Source: Sphingomonas sp. BT-65 | GTDB lineage: Bacteria; Pseudomonadota; Alphaproteobacteria; Sphingomonadales; Sphingomonadaceae | Length of the DNA: 64,000 nucleotides | Direction: 5' to 3' | Assembly (NCBI RefSeq): GCF_026107375.2 | Contig: NZ_JAPCIA010000001.1 | Location: 558,001-622,000, forward strand | In this document: positions 1-64,000 of the stretch, piece after piece | Numbering within the stretch: position 1 is the first letter of the stretch | Layout: each line of letters starts with the position of its first letter | Translations under genes and position numbers: made by a program | Notes under the pieces: model-generated | What the model was told of the DNA's origin: nothing | Database searches by the model: none | Seen by the model: the letters and a program-made list of their open reading frames with translations, nothing else

Positions 1-94
1 CGCGCTCGCGCAGAGCGGCGTCCGCCTGCTGCATCTCAAGACCGATGTGGAGTTCATCACCCCCGGCACCACGATCAGCGCGATCCGGGGCTAG
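1..94 (+). CDS. C-terminal end of an unidentified protein (cut by window start)
   Basis: An open frame enters from the left edge and ends at a TAG at 92-94. The last 30 residues include GVRLLHLKTDVEF followed by a short hydrophilic tail ending in AIRG. I do not recognise the family from this fragment. It converges on the minus-strand HTH gene, whose stop lies 9 bp away, so the two genes are tail to tail. The reading frame is certain only in the sense that it has no stop; the function is unknown. Confidence 0.45.
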   Translation, partial: ALAQSGVRLLHLKTDVEFITPGTTISAIRG

Positions 95-102
95 GGACTG
101 GA

Positions 103-429
103 TCAGGCCGCGGCCAGCGACCGCTTCTCCGCCATCGCGGCGGTGATCGCCTCGCCGGCCCAACGATCGCAGAGACCGACCGAACGGGCAAAGGCCTTGA
201 CAAAGCCCTTGGCGTAGATCCGGCCGGGGATCACGTCGAACCGCTCCGCCTCGATCGCGATCAGGTAGCGGATCGGCACGCGCGTTACGGCGGCGACCTG
301 TTCGATCGTCATGTCGCGTTCGAGCCGCGCCCGCGCGAGAGTGTCGCCGAGGCTGCCGCGCGGCTCCATGCGCCATTCGCCTTGCGCGAAGGGAAGAACT
401 GGATGTTCTGCGACCACATCTATGTTCAT
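103..429 (-). CDS. RodZ-like small HTH-domain protein
   Basis: A protein of 108 residues when started at the ATG at 429. A G-rich stretch lies about 10 nt upstream of that ATG. Residues about 26-88 form a helix-turn-helix of the RodZ/HTH_25 kind: a helix with LARARLERDMTIEQVAAVT, then VPIRYLIAIE and the typical PGRIYAKGFVKAFA segment. RodZ proteins carry this domain in the cytoplasm, followed by a membrane helix. Here the protein ends soon after the HTH, with no membrane segment, so it is either a stand-alone HTH protein or a reduced RodZ paralogue. A longer reading frame extends upstream to 498, but those extra residues look non-conserved. Target unknown. Confidence 0.7.
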   Translation of the reverse strand: MNIDVVAEHPVLPFAQGEWRMEPRGSLGDTLARARLERDMTIEQVAAVTRVPIRYLIAIEAERFDVIPGRIYAKGFVKAFARSVGLCDRWAGEAITAAMAEKRSLAAA

Positions 430-706
430 TGAGTCGAGCCCCCCGGAATGGCTGACTATGCCCCGGGGAAACCACCCCGGAAAGACAGGATAATGCACAG
501 CGAAGGTTAACGAGTCGAATCAGCCCATCGGCGAAAAAGGGCCGCTTCCCGCAGGAAACGATCCTAATCCCGAATTCATACCGTTTTGTGTCAAGTACCC
601 CGTGCCGGCTACCCCATTTGCCCCATCGGGCCGAGCGCCTCAGCTTGCCTTTGACTTGCCGGTCCGATCGCTCATGATGGTGGCCGGATGGACAGGGGGA
701 TGCGGC

Positions 707-1303
707 ATGCCTGATCGTATCGCCGAGCTGTATCAGCGCCATGCGCTCGCCTTCGACGCCGCGCGCCGCCGCGGCTTTCCCGAGCGCGCCTGGTTCGACC
801 GCTTCATCCGCCACATTCCCGCGGGCGGCGAGATTCTCGATCTGGGATGCGGTGGCGGCGAGCCCGTCGCCCGCTACCTGGTCGACCGCGGTTACCAGCT
901 CACCGGCGTCGACATCGCGCCCTCGATGATCAAGCTGGCCCGCACCCGCTTCGCCCGGCATCGCTGGATCGAGGGGGACATGCGCAAGTTCGGCGCCGAA
1001 TCGAGCGCCTATGACGGCATCATCGCGTGGAGCAGCCTGTTCCACCTCGACCCGCAAGCACAGGAGAAGCTGATCCCGCGCATTTCGATATGGCTCAAGC
1101 GCGGCGGTGTGGCCCTGTTCAACACCGGCCCTGCGAACGGCGTCGCGATCGGCGAGATCGAAGGCGAGGAGCTGTTCCACGCCAGCCTCGATCCCGGCGA
1201 GTATCGCGCGCTGTTCGCCCGCAGCGGCCTCGCCGTGATCGGCAATATCATCGAGGATGCGAACTGCGGCGGGATGACCGTCTGGCTGGTGGGGAAGGTC
1301 TAG
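707..1303 (+). CDS. class I SAM-dependent methyltransferase
   Basis: 198 residues from the ATG at 707, which has an AGGGGGA Shine-Dalgarno sequence 6 nt upstream; the open frame reaches back to 602 but lacks a better start. Motif I ([17 protein letters not shown], residues 42-58) binds S-adenosylmethionine. The acidic end of strand 2 ([12 protein letters not shown]) and the following MRKF and WSSLFHL segments are typical of the Methyltransf_25/UbiE-like fold. The substrate cannot be told from sequence. Its stop overlaps the stop of the convergent thiSG gene by 4 bp. Confidence 0.85.
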
Positions 1304-2310
1304 ATCAGCCCCGCCAGCGGGCTCGACGGATCGGCGTAACGCCGCTTTCCCATCCGCCCGGACAGATAGGCCAGCCGCCCGCTTTCCACCGCCAGCTTCA
1401 TCGCGCGCGCCATCAGAATCGGGTCCTTGGCCTCGGCGATCGCGGTGTTCATCAGCACGCCGTCGCACCCGAGCTCCATCGCTACCGCCGCGTCGCTCGC
1501 GGTGCCGACGCCCGCATCGACCAGCACTGGCACCTTGGCGCCCTCGACGATCAGCCGGATTGTCACGAGGTTCTGGATGCCGAGGCCCGACCCGATCGGC
1601 GCGCCCAGCGGCATGATCGCCACCGCGCCGGCGTCCTCCAGCCGATTCGCAGCGATTGGATCGTCGACGCAATAGACCATCGGCTTGAAGCCCTCGTTCG
1701 CGAGGACCTCGGTCGCACGCAGCGTCTCGACCATGTCCGGATAGAGCGTCCTGGCCTCGCCCAGCACCTCGAGCTTGACCAGCTCCCAGCCGCCCGCCTC
1801 GCGCGCCAGCCGCAGGGTGCGGATCGCGCTTTCGGCGTCGAAGCAGCCCGCGGTATTGGGGAGGTAGGTGATCTTCTTGGGATCGATATAGTCGGTCAGC
1901 ATCGGCGCATTTGGGTCGCTGACGTTCACCCGGCGCACCGCGACGGTCACGATCTCTGCGCCGCTCGCCTCAACCGCGGCGGCGTTCTGCTCGAAATCCT
2001 TGTACTTGCCAGTCCCGACGATCAGCCGCGAGCGGAAGGTCTTGCCCGCCACCGTCCAGCTGTCGTCCGCCATCGTCCCGGCATGATCGCCACCACCAAC
2101 GAAATGCACGATCTCGATCTCGTCGCCATCCTCAACCAGCACCTGTGCCAGCGTCGAGCGCGGCACCACCTCCAGGTTGCGCTCGACCGCAACCTTCTCC
2201 GGCACCAGCCCGAGCTCGCCTGCCAGCTGCGCGAGCGTGATCCCGCCCCCGACGCGGCGATGCTCGCCATTGACTGTGATCGTGATGGTGCCGTCGCTGT
2301 GAGTCTGCAT
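1300..2310 (-). CDS. thiG: ThiS-ThiG fusion: sulfur carrier protein / thiazole synthase
   Basis: 336 residues. The first ~74 residues are a ubiquitin-like ThiS ([20 protein letters not shown]) ending in the Gly-Gly motif that normally carries the thiocarboxylate. A short linker (about 75-83) leads into ThiG, which condenses deoxyxylulose phosphate, dehydroglycine and ThiS-bound sulfur into the thiazole of thiamin. ThiG features are GTGKYKDF (99-106), the LVKLEV Schiff-base lysine (K179) and the phosphate-binding [10 protein letters not shown] and [10 protein letters not shown] loops. Fusions of this layout are known in databases. The oddity is that the ThiS Gly-Gly (GGG at 72-74) is internal rather than C-terminal. 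The gene is divergent from aroQ across only 62 bp, with no room for a TPP riboswitch. Confidence 0.95.
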
Positions 2311-2372
2311 GCTGGTCCTTTCGCTCCGCGGCGATATAGGGATTTCGGCGCAACGCTCAAACGGAGTCGGAC

Positions 2373-2807
2373 TTGGCCGATATCATCTATGTCCTCAACG
2401 GCCCGAACCTGAACCTGCTCGGCATGCGCGAGCCGGAGATCTACGGTTCGGACACGCTCGACGATATCGCCGGCCTGCTCGAGGATCGCGCCCGCGAGCT
2501 CGACCTTGCGATCGACATGCGCCAGTCGAATCACGAGGGCCATCTGGTCGACTGGATGCACGAGGCGCAGGCGCGCGGCGCGAAGGCGGTGCTGCTCAAC
2601 GCTGGCGCCTACACCCACACGTCGCTCGCTCTCCACGATTGTATCAAGTCGATCCGCACCCCGGTGATCGAGGTGCATCTCTCCAACCCCCATGCGCGCG
2701 AGGGATTCCGGCGTTCGAGCCATGTCGGCCGTGCCGCCAAGGGAACAATCGCCGGGTTCGGGGCGCTTTCGTACCTCCTTGCGCTTGAAGCCGCCGCGCG
2801 GCTCTGA
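2373..2807 (+). CDS. aroQ: 3-dehydroquinate dehydratase, type II
   Basis: 144 residues, full family length. It makes 3-dehydroshikimate in the shikimate pathway. The N-terminus [14 protein letters not shown] is diagnostic. Catalytic-loop residues R19 and Y24 (MREPEIYGS), N76/H82 (NAGAYTHTS) and H102 ([14 protein letters not shown]) are present. The start is a TTG at 2373, preceded by a GGAG about 7 nt upstream; an ATG start would remove the conserved N-terminal strand. It is followed in the same direction by accB and accC after a 99-bp gap holding two similar stem-loops. The aroQ-accB-accC order is common in proteobacteria. Confidence 0.96.
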
Positions 2808-2814
2808 CAGCCGG

Positions 2815-2868
2815 GACCCGTTTGCAAGCAGGTCCATCTTCACTAAGAGGCCCGTTTCCAAGCGGGCC
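2815..2868 (+). repeat. two tandem, near-identical stem-loops in the aroQ-accB gap
   Basis: Hairpin 1 (2815-2834) pairs GACCCG with CAGGTC around the loop TTTGCAAG, with one C-A mismatch. Hairpin 2 (2849-2868) pairs GGCCCG with CGGGCC perfectly around TTTCCAAG. The loops differ at one base, and an A-T pair in the first stem is a G-C pair in the second, a compensatory change. No T-run follows either stem. The pair ends 38 nt before the accB ATG, so it lies in the accB leader or in the aroQ-accB read-through transcript. Confidence 0.55.
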
Positions 2869-2906
2869 CAGATAAACTAAAGGCGCGCTCTGATTTTCGA
2901 GGTCGC

Positions 2907-3383
2907 ATGAGCGAAGATAACAAAGGGAACATGCACGTGGATATCGAGCTGGTGCGCCAGCTCGCCGCGGTGCTCGACGAAACCAACCTGACCGAGATCG
3001 AGGTCGAGGACGGCGACCGCAAGGTCCGCGTCGCGCGCAAGATCAGCGCCGCGCCGGTCACCTATGCTGCGCCCGCACCGCTCGCCCCGGCGCCGGCCGC
3101 TGCGCCCGCCGCGATGCCGTCCGATCCCGCCGCGATCACCCCGGCGCACGAGAATGCGGTCAAGTCGCCGATGGTCGGCACCGCCTATCTCTCCGGCGAA
3201 CCCGGCGCCAAGCCGTTCATCGCGGTCGGCCAGCAGGTCAAGGCGGGCGACACGCTGATCATCGTCGAGGCGATGAAGGTGATGAACCCGATCGCCGCGC
3301 CACATGGCGGCACGGTCAAGGCGATCCTGATCGAGAACGGCCAGCCGGTCGAGTTCGACCAGCCGCTCGTCCTCGTCGAGTAA
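2907..3383 (+). CDS. accB: acetyl-CoA carboxylase biotin carboxyl carrier protein
   Basis: 158 residues from an ATG at 2907. The N-terminal ~45 residues ([24 protein letters not shown], abbreviated here to [18 protein letters not shown]) are the AccB-type dimerisation/docking region. An Ala-Pro-rich mobile linker follows (about 48-75). The C-terminal biotinyl domain carries EAMKVMN with the biotinylated lysine at K124. The protein carries CO2 from biotin carboxylase to the carboxyltransferase for malonyl-CoA synthesis. accC starts 4 bp after the stop, so the two are co-translated. Confidence 0.96.
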
Positions 3384-3387
3384 GCGC

Positions 3388-4746
3388 GTGCCGCAGATCA
3401 AGAAGCTTCTCATCGCGAACCGCGGTGAGATCGCGCTGCGCATCCATCGTGCCTGTCACGAGATGGGGATCAAGACCGTCGCGGTGCACTCGACCGCCGA
3501 CGCCGACGCGATGCACGTCCGGCTTGCGGACGAGGCGATCTGTATCGGCCCGCCCGCCGCGGCCGACAGCTATCTCAACATCCCCAACATCATCTCAGCG
3601 GCCGAGATCAGCGGTGCCGACGCGATCCACCCGGGCTATGGCTTCCTCTCGGAAAACGCCAAGTTCGCCGAGATCGTCGAGCTGCATAACCTGATCTTCG
3701 TCGGCCCGAAGCCCGAGCATATCCGCGTGATGGGCGACAAGGTCGAGGCGAAACGCACTGCCGGCGCGCTCGGCCTGCCGCTCGTCCCCGGCTCGGACGG
3801 CGCGATCAGCGACGTGACCGCGGCGAAGAAGCTCGCCGCCGAAATCGGCTATCCGGTGATCATCAAGGCCGCCTCGGGCGGCGGCGGGCGCGGCATGAAG
3901 GTGTGCACGTCCGAGGATCAGTTCGAGACGCTGATGCAGCAGGCGGGCAGCGAGGCGAAGGCAGCGTTCGGCGACGCCACCGTCTATCTCGAGAAATATC
4001 TCGGCAACCCGCGCCACATCGAGATCCAGGTGTTCGGCGACGGCAACGGCAACGCCATCCATCTCGGCGAGCGCGACTGCTCGCTCCAGCGCCGTCACCA
4101 GAAGGTACTCGAGGAAGCCCCCTCCCCGGTGCTCGGCCAGGCCGACCGGGATCGGATCGGCGGCATCTGCGCCAGAGCGATGGCCGATATGGGCTATCGC
4201 GGCGCGGGCACGATCGAGTTCCTGTGGGAAGACGGCGAGTTCTACTTCATCGAGATGAACACCCGGCTTCAGGTCGAGCATCCGGTGACCGAGGCGATCA
4301 CCGGCCTCGACCTCGTCCGCGAGCAGATCCGCATTGCCGAGGGTCATCCGCTGACGCTGCGCCAGGAAGACGTGCAGTTCCGCGGCCACGCCATCGAATG
4401 CCGCATCAATGCCGAGGATCCGCGCACCTTCGCGCCCTCGCCCGGCCTGGTGAAGCAGTATCACGCGCCGGGCGGCATGAACGTGCGCGTCGATAGCGGG
4501 CTCTACGCGGGCTACAAGGTACCGCCCTATTACGACAGCATGATCGCCAAGCTGATCGTCTATGGCACTACGCGCAACGGCGCGCTCCGCCGCCTGCGCC
4601 GCGCGCTCGAGGAGTTCGTGATCGAGGGGATGAAGACCACCATTCCCCTGCATCAGGCGCTGCTCGACGACCCGCAGTTCCAGCAGGGCGATTATACGAT
4701 CAAGTGGCTCGAAGAGTGGCTGGCGCGCGAGGAAGAGAAGGGCTGA
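3388..4746 (+). CDS. accC: acetyl-CoA carboxylase, biotin carboxylase subunit
   Basis: 452 residues, the usual length, with a GTG start at 3388 only 4 bp after accB. It carboxylates biotin on AccB using ATP and bicarbonate. The N-terminal pre-ATP-grasp domain begins [16 protein letters not shown]. The glycine-rich ATP loop [12 protein letters not shown] lies at about 161-172. The active-site stretch [14 protein letters not shown] (about 289-302) and the C-terminal RINAEDP segment are intact. It ends the aroQ-accB-accC run; a GC-rich hairpin follows at once. Confidence 0.97.
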
Positions 4747-4753
4747 ACCCTTC

Positions 4754-4790
4754 GCGGTGCGGCCGAGGCGAACGGCACCGGACGCACCGC
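4754..4790. terminator. candidate hairpin between convergent accC and cyclase genes
   Basis: GCGGTGCG (4754-4761) pairs perfectly with CGCACCGC (4783-4790), and the loop can form a small inner GCC/GGC stem. It sits in the 45-bp gap between two convergent stops. No T-run follows on either side, so it may be a weak bidirectional terminator or a 3' end stabiliser. Confidence 0.4.
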
Positions 4791-4791
4791 C

Positions 4792-5691
4792 TCAACCTGG
4801 CAGGATCGCCCAGGGCCGGACGGGAAAGGTTCCCATTCGCCTGACCTTTGGCGGAACGGCGGAAAAGCGGAATCCGCTTGGAGGCAACTCGCCCAAGCGG
4901 GTCATATGCTCGACGATCGGGATTCCGGCGGCGAGCAGCACGCTGTGCACCGGCCGCGTGTTCTCCGAGACATTGTCGATGTTGAACGAATCGATCCCGA
5001 CCAGCCGCACGCTCTGGTCGCGCAGATACGCCGCCGCCGCCTCGGTCAGATGCGGGTGCCCCTCGAAATACTGGTCGGTGCGCCAGTGCTGGTCCCAACC
5101 CGTGTGTACCAGCACCGCCCTGTCGCGCACCTCCTGCGCCGCGAACACCGTCCAGTCGATCGCGCGCTCCGTGGCGCCCTCGACCCGAACGACGACACCC
5201 TCGCAATCCGCCACGCGCGCCAGCGGCAGATCGGCCAGATCATGCCCGTCGGCGTAGCGGTGATAGGGCGTGTCGAGATAGGTGCCGGTGTTCCCGACCA
5301 GCTCGATCCGGTCGATCTGGAATTCGGTTCCCTCGGCGTAGATCGCCCGCGAAGCCTCGCGCGACAGATGGTCGCAGATCAGCGGCGCAGGCAGCCCCTT
5401 GTAGGTGATCATTCCCGCCTCGATCACATGGCTGAGGTCGATCAACCGCTGCCCTGGCGCGACCGTTGCGTCCGTCACGACCCCGCGCTTGTGCCGCTCC
5501 TCGACGATTCGCTTGTTGAGGATGCGCACCTCGCCGACCATCAGCAGCCGCAAGTCGCTGATCACGTAGCGCGCCAGCGCGGCGTCATCGATGTCATCGC
5601 CGTCGATGTCGAGCCGGAAATCCTGCCCCTGCACGCCGCCGCCATTGGTGAAGCTCACCTCGAAATCGAAGCACACCCGCTTTTCGGTCAT
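4792..5691 (-). CDS. cyclase-family (kynurenine formamidase-like) hydrolase, variant metal motif
   Basis: 299 residues. Residues ~81-299 match the cyclase/KynB fold (QRLIDLSHVIEAGMITYKGLP, then the metal motif, then HTGWDQHW and GIDSFNID). Characterised members use HxGTHxDxPxH to bind metal. Here the segment reads NTGTYLDTPYH (134-144), so two ligand histidines are Asn134 and Tyr138, while Asp140 and His144 remain. The ~75-residue N-terminal extension is not part of KynB. Family members hydrolyse N-formylkynurenine, isatin or similar amides/lactams; I cannot assign a substrate. It is divergent from arsC over 74 bp. Confidence 0.8.
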   Translation of the reverse strand: MTEKRVCFDFEVSFTNGGGVQGQDFRLDIDGDDIDDAALARYVISDLRLLMVGEVRILNKRIVEERHKRGVVTDATVAPGQRLIDLSHVIEAGMITYKGLPAPLICDHLSREASRAIYAEGTEFQIDRIELVGNTGTYLDTPYHRYADGHDLADLPLARVADCEGVVVRVEGATERAIDWTVFAAQEVRDRAVLVHTGWDQHWRTDQYFEGHPHLTEAAAAYLRDQSVRLVGIDSFNIDNVSENTRPVHSVLLAAGIPIVEHMTRLGELPPSGFRFSAVPPKVRRMGTFPVRPWAILPG

Positions 5692-5765
5692 CGCCGCTCC
5701 TTCGCTGCTGGCACCCGCGAAATTCCGCTCTATCTACGCACTCTGTCCAGTCCGGGAATCTGAGA

Positions 5766-6101
5766 ATGAAGGCGACCATCTACCACAACCCTCGCTGCTC
5801 CAAGTCGCGCGAGGCGCTGGCGATCCTCGAGGATGCCGGGGTTGAGGTGACGGTGATCGAATATCTTAAGACCCCGCCCAGCCGGGCCGAGCTCGCGCGG
5901 CTCTACGCCAAGGCCGGCATCTCCCCGCGCGACGGCCTGCGCAAAGCCGAGGACGGCGCCAAGGCGCTCAAGGACGCCTCCGACGACGCGATCCTCGACG
6001 CGATGGCCACCGACCCGATCCTGATCGAACGTCCGCTGGTCGAGACCAAGAAAGGCGTGCGCCTCGCCCGCCCGCCCGAGAAGATCCGCGAGATCCTCTA
6101 G
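5766..6101 (+). CDS. arsC: ArsC-type arsenate reductase (glutaredoxin-linked)
   Basis: 111 residues with a thioredoxin-like fold. The catalytic cysteine C11 lies in YHNPRCSKSREAL, and the arginines that hold arsenate in the E. coli enzyme have counterparts at R59 (GLRK), R89 (IERPLV) and R102. This is the classical ArsC rather than the YffB/Spx-like branch, because of the NPRCSKSR loop and the DPILIERPLVET strand. No arsR, arsB or acr3 gene is nearby, so it is an isolated reductase. Its last codons overlap the stop of the convergent PAS gene by 4 bp. Confidence 0.88.
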   Translation: MKATIYHNPRCSKSREALAILEDAGVEVTVIEYLKTPPSRAELARLYAKAGISPRDGLRKAEDGAKALKDASDDAILDAMATDPILIERPLVETKKGVRLARPPEKIREIL

Positions 6102-6475
6102 GCGGCGCGGTCGCGCGCGGCCATCTCCTCGGTCACGTCGATCTTGGTGCCGTAGAGATAGCGCGCAACGCCGCCCTCGCGCATCACGTCGGCGGTGACG
6201 CGCATCCAGCGCAGCTCGCCATCGGCGCGCCGGATCTGCGCTTCGAAGGTGAAGCTGCCGCAGCCCGCGATCGCGGCGCTGCGCAGCCGGGCCAGCTCGA
6301 CCCGCGACTCCGGCAGATACATGGCGACGATGGCGTCGCGGTCCAGCACGCTCCCGCGCGGGAGGCCGAACAGGTCGTAGACCCCGTCACTCCAGATCAA
6401 CGAATCGTCGCGCAGATCGCATTGCCATGCCGCCTGGATCGGCATCACCTGCGGCGTCGGATCGTGTCCCTGCAT
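6098..6475 (-). CDS. single PAS-domain protein
   Basis: 125 residues that are almost entirely one PAS (PAS_3-like) domain: WQCDLRDDSLIWSDGVYDLFG, a central LDRDAIVAMYLPESR segment, then FEAQIRRADGELRWMRV and a C-terminal GTKIDVTEE strand. No kinase, GGDEF or HTH output domain is attached and none is adjacent, so it may act as a free sensor or partner protein. The ligand is unknown. It overlaps the arsC stop by 4 bp. Confidence 0.8.
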   Translation of the reverse strand: MQGHDPTPQVMPIQAAWQCDLRDDSLIWSDGVYDLFGLPRGSVLDRDAIVAMYLPESRVELARLRSAAIAGCGSFTFEAQIRRADGELRWMRVTADVMREGGVARYLYGTKIDVTEEMAARDRAA

Positions 6476-6542
6476 GATCCCGGGTTAGCAGCCGACATTG
6501 CAAAGTCCAGCCAACCGCTGCGTGACGTCGCGGGTGCGCATC

Positions 6543-7298
6543 CTAATCCGGCTCGGGCGGCAATCGCTCGAACACCCATTCGTGCGTCTCGCGCACATAG
6601 GCGGGGACCGGCCTGCCCTTGCCGTCACGCGACGGCCGGAAGCGGAAGCGCTCGCGGATCAGCCGGCAAGTAAGCGCATCGAGCCGCGCGATCCCGCTCG
6701 ATCCGTCCACCTCGCATTCGGTCACCCGCCCGTCGGTCTGGACCAGGAACACCACGGTTACCCGCCCGCCGATCCCCGCGTCCGCCAGTTCCTCGGGATA
6801 GTCCGAATCGCGGATCCGCCCACGGATCTGGCGTGGGGGCGTCGCATCCGGATCGCCCGCGCCGTCGCCATCGCCGCTGCCGCCGCCGCCAAAGCCGTCG
6901 CCCTCGCCGCCCGCGCCGGTGCCCGGCCCGGCTACGTCCGCGGCACCACTTGTCGCCTGAACCCCGTCGGCCGCCTTCTCCGCCACGATCACCAGCGGCG
7001 GCACGATGATCGGCACCACCGGCTTCGGCACCACGACTTCGGTCGCGCGCGAGCGAAGGTTGGGCGGCGCCGCCTCGCCCGCAGGCCGCGTGTTGCGCTC
7101 GGGCATGCGCTCGGCTTTCGGTTTGGGCTTGGGCTCCGGCAGGACCTCGAACATCGCCACCTCTTCGCCCTCGGCGATCAGCCGCTCGCGCACCGCCAGC
7201 CCAAGGGCGAGCACCAGCCCGAGCCCCACCGTCGCCACCAGCGCCGCCACCGCGCCGCCAATCCGCTCGCGCCGGTTCGAAAGGGCAATCGACGTCAT
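6543..7298 (-). CDS. TonB-like energy transducer, orphan
   Basis: 251 residues. A short cytoplasmic N-terminus is followed by one membrane helix (about 13-36, [20 protein letters not shown]), a proline/charge-rich periplasmic linker with PKPKPK, a glycine-rich stretch (about 126-150) and a TonB C-terminal domain (about 165-245: [28 protein letters not shown]). TonB proteins transmit proton-motive force from ExbB-ExbD to outer-membrane receptors. No exbB or exbD is adjacent here, unlike the second tonB at 39.2 kb, so it must borrow a motor or serve another role. Divergent from purL over 95 bp. Confidence 0.85.
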
Positions 7299-7393
7299 GC
7301 CCGCCTAAACGCACAAATCGCCTGAACCGGCGCTTTCCCTATTGTTCGATGGTCAGGGGTGACGAACCGTCTCGCCCCCGCTATGCGCGCGCC

Positions 7394-9655
7394 ATGACTC
7401 AGACCACCGCCCAGATCACCCCCCAGAAGATTACTGGCGAGATCGTCGCCGAGCATGGCCTATCCCCCGAGGAATATGCGCGCGTCCTGCACGCGCTCGG
7501 CCGCGAGCCCAACCTCACCGAGCTGGGCATCTTCTCGGTCATGTGGTCCGAGCATTGCAGCTACAAGTCGAGCCGTATTCATCTGAAGAAGCTTCCGACC
7601 GAAGCGCCCTGGGTGATCTGCGGCCCCGGCGAGAATGCCGGCGTGATCGACATCGGCCCAGATGAGCAAGGGCGGGGCCAGGCCGCCATCTTCAAGATGG
7701 AGAGCCACAACCACCCGTCGTACATCGAACCCTATCAAGGCGCGGCGACCGGCGTCGGCGGCATCCTGCGCGACGTGTTCACGATGGGCGCGCGCCCGGT
7801 CGCAAACATGAACGCGCTGCGCTTCGGCCGTCCCGATCACCCCAAGATGAAGCATCTCATCGCCGGCGTGGTCCACGGCATCGGCGGCTATGGCAATTGC
7901 GTCGGCGTCCCGACCGTCGGCGGCGAGGTCAATTTCCACAAGGCCTATGACGGCAACATCCTGGTCAACGCGATGACCGTCGGCATCGCCCAGACCGACA
8001 AGATCTTCTATTCCGCCGCCTCGGGCGTCGGCAATCCGATCGTCTATGTCGGCTCCAAGACCGGCCGCGACGGCATCCATGGCGCGACCATGGCCAGCGC
8101 GGATTTCGGCGAGGATGCCGATGCCAAGCGCCCCACCGTCCAGGTCGGCGATCCATTCACCGAGAAGCTGCTGATCGAGGCGTGCCTCGAACTGATGGCC
8201 AGCGACGCGATCGTCGCGATCCAGGACATGGGCGCGGCCGGCCTGACCTCGTCCAGCGTCGAGATGGCGTCCAAGGGCGGCGTCGGCATCGAGCTGATCA
8301 TGGACGACGTCCCCCAGCGCGAAACCGGCATGACACCCTATGAGATGATGCTGAGCGAGAGCCAGGAGCGAATGCTCATGGTCCTCAAGCCCGGCCGCGA
8401 AGCCTTTGCCGAAGCGATCTTCCGCAAATGGGAGCTGGATTTCGCAGTCATCGGCCATGTCACCGACACCGGTCGCATGGTGCTCAAGTGGAAGGGCGAG
8501 ACCGTCGCCGACATTCCGCTTGCCCCGCTCGCCGACGAAGCCCCGCTCTACGACCGCCCGCACGTGCCGACACCCAAGCCCGCGGAGTTGTCGGACGAGC
8601 CGGAATCCACCAACATCACCGCCGACCTGCTCAAGCTGATGGCCTCGCCCGACATCGCCTCGCGCCGCTGGATCTGGGAGCAGTACGACCACATGGTCGG
8701 CGCCGACACCGTCCAGCGTCCGGGTGGCGACGCCGCGGTGGTCCGCGTCCATGGCACGCAAAAGGGCCTCGCGATCACCACCGATTGCACCCCGCGCTAT
8801 TGCTTCGCCGACCCGGTCGAGGGCGGCAAGCAGGCGATCGCCGAAGCGTGGCGCAACCTGACCTCGGTCGGCGCCACCCCGCTCGCGGTCACCAACTGCC
8901 TCAACTTCGCCAACCCACAGCGCCCTGAGATCATGGGCCAGATCGTCGGCTGTCTCGAAGGGATGGGCGACGCCTGCCGCGCGCTCGACTTCCCGATCGT
9001 CTCGGGCAACGTCTCGCTCTATAACGAGAGCAAGGCAACCGGCGGCGGCTCGGCGATCCTGCCGACCCCCGCGATCGGCGGCGTTGGCCTGCTCGCCGAC
9101 TGGTCGAAGTCGATGACGATTGGCTTCAAGGCGACCGGCGACGCGATCATCGCGGTGGGCGAGCGCGGCGGCCATCTCGGCCAGTCGATCTGGCTGCGCG
9201 AGATTCACGGTCGTGAAGAAGGCCCGCCTCCGCCCGTCGACCTCAAGGCCGAGAAGCGCACCGGCGACTTCGTCCGCGCGATGATCGATCGCGGCCTCGT
9301 CAACGCCGTTCATGACGTGTCCGACGGTGGCGTCGCCGTCACCCTCGCCGAGATGGCTCTGGCGTCCGGCATCGGCGCGATGGTCGATCAGGCGCAGCCG
9401 TTCGGCGTCGCCGGATCGTTCTTCGGCGAGGATCAGGGCCTCTATCTCGTCACCGTTCCCGACGAGGCACTGACCGAGTTCCTCACTGCGGCCGCCGAAG
9501 CGGACGTGCCCGCCGATCCGCTCGGCCGCACGATCAAGGACCGGCTGATCTTCGAGCTCGACGAGGGTGACTGGTGCGTCAGTCTCGCCGATCTGCGCGA
9601 GGCGCATGAAGGCTTCTTCCCCAATCTGATGGGGCCGGCCGACCAGCTAGCCTAG
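7394..9655 (+). CDS. purL: phosphoribosylformylglycinamidine synthase subunit PurL
   Basis: 753 residues from the ATG at 7394 ([12 protein letters not shown]); the open frame runs back to 7349 but the extra residues are not family-like. This is the small PurL type that works with separate PurS and PurQ, neither of which is in the window. It converts FGAR to FGAM in purine synthesis using ATP and glutamine-derived ammonia. Visible are the catalytic loop [11 protein letters not shown] (H54), [18 protein letters not shown], the metal-binding [13 protein letters not shown] and the second-half GNVSLYNES and VHDVSDGG motifs. The stop overlaps the convergent GGDEF gene by 9 bp. Confidence 0.97.
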
Positions 9656-11185
9656 CAGAGCCCGCGGCGGTTCCTCAACCGGCCATGCCGCAGTCACGCG
9701 ATTGCGTCCCGCGCGCTTGGAATCGTAGAGCGCGCGATCCGCGCGTTCGACCAGCCTGTGCTCGGTGTCGGTCTCGATGTCCGATATCCGCGCCGCGCCG
9801 ATGCTGACGGTGACCCGGCCATCGGGTGCGGGGGATGCCAGGTCCAGCTCCTCGATCGTCGCGCGCATCGTCTCCGCCACCATCAGCGCCTCCGTCGGGC
9901 TCGCGCCGGGCAGGATCGCGACGAACTCCTCGCCGCCATAGCGCGCGACGACGTCGGTCGCCCGCGTCGCGCAGTCCTGCAGTGTCGCCGCGATGTCGCG
10001 AAGCCGCTCGTCGCCCACGCGATGACCGAGCGTATCGTTGAGCAGCTTGAAATGATCGACGTCGATCATCAGCAGCGCCAGGCCCTGGCCCGACCGCCGC
10101 GCCCGCGTCAGCTCGCGCCGCAGCGCCTCGTCGAACTGCCGGCGGTTGGGCAGCCCGGTCAGCGCATCGATCTGCGAAAGCTGCGCGAGCTGGTCGCGCT
10201 CGCCCAGACCGTGGAGCTGGACCAGCACCGCCCGCAAGCCATAGCCGAGCGTCGCCGCAACGCAGCCGGCGATCGCGAGCGCGGGCATCCGCGGCACCAG
10301 AGCTGCGGAGACGATCAGCAAGGCGATCGGCAGGATCAGCGGGCTGCCCGTGACCACCACCCGTTCGAACATCCGCCCGCGCCGCGGCACGCTGGCCAAT
10401 CGGATGTCGCGCAGGGCAAGCGCAGCGAGCAGCACGAAGGGCATGCCGACCAGCGGACTCGCCAGCACGCCGAGCGTGCCGTCATCGACGAAGTGATTGT
10501 AGAAGCCGGCCACGGCCATGTAGACCAGCGCATAAGCCGTTAGAATGCCGAAGAGCAGCCGTTCGCGTTCGATCGAGCTGGCGCGGAACCGAACCAGCGC
10601 GAACACCGCGATGAACGCGTTCTGGATGTCGAACGTCCATGCCAGCGTCATCGCCCCCGCCTCGTCCGCCCCCGCCAGCGCGACGAAGCTGAAGATGAAG
10701 GCGCCGAACAACGCGCCCAGGACCAGCGCCAGCGCCCCGTCCACCAATCGCGCTCGCCACGGATCACCGCCGGGGCTGGCCAGCACGAAGGTCAGCGGGA
10801 CGCCGTAGAGCACGAACAGCAGCATCGACAGCGCGCCGCTTCCGCTCGTGCCTGCGGGTGTCAGCGATCCCAGGAATTGGCAGCCGACCCCGGCCATCCA
10901 GCACAGCATCGCCGCCGCGACCGCAAGCCAGCCTTGCCGCGCCCGTCCGCGCGAGCGCGACGCTCGCCACGCGCTCGACGCGCAGGCGATGAAGGCGGCC
11001 ATCGTCTCGAACAACAATGGCGGCCAGGCGACGGGATTCCAGCTTGCCAGTGCCGTCACGAGATGCGCGGGCACGAACAGCAGCGGCAGTATCACCGCGA
11101 AATACCCCGCGATTCGGTCGCCGGCGGCTCCCGCGTCGTCGCGCTGGTGCCCGGCAGTATGTGGCCCACGCACACCCATCGCCAA
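9647..11185 (-). CDS. membrane-bound diguanylate cyclase
   Basis: 512 residues. The N-terminal ~330 residues hold about eight hydrophobic helices in a MASE-like sensor region. The C-terminal GGDEF domain starts near [16 protein letters not shown] and has a signature GGEEF (about 417-421), an active-type variant. Five residues before it is RATD, matching the RxxD inhibitory I-site, so the enzyme should make cyclic di-GMP and be product-inhibited. No EAL domain is present. The signal sensed is unknown. Confidence 0.92.
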
Positions 11186-11390
11186 GGCTATACGCGGGCG
11201 TGGTTAACGTTTGCTCCCACGCGCGTCGTTCCGAACGGCGGAATCCGGCCCCTGGCGCAGTCATTTCCTACGGTGCGGATTTGTGCCACGTTCCGCTCGC
11301 GGTCCGTCAAATGGCCGCCAGGGCGGACTCGCGCGTTGGTGGTGAGACCTTTGTGACTTTCTGAACGGATCACGGGAGGAACGAGAGCAA

Positions 11391-11807
11391 ATGACCGCCG
11401 GCTATTCCACCACTCCGCTCGCGGAAAAGCTCGGCTTCAAGCCCGGCATGCGCGTCTTCATCGCCGACATGCCCGGGGAGGTCCGCGCCTTGATCGCGCT
11501 CGACGCGCTCGGGCTCGAGCTGCTCGCGGCGCCGGGCGCCGGCATCGACGCCGCGCACGTCTTCGTCACGCAGCGCGCGAAGCTCGAGTTCGAGCTCGCC
11601 GCGCTGCGCCAGCTCATCGCACCGAGCGGCTTCGTCTGGGTCTCCTGGCCCAAGAAGGCCGCCAAGGCGGATACCGACATCACCGAAGACACGATCCGCG
11701 AGGTCGCGCTGCCGCTGGGGCTGGTCGACGTGAAGGTCTGCGCGGTGGACGAGACCTGGTCGGGGCTCAAGCTCATGGTCCGCAAGGAACTGCGGGCGGC
11801 GGAATAA
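11391..11807 (+). CDS. DUF3052 family protein
   Basis: 138 residues with a GGGAGGA ribosome-binding site about 12 nt before the ATG. The N-terminus AGYSTTPLAEKLGFKPGMRV and the central FELAALRQLIAPSGFVWVSWPKK are typical of DUF3052. It has a compact alpha/beta layout with no signal or membrane segment, so it is cytoplasmic. Function unknown. It heads a same-strand run with two membrane-protein genes, 16 bp ahead of the next. Confidence 0.85.
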   Translation: MTAGYSTTPLAEKLGFKPGMRVFIADMPGEVRALIALDALGLELLAAPGAGIDAAHVFVTQRAKLEFELAALRQLIAPSGFVWVSWPKKAAKADTDITEDTIREVALPLGLVDVKVCAVDETWSGLKLMVRKELRAAE

Positions 11808-11823
11808 CAAGAAGGGGGAAGCC

Positions 11824-12264
11824 ATGCAGAACTGGAGCACCGTCAAGCGCATCGGCGTGGCCACGCTGGTCGCCGGCACGCTCGATATCCTCGCCGCGAT
11901 CGGCTTGACGCTGGCTTTTGGCCGCAAGGTCGATGCGATGCTGCGCTATGTCGCCTCGGGACCCTTTCCGGGTGCGAAGGATTGGGGCGCCGCCGGGGCT
12001 GCGACGGGGCTTGCGGTGCATTTCGCATTGATGGTGATCATGGCGGCCGTCTTCGTCCTCGCCGCCGACCGTATGCCGCAGCTCAAGACAAAACCGATCC
12101 AGTGGGGCGTGATCTACGGGCTCGTCACCTATGTCGCGATGAACCTCATCGCGGTGCCGCTGCGCTTCGGTACCTTCCCGGTGAGCGCGATCGGCATCTC
12201 GACTCAGCTTTTCTGCCACATCGTGCTCGTCGGCATCCCGATCGCGCTGATCGCGCGGCGCTAG
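11824..12264 (+). CDS. small four-helix integral membrane protein
   Basis: 146 residues with an AGGGGGA ribosome-binding site. Four hydrophobic stretches are visible: about 10-30, 60-82, 97-115 and 122-143. There are no recognisable catalytic motifs. The layout (loop GRKVDAMLRYVASGPFPGAKDWG between helices 1 and 2) resembles conserved hypothetical inner-membrane proteins of proteobacteria, but I cannot name a family. It lies between DUF3052 and a DUF418 protein and is probably co-transcribed with both. Confidence 0.75.
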   Translation: MQNWSTVKRIGVATLVAGTLDILAAIGLTLAFGRKVDAMLRYVASGPFPGAKDWGAAGAATGLAVHFALMVIMAAVFVLAADRMPQLKTKPIQWGVIYGLVTYVAMNLIAVPLRFGTFPVSAIGISTQLFCHIVLVGIPIALIARR

Positions 12265-12287
12265 CACTAGCATCTACGGGGGACCTC

Positions 12288-13547
12288 ATGGCAACCACGA
12301 CGGGCGACCGCATCCTCACGCTCGATACCGTACGCGGCGTCGCCGTGATGGGCATCCTGCTGCTCAACATCATCGCCTTCGCGATGCCCAGCCCGGCCTA
12401 TTTCAACCCGGCTGCCTATGGCGGCGACACCGGGATCGACCTTGCCGTCTATCTCGCAAACTTCATCCTGTTCGACGGCAAGATGCGCGGCCTCTTCTCC
12501 TTCCTGTTCGGGGCATCGCTGCTGCTGGTGATCGATCGCGCCGAAGCGAAGGGCGAGAACCCGGCGCGTGTCCACTATGCGCGGATGGTGTGGCTGCTCG
12601 TCTTCGGCCTGCTCCACTGCTGGCTGATCTGGTGGGGCGACATCCTCAACCATTATGCGATGGTCGGCATGGTCGCCTTCCTGTTCCGCAAGGCGCGGGT
12701 GAAGACGCTGGTGACCGTCGGCGTGATCCTGCTCGTCGTCCACCTCGGGATTGCGGCGCTCATTCCCTTTACCGCGGCGGTCGCCGAGGCGATGCCGGCC
12801 GAGCCGGGCATGGCGGAGGCCGCCCAGGCGCTCGAACGGGGCTTCGGCAAGCCTTCTGCGACCTGGCTCGCCGAGCAGGTGGCGATCTATCGCGGCAGCT
12901 GGTGGCAAATCGCGGTCCATCGCTTCGCCGAGGCGCGTTTCCTGCCCTTCGCCGGCCTCTTCCAGTTCGGAAGTGAGACGCTGGCCTATATGCTGTTCGG
13001 CATGGTCGGGCTGAAGAGCGGCATGCTCACCGGAAGCTGGGACCGCCGCCGCTATCGCAAGTGGCTCCTGATCGGTTTCGGCATCGGCATCCCCGCTTAT
13101 GCCCTGCTCGCCGCCTTCATGCTCGCGAAGGACTTCAGCCTTGTCGCAGTGACGACCGGCGTGTGGTTCGCTACCGTGCCGTTCCGCCCCTTGATGATCA
13201 CGGGCTGGGCCAGCCTGATCATCCTTCTCATGCGGCCCGGCGGCGCGCTCACCGCACGCATCGCCGCGGCGGGGCGCATGGCCTTCACCAACTATCTCGC
13301 CACCAGCCTCATCTGCACGACGCTCTTCTACGGCTATGGCCTCGGCTGGTTCGGCGAGTTGTCGCGCGCGGAAGTCTATCTCGTCGTGTTCGCGGTCTGG
13401 GCGCTGATGCTGATCTGGTCGAAGCCGTGGCTCGAGCGATTCGCCTATGGCCCGCTCGAATGGCTGTGGCGCAGCCTGGCACGCGGGAAGCTGCAACCGA
13501 TGGCTGGCGGTGCGCTCACCCGATCAGTTGCGAACGCCACGCAATAA
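12288..13547 (+). CDS. DUF418 / YeiB-like membrane protein
   Basis: 419 residues from the ATG at 12288, which has a GGGGGA site 5 nt upstream. The frame is open back to 11982, but that part is antisense-like shadow of the preceding gene. The N-terminus RILTLDTVRGVAVMGILLLN is typical of the YeiB/acyltransferase-3-like family, and the C-terminal half is the DUF418 domain (GRMAFTNYLATSLICTTLFYG). About ten membrane helices are expected. The family is thought to transport or modify envelope-related substrates, but no function is assigned here. Confidence 0.88.
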   Translation: MATTTGDRILTLDTVRGVAVMGILLLNIIAFAMPSPAYFNPAAYGGDTGIDLAVYLANFILFDGKMRGLFSFLFGASLLLVIDRAEAKGENPARVHYARMVWLLVFGLLHCWLIWWGDILNHYAMVGMVAFLFRKARVKTLVTVGVILLVVHLGIAALIPFTAAVAEAMPAEPGMAEAAQALERGFGKPSATWLAEQVAIYRGSWWQIAVHRFAEARFLPFAGLFQFGSETLAYMLFGMVGLKSGMLTGSWDRRRYRKWLLIGFGIGIPAYALLAAFMLAKDFSLVAVTTGVWFATVPFRPLMITGWASLIILLMRPGGALTARIAAAGRMAFTNYLATSLICTTLFYGYGLGWFGELSRAEVYLVVFAVWALMLIWSKPWLERFAYGPLEWLWRSLARGKLQPMAGGALTRSVANATQ

Positions 13548-13593
13548 CCATTGCGAATCACTCGCAGTCGCCCTAACTGTTGCGAACTGCGAG
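13528..13593 (+). promoter_or_regulatory. cluster of Fur-box-like TTGCGAA repeats upstream of bfd
   Basis: Three TTGCGAA words occur at 13528, 13551 and 13580. The central one forms an imperfect palindrome TTGCGAATCACTCGCAG (13551-13567), close to TGCGA-N5-TCGCA boxes bound by Fur-type repressors in proteobacteria. The third is 17 nt before the bfd ATG. The cluster begins inside the last codons of the DUF418 gene. An iron-responsive operator here would fit the bfd-bfr genes downstream. Confidence 0.6.
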
Positions 13594-13602
13594 AGGGTTT
13601 CG

Positions 13603-13773
13603 ATGGTCGTCTGCGTCTGCAATGCTATTCGCGAGAAGGATGTGCGGGCGGCCGCACGTGAAGGCGCAATGAGCGCTTGCCAGGCCTATCGTGCGCTCGG
13701 ACGCCAGGCGAAATGCGGCCAATGCGTGCCGTTCGCGCGAGCGATTATCGATGCGGAGCGTGCGGCTGCGTAG
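13603..13773 (+). CDS. bfd: bacterioferritin-associated ferredoxin
   Basis: 56 residues from the ATG at 13603; a much longer open frame upstream overlaps the DUF418 gene and is not coding. The four [2Fe-2S] ligands are at C4, C6, C38 and C41 (VCVCN and KCGQC), exactly the spacing of E. coli Bfd. Bfd reduces the haem of bacterioferritin to release stored iron under iron limitation. It sits just upstream of bfr, separated by 103 bp with its own likely promoter, and behind Fur-like boxes, which fits induction by iron starvation. Confidence 0.95.
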   Translation: MVVCVCNAIREKDVRAAAREGAMSACQAYRALGRQAKCGQCVPFARAIIDAERAAA

Positions 13774-13820
13774 CGTTCGCAAGTCCGGAAACCCGCAGAA
13801 ATCCGCCATTTTTTAACTGT

Positions 13821-13846
13821 CTGAAACGCTCTTTCAGCGCTATACT
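13821..13846 (+). promoter_or_regulatory. bfr promoter region with palindrome
   Basis: A perfect inverted repeat CTGAAA-N5-TTTCAG (13821-13837) lies 3 nt before a TATACT (13841-13846) that looks like a -10 element, about 30 nt upstream of the bfr ATG. No clear -35 is visible. The palindrome would overlap the RNA polymerase site and could be an operator. Confidence 0.45.
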
Positions 13847-13876
13847 CGCGCGCCTGAACAACAAGAGGCGCATCCC

Positions 13877-14359
13877 ATGAAGGGCGACCAGAAGGTCATC
13901 GACTATCTCAACGAGGTGCTCAAGAACGAGCTCACCGCGATCAACCAGTATTGGCTGCACTACCGCATGCTCGACCACTGGGGCGTCAAGAAGCTCGCCG
14001 AGTTCGAGCGCCACGAGTCGATCGACGAGATGAAGCATGCCGACATGGTGTCGGAGCGCATCCTGTTCCTCGACGGGTTGCCCAATTTCCAGCTGCTCGG
14101 CCGCCTGCGCATCGGCGAGACGGTGGAGGAGATCCTCAGGGCCGATCTCGACCTCGAGATGGAAGCGGTCGCGGTGCTCAAGGACGCGATCGAGCATTGC
14201 GAGAAGGTGCGCGACTATGTCAGCCGCGACCTGTTCCGCCAGATCCTCGACAGCGAGGAAGAGCATGTCGACACGCTGGAAACCCAGTTCGAGATGATCG
14301 AGCGCATGGGCATCCAGAATTACGTGCAGCTCAATTCGAAGCCCGAAGAGGGCGAGTAA
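13877..14359 (+). CDS. bfr: bacterioferritin
   Basis: 160 residues, normal length. It forms the 24-mer iron-storage shell. The di-iron ferroxidase ligands are all present at canonical positions: E18, E51, H54, E94, E127 and H130. The haem-binding methionine M52 (SIDEMKHAD) is also there, so this is a haem-type ferroxidase-active subunit. It follows bfd, its reductase, on the same strand. A 15-bp gap separates its stop from that of the convergent Hpt gene. Confidence 0.97.
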   Translation: MKGDQKVIDYLNEVLKNELTAINQYWLHYRMLDHWGVKKLAEFERHESIDEMKHADMVSERILFLDGLPNFQLLGRLRIGETVEEILRADLDLEMEAVAVLKDAIEHCEKVRDYVSRDLFRQILDSEEEHVDTLETQFEMIERMGIQNYVQLNSKPEEGE

Positions 14360-14374
14360 CCCCCCACCCGCTGG

Positions 14375-14797
14375 TCAGATCGGGCGGCGTCCAAAGGCGG
14401 CAGCCGGGCGCCGTTCGACCAGCGGGTTGGCCTCGCGCTCGAGCAACGCCAGCGTCGCCTCGAACAGCGGGCGCAGCTCCACCACATGGGGAAGCGCCTC
14501 GTTGGGCTCGTAGCGGTTCTCGATGCAGTGCCGGGCGATCGTTTCGATCGCCGCGGCGCATTCGGACAGCGGCTCCGCGCCGAACTGGCGCGATTCGCCC
14601 TTCAGCGTGTGCGCCGGCAGGACGAGCGCAGCGGCGTTGTTTGAACGCATCGCTTCCTCGATCTGCGCGACCGATTTGACGCCGTCTTCATGGAAGTAAC
14701 CGAGGATGCGCACGAAGTTGGCGCCAAGCTCGGTACGAGCCTGCGAGAACGCAGTCCAATCCACCAGCCCGTTCGGATCCTGCGACGCCAAATTCAC
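14375..14797 (-). CDS. histidine phosphotransfer (Hpt) domain protein
   Basis: 140 residues, mostly helical. The phosphorylatable histidine is H63 in LPAHTLKGESRQFGA, the standard Hpt signature HxLKG. The protein is a lone relay module of a multistep phosphorelay; no hybrid kinase or response regulator is adjacent, so its partners are elsewhere. It is the last gene downstream of der and the TusA-like gene on the minus strand, with a 73-bp gap. Confidence 0.88.
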   Translation of the reverse strand: MNLASQDPNGLVDWTAFSQARTELGANFVRILGYFHEDGVKSVAQIEEAMRSNNAAALVLPAHTLKGESRQFGAEPLSECAAAIETIARHCIENRYEPNEALPHVVELRPLFEATLALLEREANPLVERRPAAAFGRRPI

Positions 14798-14870
14798 CCT
14801 CCCGCGGAATGCGGTATCATCTGTATGATGAATAAGGGCAAATCGGTAAACGTCCGGTTGACGCGGGCGA

Positions 14871-15083
14871 TCATCCGACGCGGAATGCGGGGCTTCCGTC
14901 GATCGACAGCGCCGTCACCGTCGCGCCACGCGCTTCCGCCAATGCCCTGATCTCGCGTTCGGCAGCAGGATCGTCGGCGAGGATCTCGAGCGGCGTTCCC
15001 TGCTGCCGCAGCGCGCGCGCCAGTCGCAGCGCCGGCCACGGGCAGCGCAACCCGCGCGCGTCGATCCGCGTCATCTCATTCAC
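14871..15083 (-). CDS. TusA/SirA family sulfur-transfer protein
   Basis: 70 residues. The conserved Cys-Pro of the family is at C14-P15 (DARGLRCPWPALRLARAL), the residue that carries persulfide sulfur in TusA. The rest (LEILADDPAAEREIRAL, then a final beta strand) fits the two-layer fold. It may supply sulfur for tRNA or cofactor modification; which one is not clear. The first ATG overlaps the der stop by 8 bp; the second Met (codon 4) would almost abut it. Both imply coupling to der. Confidence 0.88.
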   Translation of the reverse strand: MNEMTRIDARGLRCPWPALRLARALRQQGTPLEILADDPAAEREIRALAEARGATVTALSIDGSPAFRVG

Positions 15084-16431
15084 GATCGAACGGGTTCTTC
15101 GACGGCCGCATCGTCAGCCGCACCGGCACCGCGCCGAAGTCGAACTCCTTGCGCATGCTGTTCACCAGGTAACGCTCATAGCTTTTGGGCAGCAGGTCCA
15201 CCCGCGTGCCGAACAGGATGAAGCTCGGCGGCCGCGTCTTGGCCTGGGTCACATAGCGCGGCTTGATCCGCTTGCCGCCGGGCGCGGGCGGCGGATTGGC
15301 CTCGATCGCGCGTTCGAACCAGCGGTTGAGCTGGCCCGTGGTGATGCGCCGCGACCACGCCTCACGCGTCTCGAACGCCACCTTGAGCAGTGTATCCAGC
15401 CCCTTCCCCGTTGCCGCGGAGACCGTGAGCAGCGGCACGCCCTTGACCTGCGCCAGCCCTTCGTCGAGCGCGCCCTTGACCCCGTTGAACAGGCTTGAGG
15501 CGTTCTCCGCCACGTCCCATTTGTTGAGCGCGATCACCAGTGCGCGGCCTTCCTGGAGGACCTTGTCGGCGATCTTGAGGTCCTGCACCTCCAGGCCCCG
15601 CGTGGCGTCGAGCAGCAGCACGACCACCTCGGCGAAATCAATCGCGCGCAGCGCATCGACGACGGACATCGACTCGAGCTTCTCCTGCACCTTCGCGCGC
15701 TTGCGCATCCCCGCCGTGTCGATCAGGCGGATCGGGCGCATATTGCCCTCGAAATCTTCCCACTCGTAGTCGATCGCGATCGAATCGCGGGTGATCCCCG
15801 CCTCGGGTCCGGTGATCAGCCGATCCTGCCCGATCATACGATTGATCAGCGTCGATTTGCCCGCATTGGGCCGGCCCACGACCGCGAGCTTGAGGGGCCC
15901 CTCCTCGTCCGGATCGTCCTCGGCTTCTTCCTCACGATCGATGAACGGCAGCAACGCTTCGAACAGATCGCCGATGCCTTCGCCATGTTCGGCGGAAAAG
16001 GGCACTGGATCGCCGAGCCCCAGCGCCATCGCCTCGTGGATGCCGGGCTCCGCAGCGCGGCCTTCAGCCTTATTGGCAAGCAATACGATGGGCGTGCCCG
16101 AGCTACGCAGCCAGCGCGCCACCTCTTCGTCGAGCGGGGTGATGCCGGCACGCGCGTCGATCATGAACAGCGCGACATCGGCCTCGCGCACCGCGGCCTC
16201 GGTCTGCACGCGCATGCGACCGGGCAAGCTTGCGGGATCCTCGTCCTCGAAGCCTGCGGTATCGATGATCCGGAACGGCACGCCGAGCAGATCGGCATCC
16301 CCTTCACGCCGGTCGCGCGTCACGCCGGGCTGGTCGTCGACCAGCGCCAGCCGCTTGCCGACGAGGCGGTTGAACAGCGTCGACTTGCCGACATTGGGCC
16401 GGCCGATGATCGCAACGGTAGGACGGGACAT
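15076..16431 (-). CDS. der: ribosome-assembly GTPase Der (EngA)
   Basis: 451 residues with two tandem GTPase domains. P-loops are GRPNVGKS (10-17) and GRPNAGKS (186-193), with DTAG switch motifs after each. The second domain has NKWD; the first has NKAE, a variant usual in alphaproteobacterial Der. A KH-like C-terminal domain follows (SKNPFDRE end). Der is needed for 50S maturation. It follows the YfgM-like and bamB genes, the same order as yfgM-bamB-der in E. coli. Confidence 0.97.
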   Translation of the reverse strand: MSRPTVAIIGRPNVGKSTLFNRLVGKRLALVDDQPGVTRDRREGDADLLGVPFRIIDTAGFEDEDPASLPGRMRVQTEAAVREADVALFMIDARAGITPLDEEVARWLRSSGTPIVLLANKAEGRAAEPGIHEAMALGLGDPVPFSAEHGEGIGDLFEALLPFIDREEEAEDDPDEEGPLKLAVVGRPNAGKSTLINRMIGQDRLITGPEAGITRDSIAIDYEWEDFEGNMRPIRLIDTAGMRKRAKVQEKLESMSVVDALRAIDFAEVVVLLLDATRGLEVQDLKIADKVLQEGRALVIALNKWDVAENASSLFNGVKGALDEGLAQVKGVPLLTVSAATGKGLDTLLKVAFETREAWSRRITTGQLNRWFERAIEANPPPAPGGKRIKPRYVTQAKTRPPSFILFGTRVDLLPKSYERYLVNSMRKEFDFGAVPVRLTMRPSKNPFDRE

Positions 16432-16457
16432 CCGCGCCCTCTAACCCAAGCCGCGCC

Positions 16458-17780
16458 TCAGCGATAGGCGGTGATCTCGCCCTTGTCGGTCAGGACGTAG
16501 AGAACGCCGTTCGCGATCACGGGGCTCAGGCTCACCGCGTCGTCGCCCTTGAGCGTCGCGCCGACGCTGCCATCGGTCGGCGACGCGGAGACGAGCTCGC
16601 CACGCGAGTTGGACAGCCACAGCCGGTTGCCCGCGAGAAGCGGTCCGACCCAGGTGATCGGCCCCTTCTTGTCTTCCTCGTTGCGGAACGCGCGAAGCTG
16701 CGAGATCCAGCGGATCTTGCCGCTGCCGCGCGCGATGCAGACGAGACGCGCATCGTCGGTCACCACGAACAGCCACTCGCCCGCGATCCACGGCGTCGAG
16801 ATGCCGGCGATATTCTGCTCCCACAGCCGCTGGCCGCTGGTGAGCTCGACTGCCGCCATGCGTCCGCCCTGCCCCACGGCATAGACACGGCCCTGGTCGA
16901 TCACCGGTTCGGCATCGATATCGGCCAGGCTCGACACCGAGGTCGACATGGTCGAGCTCGACAACGTGTCGCTCCACAGCGTGCGGCCATTCTCGTAGCG
17001 ATAGGCGTTGAGCTCGCCCGACGAGAAGCCGGCGACCACCGTGCCTTGCGCCGAAGCCGGCGCCGCGACGCCGAACACGCCCTGCGATTCGAGCGTGCCC
17101 GACTGAGTCCAGGTGACGTTGCCGTCGGCCTGGGTCAGCGCGAACAGCTGGTTGTCCTGCGAGACGACGTAGAGATTCTCGTTCGCCACGGTCGGTGCGC
17201 CGCGCAGCGGGCCGCCGGGCTTCTTGCGCCACACCTCGCTGCCCGCGGCAGCGTCGATCGCGACCACGTCGCCCAGGCCGTTGGTCGCATAGACCCGCCC
17301 GCCGTCGATGCTCACGCCGCCGCCGAACGCTGCGCGCCGATTCTCCTCGCCCTTGACGGTCGACAGCTGCCAGCGCCGCGCGCCGGTCGCCGCGTCGAAC
17401 GCGTGCACCACGCCCTCGGTATCCATCACGTACAGCGCGCCGTTCGCCACCACCGGCGCGGCGCCGAGCCGCGTGCGGCCGCTGGTGCCCGGGATCTTCG
17501 CCGACCACACCCTTGCCGGCATCTCGCTCAGCGTCAGATGGCCCATCACCTTGGTGGCGTTGCCGCCCGGCTGGTTCCACGCCGCATTGGTCTCGGGCGC
17601 GGGCAGCACCACCTGCACTTCGGCGATCGTCTTGTCGGCGACGATGCTCGTCTCGGCGGCCAGGATCGGCACGCGCTGGCCGAGCACCGGCGTCTTCTTG
17701 TCGCCGCCCCTGAAGATGCCACAGGCACCCAGCGCGACCAGCGCCGCGATCGCGACGGGAATCCGAACCGACTTCATCAT
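16458..17780 (-). CDS. bamB: outer-membrane assembly lipoprotein BamB
   Basis: 440 residues. A lipoprotein signal ends in ALGAC with the acylated cysteine at C20. The rest is a PQQ-like eight-bladed propeller with repeated segments such as GALYVMDTEGVVHAFDAATG, GRVYATNGLGDVVAIDAAAG and GRVYAVGQGGRMAAVELTSG. BamB is an accessory of the BAM complex that inserts outer-membrane beta barrels. The start (ATGATG) overlaps the stop of the upstream TPR gene by 4 bp; der begins 26 bp downstream. Confidence 0.95.
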   Translation of the reverse strand: MMKSVRIPVAIAALVALGACGIFRGGDKKTPVLGQRVPILAAETSIVADKTIAEVQVVLPAPETNAAWNQPGGNATKVMGHLTLSEMPARVWSAKIPGTSGRTRLGAAPVVANGALYVMDTEGVVHAFDAATGARRWQLSTVKGEENRRAAFGGGVSIDGGRVYATNGLGDVVAIDAAAGSEVWRKKPGGPLRGAPTVANENLYVVSQDNQLFALTQADGNVTWTQSGTLESQGVFGVAAPASAQGTVVAGFSSGELNAYRYENGRTLWSDTLSSSTMSTSVSSLADIDAEPVIDQGRVYAVGQGGRMAAVELTSGQRLWEQNIAGISTPWIAGEWLFVVTDDARLVCIARGSGKIRWISQLRAFRNEEDKKGPITWVGPLLAGNRLWLSNSRGELVSASPTDGSVGATLKGDDAVSLSPVIANGVLYVLTDKGEITAYR

Positions 17781-18493
17781 TTCGCCTTCTTGTCCTCACC
17801 TTCGTCCGGAACCGCATCGACGCCAAGTACGCCGGCCATCTGAACCGCGCGTTGACGGATCGCGCGCGGCACGCCCTCGCCCTTGGCGATCTCGCCATAG
17901 AGCTTGCCGGCTTCGTTTCGCTTGCCCTGCCGCAGATAGGCCACGGCGACCATTTCGCCGGCGCTGCCGAACCAGGCGCTGTCCTTGACCGCCAGTGTGC
18001 CGAGCCGTGCCACCACCTGCTCCGGCTTCAGCGAATCATATTCGGCAGTGGTCTGACGGATCAGCGCCAGGTCGCGAAGCTCCTGCGGCACGTTCGTATC
18101 CGCGGCGATCGCCGCCAGGGCCGCAGCGCCGCCCTTGAGATCGTTCTTGGCCAACAGAATATCGGCCTGGGCGAAACGCGCCGCCGCGCTGAACCCCTGC
18201 GAGTTTGACGCCGCCAGCTCCTTGAGCGGCGCCTCGGCCTCCTGTGCCTTGTTCTGGCTCAGCGATTTGATCGCGGCCTTGAACTTCTCGCCTTCCTCGC
18301 CCCGGCGCCCCTCGCTGTGGCTTTGCCAGTAGAGCCAGCCGCCGAACGCGATCAGACCGGCGATCACCGCCGCGATGATCCAGCGGCCGTAATTCTGCCA
18401 GATGTGCAACGCCTGGTCCTTGCGGAGTTCTTCATCGACCTCGCGCATAAAGGCTTCGTTGCTTTGCGGGCTCAGCGCCAAGGGTAACTCCAT
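17777..18493 (-). CDS. YfgM-like membrane-anchored TPR protein
   Basis: 238 residues. A cytoplasmic N-terminus (NEAFMREVDEELRKDQ) is followed by a single membrane helix (about 38-57, WIIAAVIAGLIAFGGWLYWQ) and a periplasmic TPR-like helical domain. This is the topology of YfgM, an ancillary SecYEG subunit that helps periplasmic folding. Its place directly before bamB and der supports this. The start at 18493 gives a proline-rich N-terminus; a Met at codon 16 is an alternative. Confidence 0.85.
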   Translation of the reverse strand: MELPLALSPQSNEAFMREVDEELRKDQALHIWQNYGRWIIAAVIAGLIAFGGWLYWQSHSEGRRGEEGEKFKAAIKSLSQNKAQEAEAPLKELAASNSQGFSAAARFAQADILLAKNDLKGGAAALAAIAADTNVPQELRDLALIRQTTAEYDSLKPEQVVARLGTLAVKDSAWFGSAGEMVAVAYLRQGKRNEAGKLYGEIAKGEGVPRAIRQRAVQMAGVLGVDAVPDEGEDKKAK

Positions 18494-18553
18494 CGGGGAT
18501 ATGGGACGTGCGGGCGCGGACCTTAGCCGCGGTCACCGGGAAACGAAAGCGGA

Positions 18554-19414
18554 TCAATCCTTGGGCTTGTACACCTGCTCGTCGCCCGGGAAGCTCCGGT
18601 CACGCACGGCGGCGGCATAGGTCTCAACCGCGGCGGAAATGCGGCCGGCCATGTCGTCGAACTTCCGCACGAAGCGCGGCGTGCGCTCGAACATGCCGAG
18701 CATGTCCTCGGTCACCAGCACCTGCCCGTCGCACTGTGCCGAGGCGCCGATTCCGATCACCGGACACGACACCGCCGCGACGATCTCGTTCGCCAGCGTC
18801 TCGACCACGCCCTCGGCGACGATCGAAAAGGCGCCGGCCTCGGCCACCGCCTTCGCGTCGCCGATAATCTTGGCATATTCGGCGTTGCCGCGGCCGCGCG
18901 CTCCATAGCCGCCCAGCGCGTTCACCGCCTGTGGGGTGAGGCCGATATGCCCCATCACCGGGATGCCGCGGCGCGTCAGGAACGCGACCGTCTCGGCCAT
19001 CGCCTCCCCGCCTTCTAGCTTGACCCCCGCCGCGCCGGTTTCCGCCAGGATACGCGAGGCGGAAGCGAACGCCCGTTCCGGGCTCGCCTCGTAGCTGCCG
19101 AACGGCATGTCGACGACCACCACCGCATGATAGCTGCCCCGCACCACCGCAGCGCCATGCGCGCACATCATGTCGAGCGTGACCGGAAGCGTCGAGGGCA
19201 GGCCATAGATCACCTGCCCCAGGCTGTCGCCGACCAGCAGCACGTCGCAATGCGGATCGAGCAGCTGCGCCATGCGCGCGGTATAGGCGGTCAGCATCAC
19301 CACCGGATCCTTGCCCTTGCGCGCCTGGATCGCCGGTACGGTCATCCGTTTCATCGGCGCCGGAGTCGGCGTGACGCGGCTGGTGGCGGTGTCGATGGTG
19401 AAGGTCGTGGACAT
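18554..19414 (-). CDS. panB: ketopantoate hydroxymethyltransferase
   Basis: 286 residues. PanB adds a hydroxymethyl group from methylene-THF to ketoisovalerate, the first step of pantothenate synthesis. Metal-binding aspartates are D63 ([13 protein letters not shown]) and D102 ([10 protein letters not shown]); the GHIGLTPQ segment and the IGIGAS loop are intact. The usual family start is near [10 protein letters not shown] (residue 21 or 24), so the first 20 residues may be an extension or the start may be too early. No panC is nearby. It lies 60 bp upstream of the yfgM-bamB-der run on the same strand. Confidence 0.95.
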
Positions 19415-19479
19415 GGCCGCGCGATAGCCGATCGTTTCAGGCCATTCCAGCGAAACGGCGGAATGGATGTTCGAGATAA

Positions 19480-19508
19480 TTGACTCTATGTTATATAAAC
19501 TTTACATT
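19480..19508 (+). promoter_or_regulatory. promoter for the membrane-protein/XRE pair
   Basis: TTGACT (19480-19485) and TACATT (19503-19508) are spaced by 17 nt, a good match to a housekeeping promoter, within an unusually AT-rich patch (TTATATAAACTTTACATTA). The start codon at 19541 follows after a GGGAGG ribosome-binding site. The small XRE regulator encoded downstream could bind this patch; that is inference. Confidence 0.6.
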
Positions 19509-19540
19509 ATGTCGTATTCAACGAACATCTGGGAGGCATC

Positions 19541-20005
19541 ATGGCCTATCGGGAAAAAGTGCAGTGGGTGTCACTCGCGACCTCGCTGGTCGTCTGGGGC
19601 CTCTATTTCGCGCAGCTTGCGGCATCGCTGACGGCGGGACGGCCCGCGCCGGCCGATACGCTGGGCGGTTTCATCGGCGCCGTAATCCTGCTCGTCGTCA
19701 TCCAGGTCGCGGCGATCATCGCTATCGCGATCCACCGGCCGTCCGAGGCCGAGCTTCCCGCCGACCCGCGCGAGCGCGAGATCGAGCAGAGCGCCGGCAA
19801 GGGCGCCTATGCGGTACTGAGCCTTGCGGTCGTCGCGATCATGCTCGCCACACCGGTGCTGACGATGGCCGCGCCCGCGGCGCTCGGTCAGCCAACGGGA
19901 GTGGTCGCGGCGATGCTGGTCGGCAATGCCCTGCTTGCCGCACTGGTGCTGGCATCGATCGTCCATTCGATCTGGCAGATCATCCTCTATCGTCGTCAGG
20001 CGTGA
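19541..20005 (+). CDS. four-helix membrane protein paired with XRE regulator
   Basis: 154 residues with a GGGAGG site 5 nt before the ATG. Four hydrophobic helices (about 9-31, 42-64, 88-108 and 120-148) are separated by a charged cytoplasmic-type loop (HRPSEAELPADPREREIEQS). I do not recognise a catalytic motif. The XRE gene begins 8 bp downstream. Pairs of a small membrane protein with a 70-residue XRE regulator are widespread in bacteria, but their role is not settled. Confidence 0.75.
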   Translation: MAYREKVQWVSLATSLVVWGLYFAQLAASLTAGRPAPADTLGGFIGAVILLVVIQVAAIIAIAIHRPSEAELPADPREREIEQSAGKGAYAVLSLAVVAIMLATPVLTMAAPAALGQPTGVVAAMLVGNALLAALVLASIVHSIWQIILYRRQA

Positions 20006-20012
20006 GCGCGTC

Positions 20013-20228
20013 ATGGCCCGATCATCGATCGCCAACCAGATCCGGACGCTGCGCTTCATGGCGGGCGAGATGACCCAGGCCGAGCTCGGCGAGCGTGTCG
20101 GCGTCACGCGTCAGACGATCGCCGCGATCGAGCAGGGGAAATACTCCCCTACCCTCGAAACCGCGTTCCGCATCGCCCAGGTGTTCGGCAAGCCGCTGGA
20201 AGAGGTCTTCCAGTGGCAGAGCGGCTAG
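20013..20228 (+). CDS. small XRE-family transcriptional regulator
   Basis: 71 residues from the ATG at 20013. It is a single Cro/C1-type helix-turn-helix: IRTLRFMAGEMTQAELGERV, VTRQTIAAIEQGKYSPTLETA, then FRIAQVFGKPLEEVFQ. This is the YozG-like class with no effector domain. It is co-transcribed with the preceding membrane protein and probably regulates that unit. It converges on a minus-strand membrane-protein gene 4 bp away. Confidence 0.88.
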   Translation: MARSSIANQIRTLRFMAGEMTQAELGERVGVTRQTIAAIEQGKYSPTLETAFRIAQVFGKPLEEVFQWQSG

Positions 20229-20231
20229 CGT

Positions 20232-20669
20232 TCAGCGCAGCCAGCCGCGCTTCTTCGCCATGCTCGAGAACCAGACCTGGAACAGCGCCATCGCGAAGAT
20301 GAAGGCCGGGAAATAGGTGGTCCACACACCCTTCACCGCGATGATGTCGGTGGCGAGGAAGATGTAGCCGAACTGGATCACCACAGCGATCAGCGAGATC
20401 CAGTAGAGCGTCACCGCCCATTTCGCGCGCATCAGCAACCCGATCGAGCCGAGCACGCCGGCGCCGACCGCGATGACATAGTCGATGTTCAGCCACATCG
20501 GCAGCGACGCATAATATTGACGGTCCCATTCGGTCGCCTTCGGATCCATGTCCGGGCCGATCACGAAGTGCATGTAGAGCGAAGCGCAGCCTGCCAGTCC
20601 CCACAGCAGCAAGAGCGCTGCGACGATCGTGAACCAGACGGGCGGCTTTTGCGCGAAACTGCTTGCCAT
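20232..20669 (-). CDS. small integral membrane protein
   Basis: 145 residues from the ATG at 20669, preceded by a near-perfect AGGAGGTG ribosome-binding site; the open frame extends to 20705 but that start lacks a site. Four hydrophobic stretches are visible (about 12-34, 62-82, 86-106 and 116-136), with the loop HFVIGPDMDPKATEWDRQYY after helix 1. The family is not recognised. The strong ribosome-binding site suggests good expression. Confidence 0.75.
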   Translation of the reverse strand: MASSFAQKPPVWFTIVAALLLLWGLAGCASLYMHFVIGPDMDPKATEWDRQYYASLPMWLNIDYVIAVGAGVLGSIGLLMRAKWAVTLYWISLIAVVIQFGYIFLATDIIAVKGVWTTYFPAFIFAMALFQVWFSSMAKKRGWLR

Positions 20670-20739
20670 CAGAACACCTCCTATGGGTCGTTCGATATGG
20701 CCCACCCTACCCTAAATGGTGATTTTGCCAATCGTTTCG

Positions 20740-21087
20740 TTACAGTAACGCCGTCGCCCATTCCTCGGCCTTGAATCCCACCAGCACACCGCCGCGATAC
20801 TCGACCACCGGGCGCTTGATCACCGACGGGTGCGCGGCCATCAGCTCCAGCGCCTTGGCCTTGTCGATATCGGCCTTGTCCGCCTCGTCGAGCTTGCGAA
20901 AGGTCGCGCCGGCACGGTTGAGCAGACGCTCCCATCCGACCGCCTCGGCCCATTTAGCCAGCCGCGCGGGATCGACGCCTTCCTTCTTGTAGTCGTGGAA
21001 GTCGTACGCGACGCCGTTGGCGTCGAGCCACGTCCGCGCCTTTTTCACCGTGTCGCAATTGGGGATGCCGTAGAAGGAAACGCTCAT
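20740..21087 (-). CDS. ArsC/Spx-like reductase (YffB type)
   Basis: 115 residues. The N-terminus MSVSFYGIPNCDTVKKARTWL carries the single cysteine C11 in the IPNCDTVKKA context typical of YffB, a glutathione-linked ArsC-fold protein. The later KRPVVEYRG corresponds to the substrate-side arginine strand. The exact substrate in the family is uncertain. The ATG overlaps the TGA of the upstream lipoprotein gene by 4 bp (ATGA), so the two are translated together. Confidence 0.88.
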   Translation of the reverse strand: MSVSFYGIPNCDTVKKARTWLDANGVAYDFHDYKKEGVDPARLAKWAEAVGWERLLNRAGATFRKLDEADKADIDKAKALELMAAHPSVIKRPVVEYRGGVLVGFKAEEWATALL

Positions 21088-21692
21088 CGGAAGTTGCACA
21101 CCTGTCCTGACCAGATCGCCGTCACCTTGGCAGCCGCGCCGGTCCCGCTCAACAGGCCCGAGAGTTCGCCCGCAGTGAATTCCTCGCCCAGCGAGCTTTC
21201 CGAGATCTCCGCGGCATAAGCGCCGGTCAGCGCCTTGCGCGTCGAACCGATGCCGATTCCCGAAGCCGTGGTCAGCGTCGCTCCATCGCGCTGATCGAGG
21301 AACCAGCCGACGAACTTGCCCTCCTGGAACCACACCAGCAGGCCGCCCGGCATCCGCGCAAAGTCCATCGCGCCCTCGCCGCATTCGCCGTTCGATCCAC
21401 GCTCAGCCGGCGCGCCAAGCGCCGCCCCGACCGCGCGCTCGACCATTGCCCGCTCGGTCCCGAACGCCAGCTCTCGCGCGCGGCCGCTATTAGGGTCGAC
21501 GAAGCTCAGCGCACCGGGCGCGAGATTGACCAGCGGCTTCGCCTCGGCAGGCGGGGTGCCAGCAACCGGACTGGCTGGCGGCGTCGCGACCTGCTCGGGC
21601 ACGGTCGTCGATGGTTCGAAAACAACGTTCGTCGGTTCGCCACCGCACCCGGCCAACAGGCACAACGCTGCCACGGCATAGAGGGTTCGCAT
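21084..21692 (-). CDS. hypothetical lipoprotein
   Basis: 202 residues with a lipoprotein signal (MRTLYAVAALCLLAGCGG; acylated Cys16). A low-complexity Pro/Ala/Thr linker (about 26-52) leads to a globular domain with two cysteines (NGECGEG and the C-terminal QVCNFR) that could form a disulfide. I do not recognise the domain. It is the first gene of a two-gene unit with the YffB-like reductase, and lies just beyond the terminator of the large two-partner-secretion cluster. Confidence 0.7.
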   Translation of the reverse strand: MRTLYAVAALCLLAGCGGEPTNVVFEPSTTVPEQVATPPASPVAGTPPAEAKPLVNLAPGALSFVDPNSGRARELAFGTERAMVERAVGAALGAPAERGSNGECGEGAMDFARMPGGLLVWFQEGKFVGWFLDQRDGATLTTASGIGIGSTRKALTGAYAAEISESSLGEEFTAGELSGLLSGTGAAAKVTAIWSGQVCNFR

Positions 21693-21727
21693 CGATCTCT
21701 CCCAGCTTTATGACCCGTTGTTGCACG

Positions 21728-21763
21728 AAAAAAGCCACCCCGGCCAGCATGGCGCGGGGTGGC
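21728..21763 (-). terminator. intrinsic terminator closing the two-partner secretion operon
   Basis: Read on the minus strand, GCCACCCC (21763-21756) pairs perfectly with GGGGTGGC (21741-21734) and is followed at once by six T residues (21733-21728). It lies 32 bp after the stop of the PstS-like gene, exactly where the long minus-strand gene series ends. Confidence 0.88.
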
Positions 21764-21794
21764 AGGCCGACTTCGCTTGGGGACGAAGCGAGGG

Positions 21795-22855
21795 CTATTT
21801 GAGCTGTGCGGGATCGAGCGGTGTCATGTTGCTGACGATTTCGGCATTGGCGGTACGCACGGCGTCGGGGGCGACGACCATGCCGCGCTTGACGAGGTAT
21901 CCGTCCGGGCCCCAGGCGTCGGCGAACGCGCTCACATACTCCTTGAGCCCGCGCACCGCTTGGAGATGCGCCTTCTTGACGTAGAGGTAGAGCGGCCGCG
22001 CGCCCGGATAGCTCCCGCCCGCGATCGCGTCATAGGTCGGCTCGACCCCGTCGATCGCGATCCCGCGTACCCATCCGGCATTCTCCTCGAGATAGCTGTA
22101 GCCGAAGATCCCGATCGCATTGGGGTTGGCGGTCAGCTTCTGGACGATGAGGTTGTCGTTCTCGCCCGAATCGACGAACGCGCCGTCGTTGCGCAGCGAG
22201 GTGCAGACCTTCTTGTGGGCGTCCTCGTCGCTTTTCTTGAGCTCGGCCATCCTGGGATCGCTGTCGCAGCCCTTGGTCAGGATGAGCTCGGTCAGCGCGT
22301 CGCGCGTGCCCGAGGTGGCGGGCGGGCCGAGCACCAGGATCGGGATCGCGGGCAGCGAGGGATCGACGTCCTTCCAGGTTTTGGCGGTCTGCGCTTCCCC
22401 GAACGGCGTCTCGGCGAGCGCGGCGTAGATCTGCTTGACCGTCAGCTTCATCGCGGGTCCCTCGACCGATTCGGCCAGTGCGATGCCGTCGATGCCGATC
22501 TGGATCTCGACGATCTCGTTGACGCCATTCTTGGCGCATTCGTCATATTCGGACTTCTTGAGCCGGCGCGAAGCGTTGACGATGTCGGGGTGCGAGGCGC
22601 CGACCCCGGCGCAGAACAGCTTGATGCCCGCGCCCGTGCCGGTCGATTCGACGATCGGCGAGCGCGCATCCTGCTGGGTCTTGACCCAGGTCTCGGCCAC
22701 CAGCGTGGCGAACGGATAGACGTCGAGGAGCCCACAGAACGGATCTGGTCGCGCGAACCGCCCGCCTGGGCGCTACCGCCACCGGATTGCCCGCCACACG
22801 CGGACAGCGACAGGGCCAGCGCACCACCGGCGATCGAAGCGAAAAGACGATTCAT
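21795..22855 (-). pseudogene. PstS-family phosphate-binding lipoprotein, frameshifted
   Basis: The start at 22855 gives a lipoprotein signal (SLSACGG), a Gly/Ser linker and DQIRSVGSST, which is the start of the PstS fold. The frame then shifts: in frame 1 the text becomes Arg/Ser-rich junk, while the next frame gives VYPFATLVAETWVKTQQ and runs to the stop at 21795 with GTGAGIKLFCAG, GPPATSGTRDAL and GIFGYSYLEENAGW. Adding one base near 22721 restores SSTVYPF, the phosphate-loop motif. So one nucleotide is missing, either truly or by sequencing error. Its start overlaps the preceding stop by 4 bp. No pstCAB genes are present in the window. Confidence 0.8.
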
Positions 22856-23280
22856 TGGATTTCCCTTTTGCTGTTCGTGTCGGGTTCGGGCGGTGCGGGC
22901 GCAACCGTCACCGCCAGACGCATCGGCTGGCGCATCCCCACCGGCGGTGTCCCCGGCAGCTTGCGGCCAAGCAGCAGCGTCTTCAGTTGCGCATCGGCGC
23001 CTACCGGCACAGGCGTGACGGAGGCGGCGATCTCGGCACGCTCGATCTGGCTGGCTGCGTCGACGCCGATGATCAGCACCAGTTCGCGTTGCGCGGCGGT
23101 GCCGTCGGCTGCGGTCACCAGCGTATCGCGCAGCGCGACAGCGCCCGGCTCATCGCCGTTCAGCAGCGCATCGATATCGGTTTGCGCCAACGCGGCATAG
23201 GCCTGCCAGGCCGCAGGCGCCTGTTCGGCCGCGACGACCTGAACCGGTGCAGCAATCAGCAGGATCACGGCAAGGATCAT
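22852..23280 (-). CDS. small secreted protein of the secretion operon, unknown
   Basis: 142 residues with a cleavable-type signal (about 1-18, MILAVILLIAAPVQVVAA). The body has a helical segment (AWQAYAALAQTDIDALL) and a C-terminal part with LLLGRKLPGTPPVGMRQPMRLAV, probably a beta strand-rich tail. No family recognised. Both ends overlap neighbours by 4 bp (ATGA), so it is made together with the OmpH-like and PstS-like proteins. Confidence 0.65.
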   Translation of the reverse strand: MILAVILLIAAPVQVVAAEQAPAAWQAYAALAQTDIDALLNGDEPGAVALRDTLVTAADGTAAQRELVLIIGVDAASQIERAEIAASVTPVPVGADAQLKTLLLGRKLPGTPPVGMRQPMRLAVTVAPAPPEPDTNSKREIQ

Positions 23281-23855
23281 TGCGTCCCGGCCGGCGCAGG
23301 CGGCAGCGTCTCGCGGTTGAAGCTGAACGGCGCGACCTTTGCGTCAAGCGCGGTGACCACATCGGGCGTCAGGTCGTTGGCGAGATTGCCGCCCATCACG
23401 CTGTTGCGGTCGAGCAGCAGCCCGCATTTGCGCGCGCGATAGGCCTCGGCGATCAGCGGCTGCGCGCGATCGGAGATCTGCGCCAGCACCTTGGCGCGCG
23501 TCGCCTCGATCTCGCGGCTGCGCTGCTCGGCCTTGACACGGATCGGCTGCATCCGCGCTTCCAGCGCCTGCTGGCGCTGCGCGCGCTGCTCGGGCGTCAG
23601 CTTGGCGAACTCGGCCTGGAACGCCGCTTGCTCCTTGTCGAGCGGCGCGCGCTCGTTGTTGACCTCGGTCTGCGCCTCGGTGGCGAGCTGCTGGAGCCGC
23701 GCCGTCGCAGCGGTCGCCACCTTGGCGTTGCCGAACACCGCCTGGCGCGAGAGCAGGCAGACGCCGGGCACCACCGGTCCGCCGAGCGGCTCGGCAGCAG
23801 GGCTCGCGGCGGGAGCGGCTTGCGCGGCGAGCGCGATGAAGAGCATAAAGATCAT
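23277..23855 (-). CDS. OmpH/Skp-like periplasmic chaperone
   Basis: 192 residues. After a short signal (about 1-14) comes CLLSRQAVFGNAKVA, the typical first strand of the OmpH family, then a long charged coiled coil (about 58-130, with QAAFQAEFAKLTPEQRAQRQ), and a returning strand LIAEAYRARKCGLLLDRNSV. Skp trimers grip unfolded outer-membrane proteins in the periplasm. In this operon it is a natural candidate for holding the giant exoprotein or the barrels before insertion. Starts and ends with 4-bp overlaps. Confidence 0.82.
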   Translation of the reverse strand: MIFMLFIALAAQAAPAASPAAEPLGGPVVPGVCLLSRQAVFGNAKVATAATARLQQLATEAQTEVNNERAPLDKEQAAFQAEFAKLTPEQRAQRQQALEARMQPIRVKAEQRSREIEATRAKVLAQISDRAQPLIAEAYRARKCGLLLDRNSVMGGNLANDLTPDVVTALDAKVAPFSFNRETLPPAPAGTQ

Positions 23856-24613
23856 GCGTCCTGTTCCTCAGGATCGAGCCCGGCCTGGCGCGCGAGCAGC
23901 AATTGAAAACGGTCGAGCGAAGCGAGGTGGAAATGCACCAGCGCCAGCCACCCGCGCTTGTGCCAGTCGAGCACGGTCGCATCGTCGAGCGCATCGAACT
24001 TCGCCGGATCGACGATCTGGAACCCCTGCAGGCCGAAGGTGCGGCCATCGGGCAGTGTCGCGTCGGCGCGGCGTTCGGTCAGCAGATCCTTCTCGGCGAG
24101 CGCGGCGCAAAAGGCGCGCGTCATCTCAGATTCGGCGTGATAGGCGTCGCAAAAGGCGAGCGCCTGACGCGTGCGCTCGGTCGGCTCGCCGCCCTCGAAC
24201 AGCGCAATCCCCGCCTCGCCCGTCTCGACGACTTGGCCCGATCCCGCATCGATCGCGAGGATGAAATGACCCGGCTCGCCGGTCGCGACGAAGCCGAACG
24301 GATAGCGACGGACATAGGCGGGAACATAGCTTTCGCGCGTCCATTCGCCGTCGCGGACGAACAGGTTGCGCCGCTCCAGCCCCAGCACCGCCACGGGCAC
24401 CGCGCCCGGCATCGCGAACACCAGCGGGTAGCTTTGCGCAGAGCGCGCGAACTCGCTGGCGACGACCGGCACATAAGCCGCTTCCGCCGCGAAACCCGCA
24501 TCACCTTCCAACAGCCGCCATGCCGCATGCGCCTCGCTCGAAAGCGGGCGGGGGTCGCGGTAGAAGGGCGGCAGCGCCGTCTGCGGCCGCTCGTCGGTCA
24601 TTACTTCGGTCAC
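23852..24613 (-). CDS. SapC family protein
   Basis: 253 residues. Typical SapC text is present: PLVFAMPGAVPVAVLGLERRNLFV, YVPAYVRRYPFGFV, the conserved FILAIDAGSG, and LVHFHLASLDRFQLLL near the end. The family is named after an S-layer cluster protein of Campylobacter and is often found beside TonB-dependent receptor loci; its biochemical role is unknown. There is no signal peptide, so it is probably cytoplasmic. Its start overlaps the exoprotein stop by 4 bp. Confidence 0.85.
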   Translation of the reverse strand: MTEVMTDERPQTALPPFYRDPRPLSSEAHAAWRLLEGDAGFAAEAAYVPVVASEFARSAQSYPLVFAMPGAVPVAVLGLERRNLFVRDGEWTRESYVPAYVRRYPFGFVATGEPGHFILAIDAGSGQVVETGEAGIALFEGGEPTERTRQALAFCDAYHAESEMTRAFCAALAEKDLLTERRADATLPDGRTFGLQGFQIVDPAKFDALDDATVLDWHKRGWLALVHFHLASLDRFQLLLARQAGLDPEEQDA

Positions 24614-27600
24614 GAACGCCCTCCCTTGCGGACCGGCCCCTTGAGCAGGAAGCTGTTGGGCCCGATCCGGCGTACCTGCACATTCTGTCCGCGAGTCAGC
24701 GCGCGCAGCGCCGCTTCGGTGGTCATCGATCCGCGCACCGGGCGCACGTTGACGCCCTCCAGGTCCTTGGGATCATAGACGATGTTGGCACGCGACAGCC
24801 GCCCCACTGCTAGCACCGCCTCGGCGACGGTCGGCTCGCTCACGTCGAAGCTGTAGCGGTTGTCCGCCACCCGCACGGGCTGGACCGCAGTGTCCATTGC
24901 CGCCGCCAACGCAGGCCCCGCGCGCGGCGTGACACTGTTGCTGGCGCCGGTGCCGCCGCTGTCCTGCGGGCATTGGCGCGGGTCGGTGCAGGCCTCGCCG
25001 AAGCCGGTCACCCGCACCTCGATGATCGAGGGCGAGCCGATCGCGGAGTTGCGGCGCACCTGACGTACCTGCTCGGTCACCATCGCCACCGCCTCGCGCG
25101 ATTGCGCGTCGGCCTCGGTCGGCTGGATCAGGTTGAGCGGTGCCGCGGGCGGCGTCGGCAGGCCGATCGCGATGCCAGCGACGTCGATATTGTCGGTGCC
25201 CAGGATCTGCACCGCGAACACGTTGAAGTTGCCCGACACGCGGATGCCCGCGTCACCCGCATCAACGATGCCGTTGGGCGCGATCAGGTCGACGTCCGCC
25301 ACCGGCGCGCCGGGGATCGACGCCACCGTACCGATGCCGGCACCGGTCGGCAGGCCGGCCGGCGTGCGGCCCATGGTGAACAGGTCGGGATGGAGCGTAT
25401 AGTTGTAGAAGGTCGGCGAGATCGAGGTCTTGGCCCCCTTGCCCGCCGCGATGTCGCCATAGCTCGACCAGATCAGCATGTTGCCGCCCAGCGCGGTGAG
25501 GACGCGCGATTGGTTCACGGTCACATCGTCATAGGCGAAGATATTGATCGCGCCGCCATTGGCGGTGACGATCCCGGCGCGTAGCGCGTTGCCGCGGCCG
25601 CCATTGCTCGGCGGCTGGCCCGTCGCGTCGGCCGGCGCTGCGATGTTGGCGAGCTTGAGCGCGCCGCCCGGGATCATGAAGTCGATCTGCCCCCCGCCGT
25701 TTGAGAGCACGCGGCTGGCATAGGTCTCGAAATCGCCCTTCCAGCGCGATTCCCCTGCGGCCAGCGCTTCGCTCGCGCGCTTCTGGGCGCCGGGGAACAG
25801 CGTCTTGATCGCGTCATAGCCGCGGAAGGTGGTGTCGTTGCGCTCGCTCTCGGGGTCGTTGGCCTCGCGGCCCGTGGTGCGCAGCTCGAGATAGAGCACG
25901 TCGCGCAGGAACGGCGACTTATAGTCCTCACCCAGCCCCTCCCAATATTTCCACGCGGTATCGAGATATTCGAGCTGCTCCGCCTGGGTTTCGAGCGGTT
26001 CGAGCCCCTGGAGCTTGCGGACGTAATTGACGAGGCCCTGGCGCTGCTCGGGCAGGTAGAATTCGACGCCGATGTCCGCCGCCCGCGCCTTGCTCGGGAA
26101 GAACTGGTCGAACGGCGTCGCCTGCCCGTTGGGCAGCCCCATCCAATATTCGACCGCGCTCTCCATGTAATCGGCCTGCTGCGCCGCGGTCTCGAGCGGC
26201 GGCAGGCCCTGCAGCCCGCGCATATGGTTGACGAAGCCGGCGCGCAGTTCCTCGGTGAAGAAGATGCTGTCGGGGCGCACGTCGCCGCGCGTGTAGAGCC
26301 GGTCGAAGAGGTAATAGGAGAGCTCCTTCCCGCCGCCCGCGTCCTTGAGCAGGTAGGAGATGACCGAGCCGTTGGGGTCGAGATAGCTGGTCTCGAACGC
26401 CGCGACGTCGGGCCGCTGGTTGAAGCCGACGCTGATCGCGATGTCCGCCGCCTTCTGCCCCGGATTGAGCACCTCCGCCGGATTGGTGTCCCACGGCACG
26501 GGGTCGGGCAGCATCAGCCAGTTGCTGGTGATGCCGTTGGCGTTGCTGGGGATCCACAGATCGCCGCCGGTCTCGATCTCGAGGCGGCCGGGGCCGTTGA
26601 CCGTGATGTAGTTGCTGCCGTTGAAATACATGCCGGCACCCGCGCGCACGATGCTGAGGTCGAGCGCATTGTTGTGCTGGAGCGTCAGGTTGGGGAAGTA
26701 GACGTCCCCGCCCGCCTGGATCCATGCCGCCTTGGGCAGGTCGATCGCGGCTGACGTGACGATGTCGTTCCCGGCATAGATGCGCACCGGCTGGGTGTCG
26801 CCGACGTGCAGCACCGGCGGATTCTCGCGCGTGAAGGCGATATTCGGCCCCGCGGTCAGGAAGTGCTGACGCTCGAACCGGCCGAGATTGTTGTTGGTGC
26901 TGAACGGATGCAGCGGTGTCTTGTGCAGCTCGACATAGGATTGACTCAGGATGATCCCGCCGAACCCGCTGCGGAAGTTGGACGCGTTGGCGTAGTTCGG
27001 GTCGAAGATGAACTGGTCGACGTTGCGCGTCGCGTTGCCGATATGCACGTCGCCGCGCGCGAGCAGGTCGAGCGTCCCGGTCGGCGACGGCGCGAGCAGC
27101 AGCCCGCCCAGCACGTTGATGTCGCCCGACGCCGCGACCACGCTGACATTGGCCGGCCACAACTCGAACGCGACGTTGCTCGTGCCCGCATAGGCACGGG
27201 TCGAGGTCCAGCCGCCGACATTGGTCGGGTTGAGGACGTCGCCGAACAGCCGCTCGATGTCGATGTTGCTGCCGTTGTTCCACAGCTTGATGTCGCCGCC
27301 GGCCGAGAACAGGCTGACCTTGGCGTCGGGCGTGTAGCTGAAGAAGCCGTTAGCGTCGTCGGGGCTGGGCATCAGCGGATCGAGCACCGCCTCGATGTTC
27401 ATGTCGCCACCGCTGGTGACGCGGAACTCGCCCGACGAAGTGTAGAGCAAGGTGTAGATGTCGTTCGCCACCAGCTTCAGCATCGGATCGATGTAATAGT
27501 AGATCTGGCCGGTCGTCTGGCCCGGCAGGCCGCCGCCCGACGTGCCCGGCTTCCAGCCGATCGCCTTGTCGCTGGAGATGAACGCGCCGCCCGCGCTGAT

Positions 27601-30600
27601 CACGCCCAGACCCTCGGCGACATAGAATTTGCCCGAGCCGATATTACCGCCGGCGCGGATGTTGAGGTCGCCGCCGCCGGTGACGGTGAGCGCCATCGGC
27701 TCGCCGATCTTGGTGTTGCCGACGACGCGGCCGGTGGTGGGCAAGTTGACCGCGAGGTTGAGGATGTCGCCCCCCGCGCTGATGTCGATATTGCCGCCGC
27801 CCAGCGCGCCGATGCCCGCCTGGTAGGTCGGGAAGTTGACGTACCAGGTGCTCTGGTCGAACGCACGGCCATTGGCCTGCGCGAACACGCCGTCGGTGCG
27901 GACCGAGCCCAGCGCGACGAGCCAGCCGCTCGGCAGCTGCGGACTACCCGAACCGAAGATCGTCCCCGCGACATTGACCGAGATGTCCCCGCCGTTGATC
28001 GGATAGGACGCACCCGCCGGAGCGTAGAAGCCGGCCAGCGTCGGCGCATTCTCACCCGCGGTGTAGATCACCGAAGGCCGGTACTGCAGCACCAGGTCCT
28101 TCGCGCTGGCGAGGTTGATGCCCGCAGTGCCGGTGCGCACCAGATAGCCGGTCGAGTTATCCCACTGGATGATCTCGCGTGCCGTCAGCGGATTGAGGTT
28201 GAAGGTGTTGGTCAGCGTCGAACCGTCGGCGCGCAATCGGGCATAGCCGCCGCCATCGTCGAACGCGAGCGTCGGCAGCGGGCGCCGGGCATAGTTATCG
28301 GTATCGACATAGTCGCCGGTCACCGGATCCTTGAGGATCGGCTGCCCCGTCTGCGGGTCGAGATACCGCCCCTGCGCATTGCGCGTCAGCTCGACCCAGC
28401 CGAGGTGGTAGTTGTTGGGCTGGCCAGTCCGCACGAAGCGGCCGGTCGTCGGGTCCTTGAGGTAGAGCCGGTTCTCGTTGCCACGCGCCGGATCGTAATA
28501 ATATTCGATCGTGTCGGGCGTACCGCCGACGATGATCGAACCCTTGCCCTGATCGAGCAGCCCGCCCGGCAGCACCGCCAGCGAGTTCGGGCTCAGCACA
28601 TTGGCGCCCGCGGTCAGGTTGAACGTCCAGCTCGGGCCGTTGAGCAGCAGGCCGTTCGCCTTGGGCGTGGTGAACCCGTCCGAGAGGTTGGCGTTGATCT
28701 TGAGGTCGCCCTTGGCGCGCAGCGTCAGCACGCCCGCCGCGCCGTTGAAGCGCACATTGTGGAGATCCCAGTCGGTCTTGAGCTCCATGTCGCCGTCGGA
28801 GCGCAGCTCGATCCCGGGCGCCACGGTGACGCCGCCGCCGAGCCGCGCCTGGATCGCCTGGGCGTTGTTCATGAACGCCGCCGCGTCGGCCTGGACCATG
28901 TTGATCACCGGCTGATCGATCACCGTCACGCCCTCATAGACGCGGAACGCCTCGGCCAGCACCTGACGCGCGCCGGTGATCGTGCCCGCGACCTGGCCGA
29001 CCGCCATGTCGTTGCCGATCTGTGGCGCGCGCAGCCGCACTAGGCGGCCGCCGTCCCCCGTCCCCGACACGTCGATCAGCGATCCCGCCGCCAGGTCGAT
29101 CCGTCCGCCGCCGCGGCCCTGCGTCTCGAGCAGCACCGTGCCGCCCGATCCGTCCGCGGCATTGGCCTTCGCCAGGATCTTGCCGCTCGCCAGCAGGTTG
29201 ACGTTCTCCGCCGCGGCGAGCTGCACGCGGCCACCATTGGCACCGACCGTCTCGATCGTGCCGGCGAGATTGATCGAGCCGTCATTCGCCACCACGGCGA
29301 AGTCGCGCACCCGGATCGTGCCGGTGATCGTGGCGTCGCCCTGGTTGAACTCGAAGCGCCGCGATTCGCGGAACCCGCCCGCATCGAGCGCGGCGTTGAG
29401 GGCGGTGAAGTCGCCCAGCGTCGCGCTCAGCACCGAGAAGCTGCCCGAGCGGTAGCCGTCGATCGCGCTACCCTTGACGCCCGAACCCAGCGTCACGTTG
29501 CCGAGTCCGGCAAAGGCGTTGAGCGCGCCGGCATCGCCGCCCGCGCTCGAGCCCGACACGTCGATCACCGCGTTCTGCGCGAGCGTGATGTTGCCGCGAT
29601 CCGAGGTCAGGTTGACCGTTCCCGCGCCAACGCCGACCTCGACGTCGAAGATGCGGCTGACATTGCTGGTCACGTCGATCGACGATCCGCTCGCCAGCAC
29701 CACGTCGCCCTGGCGGGCGCGCAGGTTGACGATGCCGCCGGTCAGCCCGATGCGACCGCTGCTCGTGATCGAGGAACCGGTGAAGCCGATCGTCGCGCCG
29801 AAGGTCGAGAAGGGATCGAGCGTGCCGCCCGCACTGGCAAGCGAGATCGCCCCGCCCGCATCGAAGAACAGCCGCGCGCCGCTCTCGGCGGTCACCGCGC
29901 CCGCGTCGATCGTCAGCGCGCCGTTGGTGAACAGCGCGCCGTCGTCATGGCCGATCACTCGCTTCGCCGCATCGATCGTCAGCGTGCCGACGCCGGAGAT
30001 GCGCTTGTCGCCGCCCGAGAAATGGATGTTATCGCCAGCGAGCAACATCGCGACGTCGCCGCTGCTACCCGCCACCGCGCCGCCATTGGCGTTGGCGATG
30101 GTCAGCGTGCCGGCCGAGACGGTGACCTTGTCCCCGCCGTCGCCGATCGCGCGAATTTCGCGCGCATCGAGCGTCAGGCCGTTGTCGGCGTCGAGCGTCA
30201 CCGTGCCATGGAAGTCGATCGTGCTGTAGCTCTTGAGCGCGATGTCCTCGGCCGCCGCGAGCGCGCCGAGCGACCCGCCGGCGAAGACCAGCCCGGAGGT
30301 TCCCGCAGGCACCTCGCCCACGCTGACGCGCGAGGCGGCGGCGGCGATCTGCTTCGCCGCCAGCGACGCCTTGCCGCTGAGCGCGATGTCGCCGGTCGTG
30401 TCCATCGCCAGCGAGCGGCTCGAGCTGAGCTTCGCGCCGTCGGCGATGATCAGGTTGCCGCCCGGGGTCAGCGGCGCGAGGCCGCTGGCGACGCGCGAGG
30501 CGTTGACGATCGCGAGTTGGGCCGGATCGGCCAGCAGCGCGCTCAGCGCATCGACCGCGGTCAGGTTGCGCAGGATGTCGACCTGCCCGCTCGACGACAG

Positions 30601-33600
30601 GCGCAGCACCGTGCCCTGGTCGTAGATCGGGTGGATGATGTCGTCGGTGGTCGCCGGCGTGCCGCGCGTGTCGGTGAAGCCGGGATAGAAGGGCAGTACG
30701 CGCAGGTCGCCCGAGCTGCCCGTGATCTGGCCGCGCGTCTCGACTGCGGCACCTTCGGCGAGCCGCACCGTGTTGGCCGCCGCGAACAGTAGCTCGGGGC
30801 CGGCCAGCACCGATCCGACATTGTCGATGACGACATCGGTGGCGCCGACGCTCAGCTCGAGATTGACCGCGCCCTGGCGACGCACGCCGCCGAGCAACAG
30901 GCTCTCCGCGCCGAACGCGTTGAGCGCATTGCTGTCGAGCAGCAGGTAACCGGCATAGTTGCTGGTGTCGGTATCGGCATCGATCACCGCGATCTTCGGT
31001 GCGCTGATGTCGGCGAAGCCGCCGCGTCCGCCCTTCGCCGCGCCCGACTTGAGCGTCGCGTTGAGCTTCAGGTCCTTGCCCGCGGTGAGCACGACGCTGC
31101 CGCCGTCGATCGGGATCCGCGGGATGTCGCCGATCGGCTGGTTGGTGCGCAGCGCCTTCTTGAGGAACGCCTCGGAGGTGAAGAAGGTGCTCGCGAACGC
31201 TTCGGCATATTCGCTGCGCATGCGCAGCGCCTTGCCGTCCATCACCAGGAAGCCGGTGTTGCGCTGGTCGCGCACCGCCTGCCCGGCGATGAAGCGATAG
31301 CCCGCCTGGATCGTCGAGCCGTCGGGATTATACGCGACCTCGCCCAGCGGCATGTCGGCATAGTCGCCCTGGTAATGGTGCTTCGCCGTCACGCGATACG
31401 CGCCCGGCAGCGCGGCATAGGAGGCCGGCAGCAGCGTGTAATAGCCCGCTGCGAGGCCGTTGCCGCCCGAGAGGTAGATCTTGCTGCCGACCGCGAGCCC
31501 GGTGCCCTCGCCCAGCCCGACCGGCGCGATGTCGCCCTCGAAGCCGGGGATCACCGCGAAGATCTCGCCGGGCGCGCTCACCCAGTTATAATCGGCGTCG
31601 CGATAGCCGGTCAGCCAGTCGGTGCTGCCGCCAAGGCCCGGGACGAACTCGCGGGCGTAGAGGTCGCCGCTGCCCGCGACGTCCATCACCGCGCCGAACT
31701 GGAGATCGATGACCGCGGCGTTGACGTTGATTGTCTTGGCCGGCAGCGAGCGCAGCTCGACCGCACCCTGCGTCACCAGCGGATCGAGCCAGGTGTCGCC
31801 GTTCGACAGCCAGCCATAGGGAATGACATGCCCGTCGGCGTTGACCGAGGTGATGCTGCCCGGCAGCAACCGGACGCGGCCATCGGGGCCGGTCGCCTGG
31901 AAGGTAATCGAGCCGAGCGGCGAGCGGACCGTGCCGCCCTGGTCGATCTCGGGCGCGCGGAAGATCAGCTCGGCCGCGGCCTCATAAGGCGTGCCGTTGA
32001 GCGGGCCACCATCGTCCTGCTTGAGGATGGTGATCTTCTGGTCGGAGCTGACCGTGAACTGGCGCGCGGTGGCGGCGTAGATCTGGTCCGCCTTCAGCGT
32101 TAGCTTGCCCGGGGTGACGATCGAGCCGCTGTAGCGGCTGGTCGAATTACCCGCGCCGAGCAGGCGGATGTCGCCGCCACTGCTGATCGTCGTGTCGCCG
32201 AACCCATAGAAACTGGCGTTCACCACATCCACCAGCGTGCCGGCATGGACGGTGATGCGGCTATTGGGGTTGGCGGCCGGGATCACGTTGCGCAGCGCCG
32301 CCTCATGAAGCGTGCCGTCGACCTGCGGCGAACCGGTGATGTTGGAGGCGCTGTCGAGGCGGATGATGTTCGCCTCAAGCTTCACGTCGGCGCCGTTCGC
32401 GCCGATCAGCCGCGGTGTGTTGATCGTCAGGCGATCGAGCACGAAGCTGCCGTCCGCCTTGCGCCCGCCGAGCGTCGAGCTGCCGACGAACATGATGCCC
32501 GGCGACGCGTTGAGCGAGAGCGAGCCGAACCCGCCGCTCGCCAGGACGCGGTTCGCGTCGAAGCGCGGCATGATGTTGAGCCTGTTGGCCGGTGCGGGCA
32601 AGTCGTAACGGGCCTGCGACGACCGGAAGATGTCGGCCATCGCCGGATGCAGCCCGGGCAGTGCCGGCATCGCCGTCCCGGCATCGGCGGGAATGTTGTC
32701 GCCGATCAGCAGTGCGGTCGGATTGCCCGCAGCGTTGACGACATAATTGTTGAGCCAGGCGGTAAGCTCGGCGGCGTCCTTCACCATGAAGCCCGCCGGG
32801 AACGACGCGATCGCGTTGGTCGCGTATTGCGAGCTGTAGCGCGCCCAGTCGATCGTGTTGAGATCGATCCCGTACATGGTGGTCGGGCGCGTGTTGCCGC
32901 CCTTGAGATAGACGCGCGTGCGTAGGTTATTGAACAGCGAGACCGCGCTCGACACCGGCGTGAAACTACCTTGCGGCTGATAGCCCGCAGCGAGGCTCAG
33001 CGACAGCGCGCCGCCGCGCGCCGTGTCCCCGCCGGCGTGCGCGAGCAGCGTCGCGTCGTTCATGTCGGCGAGCAGGCTGGAGATTGAGATCGACCCGCCA
33101 TCGGACGCCATCAGCGTCGGCGTGCGCACCGACACGCCGTTCGCGTCGGCCGGCGCCGGCACGTCGAAGGTGAAGCTGGTCCCCGACACGTCGAGCACCG
33201 CACCCTTCTCGATCGTGATGAAGTCGCGGCCCGAGATGCCGATCGATCCCCCCGCGAGCACTTCGCCGTCGAGCAGCTCGCGGCCGTCCTTGATCGTGCG
33301 GTCAGTCACCAGCACCACGCCCGGCGCCAGCAGCTTGGCGGTGCTGCGCAGCTTGTGGTTGTCGCCGATCAGGTCGATCGTGCCCGCCGGTGCCAGGATC
33401 GTCCCGGCGATGTCGCTGGCGGCGCCCAGGCGGATCGAGCCGCGCGCCTCGGTCGCGAGCAGCGCGCCCTCGCCCATGAGCAGGGCGGGCAGGTTGAGTT
33501 CCATGCCGTGGCGCTGCGCCGCGGGCCGCTGCTCAAGCGGCACGAAACCGATATCAGCGACCGCGTAGATGTCGGTACCCGAGGCGAAGTCGAGATAGGA

Positions 33601-36600
33601 CGGCCCGCCGGAGAGCCCCGGCACCTTGAGCACCAGCGAGGCGGCGCTCGCCTTCACCTGCACGCCATCGTTGATGGTGACGCCCGGCGCCTGCAGCGAG
33701 ATCTTCGAGAAGCCGCTGCGCTCGAAGAATTCGGGCGCGATCAGCATCGCGCCATCCTGTTCCTCGCTCAGCGAGTCGCCGATCACGATCTGCGCCAGCG
33801 TGCTCAGCGAATAGGCGCCGTTGCCGCCCAGGCCATAGGCGCGGGCATTGGCGAGGCCGCTGAGGTCGAGCGTGTCCTGCGGCTGGATGCTGGCGTTGAC
33901 CGAGAGGTCGCCGGCCTTGCCCGCGCGCAGCACGCCCTCGCGATCGACCCAGGCGCCGCCCGAGGTGTCGATCACCATGCTCTCGGGCAGGATCAGCGAG
34001 ACGTCCTCGAAGATATCCTGGCCGGCATTGGTCGCCGAGATGCTCACCGATCCGCCGTCGATGCGCGGCACCGCGGCGATCGCCACCGGCTCGTCGCGCT
34101 CGAAATCATTGTACCAGGCGCCGCGCGTCTCGATCCGGCTGTTCTCGCCCATCACCAGGCTGAGCCCGCTCAGCGAGACGTCGCCGCCCTGCGTGCGGAT
34201 GCTGCCCAGGAACTCCATGCGGTCGCCGGCTTCGAGCTCGAACGACGCGCCGTTCTGGAGGTTCAGGTTGACGCCCGCCTCGACGCGCACCGCAAGGCCG
34301 TCGCGCGGCGGGAACGGATTGAAGTCCGCGCTGCGATTGTCCTGCCGGGCATAATAGCTGCCCATGGTCGAGCGGTTGAAGAAGTCCTGCGACACGAGCA
34401 TGCCGTTGTCGCTGCGCCGCCCGTTCTGGCCGCGCTTGGTGCCCTGCTCATATTCCTCGCCGAAGAAGTCGCCGTAAACGTCGGACAGTGTGCCCTCGAT
34501 CCCGAAATTGTCGGGCAGCAGCTGCTCCATCGCCGTGATCAGGATGTTGTTGCTGACATACTCGCCTTCGCTCTCGCCGGCATTGTTCAGAATGAACTGG
34601 CCGCCCTTGGGCTGGTTGGCGCGCTGATACTTGCCGATCGTCGTCGCGCCCTTGACCGTGCCCTGCAGCACCACGTCGGGCGCCAGCACCGCGATCGTGC
34701 CGCCCGCCCCGCCCTCGACATAGCCGTCCTCGTAGCGGCCGAGCGTGCTCGACATGAACGGGATATAGTAGGTCTTCTGCCTGCCCCATTTGACGTCGTA
34801 CTGAACCCATTCGTTGGCGAGGCCCATATAGAGCTCGTCCGGACTCGCCTCGCGAATGTCGATGATGCGGTTGTCGAGCGTGCGGATCAGGGTCGTGTTC
34901 ACGAACCCCGCCTGATAGGTGATCTTGCCGCCCGAGACGTCGATCACCGAGCCCGACTTCATGATGAAGTCGTCGTCGACATCGATATTGAACGAACCAC
35001 CGTTGAGCAGGAACTGGGCGAGCGTGCCCTGATTGAGGTTGTCGAAGCTCTCCCAGTTGGCGAAGTCGGTGCCGTAGCGGCGGTCGACGGTGATCTCGCG
35101 GCGATAGAGCGGCCCGTCGCGCTGCAGCGGCGAATCCGCGAGCTGCGCGGCGAACAGCTTGCCGGTGACCTGGTGGAAGCCCATCGGCAGGACGGTGCTC
35201 TTCCAGCCCGACAGGTCGATCGTCGCGCCCTTCTCCATCAGGAAGCGCACGCCGCTCTCATTGTCGAGATTGGCGCTGTTGCCGCGGTTGCTGCCGATCG
35301 CCATCGCGGTCGCGTCGAGCAGCACGTTCATCGTGCCACTCGGCATGTAGATCATCGAATCCTCCTGCATGTGCAGGCGGGCGCCGAGGATGTCGAGCGT
35401 GCCGACGCTCTGCGCGCCGGAGGTCAGCGGGATCTTGTCGCTCGCCTCGAGATCGGGCGTGATCTGGGTCAGGCTGCCCTTGCCGAAGATCACATCGCCA
35501 TTGCCGTAGGACGGGCCGTCGACCTCGTTGTTCACGAACTCGCGATAGTCGTAGATCGCGGTCTTGAACTCGATCGCGCCGCGGAACAGCGCGGTCGAGG
35601 TCATCTCGATCGCGCCCATCTGCTCGAGGCTGTAGCCGCGGAAGTCGACGCGCCCGCCGCGCTCGGCGCGGATGATGCCCTCGTTGCGCGCGTGGAAGCC
35701 GAGATCGGCGACGCGTTTCGCCTGGATCTGGTTGAGATAGGCCTCGACGCGCTGGACCGCGTTCGGAACGGTGGCGCCGATCGCATAGGTCTCGCCGAAC
35801 GCCTGCTTCCAGAAGTTCTGGCGCGCGACGGTATTAACGGTACCGAGGCTCATATACGGCAGGTTCGCGCGCATGAACGAGATCGGGTTGTAGGCGCCGG
35901 CATAGGCGGTGACGTTCTTGCCGTCGCCGACCAGATAGATGTTGTCGCCCGCCGCCAGGATCACCTGACCCTCGTCCTTGACCGAGAGCAGGCCGCGATT
36001 GGTCACCGCGGGACCGAACAGCATGATCTTGCCGTGGCTGCCGGTCTCGACCGAGCCGGTCGCGCCGACGGTCATCTTCCAGCGCAGCGGGTCGTTGGGA
36101 TCGTCGATCGATGGCGCCGGGCGCAGCAGGTCGACCATCGGGTCGCTGCCGTTGATCCCCTTGTAGTTCCAGGTGTTGCTGAAGGTCGGATCGAGGCGGT
36201 TGTTATAGTCGCGGGCATAGGAGACCAGGCCCGCGTCGTCGCGGAAATCCAGGGCCGAAAGCACGGCCTGATGCGCCTTGACCTTGCCGTTGAGCACCAG
36301 CCCCTGCGGCCCGGCGAGCACGACCTGGCCCTCGGCCTCGATATCACCGTTGAGCACGGTCGTCCCCTGCTTCAGGGAACGGTTGAACAGCGTCCATTCC
36401 TTCTGCGCCTGCTTGATGCGCAGCACCTCGCCGGCCTGGCTCGAAAGGTCGCTCCAGTTGAGCCGCGCAACCCCGGTCGACTGGGTGATGGTGGTGACGT
36501 TGCCCGCGACGTCGACGTCCTTGACCCCGGTCCCGGTCACCAACTGGCGGACATTGACCTTGGCGTCCGGCCCCATCAGCACGCCATTGTCGTTGAACAC

Positions 36601-37020
36601 GAACACACGGCCCTGCGCGCGGATCTCGCCGCCGATGAACGACGCCTGGGTGCCGTGCACGCGGTTGACCGCGATCCAGTCCGCCGACTGCTGCTGGAAC
36701 TCGAGGATCTCGTTGGTCTGGAGCCGGAAATTCTCCCAGTCGAGCAGCGCCTTCTGCTGGTTCTGCTTGATCGACATCAGCGGCCGCCCGTCCGACGCCG
36801 ATCCGATCACCGGCCGGTCCGCGCCCGACCATTGCGACATGGTGCCGTCGGGCAGCTTGACCCGCCCGGCCTGCATCGCCGTCATCGACTGGAACGGTGC
36901 CTGCTGCGCGTGCGCCACCGGCGCGGCAAAGCTCGCGGCCAGTGCCAAGGCGGAGAGGCTGCAGGTGCCGAACAGCCGCGTGGGGCGATTGGCGATCGGG
37001 GCGGTGCGGGTCGGTTGCAT
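24610..37020 (-). CDS. giant filamentous-haemagglutinin-family exoprotein with C-terminal STN domain
   Basis: 4136 residues. Signal peptide about 1-38 (ends VAHAQ). The TPS/haemagglutination-activity domain spans about 40-280, with RVFVFNDNGVLMGPDA where the family usually has NPNG. A long region of repeated short strands (GGDIxI, GSVIDVSGG) suggests a right-handed beta helix. A duplicated helical insert lies at about 3587-3704, then a DUF3739-like region (about 3774-3955; SRVLTALGGNMLIWSSYGDI). Apart from Cys20 in the signal, the only cysteines are C4011 and C4017 (CTDPRQC). Residues about 4054-4128 are an STN domain (YSFDVSEPTVAEAVLAVGRL) like that of the TonB receptor at 59.4-62.4 kb. Probably exported by the TpsB at 42.2-43.8 kb. 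Confidence 0.92.
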   Translation of the reverse strand: MQPTRTAPIANRPTRLFGTCSLSALALAASFAAPVAHAQQAPFQSMTAMQAGRVKLPDGTMSQWSGADRPVIGSASDGRPLMSIKQNQQKALLDWENFRLQTNEILEFQQQSADWIAVNRVHGTQASFIGGEIRAQGRVFVFNDNGVLMGPDAKVNVRQLVTGTGVKDVDVAGNVTTITQSTGVARLNWSDLSSQAGEVLRIKQAQKEWTLFNRSLKQGTTVLNGDIEAEGQVVLAGPQGLVLNGKVKAHQAVLSALDFRDDAGLVSYARDYNNRLDPTFSNTWNYKGINGSDPMVDLLRPAPSIDDPNDPLRWKMTVGATGSVETGSHGKIMLFGPAVTNRGLLSVKDEGQVILAAGDNIYLVGDGKNVTAYAGAYNPISFMRANLPYMSLGTVNTVARQNFWKQAFGETYAIGATVPNAVQRVEAYLNQIQAKRVADLGFHARNEGIIRAERGGRVDFRGYSLEQMGAIEMTSTALFRGAIEFKTAIYDYREFVNNEVDGPSYGNGDVIFGKGSLTQITPDLEASDKIPLTSGAQSVGTLDILGARLHMQEDSMIYMPSGTMNVLLDATAMAIGSNRGNSANLDNESGVRFLMEKGATIDLSGWKSTVLPMGFHQVTGKLFAAQLADSPLQRDGPLYRREITVDRRYGTDFANWESFDNLNQGTLAQFLLNGGSFNIDVDDDFIMKSGSVIDVSGGKITYQAGFVNTTLIRTLDNRIIDIREASPDELYMGLANEWVQYDVKWGRQKTYYIPFMSSTLGRYEDGYVEGGAGGTIAVLAPDVVLQGTVKGATTIGKYQRANQPKGGQFILNNAGESEGEYVSNNILITAMEQLLPDNFGIEGTLSDVYGDFFGEEYEQGTKRGQNGRRSDNGMLVSQDFFNRSTMGSYYARQDNRSADFNPFPPRDGLAVRVEAGVNLNLQNGASFELEAGDRMEFLGSIRTQGGDVSLSGLSLVMGENSRIETRGAWYNDFERDEPVAIAAVPRIDGGSVSISATNAGQDIFEDVSLILPESMVIDTSGGAWVDREGVLRAGKAGDLSVNASIQPQDTLDLSGLANARAYGLGGNGAYSLSTLAQIVIGDSLSEEQDGAMLIAPEFFERSGFSKISLQAPGVTINDGVQVKASAASLVLKVPGLSGGPSYLDFASGTDIYAVADIGFVPLEQRPAAQRHGMELNLPALLMGEGALLATEARGSIRLGAASDIAGTILAPAGTIDLIGDNHKLRSTAKLLAPGVVLVTDRTIKDGRELLDGEVLAGGSIGISGRDFITIEKGAVLDVSGTSFTFDVPAPADANGVSVRTPTLMASDGGSISISSLLADMNDATLLAHAGGDTARGGALSLSLAAGYQPQGSFTPVSSAVSLFNNLRTRVYLKGGNTRPTTMYGIDLNTIDWARYSSQYATNAIASFPAGFMVKDAAELTAWLNNYVVNAAGNPTALLIGDNIPADAGTAMPALPGLHPAMADIFRSSQARYDLPAPANRLNIMPRFDANRVLASGGFGSLSLNASPGIMFVGSSTLGGRKADGSFVLDRLTINTPRLIGANGADVKLEANIIRLDSASNITGSPQVDGTLHEAALRNVIPAANPNSRITVHAGTLVDVVNASFYGFGDTTISSGGDIRLLGAGNSTSRYSGSIVTPGKLTLKADQIYAATARQFTVSSDQKITILKQDDGGPLNGTPYEAAAELIFRAPEIDQGGTVRSPLGSITFQATGPDGRVRLLPGSITSVNADGHVIPYGWLSNGDTWLDPLVTQGAVELRSLPAKTINVNAAVIDLQFGAVMDVAGSGDLYAREFVPGLGGSTDWLTGYRDADYNWVSAPGEIFAVIPGFEGDIAPVGLGEGTGLAVGSKIYLSGGNGLAAGYYTLLPASYAALPGAYRVTAKHHYQGDYADMPLGEVAYNPDGSTIQAGYRFIAGQAVRDQRNTGFLVMDGKALRMRSEYAEAFASTFFTSEAFLKKALRTNQPIGDIPRIPIDGGSVVLTAGKDLKLNATLKSGAAKGGRGGFADISAPKIAVIDADTDTSNYAGYLLLDSNALNAFGAESLLLGGVRRQGAVNLELSVGATDVVIDNVGSVLAGPELLFAAANTVRLAEGAAVETRGQITGSSGDLRVLPFYPGFTDTRGTPATTDDIIHPIYDQGTVLRLSSSGQVDILRNLTAVDALSALLADPAQLAIVNASRVASGLAPLTPGGNLIIADGAKLSSSRSLAMDTTGDIALSGKASLAAKQIAAAASRVSVGEVPAGTSGLVFAGGSLGALAAAEDIALKSYSTIDFHGTVTLDADNGLTLDAREIRAIGDGGDKVTVSAGTLTIANANGGAVAGSSGDVAMLLAGDNIHFSGGDKRISGVGTLTIDAAKRVIGHDDGALFTNGALTIDAGAVTAESGARLFFDAGGAISLASAGGTLDPFSTFGATIGFTGSSITSSGRIGLTGGIVNLRARQGDVVLASGSSIDVTSNVSRIFDVEVGVGAGTVNLTSDRGNITLAQNAVIDVSGSSAGGDAGALNAFAGLGNVTLGSGVKGSAIDGYRSGSFSVLSATLGDFTALNAALDAGGFRESRRFEFNQGDATITGTIRVRDFAVVANDGSINLAGTIETVGANGGRVQLAAAENVNLLASGKILAKANAADGSGGTVLLETQGRGGGRIDLAAGSLIDVSGTGDGGRLVRLRAPQIGNDMAVGQVAGTITGARQVLAEAFRVYEGVTVIDQPVINMVQADAAAFMNNAQAIQARLGGGVTVAPGIELRSDGDMELKTDWDLHNVRFNGAAGVLTLRAKGDLKINANLSDGFTTPKANGLLLNGPSWTFNLTAGANVLSPNSLAVLPGGLLDQGKGSIIVGGTPDTIEYYYDPARGNENRLYLKDPTTGRFVRTGQPNNYHLGWVELTRNAQGRYLDPQTGQPILKDPVTGDYVDTDNYARRPLPTLAFDDGGGYARLRADGSTLTNTFNLNPLTAREIIQWDNSTGYLVRTGTAGINLASAKDLVLQYRPSVIYTAGENAPTLAGFYAPAGASYPINGGDISVNVAGTIFGSGSPQLPSGWLVALGSVRTDGVFAQANGRAFDQSTWYVNFPTYQAGIGALGGGNIDISAGGDILNLAVNLPTTGRVVGNTKIGEPMALTVTGGGDLNIRAGGNIGSGKFYVAEGLGVISAGGAFISSDKAIGWKPGTSGGGLPGQTTGQIYYYIDPMLKLVANDIYTLLYTSSGEFRVTSGGDMNIEAVLDPLMPSPDDANGFFSYTPDAKVSLFSAGGDIKLWNNGSNIDIERLFGDVLNPTNVGGWTSTRAYAGTSNVAFELWPANVSVVAASGDINVLGGLLLAPSPTGTLDLLARGDVHIGNATRNVDQFIFDPNYANASNFRSGFGGIILSQSYVELHKTPLHPFSTNNNLGRFERQHFLTAGPNIAFTRENPPVLHVGDTQPVRIYAGNDIVTSAAIDLPKAAWIQAGGDVYFPNLTLQHNNALDLSIVRAGAGMYFNGSNYITVNGPGRLEIETGGDLWIPSNANGITSNWLMLPDPVPWDTNPAEVLNPGQKAADIAISVGFNQRPDVAAFETSYLDPNGSVISYLLKDAGGGKELSYYLFDRLYTRGDVRPDSIFFTEELRAGFVNHMRGLQGLPPLETAAQQADYMESAVEYWMGLPNGQATPFDQFFPSKARAADIGVEFYLPEQRQGLVNYVRKLQGLEPLETQAEQLEYLDTAWKYWEGLGEDYKSPFLRDVLYLELRTTGREANDPESERNDTTFRGYDAIKTLFPGAQKRASEALAAGESRWKGDFETYASRVLSNGGGQIDFMIPGGALKLANIAAPADATGQPPSNGGRGNALRAGIVTANGGAINIFAYDDVTVNQSRVLTALGGNMLIWSSYGDIAAGKGAKTSISPTFYNYTLHPDLFTMGRTPAGLPTGAGIGTVASIPGAPVADVDLIAPNGIVDAGDAGIRVSGNFNVFAVQILGTDNIDVAGIAIGLPTPPAAPLNLIQPTEADAQSREAVAMVTEQVRQVRRNSAIGSPSIIEVRVTGFGEACTDPRQCPQDSGGTGASNSVTPRAGPALAAAMDTAVQPVRVADNRYSFDVSEPTVAEAVLAVGRLSRANIVYDPKDLEGVNVRPVRGSMTTEAALRALTRGQNVQVRRIGPNSFLLKGPVRKGGRS
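25910..26262 (-). repeat. internal duplication of a ~55-residue helical module in the exoprotein
   Basis: Two copies encode residues about 3587-3643 and 3650-3704. Copy 1 has LRAGFVNHMRGLQGLPPLET and copy 2 has RQGLVNYVRKLQGLEPLETQ, followed in both by a YM/YL-D/E-(S/T)A-(V/W)-(E/K)YW segment and SPF/TPF. The shared motif is GxVNxxRxLQGLxPLET. The module is helical and differs from the surrounding strand-rich repeats. Confidence 0.8.
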
Positions 37021-37049
37021 CGGGCTCTACTCCGGACGGGTCGGTCGGA

Positions 37050-37625
37050 TTACGGGTTGTTCGGCTCGGGCTGGGACGCGGGCTTGGCCTCGGCAGGCGC
37101 GGCCAGCTCGGCGCGCATCCGCGCCTCGACGCTCGGCGGCAGCGTGTCCTTGGTGAAGCGCTGGGCGCGCAGCTTGTCCTCATAGTCCTGGACAAGGTTC
37201 TCGAGGCGCACGCGCGACGACTGGACGAAGGGCTCGCTTCCCCCGACCAGCGCGAAGAAATCCTTGCGCGCATAGCGGTCGAGGATCTCGCGGCCGAGCT
37301 TGAGCAGCTCGGCGTTGCGCGTGCGGCCGAGCTCGATCAGCTCGTCCTTGAGCTTCGCCTCCGCGCGCGCGCGGTCGAGCTGGCCGCGAGCATTGTCGGC
37401 GATCAGCATCTGGCGGCCGAGCTGGCGGCGCAGCGTCTCCACTTCGGCGCGCAACCGTTCGGCCTCGGTCGGCGGCTTGGCGGGGATTTCCGGCGCGGCG
37501 GGTTGCCCCGCCGTGGCGGCGGTGGGCGCCGCCACGGCGGTATCCTGCTCCTGCGCCGCCGCCAAAGGGGAAAAGGCAGCGGTGAGGGCCAGGACGAGTG
37601 CGGACGTACGAAAAGCCATGATCAT
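37050..37625 (-). CDS. periplasmic coiled-coil protein
   Basis: 191 residues with a signal peptide (about 1-25, ending LAAAQE), an Ala/Pro-rich spacer and a long heptad-type helix (about 53-110: AERLRAEVETLRRQLGRQML, then KLKDELIELGRTRNAELLKLG). The C-terminus again is Pro/Ala-rich. It resembles periplasmic adaptor or chaperone-like helical proteins, but no family is certain. It sits 30 bp upstream of the giant exoprotein and 8 bp after the porin, so it is likely made together with both. Confidence 0.7.
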   Translation of the reverse strand: MIMAFRTSALVLALTAAFSPLAAAQEQDTAVAAPTAATAGQPAAPEIPAKPPTEAERLRAEVETLRRQLGRQMLIADNARGQLDRARAEAKLKDELIELGRTRNAELLKLGREILDRYARKDFFALVGGSEPFVQSSRVRLENLVQDYEDKLRAQRFTKDTLPPSVEARMRAELAAPAEAKPASQPEPNNP

Positions 37626-37632
37626 GCCCTCC

Positions 37633-39186
37633 TCAGAAGCCCGAAGTCAGGTTGATCTGGAGGACGTCGACGTCGAACGGCGCGCGGTTGATCGACTTGG
37701 TGCTGTACCAGTTCACGCCGATCGCGGTGTTGGTGAACACGCCGAGCTGGCCCTCGATGAGGTAGCCCTTCACGTCGGTGCCGCCGAGGCCGAAGTCGCT
37801 GTCGGTGAAGATGTCGAGCACCGCGTCGGTGCCGATCCGCTTGTAGCCAACCCCCAGCTGCCAGTCGCCGAGCTTGGCGATCTTGTCGTGGCCGACATCG
37901 AGGCGGACCTGATAGCCGTAATTCTCGGGCGGCACGCTCGCCGGCTCGCCCACCCGCCGCGCGGCGATCTCGGCCCGGTTGAAGCCGATATTGTGGACAT
38001 ATTCGCCGGTCAGCCTGACCCCGATGTCGCCGAAGCCCGAATAGGCGATGCTGCCGGTGCCTGCGACCAGCTCGAACTTCGAGGCGAGGCCGGGCAGCGA
38101 GGTCACGCCGTCGGTGCGCAGGTCGAACAGCGAGTTGCCCTGCGACAGGAACAGCGGCGCGGTGAAGTCGTTGAGCCGCGAGCCGTCGGGCGCGTTGCGG
38201 ATGCCTTGGACGTTGCGGAAGTCGTAATAGGCGCCGGCGACGGTCAGTTTGAGCTTCTCGGCAGGCTCGAACTCGACGCCCGCCTGCCCCGCGACGAGGT
38301 TGCGGTCATAGGGATCGAGCTCGCGCTCCTGCAGCGGGAACCAGCCGCCGGTCAGGAACAGCCTGGTGTTGAGTGTCTCCTCGCCGAACTGGTAGCTGAG
38401 CTTCGCCGCCACACCCTCTGGGTTGATATCGGTGTCCCACACCATGTCGGTCGAGACGAACGGATTGGGCATGCGCCCGCCGACCAAAGTCACCTGCTCG
38501 AGCGGCGACAGCTCGACGAACGCGCGGTCGATATAGATGCCGTCCTTCTGGAAGAAGTCGCCCAGCGTCTCGTTGGTCGAGACCGGCCCCGGATTGTCGC
38601 CCGAGGCGAGGCGGAAGCCGACCTTCACCTGATCGGTGATCTTCGCCTCGACTCCGAGCCGCGCGCGGTAGCGCAGCATGTAGCGGTTGATCGTCGAGTT
38701 GAGCAGCGGGAAGTCGTTGCGCGGCGATCCGCCGGCCTGGACGATCGCGTTGACGTCCGGGAATTGCGGGAAGTTGGTGTCGGAGAACAGGTTCGCCTGG
38801 TAACGCAGCCGGAAATCGCCCGAGAGGGTGATGCGATCGAGCCAGCCCGGCATCTTGTTCGGGGCGATCCAGCGCTTGGTTTCGGCCTCGGCGATCACCT
38901 CGGCCTTCACCTGGTCGCGGATCTGGTTGCGCACGGCCTCGGGCACATAGGGCACGTCGATCGTCGAGGACGTCTTGGGCGCCTCGCGCTGGGCGCGGAG
39001 TTCGGCCGCCTTCTTGGCGCGATCGAGCAGCTGCTGCGCCTTCTCGAGCGGGATCACCCCCTCGTCGACCAGCAGCTGGAGGATCTCGACGCCGACATCG
39101 TCGGTCTGCGCCTGCGCCGGCTGGGCGGCGAGCGCGATCACGGCCAGCGCGGTACCGCTGCGCAGGAGATTGGAAACGAACGGCAT
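37633..39186 (-). CDS. putative outer-membrane porin
   Basis: 517 residues from the ATG at 39186, which has a GGGGGAAG ribosome-binding site; the frame is open to 39351 but that portion overlaps tonB. A signal peptide (about 1-26) is followed by a helical N-terminal segment (about 29-75, VEILQLLVDEGVIPLEKAQQ) and then a beta barrel with alternating strands such as ITLSGDFRLRYQANL and KVGFRLASGD, ending INLTSGF. This matches the putative-porin family with an N-terminal coiled coil. It may be the outer-membrane partner of the adjacent ExbB-ExbD-TonB set; substrate unknown. Confidence 0.82.
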   Translation of the reverse strand: MPFVSNLLRSGTALAVIALAAQPAQAQTDDVGVEILQLLVDEGVIPLEKAQQLLDRAKKAAELRAQREAPKTSSTIDVPYVPEAVRNQIRDQVKAEVIAEAETKRWIAPNKMPGWLDRITLSGDFRLRYQANLFSDTNFPQFPDVNAIVQAGGSPRNDFPLLNSTINRYMLRYRARLGVEAKITDQVKVGFRLASGDNPGPVSTNETLGDFFQKDGIYIDRAFVELSPLEQVTLVGGRMPNPFVSTDMVWDTDINPEGVAAKLSYQFGEETLNTRLFLTGGWFPLQERELDPYDRNLVAGQAGVEFEPAEKLKLTVAGAYYDFRNVQGIRNAPDGSRLNDFTAPLFLSQGNSLFDLRTDGVTSLPGLASKFELVAGTGSIAYSGFGDIGVRLTGEYVHNIGFNRAEIAARRVGEPASVPPENYGYQVRLDVGHDKIAKLGDWQLGVGYKRIGTDAVLDIFTDSDFGLGGTDVKGYLIEGQLGVFTNTAIGVNWYSTKSINRAPFDVDVLQINLTSGF

Positions 39187-39226
39187 TTGGGTCTTCCCCC
39201 TCAGTTCGAATTGATTGCGGGAGGCG

Positions 39227-39940
39227 TCAGCCGCCCGTGCGTCGCATGTTGATCGTGGCGTAGGTCCGCCCGTTCTGGTTGGCCGGCAGCCCGCGGGTGA
39301 GCGGCGGCAGCGTCGCCAGCACCCGGCGCACCGCGTCGTCGAGCTCGGCATTGCCGGTCGAGGAGCGCAGCCGCGCGCCGGTGAACCTGCCCGTGCCGTC
39401 GATATCGACCATCACGTTCAGGAAGCCCTGCGCGGTGCGGGTCTTGGGATCCCGCTGCAGCGCACGCCGGATGTGCGTTTCGACGAACGCGCCCCAGCTG
39501 CCGCCGCCCAGGCCCCCGCCGCCACGCCCGAACAGGCCGCCACCGCCGCCCGCCGCGAGGCGGAAGCTGTCCGATCCCGCGTCCGCCGGCCGGTCGAGCC
39601 CGGCGGGCTCGCTGGTCGCGGGCGCCTCGGACGGCGCTTCGGCAGGCTGCTCCGAGGGCTGCTCGACGTCCTTCTGGATCTCGGGCTCCTCCTCGGGCGG
39701 CTCGACGATCTCGGGCTCCTCCTCCATGATCTTCTCTTCGGGCGGCGGAGGCGGTGGCGGGGTGACCACGCTGATCTCCTGGATCACCCGCTCACGCTCG
39801 GTCAGCGTGCCGCTGGGCCAGAAGTACCAGATGAGCAGTCCCGCCGCGGCGAGCAGGAGCAGGGCGAACCCTGCATTCCCGGCCCATTCCGGCAGGCGGC
39901 GGCCGTCACGCCGGTCGCCCGCGGGTGCGGTGGCGGCCAT
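39227..39940 (-). CDS. tonB: TonB family protein of the secretion operon
   Basis: 237 residues. One N-terminal membrane helix (about 23-41, AGFALLLLAAAGLLIWYFW), a linker starting with seven prolines and then unusually acidic (EEKIMEEEPEIVEPPEEEPE), a Gly-rich hinge and a TonB C-terminal domain (about 147-235: VETHIRRALQRDP, GFLNVMVDIDGTGRF). TonB normally links ExbB-ExbD to an outer-membrane partner. It follows exbD after 3 bp. No classical TonB-dependent receptor is in the operon, so the partner may be the porin, TpsB or the STN-bearing exoprotein. Confidence 0.9.
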   Translation of the reverse strand: MAATAPAGDRRDGRRLPEWAGNAGFALLLLAAAGLLIWYFWPSGTLTERERVIQEISVVTPPPPPPPEEKIMEEEPEIVEPPEEEPEIQKDVEQPSEQPAEAPSEAPATSEPAGLDRPADAGSDSFRLAAGGGGGLFGRGGGGLGGGSWGAFVETHIRRALQRDPKTRTAQGFLNVMVDIDGTGRFTGARLRSSTGNAELDDAVRRVLATLPPLTRGLPANQNGRTYATINMRRTGG

Positions 39941-39943
39941 GGC

Positions 39944-40351
39944 TCAGGCCGCCTTCTGCCGCTCGGACACCAGCCCGAGCTGGGTGATGCCCACGCGCCC
40001 GCACACGTCGAGCACTTCCATGATGCGCCCGTATTGCGAGACCCGGTCGCCCTTGATCACCACCGGGAACTCGGGCGTCACCGCCTTGAACGAGCGCAGC
40101 TGGCTCTCCAGCTCGTCGATCGTCACCGGGATGGTGTCGAGGTAGATCGCACCCGAGCTGTCGATCGCGATCGCCTTGGTCGTCGGCTTGGCGAGGCTCA
40201 CCGAGGACGACGCCTTGGGGACGTTGACCTTGATCCCCTGCACCGCCGCCGTCGTCATGATGATGAAGATGACGAGCAGCACGTACGCCAGGTCGAGCAT
40301 CGGCGTGATGTTGATGTCGTCGTACGGCTTCTTCTTGGTGTGGACGCGCAT
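39944..40351 (-). CDS. exbD: ExbD-type proton-channel subunit
   Basis: 135 residues from the ATG at 40351, preceded by GAGGAGGGG. One membrane helix contains the essential aspartate in ITPMLDLAYVLLVIFI (D20), the proton-carrying residue of ExbD/TolR. The periplasmic domain (VPVTIDELESQLRSF, FPVVIKGDRVSQYG) is standard. The frame is open further upstream but that stretch overlaps the ExbB gene. It lies between the ExbB fusion and tonB, completing one motor. Confidence 0.93.
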   Translation of the reverse strand: MRVHTKKKPYDDINITPMLDLAYVLLVIFIIMTTAAVQGIKVNVPKASSSVSLAKPTTKAIAIDSSGAIYLDTIPVTIDELESQLRSFKAVTPEFPVVIKGDRVSQYGRIMEVLDVCGRVGITQLGLVSERQKAA

Positions 40352-40361
40352 GGTCCCCTCC

Positions 40362-42176
40362 TCACTCGGCCGCGACGGGCATAGGGGTGGGAACCGGCGC
40401 CGGGGCGCTGCGGTGAGTCTCGGCGATGCGCTTCTCGAGCTCGTCGACGAAGACGTCGGCGTCGGAGGCGATCTCCTCGAGGCGGCTGACGAGATAGTTG
40501 TAGCCGAACAGCGCCGGGATCGCGACCGCGAGGCCGGCGACCGTGGCGAGCAGCGCCGCGGCGATGCCGGGCGCAATCGCATTGATGTTGACGTCACCCG
40601 CGGCGGCTACGCCGGCGAAGGTGATCATCACGCCGATCACCGTGCCGAGCAGGCCGAGGAACGGGCCGCCCGAGATGGCGATGGTCAGCAGCACCATCCA
40701 CTTGTTGAGCCGCTGGTTCTCGCGCACCTGCCCGGCGTCCATCGCCGAGCGGATCGCCTCGACCGATTCCCGGCCAAGGCCGGTGCGGTGCGCCAGGCTG
40801 CCCGGCGCCATGCGGTCGGCAAGCCCCTGGTCGGCGATCGCGAACAGCCGCGCCAGCGTCGAGTCAATGCCCATGCGGTTGAGCTCCTCACCCGGGATCG
40901 CACCCTGGATGCGGCCATTGGCGGTGGCGTGGCGATAGGCGGCGAGGAAGCGGCGGTTGGCCGACACCGTGCGCCCGACCAGCCGGCCCTTGGCGAACAT
41001 CACCCACCAGCTGATCGCCGCCATGAACCCGAGCAGGATGATCACCGCCCAGGCGTCGGGCGTCAGCGCGTTGACCAGGATACCGAAGTAATTGTGGCCG
41101 CCGCTGCCCGCCGCATCCGGCTCGCTCGCGACGTTGACCAGCGTCGCGGAACGGCCCTGGCTCTGCGCGGCGAGCGCGATCGCCGCCGGGCTGCGCGCCG
41201 CATTGGCGCGGCCGAGCTCGTCGATGTCGCCGGTGAAGGCCGGGATCGGCCCGAGCGAACCGATCACTTCCTCGCCGTCGAGCTGGGGCAGCGCGGCCTG
41301 GATCGTGCCGATCGCGGCGCCGTTGAGGTAGAGCGTGACCACGCCCTCGCTCGCGGTGACCGCGAGATGAGCCCAGCTCCCCGGCGCGAGTGCGGTCGAT
41401 GCCGCCGCTTCGCCCGTGGTGCCGTCGGCACCGGTCAGGCGGACATAGGGCACGCCGCCGCGCAGGCCGACCGCGAGCCGCGCCGGAGCCGCCTCGCCGC
41501 CCGCCGAGAGCTTGGTGAAGACCAGGCCTTCCTGCGGCCCGCCCGCCTGCGGACGCACCCAGGCCGACCAGGTCATCGACCCGCCCGCCGGAATGGCCAG
41601 CGATTGCGACGGCGCGATGCGCAGCTGGCTCTCGCCGGCGAAGGTCGCGCCGCCGGCGATCAGCCCCTCGACGCTCGGCTTCGCGGTGAACGCCGCGATG
41701 CGGTTGCGGTTGGCGGTCTGGTCGGCCGGCGCATTGCTCTCCGAGAAGTGCAGCACCAGACTCTGCTCGCCGTCATAGCTGCCATTGGCATTGGCGGCGG
41801 GCGTCGCGGCCTGATTGCCGTAGTAGAGCCAGATCTTCTGCGGCGAGCCGGCATCGACCTGCGGCATGTCGACCCAGATCAGCGCCAGCTCCGCGGTCGC
41901 GTCGTAGCGCTCGATATGATAGGTCAGCGCGGTCTTGTCGTCCGCCGCGACGAAGCGGATGTCGCCGCCGTCCGGGCGCGCCTTCGAAAAGTCGAAGATT
42001 CCCGAATGGAGCCGCACCAGCACCGGGACGCGGGTCAGCGAGCCCTGCACGCCGCGCATGCCCGACGCGTCGAGCGTCACTTCGCGGCGTTCGGTCCAGT
42101 CCTTGTTCCACCACGCCATGGCGGAGGACGGAAGCAGCGCGAGCCCCAAAAACAGCGCGCCGAGGATTTTCTTCAT
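40362..42176 (-). CDS. ExbB/TolQ-type channel fused to DUF2341 and LamG-like domains
   Basis: 604 residues from the ATG at 42176 (GAGGGGG site 8-9 nt away; a GTG two codons earlier is an alternative). A signal peptide ends SSAMA and is followed by WWNKDWTERREVTL, a DUF2341 start (about 22-130). A LamG/concanavalin-like domain follows (about 145-325: GSMTWSAWVRPQ, SWAHLAVTASEGVVTLYLNG). A membrane helix at about 373-392 starts the ExbB/TolQ channel, whose core (ISGGPFLGLLGTVIGVMITF and IAAALLATVAGLAVAIPALF) is at about 495-570. Ordinary ExbB is ~240 residues with no such periplasmic part. The carbohydrate-binding-type domain would face the periplasm. exbD starts 10 bp downstream. Confidence 0.9.
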   Translation of the reverse strand: MKKILGALFLGLALLPSSAMAWWNKDWTERREVTLDASGMRGVQGSLTRVPVLVRLHSGIFDFSKARPDGGDIRFVAADDKTALTYHIERYDATAELALIWVDMPQVDAGSPQKIWLYYGNQAATPAANANGSYDGEQSLVLHFSESNAPADQTANRNRIAAFTAKPSVEGLIAGGATFAGESQLRIAPSQSLAIPAGGSMTWSAWVRPQAGGPQEGLVFTKLSAGGEAAPARLAVGLRGGVPYVRLTGADGTTGEAAASTALAPGSWAHLAVTASEGVVTLYLNGAAIGTIQAALPQLDGEEVIGSLGPIPAFTGDIDELGRANAARSPAAIALAAQSQGRSATLVNVASEPDAAGSGGHNYFGILVNALTPDAWAVIILLGFMAAISWWVMFAKGRLVGRTVSANRRFLAAYRHATANGRIQGAIPGEELNRMGIDSTLARLFAIADQGLADRMAPGSLAHRTGLGRESVEAIRSAMDAGQVRENQRLNKWMVLLTIAISGGPFLGLLGTVIGVMITFAGVAAAGDVNINAIAPGIAAALLATVAGLAVAIPALFGYNYLVSRLEEIASDADVFVDELEKRIAETHRSAPAPVPTPMPVAAE

Positions 42177-42198
42177 GATCACAACCCCCTCAGGAAAT

Positions 42199-43827
42199 TC
42201 AGAATGCGAACCACAGGCGGAACTGCCCGCGCAGCTTGCCGTCGAAGTCGGTGAGCGTGTCGCCCGGATCGATCAGCGGCGCCGCCAGCAGCGCGTCGAT
42301 GTTGACGTATTTGGCCAGGCGCAGGCGCGTGCCGAGGCCCAGGCTGGCGAGCTTGCCGTCGGCCTTGATGTTGCCGTCGATGTCGGGAAGCGCGTCGAGG
42401 ATGCGCGTGTAGCCCCAGTCCGCGAAGCCGTAGAACCGCCACTCGTCGACGCCCTTGCCGATCAGGCCCGCCAGCGACGGCGAATAGAGGTCGAACTGGC
42501 TCGACACGCCGATGTCGCCGAGCTCCTGGCTCTCGAAATAGCCGCGCACGCTGTCCCACCCGCCGATCGAGAACTCCTCGTTCGAGATCAGCGGCTCGTC
42601 GGCGAGCTGGCCCGCGACGCGCCACGAATAGCGGATGTCGTTCTTGAAGGTGTAGCTGTACGATGCGTCGAGCCGCAGCGACGACCAGCTCGCGCTGGCG
42701 TTGAAGCGCTTGAGGCGGAACTCGAGCTCGTCGGCGTCGAGCCCGCGCAGGCCGACATTGACGCCCGCGGTGAACGAGAATTCGGAGCGCTCGCCGGTCC
42801 GCCCGGTGGCATATTGCAAGGTCAGCGGCATGTAGCTGATCGGCGTGCGGCCAAATTCGGGGCCGAGCACGAGATCTTCCTGGAAGTTCTTGTAGTCGAG
42901 ACCGAGCGTCAGCGTGTGCTTCCAGTCGCCCTGCGAGAAATTGTAGATGCCGCGCACGCCGACAATGTCGCCCGAGCCGAGCACGTTGATCCCGCCGACC
43001 GCGGCGACGTCGCTGTCCGAATGCACGCCATAGACAACCACTGCGAAGGGTGTGCCCTGGATCGGCGCGACATAGCTGCCCGAGACGATCCACGACTGCG
43101 CCGGGTCCTGCGGGGTGAACTGGCCCTGCACGCTGAGGCTGTGCCCCAGCTGCCAGAGATTGGCGTAGATCAGGCTGGCCGAGAGGCGCAGCCGCTCGGT
43201 CTGCGCGCTGGCGCGGTCGTTGAGCTCGAGCGTGCCGTGGAGCGGCGCCTGGTCCTCGACCTGCAGGTCGACATCGACCGTGCCCGGCGTGTCGCCCGCG
43301 CGCAGCGCCGGGGTGATCGTCCGCTCGCCGCTCTTGTTGAGCGCGGCGATCTCGTCCGACACCTGCTTGTAATTGGGGACATTGCCCTCGGCGAGCGACG
43401 GGGCGCGCTTCTTGATGTCCTCGGACGAGAAGAAACGGGCGCCGGTGACGCGCAGGCGGCCGACCGCGAGCTCGGTGACCTGCAGCCGCACCACGCCGTC
43501 GCGCACTTCCTGCTCGGGGATCTCGACCGCGACGGTCTCATAGCCCTTGTCGCGATAGACCTTCTCGAGCGCGGCGCGGGCCTTCTCGACATCGTCCTGC
43601 GGGCGCTGCGGGCCGAGATAGGGCAGCACCGCCGTCTCGACCTCGACGCGCGAGAGCACGCTGTTGCCCTCGATCCGGTAGTTGAGGATGTCGACCGGCC
43701 GCGCGGTCGCGACCGGCTCGGCCGCCGGCGCATCCTGCGCCGCCGCCGGAGTCGCCAGCGCGACAAGCGCGCAACCTACGCACAATACGCCCTTACGAAC
43801 CGCAAGACCGGCAATTCCCACCGTCAC
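42199..43827 (-). CDS. TpsB/FhaC/ShlB-type outer-membrane transporter
   Basis: 542 residues. Signal peptide about 1-30. Two POTRA domains (about 45-195), the first with YRIEGNSVLSRVEVETAVLPYLGP (shortened here to IEGNSVLSRVEVETAVLPYL), are followed by a 16-strand barrel. The family loop-6 motif is present as VRGYFE, and the protein ends with Phe (RLWFAF), the BAM signal. TpsB proteins secrete TpsA exoproteins; the partner is almost certainly the giant gene downstream. The start is a GTG at 43827 or 43821 behind GGGGGG. It follows a 339-bp intergenic region and starts the main operon. Confidence 0.92.
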   Translation of the reverse strand: MTVGIAGLAVRKGVLCVGCALVALATPAAAQDAPAAEPVATARPVDILNYRIEGNSVLSRVEVETAVLPYLGPQRPQDDVEKARAALEKVYRDKGYETVAVEIPEQEVRDGVVRLQVTELAVGRLRVTGARFFSSEDIKKRAPSLAEGNVPNYKQVSDEIAALNKSGERTITPALRAGDTPGTVDVDLQVEDQAPLHGTLELNDRASAQTERLRLSASLIYANLWQLGHSLSVQGQFTPQDPAQSWIVSGSYVAPIQGTPFAVVVYGVHSDSDVAAVGGINVLGSGDIVGVRGIYNFSQGDWKHTLTLGLDYKNFQEDLVLGPEFGRTPISYMPLTLQYATGRTGERSEFSFTAGVNVGLRGLDADELEFRLKRFNASASWSSLRLDASYSYTFKNDIRYSWRVAGQLADEPLISNEEFSIGGWDSVRGYFESQELGDIGVSSQFDLYSPSLAGLIGKGVDEWRFYGFADWGYTRILDALPDIDGNIKADGKLASLGLGTRLRLAKYVNIDALLAAPLIDPGDTLTDFDGKLRGQFRLWFAF

Positions 43828-44166
43828 CCCCCAAACAAACCGAATCGCCGGATAGATAGTATTTGTTACGTATCAGAGACTCGTATTACTTTAATACTTG
43901 AATGACTTACGCGCACAGACGGGATCACACCGGAAATACTATTCCGATATGCGCGTGTATTATTCTGTAGTTGTTATTCTGTTCTAGGAACTGAACTTGA
44001 GCGCTACTAACGAACGCGCGGCACCGGACACTTCCGGCACCGCCACGGTCGATTTCATTTGCCTACTCATGAGACGCCCGGCACCGGCGACTCCATCAGT
44101 CATCGGCGAAAAAATTCGGCACCCGCGAAATGGCGGGCGAAACGTTTCACGCCGGCTGGCCGCCGA
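43828..44166 (-). promoter_or_regulatory. AT-richer intergenic region between fecR and tpsB, likely operon promoter
   Basis: 339 bp with no convincing gene. A perfect palindrome GTATTA-CTT-TAATAC lies at 43883-43897, about 56 bp before the tpsB start codon. A second, imperfect one is GGAAATACTATTCC (about 43931-43944). Nearer fecR there is a CCGGA-N4-TCCGG hairpin around 44026-44039. This is the natural site for a promoter used by the ECF sigma factor encoded just upstream, but I cannot identify the -35/-10 pair with confidence. Confidence 0.5.
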
Positions 44167-45120
44167 TCAGCGCTTCTCCGCGCCGCCCTCGGCGATCACC
44201 GCGCCGTCCGCGTCCTCGCGATACGACCAGCCGTAAAGCTCCGCGACGAGTTCGCCGAACTGGCGCCCGCCATTGGTGGCGAAAATCCCGCTCAGCCGCT
44301 TGTCGCCCGGGGCGGCGGACAAGTGGATCGGCTTGCGCGTATAGCGGTTCATCTCGGTCACCGCCTCGTTCAGCGGCGTGTCGCGGAACACCAGCTCGCC
44401 GCGGCGCCATGAGGTGATCGAATCGATCGCGGGCCGGTCGACCCCGACCGCGCCATTGTCGCGCAGGATCATCCGCTGGCCGGGCAGCATCATCCGCGCC
44501 CCAGCCGAACTCTCGACCTTCACCTTGCCTTCCATCAGCGTCACCGACACTCCATTGGGAAGGCGCCGCACCAGGAAGATCGTGCCGACCGCCGTCACGC
44601 GCCGCCCGGCGGCCTCGACGACGAACGGCCGCTTGGCGTCGCTCTCGACCTCGAACATCGCCTCGCCGCGATCGAGGATCACGGTGCGCTCGGCGCCTGC
44701 GAAGGCGACGCGCAATTCGGTATCGGTATTGAGCGTGACGCGCGACCCGTCGGACAGCGTCGCGATCTCGCGCCCGCCGATTTCGGTGGTGAAGCGCTGG
44801 CCGCCGTCGCGCTGCCACAACAGCACGCCGGTAAACAGCAGCAGCACGGTCGCGGCGATCGCGGCGAATTGCGGGATGCCAGGACGCGCGAACCATGACG
44901 TCTTGGCGCGCGGCTTCTGCGCTGGCGCGAGCAGGCCCAGATCGTCCCAGATCGCCTGGGTGCGCGCGAAGGCGTCCTGATTGGCTTCGGATTCCGCAAG
45001 CCACGCCTCGAGCGCGCGCAGGTCCCCGTCGCCCGAACCGCGGTCCGTCCGCAAGGTCCAGTCGGCAGCCGCGTCGAGCGCCAGGGCCGGATTGCCCGCC
45101 ATGTTTCCGTTCGCCGTCAT
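44167..45120 (-). CDS. FecR-family anti-sigma regulator linked to the secretion operon
   Basis: 317 residues. The N-terminal FecR/DUF4880 helix bundle (ALDAAADWTLRT, ALEAWLAESEANQDAFAR) binds the sigma factor in the cytoplasm. One membrane helix (about 79-98, FAAIAATVLLLFTGVLLWQ) leads to the periplasmic FecR domain (TEIGGREIATLSDGSRVTLN) and a C-terminal STN-like subdomain (about 235-310, LNEAVTEMNRYTRKPIHLSA). In known systems this periplasmic part contacts the receptor's STN domain. Its ATG overlaps the sigma gene stop by 4 bp. The nearest STN partner is the exoprotein. Confidence 0.92.
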   Translation of the reverse strand: MTANGNMAGNPALALDAAADWTLRTDRGSGDGDLRALEAWLAESEANQDAFARTQAIWDDLGLLAPAQKPRAKTSWFARPGIPQFAAIAATVLLLFTGVLLWQRDGGQRFTTEIGGREIATLSDGSRVTLNTDTELRVAFAGAERTVILDRGEAMFEVESDAKRPFVVEAAGRRVTAVGTIFLVRRLPNGVSVTLMEGKVKVESSAGARMMLPGQRMILRDNGAVGVDRPAIDSITSWRRGELVFRDTPLNEAVTEMNRYTRKPIHLSAAPGDKRLSGIFATNGGRQFGELVAELYGWSYREDADGAVIAEGGAEKR

Positions 45121-45593
45121 TCCGTGTCCATCTCAGCCAGCAGGGTCAGTCCGCGCCGCAGCCGCCGCTCCACCGTCGCGGTGCCGACATTCTCGCGCTT
45201 CGCGATCTGCTCGATCGTCAATCCCTCCAGCCGCTTGAGGACGATCACCGTCCGAATCTCCTCCGGCAGCGCGTCGAGCGCAGCCCTCACCCGATCTAGA
45301 CGTTTGCGCGCGCCAATCACATCATCGGGCGTCGGCGCGGGGTCGTGCAGGTCCATTTCCTCGACCGGAACGGGTTCGAACCGCCAGCGCGCATGGCGGC
45401 GCACGATGTCGGCGGCGAGGTTGAGCGCGACGCGCACGACGAAGCCTTCGGGGGCCGCGATCTCCTCCGACCGGCGCGCTTCCTCGAGCCGCAGGAATGC
45501 CTCTTGTGCGACCTCGTCCGCATCGTTGGCGGAAAGGCCGCGGCGCATCACCAGCGCCCTGATCCGTCTTGCCGTCGCGTCGATCGATCGCAT
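45117..45593 (-). CDS. ECF sigma factor (FecI-like)
   Basis: 158 residues. Sigma region 2 is visible as GLSANDADEVAQEAFLRLEEA and region 4 as LDALPEEIRTVIVLKRLEGL followed by TIEQIAKRENVGTATVERRL, the helix-turn-helix that reads the -35. Region 2 is short at the N-terminus, starting MRSIDATARRIRALV, so the start could lie earlier. It is translationally coupled to fecR, the usual sigma/anti-sigma pairing of surface-signalling systems, and probably directs transcription of the tpsB operon. Confidence 0.92.
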   Translation of the reverse strand: MRSIDATARRIRALVMRRGLSANDADEVAQEAFLRLEEARRSEEIAAPEGFVVRVALNLAADIVRRHARWRFEPVPVEEMDLHDPAPTPDDVIGARKRLDRVRAALDALPEEIRTVIVLKRLEGLTIEQIAKRENVGTATVERRLRRGLTLLAEMDTE

Positions 45594-45741
45594 GGGTCAG
45601 GCTTGGATAAAGGCGGCCGCGCCCCAGTGGTCGGCCCTCGCCCGGACACGCGCCGGTTACCGACCCCTGCCCAAAACGGCGAGTCCCGTGGCAGCGCCGC
45701 TGCCGTTCGTCAAGCGGGCCGCGCCCGAGACTGTCCCAGCT

Positions 45742-46410
45742 TCAATCGCCCAGCATATGGTCCGCCACGCTGTAGCTATGGCTGGCCTGATAGGCGTTCC
45801 GCCCCCGGTTCATGTGCGTCAGGTTGAACCGCCGAATCGCGCGCAACGCGCGGGGCGAGGCAAGGAACGCGCGGATCGAGGCGGCACCACGTACATTGAC
45901 GCCGAAGATGTCCGCGCCGCGCGGAAGAAAATAGCTGACATCCTGTGGCGCCACGACGCAGCCCTCAAGGAAGGCGTGATCCAGATGCTCCTGCAGGAGC
46001 GATCGGTCCGTGGTGAAATCCGACAGATGGACGATGAATCTCGAACGCACGTCCTCGCCGTCCGCGTAGAGCGTGAAAAGCTCCATCCAGCTCGCATTGA
46101 CGCGGACCAATGGCTTGTCGGAGGTCGACGGCAAACAGGAGACCGACCAATAGTAACGCTCAGTCATCCGCGGTATTGGAATACAGTTCTGGCCGTAGCG
46201 TCCTAGAATCTCCAGAACCTCGTCCGCCTGCGGCCGGCCAAGCAGCTTCTGAAAGCGCGCGGCATATTTGAACCGGTGTTCGAGCGATTCCGAGCGCTCG
46301 TCGGCGTCGGACAGGCCCGCCTCGCCCTCCATCCATTCGCGCTGCTGCTCGAGATCAACGAACTGGCGCAGGCCCTTGGGGCCGCTCATCGCTTCACCGG
46401 CTCGCGCCAT
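45742..46410 (-). CDS. conserved-looking protein of unknown function
   Basis: 222 residues with a GGGAG ribosome-binding site 7 nt before the ATG at 46410 (a second Met at codon 8 is possible). No signal peptide or membrane segment. The sequence is mixed alpha/beta with an acidic N-terminus (EQQREWMEGEAGLSDADERS), a core of YYWSVSCLPSTSDKPLVRVN and SRFIVHLSDFTTDRSLLQEH, and a basic C-terminus. I do not recognise it. It lies 148 bp upstream of the ECF sigma gene on the same strand and could belong to that regulon, but the gap leaves room for a promoter. Confidence 0.65.
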   Translation of the reverse strand: MARAGEAMSGPKGLRQFVDLEQQREWMEGEAGLSDADERSESLEHRFKYAARFQKLLGRPQADEVLEILGRYGQNCIPIPRMTERYYWSVSCLPSTSDKPLVRVNASWMELFTLYADGEDVRSRFIVHLSDFTTDRSLLQEHLDHAFLEGCVVAPQDVSYFLPRGADIFGVNVRGAASIRAFLASPRALRAIRRFNLTHMNRGRNAYQASHSYSVADHMLGD

Positions 46411-46693
46411 CCGTCACTCCCACTCGATTGTTCGGGACTATACCAACCATCTGAATTCATTGTAGAAAATATTTTCGTGTTCAAATACTACCGGCCCAGC
46501 CGTCAGAAACCTAAGCCGTCGGCTGGATGCCGATCTGAAGCAGTTGGCACGCAAAGCCCAGATCGCCGACTTATTTACAGCGGCCATCAGATGTTTGGTG
46601 CCGGACCCCGCCGATCACACCCTTGGAAATGCCTTAACAAAAAAACATATCTGAGTTGCTGACGCGACTCGCATCACTCATCAAAAGAATCTC
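46411..46693. other. AT-rich divergent intergenic region
   Basis: 283 bp between the unknown minus-strand gene and the response regulator. It is clearly richer in A/T than its surroundings (for example around 46460-46485 and 46625-46650) and has no reading frame that looks coding. It should carry the two divergent promoters. Confidence 0.5.
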
Positions 46694-47449
46694 ATGGCGG
46701 AAAAGGCGCACTGTCCGGCACTCACACGGTCGTTGGCACCAACGCCCCACGTCCTGCTTGTAGAGGACGATCCGGAACTCTCTCGCCTGCTTGTAGACGT
46801 GCTATCCGACAATGACGTCCGTGCATCGGCCGTTCGATCGGCTCGGGAGATGGACGGATTGCTGAATCGCGAGCCGGTAGATCTTATTGTGCTGGATTTG
46901 ATGCTTCCGGGGGAGAACGGGCTGAGTATCTGCCGTCGCCTTCGTGCGTCATCCGACATACCGATTATCATGGTGACCGCGCGGGGCGAAGATGTCGACC
47001 GCATCATCGGTCTCGAGATCGGCGCCGACGACTATCTCCCCAAACCGTTCAATTCCCGCGAGCTCGTAGCGCGAATCCGCGCTCTCCTTCGCCGCGCGAG
47101 AGGCGAGATGGGGTCTGCTCGAGAAAGAGCGAAGCCGCTGACGTTCGACGGCTGGACCATCGATCCCGCCGCACGCCGGCTGCATGACCCCGAAGGTGTG
47201 AGAGTCGCGCTGACCAGCGTCGAATTCGATCTCCTGCTCGCGTTCTGCCGCAACCCCGGCCGGATTCTCTCGCGCGAGCAGTTGAGCGAAAGCGTTCACG
47301 GCGGCCGGGCGGGGCCGATCGACCGCAGCATCGACGTTCACGTGAGCCGGATCAGGCAGAAGGTGGAAGCGAATCCACGCGATCCCACACTGATCAAGAC
47401 GGTACGGTTGGGAGGGTACATGTTCACTCCCGACGTGAGGGAGGGGTGA
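46694..47449 (+). CDS. OmpR-family response regulator
   Basis: 251 residues. Receiver domain: HVLLVEDDPELSRLL with the acidic pocket, phosphorylatable Asp in IVLDLMLPGENGLS, conserved Thr/Ala and Lys in MVTARG and YLPKPFNSREL. The C-terminal winged helix (FDGWTIDPAARRLHD, LTSVEFDLLLAFCRNPGRIL, IDVHVSRIRQKVE, TVRLGGYMF) binds DNA. It is coupled to the downstream kinase by overlapping stop and start codons. It probably controls the MipA/HlyD/RND genes that follow. The first ~18 residues are an extension with a weak ribosome-binding site, so the start may be later. Confidence 0.93.
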   Translation: MAEKAHCPALTRSLAPTPHVLLVEDDPELSRLLVDVLSDNDVRASAVRSAREMDGLLNREPVDLIVLDLMLPGENGLSICRRLRASSDIPIIMVTARGEDVDRIIGLEIGADDYLPKPFNSRELVARIRALLRRARGEMGSARERAKPLTFDGWTIDPAARRLHDPEGVRVALTSVEFDLLLAFCRNPGRILSREQLSESVHGGRAGPIDRSIDVHVSRIRQKVEANPRDPTLIKTVRLGGYMFTPDVREG

Positions 47450-48702
47450 TGCGGTGGCCAGAGCTGAGATTCGATAGGGTCCAGACGCAAATCAGCCTGC
47501 TTGCCGTCGTTTCGATCCTGCTTGGCATTTTGCTGACGGTTACCGTCGTTCTCCTATTCGATGTGCGGGTTCCCGATCGCGATTCGTCGAGAGAGATCGA
47601 GCGGATGGACACCGTCGCCCAGCTCGCGGAGGCTGCGGAGGACCCTGCCGAAGTTGCACACATCGTCGAGGCAGCGCAGCGCGCGAATGTCAGGGTGCGA
47701 CTTGGGGATCGGGCGGCCAGGTCGTCCGAGGATGGCGTCAAGCTCGTTCGGGGGTCTTCCGGCAGCCGGTGGTCGGCGCAGCTCAGCAACGGCATGGTGC
47801 TCGTGTTCGAGCCCAAGGCCGCTCACATCTGGGGGTTCGTCGGGGCGTTGGCGGCCCTCATGTTGCCCATGGTGCTGCTCCTGGTCCTGGTGCTGTCGAT
47901 CTATGCGGTTCGCCGGATCATCGCGCCGTTGTCCACGCTTGCAACGGCCGCGCAATCCTTCGGGCGCTCGCCGCACGACGATCGGCTGATCGTCCGCAAG
48001 GGGCCGATCGAAATCGTTCAGCTGGCGGACGGGCTGAGCGAGATGCGCTCGCGCATACGCGCTCTCATCGATGACCGCACGCGGATGCTCGCCGCGGTCA
48101 GCCACGATCTGCGCACGCCGCTGACGCGGTTACGGCTGCGCGTGGAGCGTGTCGCCGATCAGCCGATGCGCGAGGGCATGCTGCGCGAGCTCGAGCGCGT
48201 CGACCGCATGCTGCGCGAGACCCTGGATTTCCTGCGCGACGACGCCGGTGGCGAGGAACCGTCCCGCGCGGATCTGCCGAGTATCCTCCAAACCATTTGC
48301 GCCGACTTCGCGGATATCGGCCACGACGTGCGCTACGAGGGTCCGAAGCGCCTCACCTGGACATGCCGGCCCGGCACATTGGCGCGAGCCATCAGCAACA
48401 TCGTGGACAATGGCTTGCGGCACGGCTCGAAAGTGCGCCTCCGCCTCCGTGTCGGCGAAGATGCTGCGGCGGAAATCGATGTCACCGACGACGGTGCGGG
48501 CATTCCGGAGTCGCTGCACGACCAGGTGTTCGCTCCCTTCTTCAAGGTCGATGACGCCAGGAGCGACGGCCCCGGGGGCTTTGGATTAGGCCTTTCCATT
48601 GCGAGAGCGACCGTGCGATCGCACGGCGGAGACATTTTCCTAAGGCAAGAAACACCGCGCGGTTTCACGGTCAGGATCGTCATCCCCGGTACGAACCCGT
48701 AG
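47449..48702 (+). CDS. sensor histidine kinase (EnvZ-like)
   Basis: 417 residues from the ATG at 47449, which overlaps the regulator TGA; a GTG one codon earlier is possible. Two membrane helices (about 17-38 and 128-152) flank a small periplasmic domain of ~90 residues. A HAMP segment follows (RRIIAPLSTLATAAQSFG), then the H-box AAVSHDLRTPLTRLRLRVE, the N-box NIVDNGLRHGS, and the G boxes DDGAGIPES and GFGLGLSIA. It should phosphorylate the adjacent regulator. The ligand is unknown. Confidence 0.93.
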   Translation: MRWPELRFDRVQTQISLLAVVSILLGILLTVTVVLLFDVRVPDRDSSREIERMDTVAQLAEAAEDPAEVAHIVEAAQRANVRVRLGDRAARSSEDGVKLVRGSSGSRWSAQLSNGMVLVFEPKAAHIWGFVGALAALMLPMVLLLVLVLSIYAVRRIIAPLSTLATAAQSFGRSPHDDRLIVRKGPIEIVQLADGLSEMRSRIRALIDDRTRMLAAVSHDLRTPLTRLRLRVERVADQPMREGMLRELERVDRMLRETLDFLRDDAGGEEPSRADLPSILQTICADFADIGHDVRYEGPKRLTWTCRPGTLARAISNIVDNGLRHGSKVRLRLRVGEDAAAEIDVTDDGAGIPESLHDQVFAPFFKVDDARSDGPGGFGLGLSIARATVRSHGGDIFLRQETPRGFTVRIVIPGTNP

Positions 48703-48839
48703 TCGCATCGGAAACCCTTGGGTCAATGCCCTGCACGTCGCGGGCGACGAAACAACTCTTCACACAAGTTAAAACTACGCCGTCGCGGCCTCCTCTAGCT
48801 CTGCTGCTCCCACAGCACGAAGCAGATGAGGTGTGAGCG

Positions 48840-49664
48840 ATGTCCACGGTCGATGCGCAGAGGCAGCCCCATCTCCGCCTGAAAATCTCTTCCGCATCCA
48901 CGCTGGCCATGCTGGCGCTCATGCCGGTTCCCGCCGAAGCGCAGGACGACGATGAAGGCGCGCTGGAGACCCGCGTGACGCTCGGACCGCGGCTGGCGCC
49001 CAGTTTTCCGGGTTCCGACCGCGTGCGCTTGCGCCCCTATGTCAATATTTCGCGCAGGCGCGGAGACCAGCGGTTTCCTTTCAGGGCGCCCGACGAGAAC
49101 CCGAGCAGGGCAGTCTACGACCGGGGCGGCCTGTCATTCGGTCCGGTGCTCGGTTTCGTGGGCAAGCGCAGCCGCGACGACGTCGGCGGACTCGACGAAG
49201 TCGGCTTCACCGTAGAGGCGGGTGTTTTCACTCGCTACTGGATCAGCCCGCGTTTCCGGCTGTCGGCCCAGACACGACAGGGAGTCAGCGGGCACCGCGC
49301 GCTGACCGGCGTGATCGGTGCCGACTATGTCGCACGCGACGGTGACCGATGGCTATGGTCGCTCGGACCGCGACTGACCGTGGCGAGCCGCCGCTACGCC
49401 AAAGCCTATTTCGGCGTCACGCCGCGTGAGGCGGCTGCGACGGGCGTGGCCGCCTATAGCCCCGATGGCGGCCTGCACGCTGCAGGGGCGGTCGTCGGGG
49501 TCCAGCGGCAGCTGAGCCGGCGCTGGGGTGTCTTCGGCTATACCAAGTATGACCGGCTGCTGGGCGACGCGGCGGACTCGCCCGTCGTCGACCGTTTCGG
49601 ATCGCGGGATCAATGGTCCGGCGGCCTGGCGGTGAGCTACGTCTTCGGACGCCGCCGCAAGTGA
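48840..49664 (+). CDS. MipA/OmpV family outer-membrane protein
   Basis: 274 residues. A signal region ends at PAEAQDDD (about 35). The mature part is a small beta barrel with aromatic-rich strands (VRLRPYVNISRRRG, LSFGPVLGFVGKRSR, WGVFGYTKYDRLLGDAADSP) and ends in FGRRRK. The GYTKYDRLLGDAADSPVV segment is characteristic of MipA/OmpV. Members are scaffolds of murein enzymes or antibiotic/antimicrobial-responsive barrels. It is the first gene after the two-component pair and its stop overlaps the next start by 4 bp. Confidence 0.87.
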   Translation: MSTVDAQRQPHLRLKISSASTLAMLALMPVPAEAQDDDEGALETRVTLGPRLAPSFPGSDRVRLRPYVNISRRRGDQRFPFRAPDENPSRAVYDRGGLSFGPVLGFVGKRSRDDVGGLDEVGFTVEAGVFTRYWISPRFRLSAQTRQGVSGHRALTGVIGADYVARDGDRWLWSLGPRLTVASRRYAKAYFGVTPREAAATGVAAYSPDGGLHAAGAVVGVQRQLSRRWGVFGYTKYDRLLGDAADSPVVDRFGSRDQWSGGLAVSYVFGRRRK

Positions 49665-50797
49665 TCCATTGCGATGAGACCGCGGCGCCGCGCTCGCGCC
49701 GCCGGATGCTGGTTTGCCTTGCGATCATCCTCGTCGGTCTCGCCGGCTTTGGCGCTTTCGGCCTTGCACGCCGCGCGTCCCCGCCCCCGGCGGCGAAGCC
49801 CAAGCCAGCCCTCACCGTGACCGTGGCTGCGCCGCGCCGGACTGTCTGGCCGGTGAGCTTCTCCGCCCAGGGCTCCATCGCGCCCTGGCAGGAGACCAGC
49901 GTCGGTGCGCAGGTCGGCGGCTATCCGCTGATCGACGTCCGCGCGAACGTCGGCGACCGCGTGTCGAAAGGCGACGTGCTCGCGCGTATCGACCCCGCGC
50001 TGCTGAAGACCGAAGAGGCGCGGCTGGAGGCGAACTACGCCGAGGCCGAAGCCAATCGCCAGCGCGCGCTCGACCTTCAGCTCCGGGCCAGCGGCGCGAT
50101 CAGCGCGATGAATGTCCTCCAGCTTGTCACCAAGGCCAGGATGGCGGCCGCCGAGCTCGCAGCCAACCGCCTTCAGCTGCGCCATACCGTCGTCGTCGCG
50201 CCCGATGACGGCACCATCAGCGCACGCACCGCCACATTGGGCGCGGTGGCGGGCGTCGGCCAGGAGCTGTTCCGATTGATCTGCCGGGATCGCCTGGAGT
50301 GGCGCGGGGAACTGACCGCCGCGCAGATCGCGCAGGTCACGCGAGGCCAGACGATCGCACTCGACCTTCCCGACGGCAGCCGCGCGGTCGCCCGCGTGCG
50401 CCAGACCGCGCCCGGCCTCGACCCGCGATCCCGCCTCGGCATCGTCTATGCCGATCTCGAGCCTGGAAGCCGGGCGCGCGCGGGCATGTACGCCAAGGGC
50501 TCGGTGAAGCTGGGCGACAGCCCGGCGCTCGTCGTGCCTGCGACGAGCGTCATCATCCGCGACGGCCGCAACTATGTGGCGAAGCCCGCAGACCCGGGAC
50601 TGACGCCTCGCGTGATCCTGGCGGAGGTGACAGTCGGCCGTCGCAATGGGACCGATGTCGAGATCGTCCAGGGGCTGGCCGACAGCGACCGCGTGGTCGC
50701 ACGGGGGACGGCCTTCCTCAACGACGGCGATGTCGTTCGCCTGGCGACGGCAGAAGGACCACGAACATCGGGCGCAAGCGGGAAGCGCACTCCATGA
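49661..50797 (+). CDS. periplasmic adaptor (HlyD/MFP) of an RND efflux pump
   Basis: 378 residues from a GTG at 49661 that overlaps the mipA stop (GTGA); an ATG at 49706 is the alternative. A membrane anchor (about 16-36, MLVCLAIILVGLAGFGAFGL) is followed by a lipoyl half-motif (SVGAQVGGYPLIDVRANVGD), a helical hairpin (LEANYAEAEANRQRALDLQL), the second lipoyl half (VVVAPDDGTISARTATLG) and beta-barrel and membrane-proximal domains. Adaptors bridge the inner-membrane pump and an outer-membrane channel. The RND gene starts within its stop codon. No outer-membrane factor is in the window. Confidence 0.9.
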   Translation: MIHCDETAAPRSRRRMLVCLAIILVGLAGFGAFGLARRASPPPAAKPKPALTVTVAAPRRTVWPVSFSAQGSIAPWQETSVGAQVGGYPLIDVRANVGDRVSKGDVLARIDPALLKTEEARLEANYAEAEANRQRALDLQLRASGAISAMNVLQLVTKARMAAAELAANRLQLRHTVVVAPDDGTISARTATLGAVAGVGQELFRLICRDRLEWRGELTAAQIAQVTRGQTIALDLPDGSRAVARVRQTAPGLDPRSRLGIVYADLEPGSRARAGMYAKGSVKLGDSPALVVPATSVIIRDGRNYVAKPADPGLTPRVILAEVTVGRRNGTDVEIVQGLADSDRVVARGTAFLNDGDVVRLATAEGPRTSGASGKRTP

Positions 50798-53700
50798 ACC
50801 TCGCCACATGGTCGATCCGCAATCCGATTCCGGTCATCCTGTTGTTCACGCTGCTCGCGGTCGGCGGCCTTTTGGGATTTCTCCGTCTCCCTATCCAGGA
50901 CTTGCCGGATCTCGACCGGCCGACGGTCACGGTGACGCTCGTCCAGCCGGGCTCCGCACCGGCGCAGCTCGAGACAGAGGTGGCACGCAAGGTCGAGGAT
51001 TCGATCGCAACCGTCGCCGGCGTCAGGCACATCACCACCTCGATCAGCGACGGGCAGGTCGCGATTACCGCTCAGTTCACTCTCGAGGCCGAGATCTCCC
51101 AGGCACTCATCGGGGTGAAGGACGCCGTCGACAGGGTTCGCTCCGATCTGCCCGCCGACGTGCTCGAACCCAGGGTCAGCGCGGTGCAGACCAGCGGCGG
51201 CGCCATCCTGGTCTATGCCGCCGGCTCCTCGCGAATGAACGAGGAGCGGCTGTCGTGGTTCGTCGACGACACGCTGGCCAAGGCGATTCTGGCGATTCCG
51301 GGCGTCGGGCGCTTCGAGCGGGTCGGCGGCGTCAATCGCGAGGTGCGCGTCGAAGTCGATCCGGTGCGAATGGCAGCGCTCGACGTGACGGCCGCCGACG
51401 TCTCCCGCGCGCTTCGCCAGGTCCAGCAGCAATCCTCGGGCGGCCGCGGCCAGATCGGCGGCCAGGAACAGTCGGTCCGCACCATCGCGACCGTGCGGCA
51501 GGCCGCCGATCTGGCCGCCTTGCCGGTCGTGCTTCCGGGCGGGCGCCATCTGCGGCTCGATCAGGTCGCCACCGTCCGCGACACGATCGCCGAGCGGACA
51601 CAGCTCGCGCGCCGCGACGGCAAGCCCGCGGTCGGCTTCCAGATCTATCGAGCGAGGGGGTTCGACGAGACCAGGATCGCCGAAAAGGTGCGGGCGGCAC
51701 TGGATCAGCTCAAGGCGCAAGACCCCTCGCTGAGCTTCTACCAGGTCTCGGGCACGGTCGATTTCACGCTCGAGCAATATCACGGTTCGATGGACATGCT
51801 CTACGAGGGCGCCGGCCTCACGGTCCTCGTGGTGTTCCTGTTCCTGCGCGACTGGCGCGCGGCGCTGATCGCATCGACCGCGCTGCCGCTCTCGATCCTG
51901 CCGGCATTCGCGGGCATGGCGGCGCTCGGCTACAGCCTCAATGTCGTGACCTTGCTGGCGCTCGCGATCGTCGTCGGCATCCTGGTCGACGATGCGATCG
52001 TCGAGATCGAGAATATCGAGCGTCATGCGCGGCCGGGCAAGCCGATCCGCGAGGCTGCCGAGCATGCGGTGTCCGAGATCGCGCTCGCGGTGATCGCCAC
52101 GACGATGAGCCTGGTGGCGGTGTTCCTGCCGACCGCGATGATGAGCGGCGTGGCGGGCCTCGTCTTCAAGCAGTTCGGCTGGACCGTGGTGATCGCGGTG
52201 CTTTCCTCCCTCGTAGTGGCCCGCCTGCTGACGCCGATGATGGCCGCCTACATGCTGAAGCCGCGTTCGTCCGGGGAAGCCCCCAAGGAAGACCGGGACG
52301 GCTGGGTGATGACTCGCTACCTGGCGGCGGCGAATTGGTGCCTCCGTCATCGGGGCGTCACGATCGCCGCCGCCGCCTTGTTCTTCGTCGCCTCGCTCGG
52401 GCTGGCGCCGCTCATTCCATTCGGCCTGCTGCCGACGACGGATCGCGGCAACACGTCGATCAACATCGAGCTTCCGCCCGGAAGCTCGCTCGACGACACG
52501 CTCGCCGTTGCCGAGGCGGCGCGGCTCGCGATCAGGGACGTGCCCGGAATACGGACGATCCTCACGACAATAGGGCAACCGCAGCAAGCAGGAGGGGGGC
52601 GTCAGCAGGCTGGCACGATCGGCCGGGGAACGCTGATCCTGGCGCTCGATCCGTCCGGCGAGCGCGCGCCGCAGGCCGAGATAGAGCGGCAGGTCAGCGC
52701 CCACCTGAAGACCATTCCGGGCGCGCGCTTCTCGATCGGAGCGGGCCGTCCGGGCGAAAAGCTGCAGCTCACGCTTTTCGGCGACAACTCCCAGGCGCTC
52801 ATCGCGACCGCGGAGCAACTTGCCCGCGAGCTGCGGGACGTCGCGGGGCTTTCCAACGTCCAGACCACCGCCAGCCTTGATCGGCCGGAAATCGTGATCC
52901 GGCCGGATCCCGCTCGCGCCGCCGAGCTGGGCGTCAGCACCGAGACGATCGGGGACGTCGCGCGGATCGCGACCGCGGGCGACCGGGACCAGAATGTCGC
53001 GCGCCTGAACCTCGACAATCGACAGCTCTACATTCGGGTGCAGTTCCCGAACCTCGACCGGCGTGACCTCGACGGTTTCGCCGATCTGCGCGTCAACGCG
53101 CGCGGCGGGCTGGTGCCATTGTCGAGCGTAGCCAATCTCTCGATCGAGAGCGGGCCGGCGCAGATCGACCGCTATGACCGCCACCGTTACGTGACCGTCA
53201 ACGCCGATCTCGGCGGCGTCCCACTCGGCACGGCGCTCAAGCAGGCCGCGGCGCTTCCGGCATTACAGCACCTCTCGTCGGGGGTGCGGTTGATGAAGAC
53301 CGGCGACGCCGAAATTCAGTCGGAGCTCGTCTCGAGTTTCGGCATCGCGATCCTGGCCGGCATTCTGTGCGTGTCCTCCGTGCTCATCCTGCTGTTCGCG
53401 GATGTCTTCCAGCCCGTCACAATCCTGTCGGCGCTGCCGCTGTCGCTGGGCGGCGCATTCCTGGCGCTGCTCGTCGCCGGCAGCGAATTCGATATCCCGT
53501 CGATGCTCGGCCTGGTGATGCTGATGGGCATCGTCGCCAAGAATTCGATCCTGCTCGTCGAGTTTGCAATCGTCGGCATCCGCGATCGCGGCCTTTCACG
53601 CCACGACGCGCTGATCGATGCCTGCCACAAACGCGCCCGGCCGATCGTGATGACCACCGTCGCCATGATCGCGGGCATGGCGCCGATCATGCTTGGGTTC

Positions 53701-53940
53701 AGTTCGGGGGCGAGCTTCCGACAGCCGATGGCCGTCGCGGTCATCGGCGGCCTGCTTAGCTCGACCGCGCTCAGCCTGCTGATCGTGCCGGTCGTGTTCG
53801 CCTATCTCGACGATCTCGAGAAATGGATCGGACGACACCTCCGTTCTACCGGCCGCTCGGGTCCGAAAGAACCTGACTCCAAGCCCGAAGGCGTCGTCGG
53901 ATCATCTCAAGACCCACAATGGAGGCCCCGCAATGCGTGA
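50794..53940 (+). CDS. RND-family efflux transporter (AcrB/MexF-like)
   Basis: 1048 residues from the ATG at 50794, overlapping the adaptor stop by 4 bp (ATGA); the frame is open far upstream inside the adaptor gene. It starts ATWSIRNPIPVILLFTLLAV and has the N-terminal helix, two large periplasmic loops and twelve membrane helices. The paired proton-relay aspartates are present in ALAIVVGILVDDAIVEIENI. The C-terminal half has LGLVMLMGIVAKNSILLVEF. It should export hydrophobic or amphiphilic compounds using proton-motive force. Its 3' end overlaps the EF-hand gene by 8 bp. Confidence 0.95.
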   Translation: MNLATWSIRNPIPVILLFTLLAVGGLLGFLRLPIQDLPDLDRPTVTVTLVQPGSAPAQLETEVARKVEDSIATVAGVRHITTSISDGQVAITAQFTLEAEISQALIGVKDAVDRVRSDLPADVLEPRVSAVQTSGGAILVYAAGSSRMNEERLSWFVDDTLAKAILAIPGVGRFERVGGVNREVRVEVDPVRMAALDVTAADVSRALRQVQQQSSGGRGQIGGQEQSVRTIATVRQAADLAALPVVLPGGRHLRLDQVATVRDTIAERTQLARRDGKPAVGFQIYRARGFDETRIAEKVRAALDQLKAQDPSLSFYQVSGTVDFTLEQYHGSMDMLYEGAGLTVLVVFLFLRDWRAALIASTALPLSILPAFAGMAALGYSLNVVTLLALAIVVGILVDDAIVEIENIERHARPGKPIREAAEHAVSEIALAVIATTMSLVAVFLPTAMMSGVAGLVFKQFGWTVVIAVLSSLVVARLLTPMMAAYMLKPRSSGEAPKEDRDGWVMTRYLAAANWCLRHRGVTIAAAALFFVASLGLAPLIPFGLLPTTDRGNTSINIELPPGSSLDDTLAVAEAARLAIRDVPGIRTILTTIGQPQQAGGGRQQAGTIGRGTLILALDPSGERAPQAEIERQVSAHLKTIPGARFSIGAGRPGEKLQLTLFGDNSQALIATAEQLARELRDVAGLSNVQTTASLDRPEIVIRPDPARAAELGVSTETIGDVARIATAGDRDQNVARLNLDNRQLYIRVQFPNLDRRDLDGFADLRVNARGGLVPLSSVANLSIESGPAQIDRYDRHRYVTVNADLGGVPLGTALKQAAALPALQHLSSGVRLMKTGDAEIQSELVSSFGIAILAGILCVSSVLILLFADVFQPVTILSALPLSLGGAFLALLVAGSEFDIPSMLGLVMLMGIVAKNSILLVEFAIVGIRDRGLSRHDALIDACHKRARPIVMTTVAMIAGMAPIMLGFSSGASFRQPMAVAVIGGLLSSTALSLLIVPVVFAYLDDLEKWIGRHLRSTGRSGPKEPDSKPEGVVGSSQDPQWRPRNA

Positions 53941-54355
53941 TACTATCCGTGCAATTCTACCCGCGGTGATCTTCGCCACTGCTGCTCCGGGTGCGGCTGC
54001 GGAGAAGATTCAGGCCGGCAGCCTCGCGGCACTCGATCGCGATGGCGACGGCTATGTGGATCGCGCCGAATTCCGGGACGCCGTCCGCATTCGCTTCAGC
54101 GCGATCGATAGTGACCGGAGCGGGTCGATTACGAGGCGTGAACTCCGCAGCTATGCCTTTAAGCATCTGCTCTTCAAGGCCCGCGATCCTATTCTTTCTC
54201 TTCGGCATCGCCCGAAGAACCCGCCGTTCGACGCCAATGGAGAAATGTCGTTCAACGCCTTTGCCCATATGCTGGCCACGCAGCGTTTCGACGCGGCCGA
54301 TACCGACCATAACGGTCGAGTGTCTCGCGCAGAAGCCCGTGCCGCTGAACGCTAG
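53933..54355 (+). CDS. secreted EF-hand calcium-binding protein
   Basis: 140 residues. A signal peptide (about 1-22, ending GAAAE) is followed by four EF-hand-like loops: DRDGDGYVDRAEF, DSDRSGSITRREL, the degenerate DANGEMSF and DTDHNGRVSRAEA. Loops 1, 2 and 4 keep Asp/Asn/Ser at the chelating positions and the closing Glu. The protein should bind calcium in the periplasm. A GGAGG ribosome-binding site is inside the end of the RND gene, so translation is coupled. Its role with the pump is unknown. Confidence 0.9.
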   Translation: MRDTIRAILPAVIFATAAPGAAAEKIQAGSLAALDRDGDGYVDRAEFRDAVRIRFSAIDSDRSGSITRRELRSYAFKHLLFKARDPILSLRHRPKNPPFDANGEMSFNAFAHMLATQRFDAADTDHNGRVSRAEARAAER

Positions 54356-54663
54356 GTCATCGATGCGCCGTTCCGCGGTAACCCGTCTCACAGACCGATC
54401 CGAGAAGGGGCGATGGAGCCGATCAGTTCGGTCGCCACGTCGAGCGATACCGCCGGATCCTATTGTGTCACCCGCTACGGCCCCGCTCCCTACGGTCACG
54501 GTCGCCGCCCCATAAACGATCAAAATAGCTGCCGCCCCAACATCCCTGAACGAACGTCAGCTTTCAGGACCACCTGCGAGAGGGCTGGACGACCGGAGAT
54601 GGGGCGCGTTCCCGCCACTGAGCCTAGCGGGCGATTCTGTGCCTTCGAAACATGTCGACAACA
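54356..54663. other. intergenic region with no gene seen
   Basis: 308 bp between the convergent EF-hand and amidase genes. Reading frames here have no family-like sequence. A short CCCGC/GCGGG inverted repeat occurs near 54615-54635, but no T-run follows, so I do not call a terminator. Confidence 0.5.
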
Positions 54664-56187
54664 TTATGTCCCGATTGCCTCGGGTAGCGCTTGCCGGATC
54701 CAGGATGCGGCCTGTTCATAAGCGTGACCGACTTGCAGCACGGCCAGGTCGGCGTGGGCCGGGCCGATGATCTGCATGCCGATCGGCAGTTTGTGCGGAC
54801 CGCCAAATCCGGCTGGCACCGACAAGGCGGGGAGGCCTGCCATGGTCACCGGAAAGGTGACTTCCATCCAGCGATGGTAGCTGTCCATCCTCCGCCCAGC
54901 GATCTCGGCCGGCCAGTGCAGATGGCCGTCGAACGGGAAAACCTGCGCGGTGGGGAGGATCAGGAAATCGAAGGTCGCGAACGCCTTGCGGAACGCCTCG
55001 TAAATGCGCGTCCGGCCCATCTGCGCCTGCGTGATCTGGATCGCGGTGAGCTTGCGATAGCCCTCGACCTCCCATAGCGCCTCGGGCTTCATCTGCGCGC
55101 GCTTTGCGGGATCGTCGGCAAAGGCAATGAGGTCGGGACCGACGGATCCGTGGCGCAGCGTCACCGCGGTCCGCCACATCGCATCGGCCGGTTCGTCCAG
55201 ACTGGCGGCATCCACCGTCATGCCGATCGCGCGGAATGCGGCCAGCGCTTTCTCGCAGGTTTCGAGCACGCCCGGCTCCATCGGCAACGCACCGCCCAGG
55301 TCCCCGAGCCAGCCGATCCGCTTGCCCTTCCACTCGCGATCGAGCGGTCTGGCGAACACCGCAGGGTCGTCCTTCAGCGAAAAGGGCGCGCGCGGATCGG
55401 ATCCCGCCTGAACCGACAGCAGCAGTGCCGCGTCGCGCACCGTCCGCGCCATCGGACCGGAGGTGGCAAAGGTCTGTCCGAACACGTCGCTCGATGGCGC
55501 CGACGGCACGCGCCCGAACGACGGGCGGAAGCCGAACACATTGTTCCATGCCGCGGGGTTGCGCAGCGATCCGCCGAAATCGCTGCCGTCCGCCAGCGGC
55601 ATCATGCGCAGCGCCAGCGCGACCGCGGCGCCGCCCGAGCTGCCGCCCGCCGACTTGCGCGGATCATAGGCGTTGCGGGTAACGCCGAAGACCGGGTTGA
55701 AGCTGTGCGACCCCAGCGCGAACTCGGGCACGTTGGTCTTGCCGGTGAAGATCGCGCCTGCCGCGCGCATCCGTCCCACCACCAGCGAATCCGCTGCCGC
55801 GATATTGTCGCGCAGCAGCGGTGAGCCCTGGGTATGCGCGATCCCCTTGGCGGGCGCGGTGTCCTTTACGGCGTGAGGGAAGCCATGCAGTGCGCCGCGA
55901 AACCTGCCCTTCGCCGCATCCTCGTCCGCAGCCACTGCCTCGCGCAGCAGCTGCTCGCCATCGACGCGCGAGACGATGGCGTTGAACATCGGATTGAGCG
56001 CATCGACCCGCGCCAGATGCGCTGCCATCACCTCGCGGCTCGACACCTCGCGCCGCCGGATCGCGGCGGCGAGATCGACCGCGCTCATCGCGAGAATGTC
56101 GCTTCCCGCGATCGTACGCGCGGAGCCTGCCGCGGCTTGACTCACGATCGCCGCCGGAGCGGTTGCCAGCAGCTCGCGCCGCGTCAT
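54664..56187 (-). CDS. Tat-exported amidase
   Basis: 507 residues from the ATG at 56187, 2 bp after the preceding stop. The N-terminus MTRRELLATAPAAIVSQAAA has a twin arginine and hydrophobic core, suggesting Tat export. The amidase-signature catalytic set is present: the lysine in HAVKDTAPAKG, and the serines in KSAGGSSGGAAVAL and GSDFGGSLRNPA. It hydrolyses amide bonds; the substrate is unknown. It is the last gene of the receptor/amidohydrolase operon, so it probably processes what the receptor takes up. Confidence 0.9.
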   Translation of the reverse strand: MTRRELLATAPAAIVSQAAAGSARTIAGSDILAMSAVDLAAAIRRREVSSREVMAAHLARVDALNPMFNAIVSRVDGEQLLREAVAADEDAAKGRFRGALHGFPHAVKDTAPAKGIAHTQGSPLLRDNIAAADSLVVGRMRAAGAIFTGKTNVPEFALGSHSFNPVFGVTRNAYDPRKSAGGSSGGAAVALALRMMPLADGSDFGGSLRNPAAWNNVFGFRPSFGRVPSAPSSDVFGQTFATSGPMARTVRDAALLLSVQAGSDPRAPFSLKDDPAVFARPLDREWKGKRIGWLGDLGGALPMEPGVLETCEKALAAFRAIGMTVDAASLDEPADAMWRTAVTLRHGSVGPDLIAFADDPAKRAQMKPEALWEVEGYRKLTAIQITQAQMGRTRIYEAFRKAFATFDFLILPTAQVFPFDGHLHWPAEIAGRRMDSYHRWMEVTFPVTMAGLPALSVPAGFGGPHKLPIGMQIIGPAHADLAVLQVGHAYEQAASWIRQALPEAIGT

Positions 56188-56189
56188 TC

Positions 56190-59100
56190 TCACTTCGTTG
56201 ATCCTCCATCGGGCCGCGCCCTGGCAAACCAGCGATCCGGCAGCGCCTGCTTGCGCGGCCATTCCTCGCTCAGCGTCGCCGCGTTATAGATGCGGCCATT
56301 CTTCATCACCTTGTCGATCGCCGCGGCATTCTCGATCTTTTCCAGCGGGTTGGCGCTCATGATCAGGATGTCGGCATATTTGCCCGGCTCGATGCTGCCG
56401 ATCATGCTCTTGCGGCCGATCGCCTCGGCGCTGTCGAGCGTCGCCGCGCGCAATACCTCGTGCGGCGTCGCGCCGCCCTCGGCATAAGCGCGCATCTCGT
56501 AATGATAGCCCAGCCCCTGGATCACCGCATGGCTCCCCATGCCGACCAGCCCGCCGGCCCTGCGGATTCGCAGCGCGTCGGCGGCGAACGATGCCGATGT
56601 GCGGTCCATCGGCGGCACCCACACGCGGTCCCGCATCTTGCTCTCGATGATTCCCTGGGGAACGAAGTGCGCGAGCTTCGCGTCCCGATCGACCTCGCCC
56701 GCGATCACCTGATCGTCGTACGGGGCGAACCCGCCATAGAGCACGCCGAAAGTGGGTGTGTAACCGATCCGCGACGACGCATAGAGCTTCACGACATCCT
56801 CGCGCAGAGGCGTGATCGGCAGATTATGCTCGTTGCCCGCCATGCCGTCGATGGCGTGGGTCAGGTTGAGGTTGAAGTCGCTGGCGCCCTCGGTCGTCGC
56901 CATCATCGCCATCTTGTCCGACGCTTCGACCACCAGCTTGCGCTGCGTGCGGTTGCCGACGAGATAAGCCTTGAGATTGCTCGTGCGGTAATAGTCGCGA
57001 TAGCGCGTCAGCACCGCCTCCGCCTCGGCCGCCGAGTTGATCTCGCTGTTTACGAAGATCCCGGGTCCGGTCGAAAAGGCACGCGGACCCACCATGATCC
57101 CGGCGTCGATCATGTCCTGATAGCCGAACACGTCGATCGTGAAGGGCTGGACGTCGAGCCCGCTGGTCACGCCATAGGCAAGGTTGGCGAGCAAGCTCCA
57201 ATGGTTCGCCTCCAGTACTTGGCGGGGCAGTTCGAACCAGTGGGCATGCGTGTCGACAAAGCCCGGCGTCAGATATTTGCCGCTCACGTCGATCACGGTC
57301 GCACCCGTCGGTACGGTCACCTCACCGGTCTTGCCGATCGCGACGATGCGATTGGCGGTGACCACCACGTCGGCTCCAGCGATCGTCTCGTCGCCGCGCA
57401 TCGTGATCACGGTGCCGCCGCGCAGCACGGTCGAGCCCTGCGGCACGTCACGCGGAAGTTCGACCACCGCTTCGATCTTCGCCGCCTGCTTCTCGGCAAG
57501 ACCCTTGGTGAGGGTGGCCGCCTGCGCGGCGTCGATCGTGCGCACGGTTGCGCCGAGCGACCACATCAAGGTCTTGCCGTCCCGCGACCAGTCGACATAG
57601 TCCGCGCCAATATCGGTCAGCCGCACCCCGAACACCACCGGCCGTGCCAGTTCCAGCGCCTGCGGATCGGCGGAGAAGGATGGCGGCACGTCGAGCAGCC
57701 AGGCCTGCGATGCTGCCTTGACCAGCATGCGCGTGCCGTCAGGACTCAGCCGGATATCTTCGGGCGGCGTCTGGATGTTGTTGAAATAGCGATTGGAGTT
57801 GGGCACGCGCAGGTCGAAGACGCGCCGCAGCATCCCGCTTTGTACCGCCACCGCCTCGATCGACGGCCCGCCCATATAGCGCAACCATTCACCCTTGGCG
57901 TCGAACGACAGCGACTTGATCCCCGACTTGCTGGCGATCACGCGGGCTTCGCCGCCAGCCAGCGGAAGCAACACGACATCGGTCGGCCGGCTGGCCTGAA
58001 GATCGGACGCCGACTGCAGCCGCTCGATGCTCGTCGCTCGCAGCACCGCGACCGAGCGCCCGTCCGGCGATACTGTAGGTTCGCTGTAATAGGCTGAAGC
58101 CTGTAACAGTCTCCGCGGCTTGCCGCCCGCCGTCGGGATCGACCACAGCGTTCCGCCGCCATCGCCCTCACCGGTCCAGGTCACATAGACCAGAGTCCGT
58201 CCGTCCGGCGACCAGGCGGGCTGGAACGCCATGCCCTCGACGCCCGCCACTGCGCGCGGCGTGCCGCCGGTGCGATCCTGCACATAGAGCTTGCCCAGCG
58301 CGGCAAAGGCGATGCGCGATCCATCTGGCGATAACCGCGGCGCCTGGATCACGCGCACGCGCACCGGGCCTGTCTCGTCTGGCACCTCGACCCGGGTGTT
58401 ACGGCGCACCGCCAAGTCGACCGCAGCAGTGAACGGCACCGGCGAGCGCACGCCGTCCGCAATGCGGATGCGCGTCAGTTTACCGTCGATCGCGGTCAGC
58501 ACCTCCCTGTCACCGGGCAGGAACGCCACCCGCGGCACCAAGTCGTTGTAATAACCTCCCATCTGGCTGTCGTGATCGACCGGAAAGCTCAGCCAGCGGT
58601 CGGCGCCGGTCTCGAGGTCTCGGATGCGCAGTCCCGTCTGCGCGCCCCAGCGGCTGGCATACACGATGCGCGTCCCGTCGCGCGACAGCGCCGGCCGCAT
58701 GGCCGCGCCGGGCGAGGTGATGATCCGGTCCTCGGCGCCGGTTGCCAGCGTGCGCCGCATGATCTCCCAATGCGGCAGCACCTTGTCGGACCATAGCCCG
58801 CCGGTCTTGCGCGCATAATAGAGATATTTGCCGTCCGGCGATGCCGCCGCGCCCATCGCGTTGATGCGGTCGGCATTGCCCTCGTTTCCGGTCGGCCGCG
58901 CCTGCGTGACCTTGACCCCCGATCCGCCGCGCGGGTCATAGGCGAAGAGCTCGAACGCCAGGATGTTGTGGATCGTGCGCGAGACATAGACGAAGCGGCT
59001 GTCCGGCGACCAGGCGGGCGAGGTGTAGATCGCCGGATCGGTATCGCCCGACAGCTTGCGCGCATTGCTGCCATCGGCGTTGGCGACCCACAGATTGGCC

Positions 59101-59411
59101 GCGCCGGACCTGTCGGAAATAAAGGCGATCTGCCTGCCGTCGGGCGAGAAGACCGGCTGGGTCTCGAACGCGTCGCCCGTCAGCAGCGGCCGTGCCGTCC
59201 CGCCCGCCGCGTCCAGCGCATAGATGTCGCCGAGCAGGTCGAACAGGATCGTCCGGCCATCCGGAGCGATGTCCGGCGCCATCCAGGTCGCCTCCCGCGC
59301 CTCGAACTGGAGCCGGCCGGTCGCCGCTTGCTGAGTTTGCGCCACGCCGGGGATGGCGAATGCCGCTACCCCCAGTATGGTCGCGCGAACGAGCGAACAG
59401 CGCCCCTGCAT
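56190..59411 (-). CDS. secreted amidohydrolase with PD40 (TolB-like) propeller
   Basis: 1073 residues from the ATG at 59411; the frame is open to 59813 inside the receptor gene. Signal peptide about 1-25. Residues ~30-640 are PD40/WD40-type repeats (FSPDGRQIAFISDRSG, WSPDGRTLVYVTWTG). The amidohydrolase part follows with FVDTHAHWF (the HxH metal pair near 720), LTHAIDGMAGNEH and GMGSHAVIQGLGYHYEM. In many amidohydrolases the last segment holds a metal-binding Asp; here Ser-His stands there, as I recall for this subfamily. It lies 11 bp after the receptor gene and hydrolyses an unknown amide or ester. Confidence 0.9.
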   Translation of the reverse strand: MQGRCSLVRATILGVAAFAIPGVAQTQQAATGRLQFEAREATWMAPDIAPDGRTILFDLLGDIYALDAAGGTARPLLTGDAFETQPVFSPDGRQIAFISDRSGAANLWVANADGSNARKLSGDTDPAIYTSPAWSPDSRFVYVSRTIHNILAFELFAYDPRGGSGVKVTQARPTGNEGNADRINAMGAAASPDGKYLYYARKTGGLWSDKVLPHWEIMRRTLATGAEDRIITSPGAAMRPALSRDGTRIVYASRWGAQTGLRIRDLETGADRWLSFPVDHDSQMGGYYNDLVPRVAFLPGDREVLTAIDGKLTRIRIADGVRSPVPFTAAVDLAVRRNTRVEVPDETGPVRVRVIQAPRLSPDGSRIAFAALGKLYVQDRTGGTPRAVAGVEGMAFQPAWSPDGRTLVYVTWTGEGDGGGTLWSIPTAGGKPRRLLQASAYYSEPTVSPDGRSVAVLRATSIERLQSASDLQASRPTDVVLLPLAGGEARVIASKSGIKSLSFDAKGEWLRYMGGPSIEAVAVQSGMLRRVFDLRVPNSNRYFNNIQTPPEDIRLSPDGTRMLVKAASQAWLLDVPPSFSADPQALELARPVVFGVRLTDIGADYVDWSRDGKTLMWSLGATVRTIDAAQAATLTKGLAEKQAAKIEAVVELPRDVPQGSTVLRGGTVITMRGDETIAGADVVVTANRIVAIGKTGEVTVPTGATVIDVSGKYLTPGFVDTHAHWFELPRQVLEANHWSLLANLAYGVTSGLDVQPFTIDVFGYQDMIDAGIMVGPRAFSTGPGIFVNSEINSAAEAEAVLTRYRDYYRTSNLKAYLVGNRTQRKLVVEASDKMAMMATTEGASDFNLNLTHAIDGMAGNEHNLPITPLREDVVKLYASSRIGYTPTFGVLYGGFAPYDDQVIAGEVDRDAKLAHFVPQGIIESKMRDRVWVPPMDRTSASFAADALRIRRAGGLVGMGSHAVIQGLGYHYEMRAYAEGGATPHEVLRAATLDSAEAIGRKSMIGSIEPGKYADILIMSANPLEKIENAAAIDKVMKNGRIYNAATLSEEWPRKQALPDRWFARARPDGGSTK

Positions 59412-59422
59412 TCCTGTCCCCC

Positions 59423-62410
59423 TTACAGCCGGATGCGCGCGCCCACCGTCACGAACCGTCCAACGGTATCGTAGAAGGGCGAGAACAGCGAGGCGATCGG
59501 CGGATCCTTGTCGAACAGGTTCGACACATTGGCGTAGATATCGAACTCGTGCCCATCGGCCTTGAGTGTCTTGCTCAGCTGCAGATCGACGTAGGTATAG
59601 GCCGGCACCCGGTTGTTCGTGATGTTCTGGTTCCGGTTGTAGAAGCCCGGCGCGATGTAGCGCGCGCGCACCACCGCGTTGAAGCCGTTGTCGGCGTAGC
59701 CGACGCTGCCGTTGATCCGCCAGTCGGGCATGCCCGTCACGAAGGCATAGCTGGTATTCTTGACATATTCGATCTTGGCGAGGCCGTCGTCGATGCTCAG
59801 GCTGTTCACCCATGTGCCGACCACGCGGAAGTTGAGCCTGCGGCTCGGATCGCCGTTCAGCGAGGTCGTATAGGCGATCTCACCGTCGACGCCGTTGGTG
59901 TTGTAGCGCTGCAGGTTCACCGAGTTCGACTGCACGCGCAGCAAATTGCCGCCCGCGTCGCGGAACACGCGCGCGCACAGTTCCTGGTTGCCGCCGCGGC
60001 AGCGATTGACCAGATCCTGCGCGCCGACCGAGGCGATCACCCCGTTGATCGTGATGTCGAAATAGTCGATCGACGCGGTCAGCCCGTGCAGCGGCGAGGT
60101 GGTGACGCCCGCGGTCCAGGTGTCGGCCTCCTCGGGCAGGAGGTCGGGATTGCCGCCGCCGTGGATCAGCACATTGACCGTCGAGCTGACATTGGTGACC
60201 GGGTTCACGTCGACGATGTTGACGTAGCTGATCGTCTGCGTGCTGTAGAGTTCGCTCAACGATGGCGCGCGGATGTCGCGCGAGCGCGTCACGCGGCCGA
60301 TCACGCCGGGGACGAACTCGTTCGTCGCGCCCAGCTTCCACGACCAGATGCCGCCGCTGTTGCGATAGTCGGAATAGCGCACCGCACCGTTGAGTTCGAG
60401 CTTGTGGAAGAACGGCACGTCCTTGAGCAGCGGGATCACCACCTCGCCGAATGCTTCCTTGACCGAATCCTTGCCGGCCAGCTCGCCGAACTGGAAGGTG
60501 GTGAACGCCCGCGCCCGGTCGAGCTCGCCGGACACCGACCGCACCGATTCCCAGCGGCCTTCGACGCCGACCGCGATCGAGACCGGGCCCGCCCACAGAT
60601 CGAATGGCTCGCCGCGCAGGCTGACCCCGAACGTGTCGAGCTTGGTCGTCGAGCGCGACGACGGCGTGCCGGTGACATAGTCGATCGCCGCAGCCGAGGG
60701 CGCGCCATAGCCGAACAGGTTGAGCGGCACGCAGTTGGTCGACGGGTTGGCCAGCGCGATCCGGCAGACCGGCGTTCCGCCCGGCCCGATCACCGAATCC
60801 ACCGCATTGGCGAACTCGGTCGTCAGGCGGAAACCGGGCGTGTCGATGTTGTTCTGATACTCGCCATGGCTGTAATAGAGACCATAGCGCCACTTGCCGC
60901 CGCCGAAGCTGCCATCGAGCGCGATCGTTCCCTGATAGGCTTCGCGTTCGAGATCGATCGTCGTGTACGAAAGGTCGGAGTTGAACCGTCCCATGGTGAA
61001 GCTGGTCTGGCCGGCCGCCAGCATCTGCGCCTGGATTTCCGGGCGCAGGAACGCGTTGTCGCGCTGAATCGTGATGCCGCCGCGATTGTGATCGCCGAAC
61101 CAGGTGTAGTTGCCCCAATAGCGCGAATAGCGGCCTTCGACAGTCAGCTTGGCATTGTCGAAGATTTCGTAGGAGGCATTGATCAGGCCCGCGACCCGCT
61201 TTTGCGGCGTGGCGAGCGGGCTGTAGTCGTCGTCCGAAGGCGATTCACCGCCGATCATGTTCGCGCCGACCGTCGTGCCGAGCGACGGGTTGCGCAGCGT
61301 GCCGTCGGGATTGAACCCCTTGCCTGCATTGACCCCGCTCAGGATGATGCCGCCGATCAGGGCATTGGCGTACCCGACATTGGGCGTCAGCGTGGAGACG
61401 CCGTTCTGCGTGATCAGCACCCAGCGGCCGGTGTTTTCACGCGCCGTCTTGGTCATCAGGCCGTCATTCTCGAGATATTCGCCGCCGACCATGAAGTGGC
61501 CGCGGCCACCCGCGAATTCCGTGCCGAACGCGGCTTCGAGCCGGCGCTGGCCGGCGTCACCATAAGTGGAGATACCTGCCTCGACGCCCAGCTTCAGGCC
61601 TTGGAGATCATGGTCGAGCAGGATGTTGACCACGCCCGCGACCGCGCCGGAACCCCATGCCGCCGACGCGCCGCCCGTGACGATGTCGACATTCTTGACC
61701 AGCACCGACGGGATCGTGCTCAGGTCGTTGTCGCTGGCGAAGCGGCGCCCGTCGAGCAGCACCAGCGTGCGCGCCGCGCCGAGGCCGCGCAGATCGACCG
61801 GCATGCGGCCTGCCTGCGCGTTGGTGCCCGAGGTCTGGGGCGACTGACCGGCCTTGAACTGCGGCAGGTCGGCCAGCGCCGCACCGACATTCGCGCGGCT
61901 GGCGATGCCGAGCTCCTGGGAGCTGACGCGGGTGAGCGGCGTCGGCGATTCGAACCCAGGCCGGTCGATGCGCGAGCCGGAGATGACGATCTCGGTATCG
62001 CCCGCATCGGCATCGCTTGCCTGCTCCTGCGGTGCAGCAGCGCTGTCCTGAGCGCGCACGAACGAAGGCTGGGCCGACACCGACGACAGAACCGGCTTCG
62101 CCTTGTGGATCACCAGCACGCGGCCGGTGCGGCGAACCGTGAGACCGGTTCCACGCAACAGGATCGCCAAGCCGCCATCGACGCTATGCGCACCCTGCAG
62201 CGGCACGCTGCGTATCCCGCGGACGACCTCGCCGCTGAACGAGACCTGCTGGCGCGAAACCTGCGCGAACTGCCGCAGCGCGGACGCCAGATCCTGCGCC
62301 GGGATATTGAAGCTGTAGGTCTGCACCTGCGCGACCGCCGCTACCGGCATGACCAGCGCCATCGCCGTCGCCGAACATGCGCCCGCTCTAAGGTTTCTCG
62401 TCATGATCAT
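59423..62410 (-). CDS. TonB-dependent receptor with N-terminal STN signalling domain
   Basis: 995 residues from the ATG at 62410, placed by a CAGGGA site 7-8 nt upstream (ATGs two codons either side are possible). After the signal peptide (ends AVAQ) comes an STN domain (YSFNIPAQDLASALRQFAQV, then VLVIHK), a plug (TEIVISGSRIDRPG, SRANVGAALADLPQF) and a 22-strand barrel ending VTVGARIRL. The STN domain normally signals through FecR to the sigma factor, both encoded just upstream. The substrate is unknown but should be related to the amidohydrolase and amidase that follow. Confidence 0.94.
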   Translation of the reverse strand: MIMTRNLRAGACSATAMALVMPVAAVAQVQTYSFNIPAQDLASALRQFAQVSRQQVSFSGEVVRGIRSVPLQGAHSVDGGLAILLRGTGLTVRRTGRVLVIHKAKPVLSSVSAQPSFVRAQDSAAAPQEQASDADAGDTEIVISGSRIDRPGFESPTPLTRVSSQELGIASRANVGAALADLPQFKAGQSPQTSGTNAQAGRMPVDLRGLGAARTLVLLDGRRFASDNDLSTIPSVLVKNVDIVTGGASAAWGSGAVAGVVNILLDHDLQGLKLGVEAGISTYGDAGQRRLEAAFGTEFAGGRGHFMVGGEYLENDGLMTKTARENTGRWVLITQNGVSTLTPNVGYANALIGGIILSGVNAGKGFNPDGTLRNPSLGTTVGANMIGGESPSDDDYSPLATPQKRVAGLINASYEIFDNAKLTVEGRYSRYWGNYTWFGDHNRGGITIQRDNAFLRPEIQAQMLAAGQTSFTMGRFNSDLSYTTIDLEREAYQGTIALDGSFGGGKWRYGLYYSHGEYQNNIDTPGFRLTTEFANAVDSVIGPGGTPVCRIALANPSTNCVPLNLFGYGAPSAAAIDYVTGTPSSRSTTKLDTFGVSLRGEPFDLWAGPVSIAVGVEGRWESVRSVSGELDRARAFTTFQFGELAGKDSVKEAFGEVVIPLLKDVPFFHKLELNGAVRYSDYRNSGGIWSWKLGATNEFVPGVIGRVTRSRDIRAPSLSELYSTQTISYVNIVDVNPVTNVSSTVNVLIHGGGNPDLLPEEADTWTAGVTTSPLHGLTASIDYFDITINGVIASVGAQDLVNRCRGGNQELCARVFRDAGGNLLRVQSNSVNLQRYNTNGVDGEIAYTTSLNGDPSRRLNFRVVGTWVNSLSIDDGLAKIEYVKNTSYAFVTGMPDWRINGSVGYADNGFNAVVRARYIAPGFYNRNQNITNNRVPAYTYVDLQLSKTLKADGHEFDIYANVSNLFDKDPPIASLFSPFYDTVGRFVTVGARIRL

Positions 62411-62479
62411 CGCCATATCCCTGAAACCGGCGTCTTGTTGCGCCTGAGGGGATAAGACGCGCCATCCTTGAAATTCCGA

Positions 62480-62511
62480 CTGGTCCAATTCGAAAAAAAT
62501 ATGCGGACCAG
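62480..62511 (-). promoter_or_regulatory. inverted repeat in the fecR-receptor gap
   Basis: CTGGTCC (62480-62486) and GGACCAG (62505-62511) form a perfect 7-bp inverted repeat with an 18-nt AT-rich centre containing seven A residues. It lies about 70 bp upstream of the receptor start and 14 bp after the FecR stop. It could be an operator or an mRNA stem-loop; no T-run follows the second arm on the minus strand. Confidence 0.45.
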
Positions 62512-62524
62512 CGGCGGCGTAACT

Positions 62525-63550
62525 TTATTGCGGCGCGATCGTGACGACGTCACGGTCCCGTATCACGCGAACAGGCAGCGTTTCCTCCACACCCGTGGCA
62601 AAGGCCTCGACATCGCCGGTGTTGAACACCCCGTTCACCCGTATCCGACCGGCCGTACCCTTGAGTTCGACGCGCCGCGCCGAATAGCGGTTGATCCGTC
62701 CGACCGCGAGGCTCAACGGCTCGTCCTCGAACACCAGCTGGCCGCCCTCCCATGATAGCGAGCGCACCGGATCGGCCTTGGCGAGTTGTGCTTGCGACAC
62801 ACCCGAGATGCCCACGACCAGTTCACTGCCTGGAATCAGCGCTGCGTCCTCGCCGCCGCTCTTTAGGGCGGGCAGCACTTCGGCGGCTGTCCGCGCTCCC
62901 GCCGGTAGATCGAGCACTACCACCCGGCCCTCGTAGAGGATCACCCGCAGCTTGCCGTTGACCATCTCCACGCTGAACGACGTGCCCGTCGCCACCACCA
63001 GCTTGTCGCCCGCCCGTACGCTGAACGGCTTCAGCGGATCCTTGGCGACATCGAATTTCGCCCGGCCGGATACCAGGCGCAGCTCGCGCCGGTCGCCGCG
63101 CATTCGCACATCGACTTCGGTCGCGGCATCCAGCGACGCGCGCGATCCGTCATCGAGCATCACCACGCGGCGCTCGCCGATACCGGTACGGTAGATATCC
63201 GGTGCGCTCTGCCACCACCATGCCGTCCCGCCGAGAGCGAGCAGCACCACGGCGAGCAGGGCCACCGTACGACCGGTCACCGCGCGCCGCGCCCAGCGCC
63301 ATTGGTTGCGGCGCCGGAACGTCGCCAACGCGCGCTCGCGCAGATCGACCAGCTCGGGTGAGACAGCCGCCTCACCCACTTGCCGCCACAGGTTGCTCGA
63401 CCGCTCGAACGCAGCGAGATTGTCCGTGCTCCCGGCCAGCCACGAATCGAACGCTTCCTGCCGCTCGTGTGACAGCGGACCCTCCGCCAATTCGAGGCAC
63501 CAGGCCGCGGCGGCTTCAAACCGCTCGGGCGAAGGTTCGCGCGGGCTCAA
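62525..63550 (-). CDS. FecR-family anti-sigma regulator
   Basis: 341 residues. N-terminal sigma-binding bundle (AAAAWCLELAEGPLSHERQE, FDSWLAGSTDNLAAFER), one membrane helix (about 93-112, TVALLAVVLLALGGTAWWW), a periplasmic FecR domain (TGIGERRVVMLDDGSRASLD) and an STN-like C-terminal part (LAVGRINRYSARRVELKGTA). It overlaps the sigma gene by 4 bp and precedes the STN receptor, a complete and conventional sigma/FecR/receptor cascade. It is a useful comparison for the FecR of the secretion operon. Confidence 0.93.
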   Translation of the reverse strand: MSPREPSPERFEAAAAWCLELAEGPLSHERQEAFDSWLAGSTDNLAAFERSSNLWRQVGEAAVSPELVDLRERALATFRRRNQWRWARRAVTGRTVALLAVVLLALGGTAWWWQSAPDIYRTGIGERRVVMLDDGSRASLDAATEVDVRMRGDRRELRLVSGRAKFDVAKDPLKPFSVRAGDKLVVATGTSFSVEMVNGKLRVILYEGRVVVLDLPAGARTAAEVLPALKSGGEDAALIPGSELVVGISGVSQAQLAKADPVRSLSWEGGQLVFEDEPLSLAVGRINRYSARRVELKGTAGRIRVNGVFNTGDVEAFATGVEETLPVRVIRDRDVVTIAPQ

Positions 63551-64000
63551 ATCGCGTCTCCCAGCCGCACCGTGAGCCGCGCCATCGCCTTGGTCAGATG
63601 CTTCTCGACCGTGCGCACGGTAATGCCAAAGCCCTCAGCGATCACGTCCTTGCTCATATATTCGAGGCGATACAGCACGAAGATCGCAGACGTCGTCGGA
63701 TCGAGTTCGTCGAGTGCCGCGCGCAGTGCCGCCATCGAGCTGCGCGCTGCGGTCACGCGAAACGGATCGATCAGCTCGACCGCCTCGCCGTCGATCTGTC
63801 CCAGCGTCTCGCGATAGTTGCGCCGCACCTGATGGCGCCGCGCCCGGTCGCGCAGAAGGTTTGCCGCGATCTGGAACAGATAAGCGCTACCCGAGCGCAG
63901 CTCCATGTCCGGTTGCGCGGAGAGGCGCGAGAATACTTCCTGCGTCAGGTCCTCGGCCTCGGCGTGATCGTGTACGCGACGGAGAAAGAATGCCATCAGC
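63547..64000 (-). CDS. ECF sigma factor (N-terminus beyond the window)
   Basis: At least 150 residues are visible. Region 2 appears as FFLRRVHDHAEAEDLTQEVFSRL and is here shortened to HDHAEAEDLTQEVFSRL; region 4 as LDELDPTTSAIFVLYRLEYM, then KDVIAEGFGITVRTVEKHLT. A Met lies at 63996, but region 2 normally starts several residues before this, so the true start is probably past the right edge. It is coupled to fecR and should drive the receptor operon. Confidence 0.9.
   Translation of the reverse strand, partial: LMAFFLRRVHDHAEAEDLTQEVFSRLSAQPDMELRSGSAYLFQIAANLLRDRARRHQVRRNYRETLGQIDGEAVELIDPFRVTAARSSMAALRAALDELDPTTSAIFVLYRLEYMSKDVIAEGFGITVRTVEKHLTKAMARLTVRLGDAI

What the first reader, a model, noticed from the sequence alone, without database searches (positions are those of the whole stretch)
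21728..45593. A 24-kb putative surface-filament system with its own sigma factor, FecR, transporter and ExbB-ExbD-TonB motor
Seen: an unbroken minus-strand series of ECF sigma, FecR, TpsB, ExbB fusion, ExbD, TonB, porin, coiled-coil protein, giant exoprotein with terminal STN, SapC, OmpH/Skp-like, unknown secreted protein and PstS-like gene, ending in one intrinsic terminator. The last junctions are 4-bp overlaps. Known: two-partner secretion needs only TpsB plus TpsA and no TonB motor; sigma/FecR cascades normally serve TonB-dependent receptors. Inference: secretion or assembly of the filament is energised or monitored by the motor and feeds back on its own transcription. I know of no described system with this full set.
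Basis: partly seen in the sequence, partly recalled or inferred. Interest (0 to 1): 0.93.

Follow-up and report, generated by a model that had tools for sequence, protein, structure and literature searches.

The report
Filament exoprotein carrying its own signal domain
A Sphingomonas-type bacterium has a known kind of gene cluster for exporting a giant surface protein, but the signalling domain that normally sits on a separate receptor is joined to the end of the exported protein itself, which suggests that the cell controls the cluster by sensing export of its own product.

Summary
The 24-kb minus-strand cluster is real, but its gene set is not undescribed. It is the Pseudomonas aeruginosa PUMA3/Pdt kind of locus (pdtB-exbB2-exbD2-tonB4-porin and PdtA, under VreA-VreI-VreR), whose TPS/ExbBD/porin association was reported in 2009. 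New is the control module. In PUMA3-type relatives a separate periplasmic protein, VreA (STN lobe plus TonB-like lobe), lies near sigma and FecR. Here, and in one alphaproteobacterial clade, no complete VreA is found, and an STN domain ends the giant exoprotein. Among TPS loci with a complete FecR, 33 have VreA, 9 have STN on the exoprotein, none shows both; in one more, VreA is cut at the fetched edge. The exoprotein STN resembles receptor-type STNs, not VreA's (49 of 50); sigma and FecR group with other, mostly receptor-linked ones (AU tests do not exclude the alternative). A TonB-box-like motif precedes the STN. Most likely the exoprotein took a TonB-dependent transducer's place: its periplasmic tail, engaged by the dedicated TonB-ExbB-ExbD, reports ongoing export to FecR. 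The mechanism is inferred. Novelty: new variant of a known kind. The PstS-like gene has a broken frame; no Pho box or sigma promoter was shown.

The parts
45117..45593 (-). ECF sigma factor (158 aa)
   Evidence: Pfam Sigma70_r2, Sigma70_r4_2; sigma tree groups it with other sigmas of related genomes, not with the VreA-linked ones
44167..45120 (-). FecR-type transmembrane anti-sigma/regulator (317 aa) with complete periplasmic region
   Evidence: Pfam FecR and DUF4880; PDB matches 4M0N, 4M0H and 6OVK; covers profile positions 2-289 of 289
43828..44166 (-). 339-bp gap between fecR and tpsB; presumed promoter region of the secretion operon
   Evidence: coordinates; no sigma motif could be shown here
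42199..43827 (-). TpsB outer-membrane transporter
   Evidence: POTRA_2 and ShlB
40362..42182 (-). ExbB with N-terminal DUF2341 and LamG-type (concanavalin A-like) domains
   Evidence: Pfam; 723 relatives at E <= 0.001 among 8000 candidates scored
39944..40351 (-). ExbD
   Evidence: Pfam ExbD
39227..39940 (-). TonB
   Evidence: Pfam TonB_2, NCBIfam tonB_Cterm just over its cut-off
37633..39258 (-). Porin_5 family putative porin (counterpart of P. aeruginosa PA0696 by order and by the name given there)
   Evidence: Pfam PF16930, 475 bits; PA0696 'putative outer membrane porin'
37050..37625 (-). secreted coiled-coil protein, no known family
   Evidence: no Pfam hit; relatives in 63 of 80 named loci
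24610..37020 (-). TpsA, 4136-aa filamentous-haemagglutinin-family exoprotein
   Evidence: TPS, DUF3739 and STN domains
24997..25020 (-). TonB-box-like motif EVRVTGFG (residues 4001-4008) between DUF3739 and STN
   Evidence: rank 1 of 4129 8-mers of the protein under a TonB-box matrix made from 40 receptors of the same genome
24640..24786 (-). STN signalling domain at the exoprotein's C-terminus (residues 4079-4127 of 4136)
   Evidence: Pfam STN 29.8 bits, cut-off 28.4; best PDB matches HasR 2M5J (E 0.013) and ferric-pseudobactin 358 receptor 2A02 (E 0.016), weak alone
23852..24613 (-). SapC
   Evidence: Pfam SapC; follows tpsA in relatives with and without STN
23277..23855 (-). OmpH/Skp-like protein
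   Evidence: Pfam OmpH
22852..23280 (-). small secreted protein resembling the TonB/TolA-like second lobe of VreA
   Evidence: hhalign against the VreA alignment 97.2%, E 3.7e-11; counterpart after ompH in 10 of 15 fetched loci without STN on TpsA
21795..22855 (-). PstS-like (PBP_like_2) gene with a broken frame
   Evidence: Pfam PBP_like_2 on 22700-21795; start and body in different frames
21728..21763 (-). intrinsic terminator
   Evidence: fold z -3.04, 0 of 200 shuffles as stable

Best explanation
The locus is a PUMA3/Pdt-type two-partner secretion operon whose control module has been exchanged. SHOWN: the secretion part (tpsB-exbB-exbD-tonB-porin-coiled coil-tpsA-sapC-ompH-small TonB-like protein) is shared with loci run by VreA-sigma-FecR; here no complete VreA is found in the genome, and an STN signalling domain closes the exoprotein, preceded by a TonB-box-like motif. 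FAVOURED BY PROFILES AND TREES: STN, sigma and FecR are of the kind that serves TonB-dependent receptors, so the exoprotein stands where such a receptor would. INFERRED: TpsA leaves the cell N-terminus first through TpsB, so its C-terminus is the last part in the periplasm. There its TonB-box-like motif is engaged by the dedicated TonB-ExbB-ExbD, and the STN touches the periplasmic domain of FecR; FecR then frees sigma, which transcribes the tpsB operon. Transcription would thus follow the presence of exoprotein chains docked in TpsB and fall when the tail leaves the periplasm: the cargo reports its own export.
For: A complete FecR goes with one STN source: of 45 complete FecR ORFs, 33 have VreA in the locus, 10 (9 distinct loci) have STN-TpsA, 0 have both; of the 2 others, L021 has its VreA cut at the fetched edge (second lobe visible) and L157 is no TPS locus and has an STN frame of its own. 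Four TPS loci with sigma but a FecR cut to its N-terminal part show no STN source; six loci without sigma/FecR in the fetched stretch show none. No complete VreA in 8 of 8 genomes with STN-TpsA and no second locus seen; one each in the 2 that also hold a VreA-type set. 49 of 50 exoprotein STNs score higher with a receptor-type than with a VreA profile; leave-one-out controls 28 of 28 and 33 of 33. FecR and sigma trees put the STN-TpsA group with other FecRs and sigmas of related genomes (99 and 98), 21 of those 24 FecRs having an STN frame next to them. TonB-box-like motif within the top 5 windows of the protein in 43 of 50 STN-TpsA, against 10% for random segments and 6 of 70 STN-free homologues. 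FecR matches 6OVK (that it is PupR is recalled).
Against: No experiment. The fusion has one origin on the ExbB tree, so the 9 loci are not independent. AU tests do not exclude that all system-linked FecRs (p 0.058) or sigmas (p 0.098) are one clade. The TonB-box-like motif is missing or weak in 7 of 50, its scores lie at the low end of real receptors, and the 50 proteins are related. In P. aeruginosa VreA is not required for VreI activity, so the role of an STN there is unproven (PMC4971064, PMC7035377; passages), and tonB4, tpsA, tpsB and PA0696 mutants kept VreI-driven virulence. No sigma promoter motif could be shown upstream of tpsB here. Seven of the 57 nearest exoproteins lack the STN and their loci were not seen.
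Confidence: 0.6

Rival explanations
1. The STN is a periplasmic anchor or stopper, not a signal: it keeps the C-terminus of the filament in the cell, as the FhaB prodomain does, and sigma/FecR answer to something else.
For: TpsA C-termini that stay inside the cell are known: the FhaB prodomain remains intracellular (title of Noel et al. 2012, seen in the reference list of PMC5422565). STN-like domains occur in secretins as docking parts (recalled).
Against: A complete FecR and an STN source go together in the TPS loci where both could be seen; four loci with a FecR lacking its periplasmic part show no STN; the exoprotein STN is of receptor type.
Confidence: 0.17
2. The motor and the porin take up a nutrient caught by the exoprotein, as in HxuA/HxuB/HxuC, and the STN reports ligand capture rather than export.
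For: HxuCBA joins a TPS pair with a TonB-dependent transporter (passage in PMC5422565); a Porin_5 gene sits in the operon; receptor-type control modules usually serve uptake.
Against: No Plug-domain receptor in the operon; the STN sits at the end that should be inside while the body is outside, so a caught ligand would have to signal along 4000 residues (inference); the PstS-like gene is broken and was not found in the compared loci.
Confidence: 0.12
3. Plain member of PUMA3: the STN on TpsA is an ornament, and the locus is run like P. aeruginosa's, by phosphate and PhoB.
For: Same gene order and families as PUMA3 loci.
Against: No complete VreA; sigma and FecR group outside the VreA-linked clade; no Pho-box match in the locus and only a chance number in the window (2 found, 2.54 expected; the pattern was written from memory).
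Confidence: 0.06

Closest known systems
PUMA3 (VreA-VreI-VreR) with PdtA/PdtB, ExbB2-ExbD2-TonB4 and PA0696, Pseudomonas aeruginosa
   Same: ECF sigma and FecR/VreR-type regulator linked with tpsB-exbB-exbD-tonB-porin and a giant TpsA; an STN domain outside a beta-barrel receptor
   Different: There the STN is on VreA, a separate periplasmic protein with a TonB/TolA-like second lobe; here it is on the exoprotein. PhoB control and the Hxc type II system reported there were not seen here (Pho box; flanking genes looked at)
Fec/Pup-type cell-surface signalling (TonB-dependent transducer, FecR, FecI)
   Same: Type of STN, FecR and sigma; TonB-box-like motif near the STN; TonB-ExbB-ExbD
   Different: The STN carrier is a secreted exoprotein, not a receptor barrel; STN is C-terminal and follows the TonB-box-like motif instead of preceding it
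Two-partner secretion (FhaB/FhaC, HxuA/HxuB)
   Same: TpsB with POTRA_2/ShlB, TpsA with TPS domain
   Different: Dedicated TonB-ExbB-ExbD, sigma/FecR and C-terminal DUF3739-STN
DUF2341-ExbB fusions among generic ion transporters (MotAB survey, PMC12505986)
   Same: ExbB-type A subunit with an N-terminal DUF2341
   Different: That paper's passages name the domain only as of unknown function; here it is tied to a TPS operon

Membership tests
PUMA3/Pdt-type locus | ECF sigma gene next to a FecR/VreR-type regulator | tested here: met
PUMA3/Pdt-type locus | linked TPS pair, ExbB-ExbD-TonB and PA0696-like porin | tested here: met
   association stated for P. aeruginosa and others in PMC2729926
PUMA3/Pdt-type locus | VreA: separate STN plus TonB/TolA-like protein | tested here: not met
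   no match over both lobes in G000 at E <= 1e-5; the hits are frames of 832-1193 aa (STN part), the operon's TonB, the small protein and the TpsA STN
PUMA3/Pdt-type locus | sigma and regulator of the VreI/VreR clade | tested here: inconclusive
   trees put them apart from the VreA-linked ones; AU tests p 0.098 and 0.058; the P. aeruginosa proteins were not in the trees
PUMA3/Pdt-type locus | PhoB/phosphate control | tested here: inconclusive
   no Pho-box match in the locus, chance number in the window; expression not testable
Fec/Pup-type cell-surface signalling | FecR with periplasmic signalling domain | tested here: met
Fec/Pup-type cell-surface signalling | STN of the receptor type | tested here: met
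   (49 of 50, the comparison profile being 28 STNs, 27 of them in frames that run off the fetched stretch); weak PDB matches
Fec/Pup-type cell-surface signalling | STN carried by a TonB-dependent beta-barrel receptor in the locus | tested here: not met
   STN is on TpsA; the only Plug-domain match in the window is at about 61631-61951
Fec/Pup-type cell-surface signalling | STN binds FecR and activates sigma | not testable with these tools
   needs experiments
Two-partner secretion | TpsB with POTRA and ShlB barrel; TpsA with TPS domain and signal peptide | tested here: met
   signal peptide read by eye
Two-partner secretion | export shown | not testable with these tools
   needs experiments

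The most novel reading that the evidence does not exclude
An exported giant protein has itself become the transducer of a cell-surface signalling system: its last 140 residues carry a TonB-box-like motif and a receptor-type STN, and with a receptor-type sigma/FecR they displaced the older VreA module. The cargo reads out its own passage through TpsB, powered by a dedicated TonB-ExbB-ExbD, and sets its own transcription. By the same logic the unknown cue of VreA-type PUMA3 systems would be the export state of their exoprotein.
Probability: 0.45. Interest if true: 0.82.

Novelty: new variant of a known kind. Interest (0 to 1): 0.66.

Why it matters
The inducing signal of PUMA3 is called still unknown (abstract of PMC7035377 in the listing) and its ExbB2-ExbD2-TonB4 still uncharacterized. 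A natural variant in which the signalling domain sits on the exoprotein points to a concrete, testable cue (export of TpsA) and to a role for the motor (acting on the exoprotein's tail). It would also be a case of cell-surface signalling without a receptor barrel, in which a secreted protein is the transducer.

Tried and rejected
Idea that VreA was split in the window (STN lobe onto TpsA, TonB-like lobe as the small protein): rejected. The small protein has counterparts after ompH in 10 of 15 fetched STN-free loci, all 10 in genomes in which a VreA was found, and the STN is of receptor type. In the other STN-TpsA loci it was not found after ompH (0 of 8 loci; G064's contig ends too early to tell).

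TonB-box search, first run: the matrix locked on the signal-peptide cleavage site and was discarded; the second run was restricted to the stretch before the plug.

Idea that the conserved C-terminal motif is a TonB box in all DUF3739 exoproteins: not supported; STN-free homologues do no better than chance at rank 5 (6 of 70 against 10%).

Sigma promoter upstream of tpsB: a motif drawn by eye from some STN-TpsA loci held in 3 of the 8 other regions (L004, L006, L167, which were among those it was drawn from) and failed in the window and in 5. Rejected for the window.

Pho box: chance number in the window, none in the locus.

First BLAST comparison of exoprotein STNs could not tell VreA from receptor origin; profiles with more STNs did. 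A tree of the STNs had too few columns to resolve much.

Steroidobacter-like exoproteins (7 of the 57 nearest) lack the STN; whether their loci have VreA could not be seen; no such exoprotein turned up among 370 genomes of the class of G082.

No model is used.
Full report
OBSERVATION. The minus-strand cluster exists as described (coordinates under parts). It starts with sigma and fecR (4-bp overlap), has a 339-bp gap, runs from tpsB to a small secreted gene, and ends in a broken PstS-like gene and a good terminator. The exoprotein is 4136 aa with TPS, DUF3739 and, nine residues before its end, STN. The flanking genes looked at (ArsC and Pantoate_transf families downstream; a two-component pair and MipA on the other strand upstream) are unrelated by family. 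The window lies in a 4.08-Mb genome; by its nearest named relatives (Sphingomonas koreensis) the host is Sphingomonas-like.

IT IS A KNOWN KIND OF LOCUS. Llamas et al. 2009 (PMC2729926, passages) describe PUMA3 in P. aeruginosa: VreA (STN lobe plus TolA/TonB-like lobe), sigma VreI and regulator VreR next to tpsA, tpsB, exbB2, exbD2, a tonB homologue and PA0696, and state that in P. fluorescens, P. [quoted passage not shown] I did not see the P. aeruginosa sequences themselves. In these 80, relatives were found of exbD in 80, tonB in 76, porin in 72, tpsB in 64, the coiled-coil protein in 63, FecR in 37 and sigma in 29; many loci are cut by 10-kb flanks or contig ends, so these are lower bounds. 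Gene order is. sapC and ompH follow tpsA in alphaproteobacterial loci with and without STN.

WHAT IS DIFFERENT. Of the 120 listed relatives of the exoprotein's C-terminal region (of 346 found), 50 of the 57 nearest carry the terminal STN, ending 2 to 17 residues before the C-terminus; 7 Steroidobacter-like ones do not, nor do the 63 more distant ones (0 of 63). Named carriers include Sphingomonas, Caulobacter, Asticcacaulis, Pelagerythrobacter, Tsuneonella, Woodsholea and Hyphococcus (the last three by the profile, not by Pfam). They are rare: 6 of 298 Sphingomonadaceae genomes (matches that run from the DUF3739 part to query position 333 or more), 1 of 387 in the class sample, namely the window's own, and 0 of 370 in the class of G082. 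ExbB-DUF2341 was in 21 of 298.

THE STN SOURCE RULE. I fetched both sides of the survey loci and scanned them. Of 45 complete FecR ORFs, 33 have a VreA (STN plus TonB-like lobe) in the locus, 10 (9 distinct loci; L169 repeats L006) have an STN-TpsA, none has both. The STN-TpsA label was set by me. Two had neither: L021, where VreA is cut at the fetched edge and its second lobe is visible, and L157, a stretch brought in by an STN match, with sigma, FecR and a 254-aa STN frame and no TPS gene in its 3.3 kb. Dropped before the count: FecR hits that do not span profile positions 15 to 280, among them edge-cut Burkholderia ones. Four loci (L036, L047, L048, L063) have sigma but only the N-terminal part of FecR and no VreA, and the exoprotein tails seen in their genomes carry no STN. 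Six survey loci (L170, L178, L181-L184) show neither sigma, FecR nor VreA in the 20 kb fetched; five of their exoprotein tails were seen, without STN (L151-L155), while for L181 (G165, C4) only the matches were seen. L189 (G004) has VreA, but no FecR was found in the stretch. L190 and L191 are contig fragments. Some named and survey loci may be the same species. With the VreA alignment, a match over both lobes was absent in G000, G324, G287, G182, G344, G062, G064 and G094 (G094 has only an 819-aa STN-TpsA frame and no ExbB fusion), and present in G061 and G075, which hold a VreA-type set besides their STN-TpsA locus. Of 66 exoprotein tails examined (some twice), 9 rows (8 loci) carry STN, all of them the STN-TpsA loci above or G094. 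In G084 and G090, with 20 and 17 DUF3739 matches, only 3 tails each were examined.

WHERE THE MODULE CAME FROM. ExbB tree: STN-TpsA loci form one clade (100; the one unlabelled row in it, L198, is the S. gei locus again), near the alphaproteobacterial VreA-type clade. FecR tree with 32 VreA-linked, 9 STN-TpsA-linked and 24 other FecRs from G000, G061 and G324: STN-TpsA FecRs fall in a set with 23 of the others (99), while VreA-linked FecRs form their own set (99) whose only outsider, L303, lies 4 kb from G061's VreA. An STN frame that runs off the fetched end lies next to 21 of the 24 others; none was seen at L281, L300 and L303. Sigma tree: same picture (98), VreA-linked and STN-TpsA-linked sigmas each one group. 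AU tests of the opposite, all system-linked ones together, give p 0.058 (FecR, L303 counted as system-linked) and 0.098 (sigma), so exchange is favoured, not proved. STN: 49 of 50 exoprotein STNs score higher with a profile of 28 receptor-type STNs than with one of 33 VreA STNs (medians 64.5 and 45.0 bits); leave-one-out put 28 of 28 and 33 of 33 in their own class. Of the 28, 27 lie in frames of at least 313 aa that run off the fetched end, and one (L157) in a frame of 254 aa; I did not check each for a plug or barrel. The best PDB matches of the exoprotein STN are the HasR and ferric-pseudobactin receptor signalling domains, weak alone; FecR matches 6OVK (that this is PupR is recalled).

TONB BOX. 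From 40 of the 83 Plug-domain matches of the same genome (stretches) I made a TonB-box matrix, consensus EVVVTGSR. In STN-TpsA proteins the best window between DUF3739 and STN, EVRVTGFG in the window, is rank 1 of about 4130 in 35 of 50 and within rank 5 in 43 of 50; random segments of the same length reach rank 5 in 10%. STN-free homologues reach it in 6 of 70, although most of them end in a related motif. The 50 are related sequences, and their median score (11.2) is at the low end of the receptors' own (minimum 11.3, median 19.8). In receptors the order is STN then TonB box (stated for FpvA in PMC2729926); here it is reversed.

MECHANISM. Shown: anatomy and co-occurrence. Inferred: the TpsA C-terminus is the last part in the periplasm; the dedicated motor acts on its TonB-box-like motif; STN contacts FecR; sigma then serves the tpsB operon. 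Against: in P. aeruginosa VreA was dispensable for expression of the regulon in low phosphate, which the authors call leaky activity rather than signalling, and tonB4, tpsA, tpsB and PA0696 mutants kept VreI-driven virulence. No sigma promoter was shown.

LITERATURE. In the held library, searches for 'two-partner secretion' with 'ExbB', 'TonB' and 'STN domain', for 'cell-surface signaling' with 'STN domain' and 'exoprotein', and for 'DUF3739' found 0 papers; 'DUF2341' with 'ExbB' found 2, one of them read in passages; 'two-partner secretion' with 'TonB', 'ExbB' and 'filamentous hemagglutinin' found 5 and the sigma/FecR/TPS search 11, seen as listings, apart from PMC2729926. An exoprotein with a terminal STN was not found in print by these searches; subscription journals are mostly missing from that library.

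Noticed in passing
window 21795-22855 (-): PstS-like gene with a broken frame; not found in the compared relatives' loci. Could be a true pseudogene or an assembly error.
   Followed up: partly
L036 7247-7828, L047 6991-7278, L048 6976-7263, L063 6957-7448: Methylosinus and Bradyrhizobium TPS loci with sigma and a FecR reduced to its N-terminal part, without any STN protein seen: a third control state.
   Followed up: partly
L009 2575-3057, L016 2544-2936, L018 2787-3281, L043 2702-2980, L051 2473-2742: A second, short FecR-like ORF follows the complete FecR in these Burkholderia-group loci.
   Followed up: no
L013 16174-16656 and 20501-21034; L030, L027, L023: Small TonB-C-terminal-domain-like ORFs several kb downstream of the secretion genes in Burkholderia-group loci, similar in kind to the window's small secreted protein.
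   Followed up: no
genomes behind L056 (G084, Tardiphaga MAG) and L082 (G090, Bradyrhizobiaceae): 20 and 17 DUF3739 matches in one genome, a large expansion of such exoproteins.
   Followed up: no
NZ_CP084804.1, 132730-134472: A Klebsiella quasipneumoniae plasmid record encodes a DUF2341-type ExbB relative (38.8% identity); 11 plasmid records in all.
   Followed up: no
genomes G061 (S. gei) and G075 (Sphingomonas sp. ERG5): Each holds one STN-TpsA locus and also a VreA with a further DUF3739 exoprotein: useful for testing cross-talk in one cell.
   Followed up: partly
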